Virus record (IMG/VR): IMGVR_UViG_3300002137_000064
Span: 1-29,074 of that record
From: a virus
Direction: 5' to 3' (one strand)
DNA: 29,074 bases
Shown piece by piece: positions 1 to 29,074 of this stretch. The translations under genes were made by a program, and so were the position numbers. Within the stretch, counting starts at the first letter, position 1; every line of letters begins with the position of its first letter. The notes beneath the pieces were generated by a model. That model saw only the letters and a program-made list of their open reading frames with translations, was not told the DNA's origin and ran no database searches.

Positions 1-113
1 ATAGCATATGGTAGTACAGTTGAACTTCCTGCAACTTGTACGCTGTCTCTTGCAACAGCAACACTTGCTGTTAGTACTAGGGCTGCGGCCGCAGCGATAG
101 TTGTAATGCGCAT
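1..113 (-). CDS. PstS-type phosphate-binding protein, N-terminus only (runs off window)
   Basis: Only the first 37 codons are in the window. They read as a signal peptide (MRITTIAAAAALVLTASVAVA) followed by RDSVQVAGSSTVLPYA, the conserved beginning of periplasmic phosphate-binding proteins of the PstS/SphX type, where the GSST segment contributes to phosphate binding. The start at 113 has a clear AGGAGA ribosome site 7 bases upstream. It differs from the second PstS at 1459-2334, which begins GAGASFPYPVY, so these are two separate lineages rather than a recent duplication. Four 11-bp PhoB-box-like repeats lie upstream. The role would be delivery of periplasmic phosphate to the host Pst transporter; no transporter genes are seen here. 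Confidence 0.8.
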   Translation of the reverse strand, partial: MRITTIAAAAALVLTASVAVARDSVQVAGSSTVLPYA

Positions 114-157
114 CAATAATTCTCCTCTGTGCGTATTCGTATAATAAGAGCGTATCT

Positions 158-163
158 CTTATA
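158..163 (-). promoter_or_regulatory. candidate -10 box of the first pstS-type gene
   Basis: TATAAG read on the minus strand lies about 45 bases upstream of the start codon and 20 bases downstream of the last PhoB-like repeat. No -35 box is apparent, as in activator-dependent promoters. The assignment is tentative because TATTATAC nearer the gene is another candidate. Confidence 0.35.
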
Positions 164-183
164 CTGCTATTTAAACATCGAAA

Positions 184-227
184 GATGACAATATGATGAA
201 GGTTTGATGAAGAGTTGATGAAGATTT
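184..227 (-). promoter_or_regulatory. PhoB-box-like array, four 11-bp tandem repeats
   Basis: Four consecutive 11-bp units are read on the plus strand as GATGACAATAT, GATGAAGGTTT, GATGAAGAGTT and GATGAAGATTT. On the gene's strand they are CTTCATC-type units plus one TGTCATC. PhoB binds direct repeats with exactly this 11-bp period (a 7-bp CTGTCAT-like core plus 4 AT-rich bases). Position directly ahead of a phosphate-binding protein gene supports control by host PhoB under phosphate starvation. Confidence 0.65.
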
Positions 228-250
228 AAAACCTAGATTATAATAAAAGA

Positions 251-274
251 AAAAGCACCCTAATGGTGCTTTTT
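251..274 (-). terminator. intrinsic terminator after the lipase gene
   Basis: AAAAGCACC, a 5-base loop and GGTGCTTTT form a perfect 9-bp stem, and the minus-strand product continues into a T-rich run. It sits just after the lipase stop codon. The same GCACCCTAA/GGTGC core recurs at 1397-1416. Confidence 0.8.
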
Positions 275-292
275 AATGAGTCTATGTGTTAA

Positions 293-1072
293 TTATACCT
301 GTGGAGTTTCTACACCGTCTTTAAAGTTCTGTAGATGAGTAATATACTCTGTCATACTGTGATCGCCAAAGCTATCTACCTTACCTTGCTTTAGTCCCAT
401 CCATATACCGCGCCATTTGTCTTTGACCAGTTGCCATCCAGTTGGATTACGAACTTGCCCATACGCATTTAGATAGTGTTCTGTACCGTGATGTCTAAAT
501 CCTAAGAACGTTGGCGGAACAGTTGTGACGATGTCGTTGTTGTTCTTCCAACGGTGATGTACAACTCCAAGACTTACAACATAACCTTTCCACCCAACAC
601 GTGGCGATCCGTATGTGTAGAGCTCTTCTGGATTAGGAACACTTGCATAATGGAAACAGCGACTGGCCATAATAGTTGCCATTGCTGCCCCTAGACTGTG
701 TCCGCAAAACCAAACTACCTTGCCTTGATTAACTGTACGCACAAGATCATCACATATCATTGGCCACAGTTCATCTACTTCTGCTTTAAAACCCTTGTGT
801 ACTCTACTGATAGTTTCTGCAACCACAGGAATAGCTCGCAAGTCTGCTGCAATGTCGTTGAACTGTGTAGGCTCAGTACCACGACACGCAATAACTAAAT
901 CATCTGTGTTCATAAAGCGATATGCCTGGGCACCATCTTTGTTATAAAATTCTACAGTTGTGAATCCCAGTGATTTTACAGCTCTAGTAGCAGCTTTTAT
1001 ATCCATGTATGCAATGTTTGCAAGTTTAGCAAACAGCAAGCTACGGCTTGCAAAGTCTAGATCTTTAATCAT
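293..1072 (-). CDS. class 3 lipase-like serine hydrolase
   Basis: A 259-aa alpha/beta hydrolase of the fungal-type (class 3) lipase family. The nucleophile elbow GHSLGAA places the catalytic serine at 126. YGSPRVG at 154-160 is the usual conserved strand, the NNNDIVTTVPP segment supplies Asp180, and GDHSM supplies His238, so the Ser-Asp-His triad is complete. There is no signal peptide or membrane segment, so the enzyme would be cytoplasmic unless released. The start at 1072 is chosen because its ATGA overlaps the stop of the upstream membrane-protein gene and a GGAG site lies inside that gene's end; a longer reading frame from 1150 lacks this support. Activity on phospholipids or acylglycerols during lysis or membrane remodelling is inference. 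Confidence 0.85.
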   Translation of the reverse strand: MIKDLDFASRSLLFAKLANIAYMDIKAATRAVKSLGFTTVEFYNKDGAQAYRFMNTDDLVIACRGTEPTQFNDIAADLRAIPVVAETISRVHKGFKAEVDELWPMICDDLVRTVNQGKVVWFCGHSLGAAMATIMASRCFHYASVPNPEELYTYGSPRVGWKGYVVSLGVVHHRWKNNNDIVTTVPPTFLGFRHHGTEHYLNAYGQVRNPTGWQLVKDKWRGIWMGLKQGKVDSFGDHSMTEYITHLQNFKDGVETPQV

Positions 1073-1350
1073 TTTTTGTTCTCCAACTGTATTACACGAG
1101 CTTCGAGCTCGTCTATCTTTGCAGTGACATGTGGATATTTTGTGCGCCACGCATCAGTGGGTTGATCGAACCAAGTCCAACCCCATCGATTAACTAAGTA
1201 ATCTAAAATTTGATCAAACTTTGCATAGCACCAAATGCCTGCCTTTGTATCTTTGAAATATGCTAAAAATGCAGCACCAAATAAACTGCCTAAAATAGCA
1301 GTATAAATCCAAAGACGATCATTTGTCATCCGGTCGATCATTTCCCACAT
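1069..1350 (-). CDS. small single-span membrane protein
   Basis: 93 aa. A hydrophobic segment at about residues 13-33 (LWIYTAILGSLFGAAFLAYF) is followed by a Trp-rich stretch and a C-terminal charged helix (IDELEARVIQLENKK) that looks like a short coiled coil. An AGGAGA site lies 6 bases before the ATG. It is translationally coupled to the lipase gene by a 4-base overlap, so the two products probably act together. A holin-like or membrane-anchor role would fit the size and topology, but no family is recognised. Confidence 0.7.
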   Translation of the reverse strand: MWEMIDRMTNDRLWIYTAILGSLFGAAFLAYFKDTKAGIWCYAKFDQILDYLVNRWGWTWFDQPTDAWRTKYPHVTAKIDELEARVIQLENKK

Positions 1351-1396
1351 ATATTCTCTCCTATTAATAACTATTAATATTTATCCAGTGGTAAAA

Positions 1397-1416
1397 AAAG
1401 CACCCTAAGGTGCTTT
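1397..1416 (-). terminator. intrinsic terminator after pstS
   Basis: AAAGCACC, loop CTAA and GGTGCTTT form a perfect 8-bp stem, with seven T on the minus-strand side. It lies just beyond the pstS stop and is nearly the same sequence as the terminator at 251-274. Confidence 0.85.
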
Positions 1417-1458
1417 ACTGGCTTTATTTGTCTTATTGTACGCTGCCAGCCCAGCGAG

Positions 1459-2334
1459 TTATTTTTTCCACAATGCTCTTGTTTCTGCTTTGGTATTGTC
1501 ACTTAATGCAACATAGTCCAATGACTCTGCCATTGCATCATTGTTATAGCACCAATCAAAGAACTTGTAGACTTCTTGTGTCTTTTCTCCGTTAGGGTAA
1601 ACAATAATGAATGTTGATGCAGTTAATGTCCACTCGCCGCTCTTAAACGCTGCTGCACTTGGCTCAACACCGTTGATCCGTGTAGTTGTCAATCCGTTTT
1701 GCTTTGCGTATGCATACTCAACATAGCCAATAGCACCTTTGATATTACCAACCATTGCTGCTACACCTGCATTGCCCTTGCCGCCCACGATGTTGCCTTT
1801 CCAGTTGACGCTCTTGCCTGCCCCAACTGTGGATTTGAAGTCTGCTGAAGCCTCGGCTAGGTATCCGGTAAAGATTGCAGTTGTACCTGAACCGTCAGAA
1901 CGATGAACAATAGAGATAGGTCTATCTGGTAATCCTGCTTGCACATCTTTCCAGTTGGTAATCTTACTAGAGAAAATGTCTGCTACTTGTGTTAATGTTA
2001 AGTTCAGTTGGTTAGACTCTACACCTGGTAGATTAACAACCACAACTACTCCGCCCATTACCATTGGGAACTGTATCTGTCCCATCTTGTCTAATTCTTC
2101 TTGACTACGGGCAACATCGCTTGCACCAAAGTCCACAGTCTTTTTATCAATCTGTTTGATACCGCCGCTTGATCCAATACTTTGATAGTTTACACTGTTG
2201 CCTGTGGCTGCTTTATATCCTTCTGCCCATTTGGCATACACAGGGTAAGGGAAGCTGGCACCTGCGCCAGTGATGTCACCTGCTTGGGCAACAATTGCAA
2301 ATGATGCTAACAGCGTAGCTAAAAACTTATTCAT
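1459..2334 (-). CDS. pstS: phosphate ABC transporter periplasmic substrate-binding protein PstS
   Basis: A 291-aa protein very close in pattern to bacterial PstS. The signal peptide MNKFLATLLASFAIVAQA precedes GDITGAGASFPYPVYAKWAEGY. Phosphate-contact segments are all present: GAGASF, IGSSGGIKQI, VDFGASD and the RSDGSGT loop, followed by GAIGYVEYAYAKQNGL. It is shorter than E. coli PstS (346 aa), mainly through loss of a loop before the ASTFIIVYP strand. The start at 2334 is chosen over 2358 because AAGGA lies at good spacing and the signal peptide begins there. It should bind phosphate in the host periplasm and feed the host PstABC permease. Phage pstS genes are well known from marine cyanophages. 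Confidence 0.95.
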   Translation of the reverse strand: MNKFLATLLASFAIVAQAGDITGAGASFPYPVYAKWAEGYKAATGNSVNYQSIGSSGGIKQIDKKTVDFGASDVARSQEELDKMGQIQFPMVMGGVVVVVNLPGVESNQLNLTLTQVADIFSSKITNWKDVQAGLPDRPISIVHRSDGSGTTAIFTGYLAEASADFKSTVGAGKSVNWKGNIVGGKGNAGVAAMVGNIKGAIGYVEYAYAKQNGLTTTRINGVEPSAAAFKSGEWTLTASTFIIVYPNGEKTQEVYKFFDWCYNNDAMAESLDYVALSDNTKAETRALWKK

Positions 2335-2349
2335 ATATAATCCTTTATA

Positions 2350-2355
2350 AGTGTA
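2350..2355 (-). promoter_or_regulatory. candidate -10 box of pstS
   Basis: TACACT on the minus strand lies 9 bases beyond the last PhoB-like unit, close to the arrangement in E. coli pho promoters where the PhoB site replaces the -35 box. TATAAA just downstream is an alternative. Confidence 0.45.
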
Positions 2356-2364
2356 CATTTATTT

Positions 2365-2397
2365 AAGTACTGAAAGATTACAGTATGATTACAGAAG
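2365..2397 (-). promoter_or_regulatory. PhoB-box-like direct repeats upstream of pstS
   Basis: Two strong 11-bp units (GATTACAGTAT and GATTACAGAAG on plus; CTGTAATC-type on the gene's strand) plus a weaker third (AAGTACTGAAA) lie 31-63 bases before the start codon. Period, core and position fit a PhoB box. Confidence 0.7.
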
Positions 2398-2424
2398 TGT
2401 ATTAATTTAGCCAAAAGAAAGTGC

Positions 2425-2535
2425 TCACTTCAAGATACCATTCCGGAGCACGACCTCCATAATATCTAGCCCAGCAGCCGGGCAACCCAAAAGCAACGCA
2501 AGCGTTCCTAAGGTAGGGTATTCTATTTTATAATT
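2425..2535 (-). pseudogene. possible gene remnant or unstarted small reading frame
   Basis: An open frame of 36 codons follows and slightly overlaps the nuclease stop. It reads protein-like (about GTLALLLGCPAAGLDIMEVV) and contains an LLGC segment resembling a lipobox, but it has no ATG, GTG or TTG start with a ribosome site in a sensible place. It may be the tail of a decayed gene or a chance frame. No family is recognised. Confidence 0.2.
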
Positions 2536-3278
2536 TCAGGCCATTTAGTTGCATCAAAACTTGCTTCAGCAGCTTCGTTGAGTTTTGGAAATACATTTAC
2601 GCCTGATTCTTTTTCAACTACATCAACACTGACTGCATACTTGGGCAAGTCTTTGGTGCTGAGTTTTGCGTTAGGGAACAAGAAAGCAATTGTTTGCCCA
2701 GTAGTAGCATTATAGATAACTTTCCAAACTCTAGTAGGAACTCCAACTGCATTGCCGATAGTCTTGTAGCCTGTGTCATAGATAGTTCCGCTTACAACAT
2801 AGATGTCATTGCCTGCTGCGGCTGTGTTTCTTACACCAATTTCAAGTATGCGCCAGATACCTCTGTTATGTCCTGGATCCTGTGGAATCATATTAGTAAG
2901 GAAGAAACTCTCGCTCATCTGACTATCATCTGTGCGATTGTTTGCTGCTGGACTTAGGTGTCCACGATCGTATGGATTACCTGCGTAGTCACTTAGCTGT
3001 GCTTCTAGTGCATCGTCTACCTTAGGATCAGGACCAAAGTTGTTCTTGCGTTTAGCAGGGCCAGTAATGTCTGTAGCATCTAAATGCTCTACAACATACT
3101 CAGCTGTCTTTGTGTCATATCGATAATGCACAGCATAGTTGCTGTGACATATATATTGTGTGTTTGTTGTGATACTGCTGATGGGCGCACCTAGTGTTGT
3201 GTGCTGGGCGCAGTTATCGTCGATTGGGTTTGCAAATGCTGCAAACGGGATGAGTAATAATACTAGTAGTTTTTTCAT
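2523..3278 (-). CDS. secreted DNA/RNA non-specific endonuclease (NUC1/EndA type)
   Basis: 251 aa with a Sec signal peptide (MKKLLVLLLIPFAAFA, then NPID). The beta-beta-alpha-Me nuclease core carries the DRGH motif at 104-107, with His107 as general base, followed by FFLTNMIPQ at 126-133 and metal-binding Asn138 in GHNRGIW. All key residues are present. The product should act in the periplasm or outside the cell, cutting DNA and RNA without sequence preference. Lying next to a PhoB-type pstS, it could release phosphate or nucleotides from external nucleic acid; degrading incoming competitor DNA is an alternative. No ribosome site is obvious before the ATG. It lies 15 bases downstream of the next gene and probably shares its transcript. 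Confidence 0.9.
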   Translation of the reverse strand: MKKLLVLLLIPFAAFANPIDDNCAQHTTLGAPISSITTNTQYICHSNYAVHYRYDTKTAEYVVEHLDATDITGPAKRKNNFGPDPKVDDALEAQLSDYAGNPYDRGHLSPAANNRTDDSQMSESFFLTNMIPQDPGHNRGIWRILEIGVRNTAAAGNDIYVVSGTIYDTGYKTIGNAVGVPTRVWKVIYNATTGQTIAFLFPNAKLSTKDLPKYAVSVDVVEKESGVNVFPKLNEAAEASFDATKWPEIIK

Positions 3279-3293
3279 AACGTATTTATTGTT

Positions 3294-3887
3294 TTATTTT
3301 ACGAAAGCGCCGATTCTGCCATGGACATCTGGGTATTCACGATACGTATATCCCTCGGGCGGTGTAGTATCTTCGGCCGACCAGACTGGGATAAAATGAC
3401 TGATGTTTCCATCGAAATCTTCGTTGTGTCTTAGGTGTACTTCAATTAAGTTGCCACCTATGAATTCGCAGTTGATCCATTTGTGTGGATATGATATCGG
3501 TTTAAGTATTGTAGGAAAGTCTACTACATCATCTGTTCGAATCCATTCGTCCCAATGAGTAAACGTATCAGCACCCTTTCGGCCTTCTACACATAATTCT
3601 TGCTTACCGTAGAAGTAGTCTACACTAAGATGTCTGCCTTCGAACCATTCGCACCAAAAGTAGCCGTAGGGTAAATCACAAGTGTCCTTTTCAAGCCACA
3701 TCTTTGTTGCGCCTAGTCCTAGTCCCATCATGTTGACGCAGGGACGCACAATATAAAAGCCCGGATGCGGAACGTCAAGTCCGACCGGGCCACAGTTATA
3801 TCTCATTTTTCTACTTACAATTAGTTTGTCCATTACCCAAATTAAATCTGGGTCAATAGTTTGCCAAACACGATCTTCTGCAGACAT
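3294..3887 (-). CDS. conserved phage-type protein of unknown function
   Basis: 197 aa, soluble, rich in Trp, Tyr and Cys, with no signal peptide. Recognisable segments are MRYNCGPVGLDVPHPGFYIVRPCVNMMGLG and WCEWFEGRHLSVDYF, which I associate with hypothetical proteins of marine T4-like phages, but I cannot name a domain. The start is taken at the ATG at 3887; a GTG two codons earlier (3893) is equally possible since neither has a clear ribosome site. It is upstream of the secreted nuclease in the same direction. Confidence 0.7.
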   Translation of the reverse strand: MSAEDRVWQTIDPDLIWVMDKLIVSRKMRYNCGPVGLDVPHPGFYIVRPCVNMMGLGLGATKMWLEKDTCDLPYGYFWCEWFEGRHLSVDYFYGKQELCVEGRKGADTFTHWDEWIRTDDVVDFPTILKPISYPHKWINCEFIGGNLIEVHLRHNEDFDGNISHFIPVWSAEDTTPPEGYTYREYPDVHGRIGAFVK

Positions 3888-3952
3888 TGTCACAATAGTT
3901 ATTATTATGCCAACTGCCTTAGTAATTCTGCAATTTTCATAATTCTTTTTCT

Positions 3953-4207
3953 TTAATCATCTGTGTAATCTATCTCGCTACCGTCTGGAAACTCTGCTGG
4001 TCCTGAACTGTCTCCGACTATCAATGCTTGTTTATAATCTTGTATATAGTTTGCCCAAGCAAGTTTTGCTGCGACTCTAGCTGCTTTGGTTGCAACCCCA
4101 TCGCCAGTGTCGGCACTGTCTGTAGCGTGAGCAATACCGTTAGGATCGTGTGGATCGTTTGGTCTGTTAAGAACAGTCTGCAGTGATCCTAAAGTATCTA
4201 AACTCAT
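3953..4207 (-). CDS. small acidic protein, unknown
   Basis: 84 aa, no membrane segment. The N-terminal part is Asn/Asp/Pro-rich (RPNDPHDPNG), the middle is an Ala-rich helix (AARVAAKLAWANYIQDYKQAL) and the tail is acidic. AGGTGA lies 6 bases before the ATG. It may be structural or an internal accessory protein, but nothing in the sequence fixes a function. Confidence 0.6.
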   Translation of the reverse strand: MSLDTLGSLQTVLNRPNDPHDPNGIAHATDSADTGDGVATKAARVAAKLAWANYIQDYKQALIVGDSSGPAEFPDGSEIDYTDD

Positions 4208-4248
4208 TGTATGTCACCTAGTTGATTTGATTGTACTAACCTATCCAT
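4204..4248 (-). CDS. possible 14-codon leader peptide
   Basis: ATG at 4248 with AGAGGA seven bases before it opens a 14-codon frame (MDRLVQSNQLGDIQ). Its TGA overlaps the ATG of the 84-aa gene as ATGA. The ribosome site and coupling geometry match real genes here, but the length allows chance. Confidence 0.3.
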   Translation of the reverse strand: MDRLVQSNQLGDIQ

Positions 4249-4251
4249 AAT
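4222..4251 (+). promoter_or_regulatory. candidate sigma70 promoter for hemA
   Basis: TTGATT-18-CATAAT ends 38 bases before the hemA start. It is weaker than the TTGACA-17-TATAAT promoters further right and overlaps the possible leader peptide on the other strand. Confidence 0.4.
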
Positions 4252-4289
4252 ACATTCCTCTATTAGATATTTAGTTAAATACTAGCACT

Positions 4290-5501
4290 ATGATTAATAA
4301 AGAACACTTCAAAACCCTGATCAAGGACATGAAATCCAAGGGCAACTACCGGGTTTTTAATGATATCCTTAGAGAACGCGGCAGCTTTCCTAATGCTATT
4401 TGGTATGGTCCATACAACATTAAAAATATCACTAACTGGTGTAGCAACGACTACCTAGGCATGGGGCAACACAAGGTTGTTATAGATGCAATGCATACAG
4501 CATTAGATATGACAGGGTCTGGTTCAGGTGGCACTCGCAATATTGGTGGGACCAGTCACTACCACGTAGCACTTGAACACGAATTAGCTATGCTGCACAA
4601 CAAGAGCAAAGCATTATTGTTCAGTAGTGCTTATGTAGCCAATGAGTGGAGTCTTATTGCTCTTAGTAAAATTATACCTAACATACACTTTGTCAGCGAC
4701 AGCAATAACCACAACAGTCTTATTATAGGTATGAGTCACAGTCGTGCGCCTAAGACTGTGTTTAATCACAACGATCTACAACAACTAGAAGATATACTGT
4801 GTGCAGTAAAAATAGCAGGACAAACTCCTTGTGTGGTTTTTGAAAGTGTATACAGCATGGACGGTGATGTTGGACACATCAAAGAGATATGCGATCTAGC
4901 AGACAAGTACGGAGCAATCACTTACATCGATGAAGTACATGCCGTGGGCTTATATGGTACACACGGAGGCGGTAAGGTAGAAGAATTGGGCCTCGAAAAT
5001 AGGATTGACATAGTCAATGGTACGCTTGGGAAAGCCTACGGTGTTCAGGGCGGATATATCGCTGCTGATACAGATGTAATCGACGCTATTCGTTCTATTG
5101 CTGCTGGATTCATATTCACGACCAGCTTGAGCCCTGTTAGTTGCGCAGGTGCTCTCGCTGCCGTCAAATATCTTAAAGATCACAATGAGCTAAGAGACAA
5201 GCATCAAGAACGTGCCCGTAAACTAAAACATAGACTCAATGCCAACGGCATTACAGTGATGGAGTGTGCTACTACTCATATTGTTCCTGTACTGGTTGAA
5301 GATGCAGTTAGGTGTAAGGCTATAAGCGATAGGTTATTAAACGAACACAACATCTATGTACAGCCTATTAACTTTCCTACAGTTGATGTGGGAACAGAGC
5401 GACTGCGTTTTGCACCCACTCCGTTTCACGATGACGGTATGATCGAAGATCTTATTATTGCTCTGAAGGAATCTTTTGCGTATCACCAGGTGCGAGTCTA
5501 A
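4290..5501 (+). CDS. hemA: 5-aminolevulinate synthase (ALAS)
   Basis: 403 aa, the full length of bacterial ALAS. This PLP enzyme condenses glycine and succinyl-CoA to 5-aminolevulinate, the first step of the C4 (Shemin) route to heme and other tetrapyrroles, used by Alphaproteobacteria. Family hallmarks run end to end: [12 protein letters not shown] at 50-61, [17 protein letters not shown] at 76-92, the PLP-stacking His141, [11 protein letters not shown] at 183-193, YIDEVHAVG with Asp214 and His217, the Schiff-base lysine in GTLGKAYG (Lys248), FIFTTSLSP, and [11 protein letters not shown]. Nothing essential is missing, so it should be active. Identity with ALAS rather than glycine acetyltransferase or AONS rests on [19 protein letters not shown] and [10 protein letters not shown]. 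The start lacks a good ribosome site. The 3' end overlaps the convergent cupin gene by 47 bases. Confidence 0.95.
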
Positions 5502-5838
5502 AACGATCTTCTACATAGTCACCTGTACCAACTTCAAAGATCATACTGCCATCGACTAGTGCTTCAACTTGATGCGGACTTAACGGACCAAAGTCTGCAG
5601 TCTGTCCTTCACTAACTTCAATCTGTTTCATTTCACCCGAGACTACATCAATTAGTGTAATCTTAAACTTACCTGCATTAATGAACCAGCTCTTGGCTTT
5701 GTCTCTATGAAATACTAGGCTGGTCTTTGCGCCAGCACGTTCAAACACTAGAAGTTTTCCACAGTATTTGTCGTTGTTGGCGAACACGATTTCAAATCCC
5801 CAACCTTTGTCTACTTTGCCTGCAGTTTGTAAGTTCAT
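5455..5838 (-). CDS. small cupin-fold protein
   Basis: 127 aa, a single cupin domain resembling the sugar-isomerase type. The core reads [41 protein letters not shown], then GKFKITLI, and the second motif [14 protein letters not shown]. Metal binding looks incomplete: the first motif has only one His (FHRD) and Ser where Glu is usual, while the His in SPHQ is kept. It follows clpP with a 4-base ATGA overlap and is probably co-translated. Similar small cupins occur in marine T4-like phages. Function unknown; sugar or nucleotide-sugar binding is possible. Confidence 0.75.
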
Positions 5839-6425
5839 GGGCGTTTCTCGAGGATTTTGTCAACGAGTCCGTATTCTAGTGCTTCTTGTGCAGATAGGAA
5901 GGTGTCACGATCCATATCACGTTCAAACTCTGCATAGGTCTTGCCTTTGCTGTTATGCTTGACATAGAGTTCAGTAAGGATAGTTTTCATCTTAGTGATC
6001 TCTTTGTATTGAATTTCAATATCACTTTGCATACCTCTACTGCCGCCGCTTGGTTGGTGGATCATATGGCGAGCATAGGGCAGCATAAATCGTTTGCCTG
6101 CTGTGCCTGCTTGTGCTAGGAACGATCCCATTGAGCAAGCCTGGCCCATAACAAACGTAGACACATCACATCTGATAAACTGCATAGTATCGTAGATTGC
6201 CATGCCTGCTGTAATAACGCCGCCCGGGCTATTAATAAACAAATTAATTTCTTTGTCTGGATTTTCCGATTCTAAGAACAGTAGCTGGGCAACAATCAAA
6301 TTAGACATATGATCTTCTACTGGTCCGTTAAGCATAATAATACGCTCTTTAAGCAGACGGCTGTAGATGTCATAGGCACGTTCGCCTCTGCTTGTAGATT
6401 CAACTACCATTGGGACTAGACTCAT
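5835..6425 (-). CDS. clpP: ATP-dependent Clp protease proteolytic subunit ClpP
   Basis: 196 aa, the length of mature ClpP. The catalytic triad is complete and evenly spaced: Ser98 in GQACSMGS, His123 in MIHQP and Asp172 in [22 protein letters not shown] forms the oxyanion region, and the usual N-terminal loop and handle helix are present. It would assemble as two heptameric rings and depend on a host unfoldase (ClpA or ClpX), since none is encoded here. Phage ClpP is known from cyanophages and may redirect host proteolysis. It is the first gene of a two-gene operon behind a strong promoter at 6452-6480. Confidence 0.95.
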
Positions 6426-6451
6426 TTTGATTCCTTGTTGTTTAAAGTTAT

Positions 6452-6480
6452 ATTATAGTACGTATTTGCGACTAAGTCAA
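6452..6480 (-). promoter_or_regulatory. sigma70 promoter for the clpP-cupin operon
   Basis: TTGACT-17-TATAAT on the minus strand, 27 bases upstream of the clpP start. It is divergent from the promoter at 6501-6529. Confidence 0.8.
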
Positions 6481-6500
6481 GTAGTTATCTTAAAAAAGAC

Positions 6501-6529
6501 TTGCATTATCCGTTATCTGAGCATATAAT
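6501..6529 (+). promoter_or_regulatory. sigma70 promoter for the first HNH nuclease
   Basis: TTGCAT-17-TATAAT, ending 49 bases before the start codon at 6579. Confidence 0.75.
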
Positions 6530-6578
6530 AACTCTATTACATACCTTGTGTTAAATAAGAAAAGCAATAAAGAATATC

Positions 6579-7088
6579 ATGACAACCCTCCTATTAAACG
6601 CAGACATGCAGCCCGTAAGCGTTCTTCCACTTTCATGTGTAGAATGGCAGGAGGCCGTACGGTATTTGGTTTTGGACAAAGTTCACGTGGTTGAATGGTA
6701 CGAAGATTGGTTTGTACGTTCCGAGCACTGGACTACCCGAGTTCCTGCAGTTATAGTACTAAAAGAATATCAGAAACCAAAAGTCACAGTGCGCATGAGC
6801 AAGCGTAATGTGTTCTTGCGTGACGAGTATATCTGCCAGTACTGCGGTGTTCGAGTCAACGATGCTAGTGCTACACTAGATCACGTCTTACCAATCAGCA
6901 AAGGCGGCAAGACAACTTGGGAGAACTCTGCTACAGCATGTAAAGACTGCAACTACAGGAAAGCAGACAAAACCAAGATGAAGCCAAAGAGTGTGCCCTA
7001 TAAGCCACACTTTTGGGATCTAAGTGCAAAGCGTAAAAAGCAAGGCTATCATTTGCACCATCCTAGCTGGCGAAACTATTTGGAATAA
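6579..7088 (+). CDS. HNH endonuclease
   Basis: 169 aa. An N-terminal unknown part (1-75) precedes an HNH domain: the zinc pair Cys86/Cys89 in ICQYCG, catalytic Asp101-His102 in LDHVLPISKGG, Asn116, and the second zinc pair Cys121/Cys124 in ACKDCNYRKADKT. This layout is the common bacterial/phage HNH form of about 165 aa that starts LLLNADMQPVSVLPL. It could be a free-standing homing nuclease or a genome-processing enzyme. It is preceded by its own promoter; the ribosome site is weak. Confidence 0.88.
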   Translation: MTTLLLNADMQPVSVLPLSCVEWQEAVRYLVLDKVHVVEWYEDWFVRSEHWTTRVPAVIVLKEYQKPKVTVRMSKRNVFLRDEYICQYCGVRVNDASATLDHVLPISKGGKTTWENSATACKDCNYRKADKTKMKPKSVPYKPHFWDLSAKRKKQGYHLHHPSWRNYLE

Positions 7089-7094
7089 TATTGG

Positions 7095-7123
7095 TTGACA
7101 GGGTCTTAGGATCCTGTTATACT
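7095..7123 (+). promoter_or_regulatory. sigma70 promoter for the ParB-like gene
   Basis: TTGACA-17-TATACT. The spacer ends carry an inverted repeat (ACAGG at 7098-7102, CCTGT at 7113-7117). The transcript would have a leader of about 60 nt. Confidence 0.8.
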
Positions 7124-7128
7124 GTGTG

Positions 7129-7177
7129 CATGGAGTAAGATAACGCTCCTGTCGTAGGAATAATCCTACAACATTTT
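7129..7177 (+). promoter_or_regulatory. structured mRNA leader of the ParB-like gene
   Basis: Two small hairpins can form: GGAG with CTCC around 7132-7149, and GTAGGA-ATAA-TCCTAC at 7155-7170, extended by TGT/ACA with single mismatched bases. They lie between the promoter and the AAAGGAAAA ribosome site. A regulatory or stabilising role is inferred. Confidence 0.4.
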
Positions 7178-7191
7178 GTACAAAGGAAAAT

Positions 7192-8193
7192 ATGATGTCT
7201 AAATCAGAAGAACTGAAAATGCAGCCGTTTGACCCTAGTCAAGGCCGCAAAGATAGGCGTGTATCAATGATACAGGTTGCTCGTGCTGTTGGTAAACGCA
7301 TTAGAGCAGGTAAACCTAATACCAAATTCAACTATCAAGAGATACTTAAATTTGCATGGGTTCCCGTAGAACTCTGCTATTTTAACTACGGTCGTCAGCG
7401 ATACCCAGAACCCAAACAAGTTAACAAACTGCACAACAAATGGAATATCATTTGTGTGACTCCGTTGCAGGCTCGATACAGTGCAAAAGATAATCGCTAT
7501 TATATTGCAGATGGCCAGCAACACGGAATTGATTGGACATTACAGTACGGTGAAGGATCTATGGTTCCTGTGTTCTATGTTGTAAGCGAAGATGAGAATA
7601 TCGAATCAATTCAACTGTTGGCTTTGAACACTGACAGTGAGCCGATGGCCAAATACTTTATCCATCAGCAAGAAGTTATTATGGGCGTGAAAGCTGCTGT
7701 TGATCTAGATAACTGTGTGATCAATGCAGGTTGTTTCACAGGCTACAAGAAACGTGTTGCAGGTGTTATTACTCACATCACTGACCTTTGGCTTGCCCGT
7801 GATCATTATGGACTTGAGCCATTAGGGCAGGTACTTACTAAGATGAGGCAGTACTGGCCCACTGAGAAGATTGCAACTGCTACTATGCTGGGCTTCCTTA
7901 AAGTCCGTGAAGTAATGGAGAACGAAGGTGTGTTCAGCGATGAGCTGTTTGAAGATGTTATCTATCAGGCCAGCGAGTTCTTTGAAAGTTCAGACCGTTT
8001 GCACAACGATATCAAAGAACAGTTCGAAGTTGACTACCCAACTAACTATCGTGGTATGGGCGTTCGCGAAAAGGTTGCGTCAGGTATCATTGATGCCTAC
8101 GAACAACTCACTGGTAAAGCTCTGTGTGCAAAACCATTTACTATCACAATGCCCAGCATGGAAGTAGAAAATGAAGAAGAACTTGTATACTAA
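7192..8193 (+). CDS. ParB/sulfiredoxin-fold protein (ParB-like nuclease domain)
   Basis: 333 aa. Residues 50-140 match the ParB N-terminal fold: a partner-binding strand, then ICVTPLQARYSAKDNRYYIADGQQHGIDWTLQYGEGSMVPVFYVV, equivalent to the usual IDGxHR...VPV segment. Here the usual Arg is replaced (GQQHG), so catalysis or nucleotide binding may be altered. The C-terminal two thirds are helical and unassigned. The start at the first of two adjacent ATGs has AAAGGAAAA upstream. The next gene, an HNH nuclease, starts inside its last 23 bases, so the pair is probably translated together. Chromosome partitioning is unlikely because no ParA is present. Confidence 0.7.
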   Translation: MMSKSEELKMQPFDPSQGRKDRRVSMIQVARAVGKRIRAGKPNTKFNYQEILKFAWVPVELCYFNYGRQRYPEPKQVNKLHNKWNIICVTPLQARYSAKDNRYYIADGQQHGIDWTLQYGEGSMVPVFYVVSEDENIESIQLLALNTDSEPMAKYFIHQQEVIMGVKAAVDLDNCVINAGCFTGYKKRVAGVITHITDLWLARDHYGLEPLGQVLTKMRQYWPTEKIATATMLGFLKVREVMENEGVFSDELFEDVIYQASEFFESSDRLHNDIKEQFEVDYPTNYRGMGVREKVASGIIDAYEQLTGKALCAKPFTITMPSMEVENEEELVY

Positions 8194-8590
8194 GTATGAT
8201 CCAGCCACATACTACACTCGCGAACTATTCCGAACAGTATGTGAGACTCGAGATCTAAGGCCAGTTTGGGCGTGGAAGAATGCCCAAAAGTGGAGTGTGG
8301 ACTATGTACAGTTCTTGTCGAAGTGTGGTGAGGTCTGTGAGTGTTGTGGTAGCCCGTTAGACTACGGTCTAGGCAAGAACAACGTAGACAAAGCAGACAT
8401 CCACACACCTAGTACTGATCACATGATACCTCGAAGTTTAGATGGGTCTAAGACCAGTGACATTGATAACCTGTGGATAATCTGTAATCGTTGTAATCTG
8501 TTAAAGAACAACTCAACAGCAGAAGATATCCACAGGTATCAGCGTATTTTGGAAACATTGTCTAACATCAAAAAACTAGTTGACAACTAA
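8171..8590 (+). CDS. HNH endonuclease, second copy type
   Basis: 139 aa. The HNH domain has Cys56/Cys59 (VCECCGSPLDYG), Asp83-His84 (STDHMIPRSLDGS), Asn100 and Cys105/Cys108 (WIICNRCNLLKNNST). It is not closely similar to the HNH at 6579-7088. The gene starts within the end of the ParB-like gene. Its last codons (KLVDN) overlap the -35 box of the ligase promoter, an arrangement repeated elsewhere in the window. Confidence 0.85.
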   Translation: MKKNLYTKYDPATYYTRELFRTVCETRDLRPVWAWKNAQKWSVDYVQFLSKCGEVCECCGSPLDYGLGKNNVDKADIHTPSTDHMIPRSLDGSKTSDIDNLWIICNRCNLLKNNSTAEDIHRYQRILETLSNIKKLVDN

Positions 8591-8608
8591 GTAATACGGT
8601 GTTATAAT
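8580..8608 (+). promoter_or_regulatory. sigma70 promoter for DNA ligase
   Basis: TTGACA-17-TATAAT. The -35 box lies inside the last codons of the preceding HNH gene. Confidence 0.85.
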
Positions 8609-8638
8609 ATATGCATTAGTAAACATCACGGAGCAGAC

Positions 8639-9961
8639 ATGCGTACACAGCCACAAGATATCATTGCTCGTTTAGAAGCAGACAACAGCCGACTAGCCAA
8701 GGAAGCTATCCTAAACGAAGCAATGGAAGAGGGACTAGATGAGTTCTTTGAGGGACTTGTTATGAGCCTAGACAAGCTCTACACATTTGGTGTACAGAAA
8801 GTACCTACCAAAGAACAAGAGGGCGGACAAGGTCTTAGCTGGGCTAACTTTGTTGAACTAGCAGAAGCCCTTCGCAAACGTGAGCTTACAGGACACGCTG
8901 CTCGTGATGCCATCGAACTAGCAATGGGTGTTGCTACCCAAGAGCAATGGAACGGTTGGTATCGGCGCATCCTTATCAAGGACATGCGAGCAGGGTTTGG
9001 TGAGAAGTCAGTTAACAACGTAGCTAAGAAAGCTAAGAAAGCACAGTATAAGATTCCTGTGTTTGAATGTATGTTAGCCCATGATGGTGCTAATCACGAG
9101 AAGAAGATCCAAGGTAAGAAGCTGCTTGAGAAGAAGCTGGACGGTGTACGCTGTTTGACAGTAGTAGACTTTGAAGCACGTACTGTGACTATGTACACAC
9201 GCAACGGCAAAGAGCTTGTGAACTTTCCGCATATTGTAAAAGCCTTTGAAGCTAATATGGATAACTTTGGGCGCAGTTATGTGTTCGACGGTGAAGTTAT
9301 GTCTACTTCATTCCAAGAGCTTATGACCCAAGTACATCGCAAAGACAATGTTGAATCCAGCGATGCTGTGCTTAACTTGTTCGACGTGCTGCCTTTGGTA
9401 GAGTTCAAGCAGGGCGAAAGCATGATGGGTCAACGTCGACGCTCAAACTTCCTTAAGGCCAACTTCAGCCAGATCTTTGCTGACGCAGGCTGTATTATCA
9501 TTGTACCCCAGATTGAAGTTGATCTAGACACAATGGTAGGCATGGTGGAGTTCCAGGACTTCAACAAGCAGATGGTAGAGCAGGGCTACGAGGGCATCAT
9601 GATCAAAGACGTTGATGCTGTCTACGAGTGTAAGCGTAGCGCAAGCTGGCTTAAACAAAAACCGTTTATTGAAGTGTCATTGGAGGTGGTAAATGTTGAA
9701 GAAGGTACTGGACGAAATATCGACAAACTTGGAGCTTTGGTTTGCTCCGGCAAGGACGACGGGAAGCAAATTACAGTCAATGTTGGTAGTGGCTTTAGCG
9801 ATGTTAATCGAGATGAGCTTTGGGCTTGTCGTGATACTCTTGCTGGTCAAGTTGTTGAAGTAAGAGCGGATGCAGTGACACAGAATCAAGACGGCACATA
9901 CAGCCTACGATTTCCACGCTTCCTACGTTTCCGTGGGTTCGCAAAAGGCGAAAAGATCTAA
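8639..9961 (+). CDS. ATP-dependent DNA ligase
   Basis: 440 aa. An N-terminal helical region (1-150) precedes the nucleotidyltransferase core. Motif I is EKKLDGVR with adenylated Lys166; motif III is VFDGEV at 215-220; motif IV is EGIMIK at 318-323; motif V is WLKQKP at 337-342. A C-terminal OB domain (345-440) ends RFPRFLRFRG, the motif VI region. It seals nicks in replication and repair using ATP. The layout fits phage ligases with an N-terminal DNA-binding extension. GGAG lies 8 bases upstream of the ATG. No replication partner genes are adjacent. Confidence 0.93.
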   Translation: MRTQPQDIIARLEADNSRLAKEAILNEAMEEGLDEFFEGLVMSLDKLYTFGVQKVPTKEQEGGQGLSWANFVELAEALRKRELTGHAARDAIELAMGVATQEQWNGWYRRILIKDMRAGFGEKSVNNVAKKAKKAQYKIPVFECMLAHDGANHEKKIQGKKLLEKKLDGVRCLTVVDFEARTVTMYTRNGKELVNFPHIVKAFEANMDNFGRSYVFDGEVMSTSFQELMTQVHRKDNVESSDAVLNLFDVLPLVEFKQGESMMGQRRRSNFLKANFSQIFADAGCIIIVPQIEVDLDTMVGMVEFQDFNKQMVEQGYEGIMIKDVDAVYECKRSASWLKQKPFIEVSLEVVNVEEGTGRNIDKLGALVCSGKDDGKQITVNVGSGFSDVNRDELWACRDTLAGQVVEVRADAVTQNQDGTYSLRFPRFLRFRGFAKGEKI

Positions 9962-10009
9962 TAGATCGATAAGTACACAGATCAGTTTATAATCAAAATC
10001 GGGAATACT

Positions 10010-10276
10010 ATGAGCAACATTGAAGATACATTTGAGTACAACAACGAAGAAGAAGCAGAAGTAGCGCAGATCAATACACTTATCGCTAATATGAATGCGG
10101 TAGCTGCCATGCGTGATCGTCTAGCAGAGCAAGCTCGCAAGCCCAGCGCTGAATTCTGTGAAAAGTGTGGGGAAGATATTCCTGAAGCTAGGCGAGCGGC
10201 CATCAAGGGTGTTCAGATGTGTATTTCATGCCAACAGCTTAGTGAACGCCGAGGCCAGTTCTACGCTAAACCCTAG
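10010..10276 (+). CDS. TraR/DksA-family zinc-finger protein
   Basis: 88 aa. An acidic N-terminal helical half is followed by the TraR/DksA C4 zinc finger: Cys50/Cys53 in FCEKCGEDIPEARR and Cys71/Cys74 in CISCQQ. Such proteins bind in the RNA polymerase secondary channel and change initiation without contacting DNA; short TraR-like versions are common on phages and plasmids. The N-terminal Asp/Glu needed for full DksA action cannot be assigned with certainty. GGGAA precedes the start. The end overlaps the convergent AlgH gene by 4 bases. Confidence 0.85.
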   Translation: MSNIEDTFEYNNEEEAEVAQINTLIANMNAVAAMRDRLAEQARKPSAEFCEKCGEDIPEARRAAIKGVQMCISCQQLSERRGQFYAKP

Positions 10277-10836
10277 AGCCAGCGGTCCACTGCTTGGTGG
10301 GCACTAAGGGCTATCATATTTTTCCACAGCTCGTGTTCGGGTTGGTCAAACAACCACTCTGGCCCTTGATTACGGGCCAGTAGCCACGACTGCTCTTTAC
10401 GCCATTGCCCCAGACCCTCTAGCTCGTTGCGTAGCTGACTCCCAGCCCATGAGCAATAACCCATGAACAGTCTAAAGCTTCTAGGGCCATCATAGTCTGA
10501 CAAGTGATGGAACATGGCCTCATTGCTGGTCATGGCCCAATCTTCTGATAGCTCTACAGTATGCTCACAGGCCCAGTCTCGACTGTGCAACATCCACATA
10601 GTCGTGGGGCTCACGGGGCCACCCCAGTACACGGGTAGGTCAGGACAGTTGTGTATTTTTATAGGGGTGTCTTCCAGTACTTCTACCAGCCCATACCCAC
10701 TGGGTCTATTAACGCAGAGTCCAAAGTGACTGTCGTGGTTCTCATGGGTAAGCATTATAACACTGCTGTGAAAGCGGGCATCTGGGATCCCCGGGGGTGC
10801 TATAAGTAGATCAGTGTAGCGTAGACTCTGTGTCAT
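10273..10836 (-). CDS. AlgH/YqgE (UPF0301) family protein
   Basis: 187 aa, the usual length of the AlgH/YqgE family. Conserved segments are LLIAPPGIPDARFHSSVIMLTHENHDSHFGLCVNRPSG near the start, VYWGGPVSP in the middle, and RLFMGYCSWAGSQLRNEL then SWLLARNQGPEWLFD. The bacterial family has a known fold but poorly defined function (AlgH was linked to alginate regulation in Pseudomonas). A phage copy is unusual. It is the last gene of a minus-strand run; the gene before it ends 3 bases upstream. Confidence 0.88.
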   Translation of the reverse strand: MTQSLRYTDLLIAPPGIPDARFHSSVIMLTHENHDSHFGLCVNRPSGYGLVEVLEDTPIKIHNCPDLPVYWGGPVSPTTMWMLHSRDWACEHTVELSEDWAMTSNEAMFHHLSDYDGPRSFRLFMGYCSWAGSQLRNELEGLGQWRKEQSWLLARNQGPEWLFDQPEHELWKNMIALSAHQAVDRWL

Positions 10837-10839
10837 AGC

Positions 10840-11319
10840 TCATGACCAATCTGGTAAAGGGCCACCATATTTCTTGCCCTTGATCTTCTTGCCACGTACT
10901 TTGACACGCTCTGGACCTACCTTGTGACTCTTGCCCCCTTCACGGCTGCGATAGCCCTGACTCTTGCATGAGCTTAGATTGCTGGCCCCTAGAGCACTGT
11001 CAGGCTTTCCTGATGTGCAAAGATCTCTGCTTGCAGGTGTTTCAGAGATGTCACTGCTTACACCGTACATGACATCATCGTTTAAGGGAAAGCTAAGTTC
11101 CATGAAGCGTTCTGGTAGTTCAGCAGTGTCAATGATATAGTCTAGTTCATCGTTGGTTGGATGTTCTTTCATTAGTACTTGTGCAGCTTCATCGTGTGCT
11201 TCTGCATTGTTCCAAATTTCCACATCATAGTGTTCTCTGTATAGGTGTGCTACAGCATCCATGACCCTGCGATAGTCACAGGTAAAGATGTTTTCAGTTA
11301 ATATTTCGTGTATTCTCAT
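10840..11319 (-). CDS. unknown protein with basic C-terminal tail
   Basis: 159 aa. The N-terminal 95 residues are acidic and mixed helical. The middle is Ser-rich and low-complexity. The last 35 residues are strongly basic (GPERVKVRGKKIKGKKYGG), suggesting nucleic-acid or phosphate-surface contact. GGAGC precedes the ATG. It lies between two unknowns and the AlgH gene on the minus strand. No family is recognised. Confidence 0.65.
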   Translation of the reverse strand: MRIHEILTENIFTCDYRRVMDAVAHLYREHYDVEIWNNAEAHDEAAQVLMKEHPTNDELDYIIDTAELPERFMELSFPLNDDVMYGVSSDISETPASRDLCTSGKPDSALGASNLSSCKSQGYRSREGGKSHKVGPERVKVRGKKIKGKKYGGPLPDWS

Positions 11320-11331
11320 GCTCTAGCTCCA

Positions 11332-11562
11332 TTATAATACAGTGTTGCCGGGGAAGTCTACACTAGTGACACGCCCCTCAAAGGTTGATTCAAACAAGGG
11401 TATAGCATTCAGGTTGCCCCCAAGAGCATCATCTACTACGATCCAGCGATGTTGAACTCCCGCAAGACTCTCAGTGATGAACCGTACTCTGTTATTGGGA
11501 TCAACAGCATAGAGTTCTATGTCTGCCCATGTAGCGTCGTTGTCTATGGTATATCTTTTCAT
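11332..11562 (-). CDS. small unknown protein
   Basis: 76 aa, soluble, mildly acidic, beginning MKRYTIDNDATWADIELYAVD with strand-rich content. It ends 12 bases before the 159-aa gene and is probably co-transcribed. There is no clear ribosome site before the ATG. Confidence 0.55.
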   Translation of the reverse strand: MKRYTIDNDATWADIELYAVDPNNRVRFITESLAGVQHRWIVVDDALGGNLNAIPLFESTFEGRVTSVDFPGNTVL

Positions 11563-11625
11563 ATGTATATTTATCGAGTCGGGAACTATAGTGTATTAAA
11601 CACACATACAGATGATTCAATGGCC

Positions 11626-11650
11626 GCGAAGCGGTTCCGCGCAGGTTTTT
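11626..11650 (+). terminator. possible intrinsic terminator
   Basis: CGCGAA-GCGG-TTCCGCG forms a stem with one bulged C, followed closely by TTTTTT. No plus-strand gene immediately upstream is supported, so what it would terminate is unclear. Confidence 0.35.
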
Positions 11651-11742
11651 TACTGGTCTACCAGCAGGCACATACAGGTCCAAGCACAGGGTGTACACTC
11701 TACTACCAAGCGTACTAGTCCGAGATCCAACTGCGTTAAAGA

Positions 11743-11789
11743 AACTATGCGTAGTTCTAAGCCCCAGCGATGTTCTAAACGCTGTAGAC
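11743..11789 (+). ncRNA. candidate structured RNA, two hairpins
   Basis: AACTA-TGCG-TAGTT and CAGCG-N10-CGCTG are perfect inverted repeats only a few bases apart in a gene-free stretch. There is no promoter of the window's standard type next to them. Confidence 0.2.
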
Positions 11790-11819
11790 ACTGCTCACTT
11801 ACTGTAATAGAATATGTCA

Positions 11820-12020
11820 TTATATATAATCCAATTGTGGCTGACGAGTCAGTGCAGGAAATGCTAGCAGCAGCATGACTTCATACTGCGAGTCTATCCA
11901 AAAGCGATACTCTCCACAGGCACGTACACTGATATAGCCCCTGTGAGTCTGTACCAACTCCCATACCGACTCTGCGTCATAGTCTAGGAAATAGTGCAAT
12001 GCATAGCAGTGTAGGTTCAT
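11820..12020 (-). CDS. small unknown protein
   Basis: 66 aa with plausible composition (YALHYFLDYDAESVWELVQTHRGYISVRACG), no membrane segment. TTTACT-17-TATACA lies upstream on the minus strand as a weak promoter. There is only a poor ribosome site. It is the most upstream minus-strand gene of this group and is separated from the others by the gene-free stretch. Confidence 0.45.
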   Translation of the reverse strand: MNLHCYALHYFLDYDAESVWELVQTHRGYISVRACGEYRFWIDSQYEVMLLLAFPALTRQPQLDYI

Positions 12021-12069
12021 AATAGCTCAGTTTGTGTATAGTATGTATCAGTTAGACAGTAAATATCTC

Positions 12070-12324
12070 ATGCAAAAGACTGTGTACTATCTAACTCACA
12101 AAGACACTGATCGACGCCTTAAATGGTACAAGACTCTGACAGGAGCTCGCATAGCACAACGAGCACGTAATCACAGATTGGGTTTCCTAACTCGCATTGA
12201 ACGTGTGTATAAAGACGACACCGAGTATGAGCTATGTATAACTACAGATAATCTAACCATGACTGCTACTTACTGTATAGTAGAAGATACAATAGAGTCA
12301 GCACTAGACAACGTAGTAGAGTGA
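12070..12324 (+). CDS. small unknown protein, phage type
   Basis: 84 aa from the ATG at 12070 (MQKTVYYLTHKDTDRRLKWYKTLTGARIAQRARNH): basic N-terminal half, acidic C-terminal half. The in-frame ATG at 12043 would add nine residues but sits directly against a -10-like TATAGT (12037-12042), so the later start is preferred. No good ribosome site is seen for either. It resembles small marine-phage proteins, without a named family. Confidence 0.6.
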   Translation: MQKTVYYLTHKDTDRRLKWYKTLTGARIAQRARNHRLGFLTRIERVYKDDTEYELCITTDNLTMTATYCIVEDTIESALDNVVE

Positions 12325-12375
12325 CTGTATAGTAAAGAAGCCTGCGGCAGCTCAAGAGGGATTAATAGGCTGGCA

Positions 12376-12552
12376 ATGCACATATTAGAACTAGACAAAC
12401 TATCAAGCACGGACAAACAATCAGTAGTAGATACACTGTGCAGCTTATGTACACAGCACACAATGACATGGTGGAAGACAGATGACAAGATCTTCTTAGA
12501 CTGTGAAGAAGACATACTGTTGATTAGATCTGCGTTAAGTGATCTACTATAG
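12376..12552 (+). CDS. small acidic unknown protein
   Basis: 58 aa (MHILELDKLSSTDKQSVVDTLCSLC...), helical and acidic, with three Cys and a WW pair. The frame is intact with normal codon use and lies 51 bases after the previous gene. The ribosome site is weak. Its TAG stop is the first three bases of the first 14-bp TAGGCCCCGCTGCG repeat. Confidence 0.5.
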   Translation: MHILELDKLSSTDKQSVVDTLCSLCTQHTMTWWKTDDKIFLDCEEDILLIRSALSDLL

Positions 12553-12563
12553 GCCCCGCTGCG
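12550..12563 (+). repeat. TAGGCCCCGCTGCG repeat, copy 1
   Basis: Identical 14-bp element found three times within 560 bp (also 12883 and 13098). It overlaps the stop codon of the 58-aa gene. A related ACCCCGCTGC lies at 21383-21392. Confidence 0.75.
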
Positions 12564-12573
12564 TATGCGTGTA

Positions 12574-12649
12574 GTAGAGAGTATAGTAGAGAGTATAGTA
12601 GAGAACTGTGAGAATGGTGTAGGAACTGTGAGAGAACTGTGAGAATGGT
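12574..12649 (+). repeat. short tandem and direct repeats
   Basis: GTAGAGAGTATA occurs at 12574-12585 and 12586-12597, with a third partial unit at 12598. GAACTGTGAGAATGGT occurs at 12603-12618 and 12634-12649, with a partial GAACTGTGAGA at 12623-12633. Confidence 0.8.
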
Positions 12650-12811
12650 AGAAACCATTTTAGCATAGCCAGTCAAGCCACCGTGGAAAACTTTTGATCT
12701 AGCATGGATTTCTACTATAGATATCCCGATTCTGAACAGTTTGTCACACTTTATTGCACTTTTCCACACTTTCTCACACTCTAGGCCACGGTTCTAGGGT
12801 CGTATACGCAC

Positions 12812-12827
12812 TTTACTGAACAGTAAA
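12812..12827. repeat. 16-bp perfect palindrome
   Basis: TTTACTG-AA-CAGTAAA is a 7-bp perfect inverted repeat, a good dimeric-repressor-site or hairpin candidate, next to a CACACTTT box. Confidence 0.5.
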
Positions 12828-12882
12828 TCACACTTTTCTACCCTGTTTAAGACTTCTTGATCCACAAAAGGGTGATCACATA

Positions 12883-12896
12883 TAGGCCCCGCTGCG
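12883..12896 (+). repeat. TAGGCCCCGCTGCG repeat, copy 2
   Basis: Identical to copy 1. It lies 18 bases before the -35 box of the promoter at 12915. Confidence 0.75.
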
Positions 12897-12914
12897 TGAT
12901 ATTACATGATATAC

Positions 12915-12943
12915 TTGACTCTACTATACAGTGACTCTACTAT
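12915..12943 (+). promoter_or_regulatory. sigma70-like promoter
   Basis: TTGACT-17-TACTAT. It could drive the small frame at 12988-13080. Confidence 0.5.
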
Positions 12944-12987
12944 GCAAGTTTACACACTATACTCACTACAGTGATAACTACTATACG

Positions 12988-13080
12988 ATGATTGTATCAC
13001 ATTATCACTACTCAGCAGCAGACGATCCCTGCGATGATATAAGTGTGAACCTACATGCGTGGCTAACAAAAGGTCACTAA
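12988..13080 (+). CDS. possible 30-aa protein
   Basis: ATG to TAA frame (MIVSHYHYSAADDPCDDISV...) placed 45 bases after a promoter-like sequence. No ribosome site is seen, so it may be chance. Confidence 0.25.
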   Translation: MIVSHYHYSAADDPCDDISVNLHAWLTKGH

Positions 13081-13097
13081 TTTCACCAAAACACGCA

Positions 13098-13111
13098 TAG
13101 GCCCCGCTGCG
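13098..13111 (+). repeat. TAGGCCCCGCTGCG repeat, copy 3
   Basis: Identical to copies 1 and 2. Here the following GGG completes a CCCCG-CTG-CGGGG hairpin. It ends 5 bases before a -35 box. Confidence 0.75.
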
Positions 13112-13116
13112 GGGTA

Positions 13117-13145
13117 TTGACATGTTCACAGTTATATCGTATAAT
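13117..13145 (+). promoter_or_regulatory. sigma70 promoter for the 79-aa gene and tRNA cluster
   Basis: TTGACA-17-TATAAT followed by the standard AAACACATA leader. The next terminator is at 13837, so the three tRNAs are probably on this transcript. Confidence 0.85.
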
Positions 13146-13176
13146 AAACACATACTAAGCAACAATGTGGAACTAG

Positions 13177-13416
13177 ATGACATTACCAGATGAAAGACTC
13201 CGTGCTGTACAGTATACAGAACAGTTTCTACAGCGACTAGCGGGTGGGCATTATGCTCGTGTACCCAAGGCAGTTCGTGATGAAGCTAGAAGTATGCTGA
13301 GACACTATCCAAGTCGCTGGGACATGAGCAAGGCTGCGCAGACAAGCCCGGACATATTTGCTGAACGTATAGAAGATCTACACAGATTCATCCTGAAAGG
13401 ACAGACACAAGACTAA
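13177..13416 (+). CDS. BPSL0761-like small protein
   Basis: 79 aa: DERLRAVQYTEQFLQRLAGG, VPKAVRDEARSMLRHYPSRWDMSKAAQTSPDIFAERI. The RxxAVxxTxxFLxxL start and the ARxxLRHYPS core match the BPSL0761 family of small bacterial/phage proteins, whose function is unknown. It lies between a strong promoter and the tRNA-Met gene (1 base after its stop), so it heads the tRNA transcript. The ribosome site is poor. Confidence 0.7.
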   Translation: MTLPDERLRAVQYTEQFLQRLAGGHYARVPKAVRDEARSMLRHYPSRWDMSKAAQTSPDIFAERIEDLHRFILKGQTQD

Positions 13417-13417
13417 C

Positions 13418-13492
13418 GGGCCGATAGCTTAATGGTAAAGCAGGGTACTCATAATGCCTTGAGTCCTGGTTCAATTCCAGGTCGGCCCACCA
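13418..13492 (+). tRNA. tRNA-Met (CAT)
   Basis: 75 nt with acceptor GGGCCGA/TCGGCCC, anticodon loop CTCATAA, T-loop TTCAATT and encoded CCA. G1-C72 is paired, so it is not an initiator. A lysidine-modified tRNA-Ile(CAT) is the alternative and cannot be excluded by eye. Confidence 0.92.
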
Positions 13493-13526
13493 CTACTAGA
13501 CTATAACTACAGTACATACAGTACAC

Positions 13527-13611
13527 GCTCGCATGGTGAAATAGGTAAACACAACAGACTTAAAATCTGTCGCCGCGAGGCTTCCCGGTTCGATTCCGGG
13601 TGCGAGCACCA
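13527..13611 (+). tRNA. tRNA-Leu (TAA)
   Basis: 85 nt with acceptor GCTCGC/GCGAGC, anticodon loop CTTAAAA, the long variable arm of class II tRNAs, T-loop TTCGATT and encoded CCA. Confidence 0.95.
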
Positions 13612-13616
13612 AGTTT

Positions 13617-13693
13617 CCGCCCTTAGCTCAGCTGGATAGAGCAACGGATTTCTACTCCGTGGGTCGGGCGTTCGAATCGCTCAGGGCGGACCA
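13617..13693 (+). tRNA. tRNA-Arg (TCT)
   Basis: 77 nt with acceptor CCGCCCT/AGGGCGG, anticodon stem ACGGA/TCCGT around TTTCTAC (anticodon TCT), T-loop TTCGAAT and encoded CCA. It would read AGA, a codon often rare in the host. Confidence 0.95.
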
Positions 13694-13710
13694 AGCTCCA
13701 GTGCTGATCA

Positions 13711-13767
13711 GCTGCTGCTGTAGAGTGTGAGTGTGATTCCCAGTGGGATTGCAGCTACAGCAGCAGC
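13711..13767 (+). ncRNA. long CTG/CAG hairpin after tRNA-Arg
   Basis: GCTGCTGCTGTAG (13711-13723) pairs perfectly over 13 bp with CTACAGCAGCAGC (13755-13767); the loop contains a small TCCC/GGGA stem. It lies between the tRNA-Arg 3' end and the terminator on the same transcript. It could be a stable processed RNA, an end-protection element or a tRNA-processing signal. Confidence 0.45.
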
Positions 13768-13836
13768 AGCTCGATGAAGTCACGACAGTGCCGCGAAGTC
13801 AGACTGCTGTGTGGCATTTTGGACACGTTTTGGATA

Positions 13837-13870
13837 GAAACCCAGTTAACTCTAGGGTTTCTTTCTTTTT
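13837..13870 (+). terminator. intrinsic terminator of the tRNA operon
   Basis: GAAACCC-N11-GGGTTTC is a perfect 7-bp stem followed by TTTCTTTTT, ending just before the -35 box of the next promoter. Confidence 0.85.
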
Positions 13871-13872
13871 GG

Positions 13873-13901
13873 TTGACAAGGTAGTCAAAGTGTCGTATAA
13901 T
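13873..13901 (+). promoter_or_regulatory. sigma70 promoter for the GIY-YIG-like gene
   Basis: TTGACA-17-TATAAT. Only six bases separate the -10 box from the ATG, so the predicted start of transcription is the start codon itself. Confidence 0.85.
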
Positions 13902-13907
13902 ACTAGC

Positions 13908-14246
13908 ATGGACACAAAAAACACACCCCGCAAGAAACGTGCAGATCGCAATCATATCATATATGAGCTGCGTGTTGCTGGTGGCAACTACATTGGTGTC
14001 ACTGCAAAGACCTGCACTACAGTGAACAAGTCAGTGCTTGCTCGTGCTGCCAAGCACTTCTATCGTGCAAAGACAGAAGGCAAGAACTGGTTGTTGTGTG
14101 CTGCACTGCGCACACTCAGCGACAAGAGCGAGATCGAAGTACTAGTACACGGCATCGTCCGCGGCAAGGCTGAGGCTCATCGGCGTGAAGTTGAGCTGCG
14201 CAGACAGTTGTGCCCTACACTTAACACAGACACAAGAGGAGATTGA
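13908..14246 (+). CDS. GIY-YIG-like nuclease-fold protein
   Basis: 112 aa. HIIYELRVAGGNYIGVTA corresponds to the GIY...YIG strands, followed by LARAAKHFYRAKTEGKNWLLCAALR in place of the Arg/His helix and a conserved REVELRRQLCPTLNTD end, where the Glu of the REVE segment may be the metal ligand. A longer frame from 13743 crosses the tRNA-operon terminator and promoter and is rejected. The start at 13908 would make a leaderless mRNA. It is 1 base from the next gene. A nuclease role is likely, but the exact catalytic residues are not proven. Confidence 0.7.
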   Translation: MDTKNTPRKKRADRNHIIYELRVAGGNYIGVTAKTCTTVNKSVLARAAKHFYRAKTEGKNWLLCAALRTLSDKSEIEVLVHGIVRGKAEAHRREVELRRQLCPTLNTDTRGD

Positions 14247-14247
14247 T

Positions 14248-14529
14248 ATGAAACAAGATTACACACTGTACATCTACAAGGCAGACCGTCGTAAGAAGAC
14301 AGGCGAGCGACTGTTCTCTACTACTGTATGGACTGGGCAGGACGACAACGGTATGCGTCGCACTGTGGCAGATCTGTTTGATCCTTATCCTCCCAGCAAG
14401 GGCTACCGCTTTGAATGGTTCCCCTCAATGAAGACTGTGAAGAACTTGATGACGGGCAAAGATGTAGAGATAGCACATGACACACCCCGTAGCTGTGATC
14501 CATCTAGCGAACTCTACTGGAGCATGTAG
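14248..14529 (+). CDS. unknown small protein
   Basis: 93 aa (MKQDYTLYIYKADRRKKTGERLFSTTVWTG...DPYPPSKGYRFEWFPSMKTVKNLMTG), mixed strand/helix, basic N-terminal half. GAGGAG lies 7 bases before the ATG, which rules out the earlier ATG at 14185. It is co-transcribed with the GIY-YIG-like gene. No family is recognised. Confidence 0.7.
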   Translation: MKQDYTLYIYKADRRKKTGERLFSTTVWTGQDDNGMRRTVADLFDPYPPSKGYRFEWFPSMKTVKNLMTGKDVEIAHDTPRSCDPSSELYWSM

Positions 14530-14536
14530 ATTTTGG

Positions 14537-14565
14537 TTGACAGTGCTGCTGCACTGTGCTATAAT
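14537..14565 (+). promoter_or_regulatory. sigma70 promoter with spacer palindrome
   Basis: TTGACA-17-TATAAT. The spacer contains CAGTGC-TGCT-GCACTG, a perfect 6-bp inverted repeat (14541-14556). Confidence 0.9.
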
Positions 14566-14594
14566 ATACACTTACAAACGTTAAGGAGCGAACC

Positions 14595-14951
14595 ATGCGT
14601 GACTATGAAACACTACTAGAAGAGCAACGCGGTCCCTACACTGTGGTAGTGGACAAGACCTGGGAAGACATTAACCCACGTGACTGCTTTGAAGCAGAGG
14701 ATGCAGACGAGATCTGTCGCAAGATCGACAACGGCACCTACGATTGGTTCATGCTGCGTGTACGTGTACAGTTTGAAGGCTACGAGCTGGCCGCGGAGTA
14801 CTTGGGCGGATGCTGCTACCAGCGCCCAGAAGAAGTGTTAACAGATGGTACCGCGGAGGACATCATCGAGCAGGCCATCGAGGGCGCTCGCAAAGAAACC
14901 CTAAAGCTCACAGGGTCTTTAAACAAATTGGTTGACACCTGTGCATTTTGA
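14595..14951 (+). CDS. unknown acidic protein
   Basis: 118 aa, pI clearly acidic, one domain (YTVVVDKTWEDINPRDCFEAEDADEICRKIDNGTYDWFMLRVRVQFEGYELAAEYLGGCCY). AAGGAGCGA precedes the start. The last residues NKLVDTCAF are encoded by the -35 box and spacer of the next promoter. Related small acidic proteins are frequent in marine phages; the function is unknown. Confidence 0.75.
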   Translation: MRDYETLLEEQRGPYTVVVDKTWEDINPRDCFEAEDADEICRKIDNGTYDWFMLRVRVQFEGYELAAEYLGGCCYQRPEEVLTDGTAEDIIEQAIEGARKETLKLTGSLNKLVDTCAF

Positions 14952-14960
14952 GCATATAAT
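14932..14960 (+). promoter_or_regulatory. sigma70 promoter inside the end of the previous gene
   Basis: TTGACA-17-TATAAT. The preceding gene's stop codon (14949-14951) lies within the spacer. Confidence 0.88.
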
Positions 14961-14988
14961 TAATGCTTAAACACACACAGGAGCTAGT

Positions 14989-15243
14989 ATGCAAAACGCA
15001 AACGCATTTAACACACAAGCAAAAGCAAAACTCGTATACAACAAAGACAAAGAGACTTATACTATTGTCTGCGCTTTTAACGTCACAGAAACAAACGACA
15101 ACGGCACGTACAAGTTTCCTCCTCGCAAAAAATGCGACTTTGTCAGCGGCGAGTTTGTGTACAACACGCTGCAAGCAGACCTCAAGCGCATTGTAGAGAC
15201 TGCTAAAAAACTGTTGCGCACAAACAACATTAAGTTTGTGTAA
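14989..15243 (+). CDS. unknown small basic protein
   Basis: 84 aa (MQNANAFNTQAKAKLVYNKDKETYTIVCAFNVTETNDNGTYKFPPRKKCDF...), strand-rich, net positive, with a C-terminal helix DLKRIVETAKKLL. AGGAGC lies before the ATG. Single-gene unit between two standard promoters. No family is recognised. Confidence 0.7.
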   Translation: MQNANAFNTQAKAKLVYNKDKETYTIVCAFNVTETNDNGTYKFPPRKKCDFVSGEFVYNTLQADLKRIVETAKKLLRTNNIKFV

Positions 15244-15246
15244 TTT

Positions 15247-15275
15247 AAAATGAGGGGTTGACAGCTCCTCATTTT
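15247..15275 (+). terminator. hairpin enclosing the next -35 box
   Basis: AAAATGAGG (15247-15255) and CCTCATTTT (15267-15275) are perfect 9-bp complements; the -35 TTGACA lies in the loop. It could end transcription of the upstream gene while the DNA serves as promoter for the next. Confidence 0.6.
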
Positions 15276-15286
15276 GGACATATAAT
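15258..15286 (+). promoter_or_regulatory. sigma70 promoter
   Basis: TTGACA-17-TATAAT with the AAACACATA leader. The -35 box is in the loop of a 9-bp inverted repeat. Confidence 0.9.
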
Positions 15287-15313
15287 AAACACATAGCAAC
15301 AAAGGAGCGAGCA

Positions 15314-15730
15314 ATGCAAAATATTACACACACAGAAGACGGCTACGAGCTGGAAATTATTGTAAACAAAATGTTTACAACATGCGGCGACGGCTACTGG
15401 AGCACAGTAGCTAAGGAAGTGTTTGTAGAGAGCATTAATATGTATATTAGTGCAGATAAAGAAGAAGGCTGCGATGGCGATTTGCAGGCTTACTTTACAG
15501 AGGAAACTTGGAATGACAGCTACGGCTTAATTTACACAGACAGCGCATTTTTAGCCTGTGTACACGCTGCACTTATTGCAGCAGGCATTAGCACTGAGGC
15601 AGCAGAGGACGTTGGCTACAGCGAGCAAGGCATGCAAGGCGATGACTATGTGAGCATGGACGCTTATGCGCTAGCAGACTATGTGCGAGCGGCTATGCAA
15701 AATACTGTAAAAGCGAGCATGGAAGCATAA
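15314..15730 (+). CDS. unknown acidic protein
   Basis: 138 aa, strongly acidic, helical (ISADKEEGCDGDLQAYFTEETWND... AALIAAGISTEAAEDVG... MDAYALADYVRAAMQNTVKASMEA). AAGGAGCGA precedes the start. Alone in its transcription unit. DNA-mimic or host-inhibitor roles are typical of such early acidic phage proteins, but that is only inference. Confidence 0.7.
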   Translation: MQNITHTEDGYELEIIVNKMFTTCGDGYWSTVAKEVFVESINMYISADKEEGCDGDLQAYFTEETWNDSYGLIYTDSAFLACVHAALIAAGISTEAAEDVGYSEQGMQGDDYVSMDAYALADYVRAAMQNTVKASMEA

Positions 15731-15734
15731 TTTA

Positions 15735-15762
15735 AAATTAGGGGTTGACAGCCCCGTAATTT
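15735..15762 (+). terminator. hairpin enclosing the next -35 box
   Basis: AAATTAGGGG and CCCC-G-TAATTT pair with one bulged G, with TTGACAG as the loop, the same design as at 15247 and 16278. Confidence 0.55.
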
Positions 15763-15773
15763 GAAGTTATAAT
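15745..15773 (+). promoter_or_regulatory. sigma70 promoter
   Basis: TTGACA-17-TATAAT with the AAACACATA leader. Confidence 0.9.
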
Positions 15774-15805
15774 AAACACATAAACAGCAAATAGGAGCGA
15801 ACACT

Positions 15806-16273
15806 ATGGCAACAAGATCAGCAATTGCAGTCAAGCACGGCGACCGGGTTAAAGCAGTATACTGCCACTGGGATGGCTATCTCAGCAACAACGGACGCAT
15901 CCTGCAGGAACATTACTCTAGTCCTAAAGCCAATCATCTAGTATCGCTGGGCGATGTCAGCAGCCTGCAAGCAGAGATTGGCGAGAAGCATGCCTTTAGT
16001 CGCTTGGACACAGACATGCCCGCAGAAGAATACGAAGCACTCTACGGCAACATGACTACGTTCTACGGACGTGATCGCGAAGAGACAGGCTGTGACTTTA
16101 AGAGCTTTGACGATGTTGCAGCCTTTGTAGATCACTATGAGGGTGCCGGCTGCGAGTACTTTTACCTGCACAACGGCACAGAGTGGCTTGTAAGCACAGG
16201 GCAGATGCAGAATGGCTTTCCTGTGTTTGAGTTGCTGTCAGTAGCACTAGAAACCCTAAAAGTTGAAGGGTAA
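15806..16273 (+). CDS. conserved phage protein, MATRSAIAVKHGD family
   Basis: 155 aa. The opening MATRSAIAVKHGDRVKAVYCHWDGYLSNNGRILQEHY is a pattern I recognise from many unrelated phage genomes, always at the N-terminus of about 140-180-aa proteins of unknown role. The rest includes EYFYLHNGTEWLV near the C-terminus. AGGAGCGA lies before the ATG. Single-gene unit. Soluble; no motif indicates catalysis. Confidence 0.8.
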   Translation: MATRSAIAVKHGDRVKAVYCHWDGYLSNNGRILQEHYSSPKANHLVSLGDVSSLQAEIGEKHAFSRLDTDMPAEEYEALYGNMTTFYGRDREETGCDFKSFDDVAAFVDHYEGAGCEYFYLHNGTEWLVSTGQMQNGFPVFELLSVALETLKVEG

Positions 16274-16277
16274 TGCA

Positions 16278-16302
16278 TTTAGGGGTTGACAAGACCCCTA
16301 AA
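16278..16302 (+). terminator. hairpin enclosing the next -35 box
   Basis: TTTAGGGG (16278-16285) and CCCCTAAA (16295-16302) are perfect 8-bp complements with TTGACAAGA in the loop. Confidence 0.6.
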
Positions 16303-16314
16303 GTGCGCTATAAT
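16286..16314 (+). promoter_or_regulatory. sigma70 promoter for the AAA ATPase gene
   Basis: TTGACA-17-TATAAT with the ATACACTTA leader. Confidence 0.9.
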
Positions 16315-16348
16315 ATACACTTACTAACAAACATTCATGGAGCGAAAC

Positions 16349-17461
16349 ATGCATATTACATTCACAGAAGGCTGGTACAATATACGCGGCAATGCCGTTA
16401 ACGTTGGTGGAATGAGCTTTGAGCTTGTTGAAGACTTCAAAGTAGGCAAAGATGGCGAAGGCTATGTCACAGTTGACGGCAGTTCGCAGGCAGGCTTTCC
16501 AGCTCGCAACATCCGTATCAAGTGTCGCCAGGGCGGTTATGTCACTGGTAGTTCCCAACTTAGTCGTATCCCTGAAGGAGTGAGCATGTTGAAAGCGTTG
16601 AAGCAGAGTGCAGATGCCAAGCACATGGATTTTACCCAAAACAAAGTAGCGGACGAAGCTGTAGCCGCAGAAACTGACGAAGCTATCATCGAGCGTACTA
16701 AGGCTCGCTTTGAAGTACTACGTGAAATGACCAAGGCTGTGAAAGCAGGCGATGTACGTGCTATGATCGTCACAGGCCCTCCAGGTGTAGGCAAGAGCTT
16801 TGGTGTTGAAGAAGTGCTGAGCAAAGACGATCTGTTCAACACACTAGGCGAACGCAAGCCTAAGTATGAGATCGTTAAAGGTGCTATGAGTGCCATTGGC
16901 TTGTACAGCAAGCTCTACGAGTACAGTGACAGCAAGAGCATCTTAGTGTTCGATGACTGTGACAGCATCTTGTTAGACGATGTATCGCTGAACATTCTCA
17001 AAGCGGCACTAGACACTAGCAAGAAGCGTACTATCAGCTGGAACACTGACAGCCGCATCCTGCGCTCAGAGGGCATTCCAGACAAGTTTGACTTCAAAGG
17101 CGGTGCTGTGTTCATCACTAACTTGAAGTTCGAGAACGTTCGCTCTAAGAAGTTGCAGGATCACTTGGCAGCACTAGAGTCACGCTGTCACTACATTGAC
17201 TTGAAGATGGATACAGAGCGTGAGAAAGTCCTGCGCATTGAGCAGATTGTGTTTAGCCCAGAAGCAGGACAGAACGGTATGCTTGACGACTACGACATCA
17301 GCGATGCAGCCAAACATGAAGTAGTAGACTTCATTAAAGAGAACAAGCGCTTGATGCGTGAGATCAGCTTGCGTACTGTATTGAAAGTGGCAGACTTGCG
17401 CAAGAGCTTCCCTAACAACTGGGTGAACATGGCTAAAGTCACTGTTATGAAAGGTGGATAA
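16349..17461 (+). CDS. AAA-family ATPase
   Basis: 370 aa. The N-terminal 80 residues form a strand-rich unknown domain. The AAA core has Walker A GPPGVGKS at 143-150, Walker B ILVFDDCD at 198-205, a sensor strand VFITN at 254-258 and a likely Arg finger near ESRCHYIDL. The start at 16349 is chosen because GGAGCGA lies just before it; the ATG at 16337 overlaps that ribosome site. An internal ATG at 16586 (Met80) also has an AAGGAG site, which would release the AAA part alone. A remodelling or replication/packaging helper role is possible; the family is widespread in T4-like marine phages. Confidence 0.85.
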   Translation: MHITFTEGWYNIRGNAVNVGGMSFELVEDFKVGKDGEGYVTVDGSSQAGFPARNIRIKCRQGGYVTGSSQLSRIPEGVSMLKALKQSADAKHMDFTQNKVADEAVAAETDEAIIERTKARFEVLREMTKAVKAGDVRAMIVTGPPGVGKSFGVEEVLSKDDLFNTLGERKPKYEIVKGAMSAIGLYSKLYEYSDSKSILVFDDCDSILLDDVSLNILKAALDTSKKRTISWNTDSRILRSEGIPDKFDFKGGAVFITNLKFENVRSKKLQDHLAALESRCHYIDLKMDTEREKVLRIEQIVFSPEAGQNGMLDDYDISDAAKHEVVDFIKENKRLMREISLRTVLKVADLRKSFPNNWVNMAKVTVMKGG

Positions 17462-17462
17462 T

Positions 17463-17648
17463 ATGTTTAAAGTCCTATTAGGTATTGCATTAATTGTAGG
17501 CCTGCTGTTGCTGGGCCCGTGGCTGGTCATATGGTCGTGGAACGTACTGTTCGGCACCTTGCATACTATCCAGTTTGGATTGAACTCGTGGCTGGCTGTG
17601 ATACTGTTGGGAACGTTCTTCCGTGCCAATGTAAACGTTAAAAAGTAA
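17463..17648 (+). CDS. small two-span membrane protein
   Basis: 61 aa. Hydrophobic segments at about 3-27 (VLLGIALIVGLLLLGPWLVIWSW) and 40-53 (LNSWLAVILLGTFF), with a basic C-terminus. GGTGG lies before the ATG, 1 base after the ATPase stop, so it is coupled to that gene. Similar tiny membrane proteins are common in marine T4-like phages. Function unknown. Confidence 0.7.
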   Translation: MFKVLLGIALIVGLLLLGPWLVIWSWNVLFGTLHTIQFGLNSWLAVILLGTFFRANVNVKK

Positions 17649-17665
17649 ATTGGTAAAATTAGTAG

Positions 17666-17694
17666 TTGACCTTATTAGGATAGGCTGCTATAAT
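17666..17694 (+). promoter_or_regulatory. sigma70 promoter for the winged-helix gene
   Basis: TTGACC-17-TATAAT, followed by a leader (GCTGA...TCAGC hairpin at about 17702-17724) and an AAAGGAAAC ribosome site rather than AGGAGCG. Confidence 0.85.
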
Positions 17695-17743
17695 TTAATA
17701 ATGCTGAAGAACAAATTATCAGCTTAACAAAAGGAAACTTAAC

Positions 17744-18016
17744 ATGAAACGATTCAATAAAGAAACAAAGACTTTCAAAGTCTTCACAGCACTATACAAC
17801 GGCGCCGCATTGACAGCAAGCAAAGCCAAGAACGACTTTGGCGTTGGCAACTTGTCAGCTGAAGTGTCACGCATCAAATCAAATGGCTACGCTGTCTACA
17901 GCACTAGCCGCAAAGCAGGCAATGGTGTGACTGTCACTGAATACGTAATGGGCAAGCCATCACGTGAGATCGTAGCCTTGGGTTATAAGGCAAAAGCATT
18001 AGGCATTACTCTGTAA
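17744..18016 (+). CDS. winged-helix/HTH DNA-binding protein
   Basis: 90 aa. The fold reads as helices FKVFTALYNG-AALTASKAKNDFGVGNLSAEVSRIKSNG, then a wing AVYSTSRKAGNGVTVTEYVMGKPSREIVALGYKA. The helix-turn-helix followed by a beta wing resembles small regulators in marine T4-like phages. Together with the 103-aa gene at 25523 it differs from its neighbours: both use an AAAGGAAAC-type ribosome site, have a strong terminator, and are followed by the same 21-nt element. A transcription regulator or abundant DNA-binding protein is likely; targets are unknown. Confidence 0.75.
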   Translation: MKRFNKETKTFKVFTALYNGAALTASKAKNDFGVGNLSAEVSRIKSNGYAVYSTSRKAGNGVTVTEYVMGKPSREIVALGYKAKALGITL

Positions 18017-18040
18017 TCGTTTAACCGGTATCAAACAGAC

Positions 18041-18061
18041 AAGCCGATTCGCTCCCGGGGC
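18041..18061 (+). repeat. 21-nt 3' untranslated element, copy 1
   Basis: AGCCGATTCGCTCCCGGGGC with one more A in front is identical to 25833-25853. It lies between the winged-helix stop and its terminator. Conservation outside coding sequence suggests an RNA or protein-binding element. Confidence 0.8.
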
Positions 18062-18073
18062 GTCACGTTTGGA

Positions 18074-18104
18074 GAGTGTGGTGTAAAAGCCACACTCTTT
18101 TTTT
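18074..18104 (+). terminator. strong intrinsic terminator
   Basis: GAGTGTGG-N8-CCACACTC is a perfect 8-bp stem followed by seven T. Confidence 0.93.
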
Positions 18105-18129
18105 ATGGCCGGCACTTCAATCTTTTCGG

Positions 18130-18158
18130 TTGACAGATTGGATACATAATGTTATAAT
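18130..18158 (+). promoter_or_regulatory. sigma70 promoter
   Basis: TTGACA-17-TATAAT preceded by AATCTTTTCGG, an upstream block shared with several promoters here. Confidence 0.9.
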
Positions 18159-18190
18159 AGTGGCATACAGTAAGAAACTAGGAGCGAACT

Positions 18191-18829
18191 ATGAACTTCA
18201 CAGCAGAGCAGGTTTGGGGTTTAGCGGTAGCAGCAGATCGTATCAACGGTGGCTACTTCAAAGAAGATGTCTACGTTATGGAGAACCAGTGTACCAAGCG
18301 AGTCACGCAGGCCAACAAGCTCATGCTCAAAGAGTGGTTGCGTGATGGTATGCTCACTGAAGCAACCGCAGAGGATATCACAAAGGGCCGTGAGGTTCGA
18401 CACTACTTCAACGGCTTCCTACTCAAAGAACTCAGCGGTCGTATCAACGACTTTGAGCGGCAAGCACTCAAGATCGCACAGCTGGAAGAGTTCACAGGCC
18501 GCAACCTACTAGAGTTTGCCATCGTAAGCTGTCTACCTGCTGCTATGCTACGTGAACAGAGCCGCAAAGAGCTAGACAGCGACATCCGTAATAGCACTCA
18601 GCTCACTGGCACTGTAGGCGATAAGATACAGGGCGAAGTAGAGATCATCAAGTGTCACTATTCGCAAGAATACAACAAATTCAGAATCACAGCGAAACTG
18701 GTTGACAGCTTCGTTGATTTCTGGTATAATAGTAAAATGGAAGCAGGAGATCGTATAACCATTAAGGCTAAGATCAAAAGCGTTCGTGGCAATAATACAA
18801 CACAATTGAACTATGTGAAAAAAGTTTAA
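18191..18829 (+). CDS. conserved phage protein with OB-like C-terminal domain
   Basis: 212 aa. The N-terminal helical part (1-140) has FTAEQVWGLAVAADRINGGYF and HYFNGFLLKELSGRINDFERQALKIA. The C-terminal 70 residues (VGDKIQGEVEIIKCHY...KFRITAKLVDSFVDFWYNSKMEAGDRITIKAKIKSVRGNNTTQLNYVKKV) look like a small OB barrel, as found in nucleic-acid-binding phage proteins. A full consensus promoter (18702-18730) lies inside the OB part, with an in-frame ATG exactly 7 bases after its -10 box. AGGAGCGA precedes the main start. Function unknown; nucleic-acid binding is inferred. Confidence 0.72.
   Translation: MNFTAEQVWGLAVAADRINGGYFKEDVYVMENQCTKRVTQANKLMLKEWLRDGMLTEATAEDITKGREVRHYFNGFLLKELSGRINDFERQALKIAQLEEFTGRNLLEFAIVSCLPAAMLREQSRKELDSDIRNSTQLTGTVGDKIQGEVEIIKCHYSQEYNKFRITAKLVDSFVDFWYNSKMEAGDRITIKAKIKSVRGNNTTQLNYVKKV
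18702..18730 (+). promoter_or_regulatory. promoter internal to the OB-like gene
   Basis: TTGACA-17-TATAAT inside the coding region. The in-frame ATG at 18737 is at the same distance from the -10 box as in the GIY-YIG-like gene, so a leaderless 30-codon product is possible. It may also be coincidence in the coding sequence. Confidence 0.5.
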
Positions 18830-18836
18830 AAAGTGG

Positions 18837-18865
18837 TTGACAGCTTAGCCAAAAGCTGTTATAAT
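18837..18865 (+). promoter_or_regulatory. sigma70 promoter for the MoxR gene
   Basis: TTGACA-17-TATAAT. ACAGCTT (18840-18846) and AAGCTGT (18853-18859) form a perfect inverted repeat in the spacer. Confidence 0.9.
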
Positions 18866-18910
18866 TATTACTTAAACAGCAAAATGTAATAACTGAGAAA
18901 GGTCTTTTAT

Positions 18911-19996
18911 ATGTCTAAGCAAGTTGATGTTTCCGTTCGCCAAGTAGGTCCAAAAGCCGCTAGCCGAGCAATTCGTAAAGCAATTCAAGTTCGCCGTCCT
19001 ACATTCCTGTGGGGCCCTCCAGGTATTGGTAAGTCCGATCTTGTTAAGCAGATTGGCGACAACGCAGGCCGCGAAGTCATTGACGTTCGCCTCGCTCTGT
19101 GGGAACCTACTGATATCAAAGGTATCCCTTATTACAACAGCGACCAGGGCAAGATGGTTTGGGCACCTCCTTCAGAGCTGCCTATGGACCCAGAGTCCAC
19201 AGCAATCATCTTCTTAGATGAGTTGAACTCCGCTCCTCCAGCTGTTCAAGCCGCGGCATACCAGCTGATCCTTAACCGTGCAGTAGGCACCTACAAACTG
19301 CCTAAAGGTGTTGACATTGTTGCCGCTGGCAATCGCGAAGGCGATCGTGGCGTCACTTACCGTATGCCTGCTCCGTTGGCTAACCGCTTCGTTCACTTGG
19401 AAATGAAAGTAGACTTCGATGACTGGCAGGACTGGGCTACGCTACACAAAGTCCACGCAGACGTGGTAGGTTATGTAGGCTTTGCCAAGCAGGACTTGTA
19501 CGACTTTGATCCAAAGAGTGCCAGCAAGAGCTTTGCTACTCCACGCTCTTGGAGCTTCGTATCAGACTTGTTGAGTGATGACGACACTGATACAGAGACT
19601 TTGGCTACGCTTATCGCGGGTGCCGTTGGTGATGGCTTGGCTAATAAGTTTATGGCTCACCGTAAGATCGCAGGCAAGCTGCCTAAAGCAGAAGACATCT
19701 TAGACGGCAAGGTCAAGGACTTGCAGGTTAAAGAAGTGTCAGCAATGTATTCATTGACAGTCTCCTTGTGCTACGAGTTGAAAGACCGTGCAGAGAAGAA
19801 GAGCAAGAACTGGGATACAATGGCAGACAACTTCTTTGCTTACATGATGGCGAACTTTCCAACAGAGCTCGTTGTGATGGGTGCTAAGACTGCTCTTACT
19901 AACTACGACTTGCCACTGGACGCTTCTAAGATGAAGAGCTTCGATGAGTTCCACAAGCGTTTTGGCAAGTATGTTTTGTCAGCAATGGAGAACTAG
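18911..19996 (+). CDS. MoxR-type AAA+ ATPase
   Basis: 361 aa. Walker A is WGPPGIGKS at 34-42; Walker B is AIIFLDELNSAPPAVQAAAYQLI with Asp103-Glu104; the pre-sensor segment IVAAGNREGDRGVTYRMPAPLANRFVH carries the MoxR sensor Asn and Arg finger. MoxR ATPases work with VWA-domain proteins to remodel or insert cofactors into target complexes. The matching VWA gene is next (20143). AGAAAGG precedes the start. Its own 3' region carries a hairpin also found after the VWA gene. The target complex in the infected cell is unknown. Confidence 0.92.
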   Translation: MSKQVDVSVRQVGPKAASRAIRKAIQVRRPTFLWGPPGIGKSDLVKQIGDNAGREVIDVRLALWEPTDIKGIPYYNSDQGKMVWAPPSELPMDPESTAIIFLDELNSAPPAVQAAAYQLILNRAVGTYKLPKGVDIVAAGNREGDRGVTYRMPAPLANRFVHLEMKVDFDDWQDWATLHKVHADVVGYVGFAKQDLYDFDPKSASKSFATPRSWSFVSDLLSDDDTDTETLATLIAGAVGDGLANKFMAHRKIAGKLPKAEDILDGKVKDLQVKEVSAMYSLTVSLCYELKDRAEKKSKNWDTMADNFFAYMMANFPTELVVMGAKTALTNYDLPLDASKMKSFDEFHKRFGKYVLSAMEN

Positions 19997-20003
19997 ACCC
20001 TCT

Positions 20004-20032
20004 ACGTTGCAGGGCAGGACTGTCTCAGCAGG
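20004..20032 (+). terminator. GC-rich hairpin after the MoxR gene
   Basis: GGGCAGG and CCTGCCC form a perfect 7-bp stem around a 15-nt loop. There is no strong T run, so it may be an RNA end-protection or processing hairpin instead. Confidence 0.45.
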
Positions 20033-20048
20033 GCCTGCCCACCCTATT

Positions 20049-20080
20049 GAAGTGCCAGAGGTGTTGCAGTAATACAACAA
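20049..20080 (+). ncRNA. 3' RNA element with GTAA-loop hairpin, copy A
   Basis: AAGTGCCAGAGG leads into TGTTGCA-GTAA-TACAACA. The same layout with AAGTGCCAGGGG and TGTGGCA-GAAA-TGCCACA occurs after the VWA gene. Stem changes are compensatory and both loops are GNRA. Confidence 0.6.
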
Positions 20081-20088
20081 AGCAGTGG

Positions 20089-20117
20089 TTGACAATCGGA
20101 TGCGTTGGTGCTATAAT
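20089..20117 (+). promoter_or_regulatory. sigma70 promoter for the VWA gene
   Basis: TTGACA-17-TATAAT with the ATATACATA leader. Confidence 0.9.
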
Positions 20118-20142
20118 ATATACATACTAAGGAGAGCGACAC

Positions 20143-21351
20143 ATGGACCCAATTCTCGAGAAACTAACAACTGCCCGCATTGGCTTGCTTCTGCGAACAC
20201 CGTTCTTCGGCAACATGGCAACTCGCATGAAGCTGATTGATGCCAGCGACTGGTGCCCGACTGCGGCTACTAACGGTCGTGACTTTATGTATAACAAGAA
20301 GTTCGTTGAGAAGCTTTCTGTTAAGAAGCTAGAGTTCTTGTTTGCACATGAAATCTGCCACGGTATATTTGATCACTTTGGACGCTTAGGCTCACGTCAC
20401 CCAAAGCTGGCGAACATCGCCCAGGACTATGCTGTAAACCAGATCCTTATCGACGAGCGCATTGGTGAGCGCATCACTGAAGTAGACATCTGCTATGACA
20501 GCAAGTATCGTGGCTTGGCTTGGGAAGAGATCTATGACATCCTGTTTGAGAAAGCAGATAAGATGGATATGGAAGAACTCCTATCACAGTTAGGTGATAT
20601 GCTAGACGAGCACATCAAAGAAGAAGAAGGTGCTGGCGCTGGTAATCAAGACAAAGACGGCAAAGGCAAGCCTAGCCTTACTAAAGCAGAAGCAGAAGCT
20701 ATACGTCAAGAGATCAAAGATGCGATGATCCAAAGTGCCGCGGCAGCAGGTGCAGGCAAAGTGCCAGCAGGCATCCAGCGCATGATCAAAGACTTGACAG
20801 AGCCTAAGATGGACTGGCGCACTCTTGTGCAACAGGAGATCCAAAGCATTGTTCGCAATGATTACTCCTTCCAGCGTGTGAATCGCAAGAGTATGCACAG
20901 TGGCGCGATCCTTCCGGGCATGAAAGAAGCAACGACTATTGATGTGGCTATTGCCATTGACATGAGTGGTAGTATTGGTGAAGAAGAAGCTTCAGTGTTC
21001 CTTAGCGAAGTCAAAGGCATCTTAGATCAATACGAGGACTTCAAGATCAACTTGTGGTGCTTTGATACTGAGGTATACAATCACGTAGAGATCACACACG
21101 ACAACGATCATGACTTGCTTGAGTATGTTCCTGAAGGTGGAGGTGGCACATCGTTTGAAGTCAATTGGGCCTTTATGGAAGAGATGGGTATCCAGCCTAA
21201 GAAGTTCATTATGTTCACAGACGGCTATCCAAACAGTGGTTGGGGTGATGAAGATTACTGTGATACTATATTCATCGTCAAAGGCAATACTTCTGCAGTA
21301 TCGCCGTTCGGAACTACTGTTATCTACGAGAAAGAGACCGCCTCGGCGTAA
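20143..21351 (+). CDS. VWA-like protein with metallopeptidase-like N-terminus (MoxR partner)
   Basis: 402 aa. The N-terminal domain has FLFAHEICHGIFDHFGR (HExxH-type motif at 69-73, as in the DUF2201/VWA-like metallopeptidase families). A charged Glu/Lys/Gly-rich linker (155-190) follows. The C-terminal VWA-like domain has MIDAS residues Asp273, Ser275 and Ser277 in DMSGSIG, Thr336 in GGGTSF and Asp360 in MFTDGYP. The architecture is that of MoxR/CobS partner proteins. Together with the ATPase just upstream it should form a two-part remodelling machine. GGAGAGCGA precedes the start. Each gene nevertheless has its own promoter. Confidence 0.88.
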   Translation: MDPILEKLTTARIGLLLRTPFFGNMATRMKLIDASDWCPTAATNGRDFMYNKKFVEKLSVKKLEFLFAHEICHGIFDHFGRLGSRHPKLANIAQDYAVNQILIDERIGERITEVDICYDSKYRGLAWEEIYDILFEKADKMDMEELLSQLGDMLDEHIKEEEGAGAGNQDKDGKGKPSLTKAEAEAIRQEIKDAMIQSAAAAGAGKVPAGIQRMIKDLTEPKMDWRTLVQQEIQSIVRNDYSFQRVNRKSMHSGAILPGMKEATTIDVAIAIDMSGSIGEEEASVFLSEVKGILDQYEDFKINLWCFDTEVYNHVEITHDNDHDLLEYVPEGGGGTSFEVNWAFMEEMGIQPKKFIMFTDGYPNSGWGDEDYCDTIFIVKGNTSAVSPFGTTVIYEKETASA

Positions 21352-21352
21352 G

Positions 21353-21403
21353 TGCCAGGGGTGTGGCAGAAATGCCACACTGACCCCGCTGCTTATACGG
21401 GCA
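21353..21403 (+). ncRNA. 3' RNA element with GAAA-loop hairpin, copy B
   Basis: After the VWA stop, GTGCC...GGCAC can close an outer stem, GGGGT with ACCCC an inner one, and GTGTGGCA-GAAA-TGCCACAC a perfect 8-bp tip with a GNRA loop. It contains ACCCCGCTGC, related to the 14-bp repeats at 12550-13111. Confidence 0.6.
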
Positions 21404-21420
21404 CGAGTGAATCTTTTCGG

Positions 21421-21449
21421 TTGACATCTAGAACGTTTGATCGTATAAT
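21421..21449 (+). promoter_or_regulatory. sigma70 promoter
   Basis: TTGACA-17-TATAAT preceded by AATCTTTTCGG and followed by ATACACATAGACAAACAA. Confidence 0.92.
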
Positions 21450-21483
21450 ATACACATAGACAAACAATTAAGGAGCGAAACTT

Positions 21484-21705
21484 ATGAACACACGTAATGA
21501 AGCACTGGCAATGGTTGAAGAAGGTCTTGTGTCAGCAGAGGCAATGCTGGCAATGTGCCTAGGCTATATGTCGCAGGACGATGTTGCAGATATGCTAGAC
21601 GCTAACGAGTTGAGCGAACGCTTCAACGATGAAGACGAAGAGCCCGACTTTCCCCTCAGCATGGAATACGATGAGGACGAAGGCTTCTTGATTGAAGAGT
21701 TCTAA
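21484..21705 (+). CDS. small, very acidic protein
   Basis: 73 aa. An N-terminal helical half (NEALAMVEEGLVSAEAMLAMCLGYMSQDDVADML) is followed by an Asp/Glu-dense tail (DEDEEPDFPLSMEYDEDEG). AAGGAGCGA precedes the start. The next gene begins 1 base after its stop. Acidic tails of this kind occur in DNA-mimic proteins, but no family is recognised. Confidence 0.7.
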   Translation: MNTRNEALAMVEEGLVSAEAMLAMCLGYMSQDDVADMLDANELSERFNDEDEEPDFPLSMEYDEDEGFLIEEF

Positions 21706-21706
21706 G

Positions 21707-22063
21707 ATGAAATACTTCTTAGCCATGTGGTGTGACGAAGGCTTTGAGACAGTACAGGATATCACAGCCAACCATCCCGAGAACTGGGAGAAGGCCAACC
21801 TATTCGACATGGTTAAGAAGGGCATAGAACTAGAGGTCAATCCACTAGGTCGCCAGATTGAAGCTATGCGGCTTCGTGCGCAGTTTAACAGCCAGCGGCA
21901 CTATGAGATCTACATCATGAGCTCGGACGACAGCGTGGATGTCACCGATGTGGCCGAGTGGGGGAACAGTGACCCGCAGGGCCTTGTAGACTGGGTGCGA
22001 GTGAATCACTATGCTAAGATCTATGATGATAGAGCCAATCCTAGTCGTAGGGTTATTGTATAA
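21707..22063 (+). CDS. unknown protein, phage type
   Basis: 118 aa (MKYFLAMWCDEGFETVQDITANHPENWEKANLFDMVK... RAQFNSQRHYEIYIMSSDDSVDVTDVAEWGNSDPQGLVDWVRVNHYAKIYDDR). Soluble, mixed. The start at 21707 is preferred over 21692 because it follows the previous stop directly with GAAGAG upstream. I recognise the opening from marine T4-like phage hypothetical proteins. Function unknown. Confidence 0.7.
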   Translation: MKYFLAMWCDEGFETVQDITANHPENWEKANLFDMVKKGIELEVNPLGRQIEAMRLRAQFNSQRHYEIYIMSSDDSVDVTDVAEWGNSDPQGLVDWVRVNHYAKIYDDRANPSRRVIV

Positions 22064-22068
22064 ATCGG

Positions 22069-22097
22069 TTGACAGCCTGTCCGATCTATCGTATAAT
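22069..22097 (+). promoter_or_regulatory. sigma70 promoter
   Basis: TTGACA-17-TATAAT. ATCGG (22064-22068) and CCGAT (22081-22085) flank the -35 box as an inverted repeat. Confidence 0.9.
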
Positions 22098-22124
22098 ACA
22101 TACATAGACACACAGGAGAGCGAC

Positions 22125-22331
22125 ATGACATACAAAGGTTTCACATACAGTCCAGAGATTGAACTGGAAGATGACAATCGTAAAATCTACCACGAGATCC
22201 TGTTTAATGGTAAGCGAGTGCAACCACCTTACTGGTTCCAGAACATCAGCCCGTACACATATCCAACCAACGAAGAGTTTCAGCGAGCAGTCGATGAAAT
22301 TTATTTTGAAAATTGGGTAGAAAACGGTTGA
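22125..22331 (+). CDS. unknown small protein
   Basis: 68 aa (MTYKGFTYSPEIELEDDNRKIYHEILFNGKRVQPPYWFQNISPYTYPTNEEFQRAVDEIYF...). AGGAGAGCGAC precedes the ATG at 22125; an upstream in-frame ATG at 22011 lies inside the previous gene and is rejected. Its TGA stop is supplied by the -35 box of the next promoter. Confidence 0.72.
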   Translation: MTYKGFTYSPEIELEDDNRKIYHEILFNGKRVQPPYWFQNISPYTYPTNEEFQRAVDEIYFENWVENG

Positions 22332-22356
22332 CAGTTTGGACAAACCTTGTTATAAT
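22328..22356 (+). promoter_or_regulatory. sigma70 promoter
   Basis: TTGACA-17-TATAAT. The -35 box contains the stop codon of the previous gene; GTTTG-GA-CAAAC is an inverted repeat in the spacer. Confidence 0.9.
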
Positions 22357-22384
22357 TAACACATAGACACACAGGAGAACGCAA

Positions 22385-22555
22385 ATGCAATATATCATCG
22401 GAATCATAATTGGCATCGCAGTTTACGCTTATTGGCCCGAACAGGTCCAATCCGTTGCTAAGGATGCACAGGTAATGGTACACAAGGGTGCCGCTTCGGT
22501 AGCTGAGAAGACTGCTCCTACGCTCACAGATCGTATCCAAGAGGTGCTGAAATGA
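22385..22555 (+). CDS. small membrane-anchored protein
   Basis: 57 aa. A transmembrane segment at 2-17 (QYIIGIIIGIAVYAYW) is followed by an amphipathic helical tail (EQVQSVAKDAQVMVHKGAASVAEKTAPTLTDRIQEVLK). AGGAGAACG precedes the ATG. It overlaps the next gene by ATGA. Probably inner-membrane with a cytoplasmic or periplasmic helix; function unknown. Confidence 0.7.
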   Translation: MQYIIGIIIGIAVYAYWPEQVQSVAKDAQVMVHKGAASVAEKTAPTLTDRIQEVLK

Positions 22556-22719
22556 GCGTGATGGCTGACCTTGCATACGATATCGAACAGCTCTATATCG
22601 ATAATTACACCGCCGACGAGATCGCCCAAGAACTAGGATGCCCGATTGGCATGGTTCACGGCTGGTTGCGCGAGCTCGGTGTGAGCAGTGAATGTCCTAA
22701 AATATTTTCAGATTTTTGA
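22552..22719 (+). CDS. small helix-turn-helix protein
   Basis: 55 aa. IEQLYIDNYTADEIAQELGCPIGMVHGWLRELGV is a sigma-region-4-like HTH, here making up most of the protein. It is translationally coupled to the membrane protein by ATGA. Such mini-HTH proteins recur in marine phages. A DNA-binding regulator is likely; the target is unknown. Confidence 0.68.
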   Translation: MSVMADLAYDIEQLYIDNYTADEIAQELGCPIGMVHGWLRELGVSSECPKIFSDF

Positions 22720-22729
22720 ATCTTTTTGG

Positions 22730-22758
22730 TTGACAGCTTGGCATTTTGGTTGTATAAT
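22730..22758 (+). promoter_or_regulatory. sigma70 promoter
   Basis: TTGACA-17-TATAAT preceded by AATCTTTTTGG and followed by ATACACATAGACAAACAA. Confidence 0.92.
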
Positions 22759-22789
22759 ATACACATAGACAAACAAAAAGGAGCGTAAG

Positions 22790-23140
22790 ATGACTGCAAC
22801 GATCGAAACATACAAGGTAGAGCTAGTACACCAAGAAGCCCTGCAAGCGGCTAACACGGCTGCTCAGGAGTTTGCTAACCGTCATTTCAACGGTGGCGAC
22901 GGTGGTTCTTGTGGCTTCAGCTGGGTTGATGTCTACGGTGTGCGTTCTAACAGCAAGCTGGGCAAGGCCCTGCAGGCAGTAGGCTTCAGCAAGAGCTACA
23001 CAGGCTCCTTGCAACTGTGGAACAAATGGTACATGGGCCAGAGCGTTGATGCTGGCGAAGCAGGTGCATATGCTTATGCCAAGGTGCTGAAAGACAAGCT
23101 GGGCTTGGACAAGTGCTATGCAGGAAGCAGGTTAGATTAA
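22790..23140 (+). CDS. conserved phage protein of unknown function
   Basis: 116 aa. NGGDGGSCGFSWVDVYGVRSNSKLGKALQAVGFSKSYTGSLQLWN and the end AGEAGAYAYAKVLKDKLGLDKCYAGSRLD form a pattern seen in many phage hypothetical proteins. AAAGGAGCG precedes the start. It heads a three-gene run joined by TAATG overlaps (23140, 23346), ending with the SWIM protein. Soluble; no catalytic motif. Confidence 0.78.
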   Translation: MTATIETYKVELVHQEALQAANTAAQEFANRHFNGGDGGSCGFSWVDVYGVRSNSKLGKALQAVGFSKSYTGSLQLWNKWYMGQSVDAGEAGAYAYAKVLKDKLGLDKCYAGSRLD

Positions 23141-23346
23141 TGGAGTGGGTGCTACTGGTTTTCATTAGCGCCCCCGGCGGGTACTTCATCGATAAAACGG
23201 TGGAGCCCGTCCGGACTTACCAAGAGTGCATCGACAGGTCCAAGGCTACTCCTAGGAAGACATACAAAGGAATCCAGGACACGGTGTGCGTCACAATGGA
23301 TCACTGGACAGGGAAAGCACCTATGCCCGGAATGGCGATGGACTAA
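23140..23346 (+). CDS. small exported or membrane-anchored protein
   Basis: 68 aa. A short hydrophobic N-terminus (MEWVLLVFISAPGGYF) precedes a basic region with two Cys (ECIDRSK and TVCVTMDHW), which could form a disulfide outside the cytoplasm. It starts by TAATG overlap with the previous gene and ends the same way. No family is recognised. Confidence 0.62.
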   Translation: MEWVLLVFISAPGGYFIDKTVEPVRTYQECIDRSKATPRKTYKGIQDTVCVTMDHWTGKAPMPGMAMD

Positions 23347-23666
23347 TGGAAGCTCTAAAAGAAACTACTGGGGGACTATTCCCAGCCCATGTATACCTAC
23401 TAGATGGCAACAACCTAGTATCGTACATCAAGAAGGGAGAGACTGAGCCCTTCTACTTCAAGAACCCGATCAAAGGCTTTGACAAGCGTGGTCGCAAGTT
23501 CGAAGCAGTCAATCCTAATCCATTTAAACTAAAGAAAGCTTCTAATGCAATCACAATCAAAGGCTCCAAAGGCCAAACCTACACGCTCGATCGGGACCAA
23601 GCCACGTGTACTTGTCCAGGATTTACATTTAGAGGTACCTGCAAACACCTGGGAGAACATGGTTAA
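23346..23666 (+). CDS. SWIM zinc-finger protein
   Basis: 106 aa. The C-terminus holds a SWIM motif CxCx8CxH (Cys88, Cys90, Cys99, His101 in CTCPGFTFRGTCKHLG). The N-terminal part has GNNLVSYIKKGETEPFYFKNPIKGFDKRGRKFE, and the region before the finger is basic. SWIM domains bind DNA or proteins in recombination and chromatin factors; stand-alone phage versions are known. The start is the TAATG overlap at 23346, not the out-of-context ATG further upstream. Confidence 0.8.
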   Translation: MEALKETTGGLFPAHVYLLDGNNLVSYIKKGETEPFYFKNPIKGFDKRGRKFEAVNPNPFKLKKASNAITIKGSKGQTYTLDRDQATCTCPGFTFRGTCKHLGEHG

Positions 23667-23693
23667 ATTTCTTATGAAGTAGGCAGATTTTGG

Positions 23694-23722
23694 TTGACAG
23701 ATTGGATAGACCTTGCTATAAT
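23694..23722 (+). promoter_or_regulatory. sigma70 promoter
   Basis: TTGACA-17-TATAAT, leader ATAGACATACAGTAAGGAG. Confidence 0.92.
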
Positions 23723-23747
23723 ATAGACATACAGTAAGGAGAACGAT

Positions 23748-23903
23748 GTGGAATTTACAGTGATCTACGCAACAGGTAAAGAACAGAAGTTTCACATAAG
23801 GGCCGTGGCAGAGATGTATGCTAACATCTATGGTGGCCGTGTTGTAGGAAAGCCACAGTTGGAATTGATAGTAAACAAATTGGTTGACAAATTGGCTGCT
23901 TGA
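23748..23903 (+). CDS. unknown small protein with GTG start
   Basis: 51 aa (MEFTVIYATGKEQKFHIRAVAEMYANIYGGRVVGKPQLELIVNKLVDKLAA). The ATG two bases earlier gives only five codons, so the GTG at 23748, with AAGGAGAACG upstream, is the likely start. Its C-terminus NKLVDKLAA is encoded by the next promoter. Confidence 0.65.
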   Translation: MEFTVIYATGKEQKFHIRAVAEMYANIYGGRVVGKPQLELIVNKLVDKLAA

Positions 23904-23912
23904 TCGTATAAT
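23884..23912 (+). promoter_or_regulatory. sigma70 promoter inside the end of the previous gene
   Basis: TTGACA-17-TATAAT. The previous stop codon lies in the spacer, four bases before the -10 box. Confidence 0.9.
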
Positions 23913-23939
23913 AAACACATGAACAGCAAGGAGCACACA

Positions 23940-24113
23940 ATGCAAACACAAGACATCCTAGAAGCAATCGACACAAAGCTAGACGAAGTAGATGAGATGA
24001 TCATGGAGTTGCCCTTGCCTGATTCAATCAAGCGCAAACTGTGTGAAAACCTTTACACATTGTGGGAACAAGTAGAAGCAGAAATGGATCTAAAATCAAC
24101 AGATTTTGGTTGA
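23940..24113 (+). CDS. unknown small acidic helical protein
   Basis: 57 aa (MQTQDILEAIDTKLDEVDEMIMELPLPDSIKRKLCENLYTLWEQVEAEMDL...), largely helical and possibly coiled coil. AAGGAG lies 7 bases before this ATG; an earlier in-frame ATG at 23919 lies in the mRNA leader. The TGA stop is supplied by the next -35 box. Confidence 0.68.
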   Translation: MQTQDILEAIDTKLDEVDEMIMELPLPDSIKRKLCENLYTLWEQVEAEMDLKSTDFG

Positions 24114-24138
24114 CAGTTTGGTTTTTTGGTTGTATAAT
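24110..24138 (+). promoter_or_regulatory. sigma70 promoter
   Basis: TTGACA-17-TATAAT. The -35 box contains the stop codon of the previous gene. Confidence 0.92.
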
Positions 24139-24170
24139 ATATACATACACTAACAAAACAGGAGCGAATT

Positions 24171-24434
24171 ATGCCTAAGACAGCACAGCAAAAATTGAAT
24201 GAATTCTTTAACGAAGCAGATGCTACTCGTGCAACGATGAAAGCATTTGCAGATGCATCCCGTGAGAACTACGGTTCCCATGCTTATGCCGCAGGCTACT
24301 TTGAAAGCATGGTAGTGACATTGACCCTGCAACTGCCTAAGGCCAAGCGTGATGAAGTTCGTAGAGAGTTCGAGCAGTTGGCAACGAAGCAACGCAACGA
24401 GGTGCTGTTGAAGACCATTAAGGAAGCACAATGA
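24171..24434 (+). CDS. unknown small helical protein
   Basis: 87 aa, almost wholly helical with alternating charges (KLNEFFNEADATRATMKAFADASRENYGSHAYAAGYFESMVVTLTLQLPKAKRDEVRREFEQLATKQ). AGGAGCGA precedes the start. It overlaps the next gene by ATGA. No family is recognised. Confidence 0.72.
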   Translation: MPKTAQQKLNEFFNEADATRATMKAFADASRENYGSHAYAAGYFESMVVTLTLQLPKAKRDEVRREFEQLATKQRNEVLLKTIKEAQ

Positions 24435-24637
24435 CCAGTCAGGAACGCAAGTGGCTGGCAACAGCCTTAACGGCCTTAGAGGGCACGATGAGTCCTATGG
24501 CCCGGGTAAAGATCCTGCGCACCGTTGGTCAACTCTACTCTGCTAGTGCTGATAGAATTGAATGTGAATTGGTTGACAAGTTCGAAGATCGGATGTATAA
24601 TACTAACATACAGACACAAGGAGCAACACATGCCTAA
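24431..24637 (+). CDS. unknown small protein whose 3' end is a promoter
   Basis: 68 aa (MTSQERKWLATALTALEGTMSPMARVKILRTVGQLYSASADRIECELVDKFEDRMYN...). The last 21 codons are encoded by a complete promoter, leader and ribosome site of the next gene, and the frame ends 8 bases inside that gene. It is coupled to the previous gene by ATGA. The whole-frame overlap is the strongest case of coding/promoter sharing in the window. Confidence 0.65.
   Translation: MTSQERKWLATALTALEGTMSPMARVKILRTVGQLYSASADRIECELVDKFEDRMYNTNIQTQGATHA
24573..24601 (+). promoter_or_regulatory. sigma70 promoter inside a coding region
   Basis: TTGACA-17-TATAAT, fully within the 68-aa gene, driving the YubB-like gene. Confidence 0.85.
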
Positions 24638-25253
24638 TTGGTGTAGCAATCATATCACAGTCCGCGGCGGTCAGCAATCAGAGATCCAGCGACTTGCAGA
24701 TGCATTTAGTAATGGTGGTCTTTGCCAAGCGGTAGTTCCGTGCCCTGCAGAGCTACTTGATACCACATCAGGCTTCCTAGGTGATCCTGTAGAGCAGGCT
24801 GCTCTTGAAGCAAAGACCTGCTTCCCATACCGCGAGAAGTATGGCTACAGCACTTGGTATGACTTCAATGTGTCCAAGTGGGGCACTAAATGGGATGTGA
24901 CGTGTGACAGTGTTGAGATCGACAGTGATGGTCTTGGATTCAGTGGCGCCTTTGATTCAGCCTGGTCGCCACCGATTGGTGTCTGCGAAGCATTGGTTGA
25001 GCAGGGCTTTGAAGTCACCCTTTACTACTACGAATCCGGCATGGGCTTTGTGGGCAAGTGGGAAGATGGCGAGGATGACTGCTACGAATACGGTGGTGAG
25101 AAGTCGGATACGGTCCGAGCTGCCATTGGTGATGAGCTCGATGATATGTTTGGTATTTCGGAATCAATGGCTGAATACGAAGCAGAGAACGAGGAAGAGC
25201 TGACCGCTTGGATCAAAGATGGAGCTGACAAGCTCAAGTTGGAGACACTATGA
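24630..25253 (+). CDS. YubB/Api92-like ferredoxin-fold protein
   Basis: 207 aa. The start MPNWCSNHITVRGG is the signature of the DUF1281/YubB/Api92 group. Further conserved elements are WGTKWDVTCDSVEIDSDGLGFSGAFDSAWSPPIGVCEALVEQGFEVTLYYYESGMGFVGKWEDG and an acidic helical tail. The family is found on plasmids and phages, has a ferredoxin-like fold without an iron-sulfur cluster, and its function is unknown. AAGGAGC precedes the ATG at 24630. It overlaps the next gene by ATGA. Confidence 0.85.
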   Translation: MPNWCSNHITVRGGQQSEIQRLADAFSNGGLCQAVVPCPAELLDTTSGFLGDPVEQAALEAKTCFPYREKYGYSTWYDFNVSKWGTKWDVTCDSVEIDSDGLGFSGAFDSAWSPPIGVCEALVEQGFEVTLYYYESGMGFVGKWEDGEDDCYEYGGEKSDTVRAAIGDELDDMFGISESMAEYEAENEEELTAWIKDGADKLKLETL

Positions 25254-25444
25254 ACAGAACATTTAATTTTCAATTCGAGATCGTCTGTGCAGGCGATGGC
25301 GAAGCGGACATGGCACAGGTTGAGAACTTGATCGATCTGTCCATGCAGGAACTTGTCTATGACGATGAATTTATTTCAGCACTAGATGAGCAGTCGGCGG
25401 TGACCATTAGAGTGTCCAGATTGGGAAGTAAATTGGGCGAATAA
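25250..25444 (+). CDS. unknown small acidic protein
   Basis: 64 aa (MNRTFNFQFEIVCAGDGEADMAQVENLIDLSMQELVYDDEFISALDEQSAVTIRVSRLG). Strand-helix-strand content suggests a small alpha/beta fold. ATGA coupling to the YubB-like gene suggests a joint function. Confidence 0.65.
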   Translation: MNRTFNFQFEIVCAGDGEADMAQVENLIDLSMQELVYDDEFISALDEQSAVTIRVSRLGSKLGE

Positions 25445-25447
25445 TGG

Positions 25448-25476
25448 TTGACGATTTGGTTAGTAGATGTTATAAT
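25448..25476 (+). promoter_or_regulatory. sigma70 promoter
   Basis: TTGACG-17-TATAAT, three bases after the previous stop codon. Confidence 0.85.
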
Positions 25477-25522
25477 TAATTGTCAATCTTGACATACACA
25501 CACAGAAAAAGGAAACTTTAAA

Positions 25523-25834
25523 ATGGCTACAGATAAAACTTTCGCAGTAACAGGTGTTTCAACAGTTGCAGGCAAGACTAAGATTCGCTTCGCTAACGAT
25601 GTAATGCGCATCAAGATCCTTGCTAAGAACGGTCATACAGACATTGAGCTTGTTGATCTTCCACACGCAATGACCAAGGGTGAGATCGCCCAGCATATGA
25701 ATTCCATTGGCTTTGCCAAAGGTCAAGACACCGTACAATCGGCCATTGACTACATTGCCAAGAAGAATCCCGTGGCCCAAGCGCCATTGGTAAGTACAAC
25801 TACTGTCGTGACGACAGAAGCTGTCACTGAGTAA
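25523..25834 (+). CDS. conserved marine-phage-type protein
   Basis: 103 aa. TFAVTGVSTVAGKTKIRFANDVMRIKILAKNGHTDIELVDLPHAMTKGEIAQHM resembles hypothetical proteins of T4-like cyanophages and pelagiphages. The C-terminal tail is a low-complexity Thr/Val stretch. The AAAAGGAAAC ribosome site, the strong terminator and the 21-nt 3' element pair this gene with the winged-helix gene at 17744, suggesting both are highly expressed or commonly controlled. Confidence 0.75.
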   Translation: MATDKTFAVTGVSTVAGKTKIRFANDVMRIKILAKNGHTDIELVDLPHAMTKGEIAQHMNSIGFAKGQDTVQSAIDYIAKKNPVAQAPLVSTTTVVTTEAVTE

Positions 25835-25853
25835 GCCGATTCGCTCCCGGGGC
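25833..25853 (+). repeat. 21-nt 3' untranslated element, copy 2
   Basis: Identical over 21 bases to 18041-18061. Here it begins within the TAA stop codon. A terminator follows 17 bases later. Confidence 0.8.
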
Positions 25854-25869
25854 ATTCAGTGAACCTTGG

Positions 25870-25902
25870 GGGACTAGTAGTAAAATACTAGTCCCTTTTT
25901 TT
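25870..25902 (+). terminator. strong intrinsic terminator
   Basis: GGGACTAGTA-N6-TACTAGTCCC is a perfect 10-bp stem followed by seven T. Confidence 0.95.
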
Positions 25903-25913
25903 CATCTTTTCGG

Positions 25914-25942
25914 TTGACAAGCTATTCGTTTGGCGCTATAAT
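25914..25942 (+). promoter_or_regulatory. sigma70 promoter
   Basis: TTGACA-17-TATAAT preceded by ATCTTTTCGG and followed by AAACACATACACAAACAA. Confidence 0.92.
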
Positions 25943-25974
25943 AAACACATACACAAACAAACATGGAGCGAAAC

Positions 25975-26280
25975 ATGAATATCAAAGACATTAACACAGC
26001 GATTATGTTCGGAACTTGGGACAACACAGAGCTGTCCAGCATGATCGATGCTGTCAAGTGGAACCGTGCTCAACTGGGCAAGTCCATTAAGAACAGTATT
26101 AGGATTGGCGACAACGTCAACTTCACAAGCTCTAAGACAGGGCAGAACATTACAGGTGTTGTGATCAAGATCGCTATCAAGTATGTCACAGTGAAGACAG
26201 CACAGGGCCAGTGGAAAGTGCCTGCGAATATGTTGACGGTGGACTTCAGTGGCTTCGTTGACAAGTTCGCAAGTGTATGA
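25975..26280 (+). CDS. conserved phage protein with SH3/KOW-like C-terminus
   Basis: 101 aa. An N-terminal helix (WDNTELSSMIDAVKWNRAQLG) is followed by a small barrel, RIGDNVNFTSSKTGQNITGVVIKIAIKYVTVKTAQGQWKVPANML, which resembles a KOW/SH3-like fold. The start at 25975 is chosen because GGAGCGA lies before it and covers the earlier ATG at 25963. A similar layout is common in marine T4-like phages. RNA or protein binding is possible. Confidence 0.75.
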   Translation: MNIKDINTAIMFGTWDNTELSSMIDAVKWNRAQLGKSIKNSIRIGDNVNFTSSKTGQNITGVVIKIAIKYVTVKTAQGQWKVPANMLTVDFSGFVDKFASV

Positions 26281-26674
26281 CCTACTCCTGATAGTAGGAT
26301 GCCTTGTAGCCGGAGGTATAATCGGCTACAAGGTATCAGCTCGCTATCATATGAAGATGTTCACAGAGCTAATGGAAGAGCTAAAGATCGATAAAGAACG
26401 ATTGATGGCCTATGCCGAAGAACACGGTATGGAAGTTGGTGACGACTACGACAACGATAATATGCCAGAATACGATCTAGTGATAGTGCAAGACGGTGCT
26501 CAACTCTATGCTTACCGTAAAGACACAAAAGCGTTCCTAGGTCAGGCAGCAGACCCCGAAGCACTAGTAGAACGCATTGCCCAAGACTGGCGTGGTGTAC
26601 GATTTAAAATAGCTGAAGAAGACGGCGCAGGCCTTATGAAGACCCCAGAACAAGGAGACACCCATGGGACGTAG
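26273..26674 (+). CDS. membrane-anchored acidic protein
   Basis: 133 aa from GTG 26273. A transmembrane segment at 2-20 (YDLLLIVGCLVAGGIIGYK) is followed by a helical, acidic soluble region (MKMFTELMEELKIDKERLMAYAEEHGMEVGDDYDNDN) and a small strand-rich end. The GTG overlaps the previous stop by 8 bases; GTG at 26249 is an alternative. Neither has a strong ribosome site, so the start is uncertain. Confidence 0.6.
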   Translation: MYDLLLIVGCLVAGGIIGYKVSARYHMKMFTELMEELKIDKERLMAYAEEHGMEVGDDYDNDNMPEYDLVIVQDGAQLYAYRKDTKAFLGQAADPEALVERIAQDWRGVRFKIAEEDGAGLMKTPEQGDTHGT

Positions 26675-26852
26675 ACCTTTCATTAAGAAACAATCCACTA
26701 GAATGAAACCAGAGACCACAGAGACTGTAGAACAGTTCCTAGCACGTGGTGGTGCGATAACCGTGGTTCCTGCGGCTAATGCGTTTGGTTGGCACGGCAA
26801 GGAAGATCCAGCTGCCGATGTTCAAGGCATGGTAGAGACGGCCGTCAATTAA
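26664..26852 (+). CDS. unknown small protein
   Basis: 62 aa (MGRRPFIKKQSTRMKPETTETVEQFLARGGAITVVPAANAFGWHG...). Basic N-terminus, then a VEQFLARGGxI core I associate with short phage proteins. AAGGAGAC precedes the ATG. It begins 11 bases before the previous stop. An opposite-strand promoter at 26852-26880 points into this gene. Confidence 0.7.
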   Translation: MGRRPFIKKQSTRMKPETTETVEQFLARGGAITVVPAANAFGWHGKEDPAADVQGMVETAVN

Positions 26853-26880
26853 TTATAACATCTTTTGGATGTGTTGTCAA
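26852..26880 (-). promoter_or_regulatory. antisense sigma70 promoter
   Basis: On the minus strand TTGACA (26880-26875), a 17-base spacer and TATAAT (26857-26852) match the window's plus-strand promoters exactly. It points into the end of the 62-aa and 133-aa genes. No minus-strand gene with a ribosome site follows, so an antisense RNA is the likely product. Confidence 0.7.
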
Positions 26881-26908
26881 TAGCCCTATGCACTGTAGGG
26901 CTATTTTA
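26880..26908 (+). terminator. intrinsic terminator
   Basis: ATAGCCCTA-N7-TAGGGCTAT is a perfect 9-bp stem followed by TTATTTT. The loop core TGCACTG is nearly that of the terminator at 27345. Confidence 0.88.
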
Positions 26909-26914
26909 TTTTGG

Positions 26915-26943
26915 TTGACAGTTTGGACAGACAGTGTTATAAT
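26915..26943 (+). promoter_or_regulatory. sigma70 promoter, duplicated unit 1
   Basis: TTGACA-17-TATAAT. The whole promoter including its spacer is identical to that at 27691-27719. Confidence 0.92.
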
Positions 26944-26970
26944 AAACACTTAGCAACAAAGAGGTCCAAT

Positions 26971-27120
26971 ATGTACGCAATCGTAAACACTACAACTAAA
27001 GCTATTAGCTACTACACATCCGAGTCTGCTGCTTCGGAAGCGTGTCGCGTCTACAATGTGCAGCCGGGCCATAGTGTTTACATTATTAACTTCGCAGTTC
27101 CGGAAATAGAACAGTTGTAA
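26971..27120 (+). CDS. unknown small protein
   Basis: 49 aa (MYAIVNTTTKAISYYTSESAASEACRVYNVQPGHSVYIINF). Strand-helix-strand pattern. AGAGGT precedes the ATG at 26971; frames beginning earlier cross the promoter. Single-gene unit. Confidence 0.68.
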   Translation: MYAIVNTTTKAISYYTSESAASEACRVYNVQPGHSVYIINFAVPEIEQL

Positions 27121-27147
27121 TAACACTACAGCAAGCAGGGTCTTTGC

Positions 27148-27176
27148 TTGTCCAAAATACAAATGTGTGTTATAAT
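27148..27176 (+). promoter_or_regulatory. sigma70 promoter, weaker -35
   Basis: TTGTCC-17-TATAAT. It keeps the 17-base spacer although the -35 box departs from consensus. Confidence 0.7.
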
Positions 27177-27198
27177 AAGTTTTAAAAGGAACTAAACA

Positions 27199-27339
27199 AT
27201 GTCAGAATTACAAACTCAACTTACACAGCTTCTCTTGCAAATGCAAAATTTGCTAGAAGAAGACTATGCAGAAAACGTTGCTATACAAGACGCTTTTAAT
27301 GCGCTTGCTTGTGCTATAGACGAAGAAATTATAGCATAA
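27199..27339 (+). CDS. small acidic helical protein
   Basis: 46 aa (MSELQTQLTQLLLQMQNLLEEDYAENVAIQDAFNALACAIDEEIIA), predicted helical with a Leu/Gln-rich first half that could form a coiled coil. AAAAGGAAC precedes the start. Lies between a promoter and a strong terminator as a one-gene unit. Confidence 0.65.
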   Translation: MSELQTQLTQLLLQMQNLLEEDYAENVAIQDAFNALACAIDEEIIA

Positions 27340-27344
27340 CTGTA

Positions 27345-27369
27345 AAGACCCTATGCAGTGTAGGGTCTT
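27345..27369 (+). terminator. intrinsic terminator
   Basis: AAGACCCTA-N7-TAGGGTCTT is a perfect 9-bp stem, followed by AGATTTT, immediately before the next promoter. Confidence 0.85.
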
Positions 27370-27378
27370 AGATTTTGG

Positions 27379-27407
27379 TTGACAGATTGGCTAAAGTGCA
27401 GTATAAT
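27379..27407 (+). promoter_or_regulatory. sigma70 promoter
   Basis: TTGACA-17-TATAAT with the AAACACATACACAGCAACA leader. Confidence 0.92.
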
Positions 27408-27441
27408 AAACACATACACAGCAACACATTAGGAGCACTTC

Positions 27442-27687
27442 ATGGACATCAGCAACATCGCAAAAGTTTACTCAGGTCGTTATGGTTGCATGTGCGGCTG
27501 TAAAGGCAAGTACTCTTACAACGAAGGTGTGGAGCGTGAGGACTGGCAGGGTGATGTTAGCACTCGCAGCATCAAGATCATTGCTGGCAAAGTGCTTAAT
27601 GATCCCCGTGCTGACCGCGCAGAAGACGGCTACGTGACTCTCGTTGATCGCGAGCGCAACACAATCAAAGTTGTTTATTTTAAATAA
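27442..27687 (+). CDS. small Cys-rich-motif protein, phage type
   Basis: 81 aa. KVYSGRYGCMCGCKGKYSY has three Cys (16, 18, 20) in an alternating pattern that recurs in marine-phage hypothetical proteins. The rest is strand-rich and mixed-charge (RAEDGYVTLVDRERNTIKVVYFK). AGGAGC precedes the start. Metal binding through the CxCxC is possible but would need further ligands. Confidence 0.75.
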   Translation: MDISNIAKVYSGRYGCMCGCKGKYSYNEGVEREDWQGDVSTRSIKIIAGKVLNDPRADRAEDGYVTLVDRERNTIKVVYFK

Positions 27688-27690
27688 TGG

Positions 27691-27719
27691 TTGACAGTTT
27701 GGACAGACAGTGTTATAAT
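27691..27719 (+). promoter_or_regulatory. sigma70 promoter, duplicated unit 2
   Basis: TTGACA-17-TATAAT, identical in spacer to 26915-26943. Confidence 0.92.
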
Positions 27720-27735
27720 AAACACATACAAAGCA

Positions 27736-27784
27736 AAACGCTACTGGCGCAGCAAGGTGCTGCTAGACATAACTGAAAGCGTTT
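27736..27784 (+). promoter_or_regulatory. structured mRNA leader
   Basis: AAACGCT (27736-27742) pairs with AGCGTTT (27778-27784) and encloses a perfect GCAGCA-AGG-TGCTGC hairpin (27749-27763). The leader is about 75 nt, far longer than its neighbours (about 25 nt), which suggests a regulatory or stabilising element ahead of a three-gene unit. Confidence 0.55.
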
Positions 27785-27800
27785 ACACTAGGAGAATGAG

Positions 27801-27974
27801 ATGAATGATAGCGTAAAGAACATCGATGCAATCCTAGTCAAGATGGGTGCAGATCATCCAGGCGACATCATTGCTGACATCCTACACTGGTGCGATCATT
27901 ATAAGGAAGACTTTGCGGATCTGGTGCGTCAAGGACAGAACTATCACAGCAACGAACTAGAGGCTCAACTATGA
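27801..27974 (+). CDS. unknown small acidic protein
   Basis: 57 aa (MNDSVKNIDAILVKMGADHPGDIIADILHWCDHYKEDFADLVRQGQNYHSNELEAQL), helical. AGGAGAATG precedes the ATG. It is the first gene after the structured leader and is coupled to the next by ATGA. Confidence 0.7.
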   Translation: MNDSVKNIDAILVKMGADHPGDIIADILHWCDHYKEDFADLVRQGQNYHSNELEAQL

Positions 27975-28213
27975 CAATCACCGTGGAAGGTATTCTAAGC
28001 AAGTACAGTGCTGACTATGACAAGTTCAAAGCCGGCGGCGATATTGATGAGAACCAGGACTTCATTGATGCACTGTACGAATACTACAGCAATTCAGGTG
28101 AAATGCCATATGGTATACAAAAAGCTCGTGACGGTGATCCTTACGAATGGATCACAGATCGCTTGGACACAATGTTCATTGACACAGTGTTCAAGCGTTT
28201 GGCGGTACGTTGA
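27971..28213 (+). CDS. unknown small protein
   Basis: 80 aa (MTITVEGILSKYSADYDKFKAGGDIDENQDFIDALYEYYSNSGEMPYGIQKARDGDPYEWITDRLDTMFID...), acidic and helical. ATGA coupling on the 5' side; the next gene's TTG start overlaps its TGA on the 3' side. Confidence 0.7.
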   Translation: MTITVEGILSKYSADYDKFKAGGDIDENQDFIDALYEYYSNSGEMPYGIQKARDGDPYEWITDRLDTMFIDTVFKRLAVR

Positions 28214-28422
28214 ACTTAAACAATGTCCTAAAATGGTCAGGTATGCTGTGCGTGGTACTAGGAGCAGCGACTACCAGCTTCCGCATAGATCCCCTTAACA
28301 TCTACTTGTTAAATGCGGGTGCTGCCCTGTACCTAGTGTGGGCCGTAAGGATCAAAGAGCTGAATCTCATCATAGTGAACGCTGTGCTATTAGCCGTGTA
28401 CATTGTAGGGTTATTCCAATAA
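28210..28422 (+). CDS. small three-span membrane protein
   Basis: 70 aa from TTG 28210. Three hydrophobic segments (about 8-23, 29-45, 51-68; GMLCVVLGAATTSF, YLLNAGAALYLVWAV, LIIVNAVLLAVYIVGLF) suggest a semiSWEET/PnuC-like small bundle, but the similarity is only topological. The TTG overlaps the previous TGA; the first in-frame ATG (codon 12) would cut the first span, so TTG is preferred. Confidence 0.65.
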   Translation: MNLNNVLKWSGMLCVVLGAATTSFRIDPLNIYLLNAGAALYLVWAVRIKELNLIIVNAVLLAVYIVGLFQ

Positions 28423-28426
28423 GAGG

Positions 28427-28455
28427 TTGACAAGCTCACCAAAGTGCAGTATAAT
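28427..28455 (+). promoter_or_regulatory. sigma70 promoter
   Basis: TTGACA-17-TATAAT with AAACACATAGCAACAAAGGAG. Confidence 0.92.
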
Positions 28456-28482
28456 AAACACATAGCAACAAAGGAGCGGCAC

Positions 28483-28686
28483 ATGGCTTACAAGGCAATT
28501 CCAAAGATACTCGGATACGGACCACGCAAAGGACTAGAAGGTCCGTTCAACTTCATGGGCCGGCCCTTGTACTATGATGTCAAAGAGGGTGCCTACTATG
28601 ATCCCCGCAGTGACTTCTACATAGAGCAGGATGAGATGGAGATCATCAACGCACAATTCATGAACTTGTTTAAGGAACCCGCATAA
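28483..28686 (+). CDS. unknown small protein
   Basis: 67 aa (MAYKAIPKILGYGPRKGLEGPFNFMGRPLYYDVKEGAYYDPRSDFYIEQDEMEIINAQF...), rich in Gly, Pro and Tyr in the first half. AAGGAGCGG precedes the ATG. It overlaps the next gene by TAATG. No family is recognised. Confidence 0.7.
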   Translation: MAYKAIPKILGYGPRKGLEGPFNFMGRPLYYDVKEGAYYDPRSDFYIEQDEMEIINAQFMNLFKEPA

Positions 28687-28904
28687 TGCCACAGTTAGAA
28701 GGACTCACACACGAACAGGTCGTACTCTGCGATCTGCTATGGAACTCCGATGATCCCACAGTATTGATAGCTGCCATGCCCACACAGCAGCGTAGAACAG
28801 CACTGACACTGATGCAGATGATCACACTGGCAGAGATCGATGACATAGTACTGACTATGACTCCTAGGCAGATTAATCGTACATACTTGAATCTTTTTGG
28901 TTGA
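28686..28904 (+). CDS. unknown small protein
   Basis: 72 aa (MPQLEGLTHEQVVLCDLLWNSDDPTVLIAAMPTQQRRTALTLMQMITLAEIDDIVLTM...), helical, resembling short marine-phage proteins that begin with EQxxLCxLLW. TAATG overlap with the previous gene. Its TGA stop is supplied by the -35 box of the next promoter. Confidence 0.7.
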   Translation: MPQLEGLTHEQVVLCDLLWNSDDPTVLIAAMPTQQRRTALTLMQMITLAEIDDIVLTMTPRQINRTYLNLFG

Positions 28905-28929
28905 CAAGCTGTCCAAACGAAGTTATACT
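28901..28929 (+). promoter_or_regulatory. sigma70 promoter
   Basis: TTGACA-17-TATACT preceded by AATCTTTTTGG. The -35 box contains the stop of the previous gene. Confidence 0.9.
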
Positions 28930-28961
28930 GTATATAAGTTAACAAAGAAGAGGAGCACTTC

Positions 28962-29074
28962 ATGAAGCTATTGATCACAACACAGGTCCGCGAGAACTAC
29001 GGCGCCCAGGATTGGGACGGAGTTGGTGAGTGTCCACAGTACTGGAAGAGCAAAGGCGGCAATGACTATGTGCT
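28962..29074 (+). CDS. conserved phage protein, N-terminus only (runs off window)
   Basis: The first 37 codons (MKLLITTQVRENYGAQDWDGVGECPQYWKSKGGNDYV) match a pattern common at the start of marine T4-like phage hypothetical proteins. GAGGAGC precedes the ATG. The gene continues past the window edge; function unknown. Confidence 0.75.
   Translation, partial: MKLLITTQVRENYGAQDWDGVGECPQYWKSKGGNDYV

Follow-up and report, generated by a model that had tools for sequence, protein, structure and literature searches.

Full-consensus promoters with an invariant 17-bp spacer form putative promoter/stem-loop cassettes in a lineage of uncultured jumbo phages

The window, that is, the whole 29,074-nucleotide stretch of viral DNA analysed here (positions 1 to 29,074 of IMG/VR record IMGVR_UViG_3300002137_000064), contains a block (13117-28929) in which a tRNA cluster, an AAA ATPase-like gene, a MoxR-type ATPase gene and numerous small open reading frames (ORFs) are punctuated by 28 forward matches to a sigma70-type promoter, with the weaker site at 27148 (2 mismatches) counted in. 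Almost every small gene of this 16-kb block is preceded by such a near-perfect site. These predicted promoters lie at a median spacing of 474 bp. For most of the small ORFs, neither Pfam nor PHROG gives a named function, and homologs in related phages are lacking for many of them. The features of the block are listed below, together with one isolated promoter outside it.

8580-8608, + strand: exact promoter of the ATP-dependent DNA ligase gene 8639-9961, standing alone outside the block
13117-13145, + strand: promoter (12/12, spacer 17) for ORF 13177, probably also for the tRNA cluster 13418-13693
13836-13862, + strand: terminator-like stem-loop (8-bp stem, U-rich tail) directly upstream of promoter 13873
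13873-13901, + strand: promoter; predicted +1 at 13908, the ATG of ORF 13908-14246
14537-14565, + strand: promoter of the spacer-hairpin class, with a 7-bp hairpin in the spacer (ACAGTGC..GCACTGT)
14932-14960, + strand: promoter for ORF 14989
15247-15275, + strand: hairpin AAAATGAGG..CCTCATTTT, loop containing the -35 box of promoter 15258 (z = -6.1)
15258-15286, + strand: promoter for ORF 15314
15745-15773, + strand: promoter for ORF 15806; bulged hairpin (z = -2.8) whose loop contains the -35 box
16278-16302, + strand: hairpin TTTAGGGG..CCCCTAAA, loop containing the -35 box of promoter 16286; covarying arms in relatives
16286-16314, + strand: promoter for the AAA ATPase-like gene 16349-17461
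17666-17694, + strand: promoter (TTGACC, 11/12) for ORF 17744
18073-18098, + strand: stem-loop resembling an intrinsic terminator, with T run; precedes promoter 18130
18130-18158, + strand: promoter for ORF 18191
18702-18730, + strand: promoter inside ORF 18191-18829 (codons LVDSFVDFWYNS), arisen in place
18837-18865, + strand: promoter for the MoxR-type ATPase gene 18911, with a hairpin in the spacer (ACAGCTT..AAGCTGT)
20089-20117, + strand: promoter for the DUF2201/VWA gene 20143-21351
21421-21449, + strand: promoter for ORF 21484
22069-22097, + strand: promoter for ORF 22125
22328-22356, + strand: promoter for ORF 22385
22730-22758, + strand: promoter for ORFs 22790 and 23346
23694-23722, + strand: promoter for ORF 23748
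23884-23912, + strand: promoter overlapping the 3' end of ORF 23748
24110-24138, + strand: promoter for ORFs 24171 and 24431
24573-24601, + strand: promoter overlapping the 3' end of ORF 24431, for ORFs 24630 and 25250
25448-25476, + strand: promoter (TTGACG, 11/12) for ORF 25523
25870-25895, + strand: stem-loop resembling an intrinsic terminator, with T run; precedes promoter 25914
25914-25942, + strand: promoter for ORF 25975
26852-26880, - strand: sole exact promoter on this strand, pointing back over ORF 26664
26879-26905, no strand assigned: terminator-like hairpin with perfect stem between promoters 26880(-) and 26915(+)
26915-26943, + strand: promoter for ORF 26971; 26912-26949 (38 bp) identical to 27688-27725
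27148-27176, + strand: weaker promoter (TTGTCC, 10/12) for ORF 27199
27345-27369, + strand: terminator-like stem-loop upstream of promoter 27379
27379-27407, + strand: promoter for ORF 27442
27691-27719, + strand: promoter for ORFs 27801 and 27971; recent copy or source of 26915
28427-28455, + strand: promoter for ORF 28483
28901-28929, + strand: promoter (TATACT, 11/12) for ORF 28962

A preliminary description of this DNA had counted about 32 promoters in the window and regarded their 17-bp spacer as invariant, and both statements hold up. At a spacer of 17 bp, the window contains 31 sites with at most one mismatch, to which 27148 adds the thirty-second, and all 26 sites with exact TTGACA and TATAAT boxes (25 forward, 1 reverse) show this distance. 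No site with 0-1 mismatch was found in the window at spacers of 15, 16, 18 or 19 bp, and a scan from 10 to 25 bp returned, at the same stringency, only single strays at 14, 23, 24 and 25 bp rather than a crowd of equally good sites with other spacers. The excess of two-mismatch sites at 19-20 bp mostly represents register slippage of the same promoters (TAATAT inside TATAATAT). The idea that chance or base composition produced the array can practically be dismissed, with no exact TTGACA-N17-TATAAT site in dinucleotide shuffles of the window (0 expected) and none for the reversed pattern in the window itself. The further assertion that such uniformity is unusual even for phage early genes applies to the spacing: RB49 mixes spacers of 16 and 17 bp, with the shorter one being commoner among its exact boxes (13 versus 6 sites), such that only 6 of its 21 exact sites, versus 26 of 26 in the window, have 17 bp (Fisher p = 7e-8). 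It does not apply to the number of strong promoters, since RB49 and the jumbo phage fEgEco12 have 43 and 73 sites, respectively, with at most one mismatch at 17 bp.

The promoters follow the layout TGG-TTGACA-17 bp-TATAAT-6 bp-A(+1)-T, with a C preceding the A. A shared leader running from the start site to an AGGAG motif, as described previously, is borne out by the presence of C-[A/T]-T at positions -1 to +2 of the predicted start in 23 of the 28 block promoters and of an AGGAG-type ribosome site in 20 of them, with 5' leaders of ~19-28 nt in most cases. The mRNA of ORF 13908-14246 is predicted to be leaderless, its +1 (13908) coinciding with the A of the ATG, and this layout recurs in many relatives. 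As a side observation, orthologs of one gene alternate between predicted leaderless and ribosome-site-led mRNAs.

Two causes, the copying of a promoter-leader cassette or strong selection, had been suggested for this uniformity. In relatives, 619 of 645 orthologous promoters retain the 17-bp spacer, and a promoter precedes most orthologs of the DUF2201 gene (78/80), the ATPase gene (66/67) and ORF 18191 (64/68). Conversely, window genes that have no promoter of their own also lack one in relatives (22552, 0/28; 25250, 0/44; 23346, 1/43). The spacers themselves have diverged, with a median of only 4-9 of 17 positions matching the window for most genes, compared with 6.1 for unrelated window promoters. 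Because orthologous promoters have thus kept their boxes and length while the spacer sequence drifted to background, these data indicate that purifying selection, rather than recent copying, explains most of the uniformity. It is very unlikely that the array mainly reflects one cassette that was recently copied many times within the genome and has not yet diverged. Some copying did leave traces: promoters 26915 and 27691 share an exact 38-bp identity that is limited to the promoter, four spacer pairs in the window show at least 14/17 identity (0.06 in column shuffles), and similar leader pairs are likewise in excess. However, the differences among most spacers are about as large as those expected if bases were drawn at random according to column frequencies, and the orthologous promoters of distant relatives share boxes and length but have unrelated spacers. 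Recent copying is thus rejected as the main cause, with 26915/27691 as the exception. Promoter 18702 also speaks against it, as it was built by base changes within conserved coding sequence in one subclade and is absent from ~50 other orthologs. We considered that it might drive a leaderless short protein, but the in-frame ATG at its +1 in the window is not conserved in relatives, so that it more likely serves the MoxR gene as an additional promoter.

The preliminary description recognized the promoter array but overlooked both the stem-loops joined to it and the behaviour of the promoters as sites of gene exchange. Stem-loops are coupled to 11-13 of the 28 block promoters, with more than half of the window promoters lacking a clear one, and adopt three arrangements: a terminator-like hairpin upstream of the promoter, a hairpin within the spacer or a hairpin carrying the -35 box in its loop. 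Among 641 distinct promoters of the relatives, separate upstream hairpins represent the commonest class (182 versus 44.5 in shuffled sequences), and spacer hairpins are also enriched (22 versus 4.7). In both promoter-overlapping classes, the arms of a given hairpin pair better with each other than with arms swapped between promoters. For the -35-in-loop hairpin upstream of the ATPase gene, the mean stem score is 5.49 for matched arms versus 2.98 ± 0.22 for swapped ones, compensatory changes occur in 14 cells versus 5.6 after shuffling, and pairing reaches 88.7% versus at most 57% when the arms are slid. Since the arms covary, their pairing appears to be under selection, while the loop is held as TTGACA.

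Several of the upstream hairpins fit the terminator pattern, whereas the promoter-overlapping ones are devoid of a typical run of U residues and may terminate poorly. We tentatively propose, as a reading that could quite possibly be correct, that the -35-in-loop hairpin is a distinct composite element, which as RNA forms a terminator or processing hairpin at the 3' end of one unit and as DNA constitutes the promoter of the unit that follows. If so, an arriving polymerase would be released exactly where the next one loads, within a single stretch of 30-35 bp. A somewhat doubtful alternative is that the promoter-overlapping hairpins have no role in termination and instead serve as inverted-repeat operators for a repressor, or as sites of RNase processing or stabilization where the preceding mRNA ends. 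The lack of a clear U tract in the -35-in-loop and spacer hairpins would suit this explanation, as would the upstream stop codon, which usually lies 6-36 nt ahead of the -35 box of the ATPase gene, a position fitting a 3'-end stabilizer or processing site. On the other hand, ordinary terminators occupy the same place at many other promoters of the block, and a sequence-specific operator is argued against because the arms change in step while their sequence varies.

Comparisons between relatives place the boundaries of variable segments close to the promoters. Homology breakpoints fall within 50 nt of a promoter in 40% of cases versus 21% at random, in statistics that derive from 17 mutually non-independent pairs and are partly biased, because alignments tend to end at a conserved promoter flanked by rapidly changing intergenic DNA whether or not recombination has occurred. 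Gene order shows a weak trend in the same direction, with 50% of the promoter-separated neighbours being kept versus 77% of those without an intervening promoter (outside the conserved core, from too few independent pairs to count as proof). Breakpoints at promoters could, in principle, be an alignment artefact of ordinary divergence, with promoters representing mere conserved islands: no other non-coding stretch is as well conserved as the promoter, so that alignments tend to stop there, and the random expectation within 50 nt already amounts to 21%. This explanation is unlikely, however, in view of several individual cases. In one pair (L142/L143), identity jumps from ~80% or less upstream of the seam to 99.5% downstream. 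In another (L134/L154), unlike coding sequences lie between two shared promoters, and in a third (L151/L175), the whole unit of ORF 18191 is absent, leaving a -35 remnant, with only one deletion endpoint located inside a promoter. Moreover, the two ends of a single 364-kb contig differ by a ~300-bp insertion that ends 26 bp before a promoter. Our results thus identify the promoters as apparent seams at which genes are swapped, gained and lost between relatives, probably by homologous recombination.

The relatives comprise 270 related contig stretches, in records of up to 364 kb. Proteins of the gp23-type capsid family are present in three large ones (G001-G003). We did not detect T4 structural genes among the window-fragment proteins scanned; at the protein level, the named phages closest to the window are PA5oct and other jumbo phages. 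A similarity search with the whole block against named phages yielded tRNA matches only. On the gp23 evidence, which comes from the relatives and not from the window itself, we tentatively assign the window to a lineage of uncultured T4-related jumbo phages.

Promoter-early stem-loops (PeSLs) were reportedly described in phages including RB49 by Arbiol and colleagues in 2010. The block resembles these gene-shuffling cassettes of T4-like phages (RB49/phi1, for example), in which a strong sigma70 early promoter and a stem-loop recur before small variable genes and gene exchange takes place at the cassettes. Two studies on PeSLs (Arbiol et al., 2010; Comeau et al., 2014) are cited in PMC4503421, and the former also in PMC3950731. 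The block is itself a hyperplastic region of small non-core genes and combines strong sigma70-like promoters with joined stem-loops (in a subset only) and with insertions, deletions and swaps whose seams lie at the cassettes. RB49 even has a spacer hairpin (GGGGATC-GGT-GATCCCC) at the same position as the one found here (ACAGGGCC-TTCG-GGCCCTGT), a class that accounts for 11 of its 42 sites versus 2.1 after swapping. Furthermore, RB49 likewise favours G at -33 and C directly before the start, and the start-site context of both ends in ACACAT. In contrast, the -35-in-loop arrangement was seen in 0 of the 42 RB49 sites checked, only some of the promoters studied here carry a stem-loop, mostly as a separate hairpin upstream, and the classic PeSL phages belong to a different lineage from the jumbo phages of up to 364 kb considered here.

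Taken together, the block very probably consists of host-polymerase early promoters that form PeSL-like promoter/stem-loop cassettes in an apparently T4-related jumbo phage. As an early region, it would be organized into units of one to three genes, each opening at its own full-consensus sigma70 promoter, and unmodified host RNA polymerase would read these promoters right after DNA entry, outcompeting those of the host. Selection for maximal promoter strength would fix the boxes and the 17-bp length and let the spacer drift, and the stem-loops would end or process the transcripts of the upstream unit, preventing read-through from one closely spaced promoter into the next. The cassettes could double as seams for the exchange, gain and loss of units because each unit starts with nearly the same 40-60 bp. 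In line with the use of the host enzyme, searches of the three large relatives, whose records may be incomplete, gave no match to the multisubunit RNA polymerase beta' family (PF04997) or sigma70 region 2 (PF04542), with positive controls working in both cases and a divergent T4 gp55-type sigma factor lying outside the search; for T7-type polymerases, the control gave no signal.

If this interpretation holds, shuffling cassettes of the promoter/stem-loop type occur beyond the classic T4-like phages, in a lineage of jumbo phages that is common but uncultured. This lineage provides hundreds of naturally occurring promoter variants that retain nothing but the two boxes, the precise distance between them and the context of the start site. 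It also offers three directly testable cases, namely a promoter that evolved in place within a gene, a hairpin built partly from the bases of the following promoter and a switch between leaderless and ribosome-site-led mRNAs among orthologs.

Abundant full-consensus promoters are shared with other jumbo myophages, with 45, 22 and 11 exact sites at 15-19 bp in fEgEco12, CBB and PA5oct, respectively; our literature search returned no paper on PA5oct promoters. Unlike the block, fEgEco12 favours 16 bp among exact boxes (31 sites, versus 10 at 17 bp) and shows neither the ACACAT leader nor an excess of promoter-overlapping hairpins. The early promoters of T4, RB69, RB49 and Aeh1 have near-consensus -35 and -10 boxes, in some cases with a TGn motif, are used by host RNA polymerase and precede early and novel ORFs (PMC2988021, PMC1524935), an arrangement similar to that of the block, whose promoters presumably also depend on the host enzyme. 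T4 itself differs by its GTTTAC-type -35 boxes, having only 3 sites with at most one mismatch to TTGACA-17-TATAAT. Finally, in the haloarchaeal virus HGTV-1, a promoter-like box and an inverted repeat precede most ORFs of one genome arm, a pattern that its authors compare to PeSLs (PMC3950731), although this unrelated virus, unlike the block, uses an archaeal TATA-type promoter.

Our results indicate that this region, judging from its sequence, is probably early-type and built of cassettes resembling PeSL, the promoter-early stem-loop cassette of T4-like phages such as RB49, in a probably T4-related jumbo phage lineage; its cassettes would be a variant of an already known kind. The array of predicted sigma70 promoters with an invariant 17-bp spacer noted in the preliminary description proved to be real. 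In the 29,074-base IMG/VR virus record, which has a GC content of 45%, exact TTGACA-N17-TATAAT is found at 26 sites (25 forward, 1 reverse), whereas dinucleotide shuffles yield none. With up to one mismatch, the number of sites rises to 31, and scanning spacers of 15, 16, 18 and 19 bp returned no sites at 0-1 mismatch in the window. The dense block extends from 13117 to beyond 28901, with a median inter-promoter distance of 474 bp, while just three isolated sites (6480 on the reverse strand, 7095 and 8580) lie to its left. In a large relative of 353 kb (G001), 31 of the 59 sites with at most one mismatch lie on one strand inside 300-340 kb, so the promoter block is a local genome region.

The cassette logo reads TGG-TTGACA-(N17, weakly G.TTGG....TG)-TATAAT-AnACAC-A(+1)-T, with a TG ahead of the -10 box at 10 of the 25 exact sites within 13000-29074. 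The proposed common leader was likewise recovered: C(A/T)T occupies positions -1 to +2 at 23 of 28 promoters, C-A-T being the start context that sigma70 promoters classically favour, and the leader, mostly 19-28 nt long, carries an AGGAG-type ribosome site at 20 of 28.

This uniformity had been attributed to either cassette copying or strong selection. Exact boxes in the relatives are separated by 17 bp in 610 cases, by 16 bp in 12 and by 18 bp in 8, and the 17-bp spacer is present at 619 of 645 promoters of orthologous genes. For most genes, the median match between the spacers of orthologs and that of the window is 4-9 of 17 positions, about the same as between unrelated promoters inside the window (6.1), which argues that the boxes and their distance are held while the sequence between them is free. 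Genes without a promoter lack it across the relatives, too. Strong selection is therefore mostly the right explanation, and copying applies to a minority of cases rather than being the main cause; recent copying is clearly seen once, with 26912-26949 identical to 27688-27725 over 38 bases. Spacing is held to 17 bp more strictly here than in RB49 (L248-L256) and fEgEco12 (L211-L229), where 16 bp is commoner than 17 bp among exact boxes; the preferred spacing differs between these lineages.

Promoter 18702 lies within ORF 18191-18829, where it encodes LVDSFVDFWYNS. About 50 orthologs mostly have MGESFVDFWF or a similar peptide at these codons, with 2-4 (-35) and 1-6 (-10) mismatches to the promoter boxes, whereas perfect boxes are confined to one subclade (11 loci, six haplotypes, plus the window), with variable neighbouring bases. 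Since its spacer consists of the conserved F-V-D-F-W codons, this is not a pasted cassette; the promoter arose in situ inside coding sequence. Promoters 23884, 24573 and 18702 overlap the 3' ends of upstream genes, and a recurrent LVD-type stretch (TTGGTTGAC..) is added to the C termini of otherwise unrelated proteins. At the end of ORF 25975, TTGACAAGTTCGCAAGTGTATGA (26258-26280) resembles promoter 24573 and looks like a decayed promoter. The sole exact minus-strand promoter (26852-26880) shares a hairpin with promoter 26915 and points back over ORF 26664, possibly giving rise to antisense RNA. At promoter 13873, the predicted +1 coincides with the first base of the start codon (ATG) of ORF 13908-14246. 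This leaderless layout is kept in many relatives, with a normal ribosome site in others, so that one gene apparently alternates between both arrangements.

Hairpins fall into three classes, located upstream of the promoter, within the spacer or with the -35 box inside the loop. Among 641 distinct promoters of relatives, GC-containing stems of at least 6 bp are found upstream in 182 (44.5 in shuffles) and in the spacer in 22 (4.7 in shuffles). When arms were swapped between promoters, the number with a stem score of at least 6 fell from 47 to 19.3 (maximum 32) for the -35-in-loop class, and the spacer class fell from 37 to 14.6 (maximum 25). Spacer hairpins share a constant frame, formed by pairing between ACA of the -35 box and the TGT immediately preceding the -10 box, and have variable arms (for example GGGCC/GGCCC, CGGGC/GCCCG, GGACC/GGTCC, AGCCC/GGGCT). 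RB49 has the spacer type in 11 of 42 sites (swapped, 2.1) and the -35-in-loop type in none, unlike the lineage studied here. For the 31 window sites alone, the swapped-arm test was not significant for either class (3 versus 1.9; 3 versus 1.0), so the case for stem-loops rests on the relatives.

The -35-in-loop hairpin upstream of the ATPase gene (16349 in the window) is present in about half of 51 distinct relatives and also in the window, with scores of at least 6 in 49% versus 3.5% of shuffled sequences. Across all 52 orthologs, matched arms score 5.49 on average, compared with 2.98 ± 0.22 after swapping (highest of 1000 trials, 3.82). This test is less biased than an alignment of 11 sequences with a constant loop, in which two-sided changes occur at 7 of 13 pairs, with 14 compensatory cells versus 5.6 in shuffles. 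Sliding the partner by 1-3 columns reduces pairing from 88.7% to at most 57%, although the former value is inflated by choice because the rows were picked for a common loop length and almost every one of them carries the hairpin. RNA fold z scores are -6.1 at promoter 15258 and -4.6 at 16286.

Of 142 breakpoints in alignments of close relatives, 40% are no more than 50 nt from a promoter, compared with 21% for random places, and many share one spot 17-22 nt ahead of the promoter centre. Contig stretches L134 and L154 have both flanking promoters in common and differ in the intervening coding sequence; the ORF-18191 unit of L151 is missing from L175, where a TTGACC stub remains; and the identity of L142 and L143 drops from 99.5% to about 80% near a promoter. 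As a natural reading, homologous recombination between cassettes would generate such seams.

Relatives of the DUF2201/VWA protein (20143-21351) are found at 270 IMG/VR places, on contigs of up to 353-364 kb. The nearest proteins in named phages are those of PA5oct, Phosso, Atu_ph07 and E. coli jumbo phages, with less than 60% identity in every case. The three large relatives contain a T4 gp23-type capsid protein; neither the beta' RNA polymerase family nor sigma70 region 2 was found in them. PHROG 1314 and several GenBank records label the 20143-21351 protein an HNH endonuclease, likely a mislabel; Pfam assigns it a DUF2201 putative metallopeptidase and a VWA-like domain, and its gene adjoins a MoxR-type ATPase gene (18911). 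Three genes in the left part of the window are possible auxiliary metabolic genes:

1459-2358, reverse strand, phosphate-binding-protein-like gene
293-1150, reverse strand, class 3 lipase gene
4290-5501, class I/II aminotransferase gene

L266 and L171, the opposite ends of the 364-kb contig G002 (IMGVR_UViG_3300021963_000021), overlap with 87-94% identity and have indels between promoters, among them a differing piece of about 300 bp that stops 26 bp before a promoter; this resembles a mixture of two strains from the same sample or a seam left by assembly. The overlap suggests circular permutation of a genome of about 362 kb, with strain variants assembled together.
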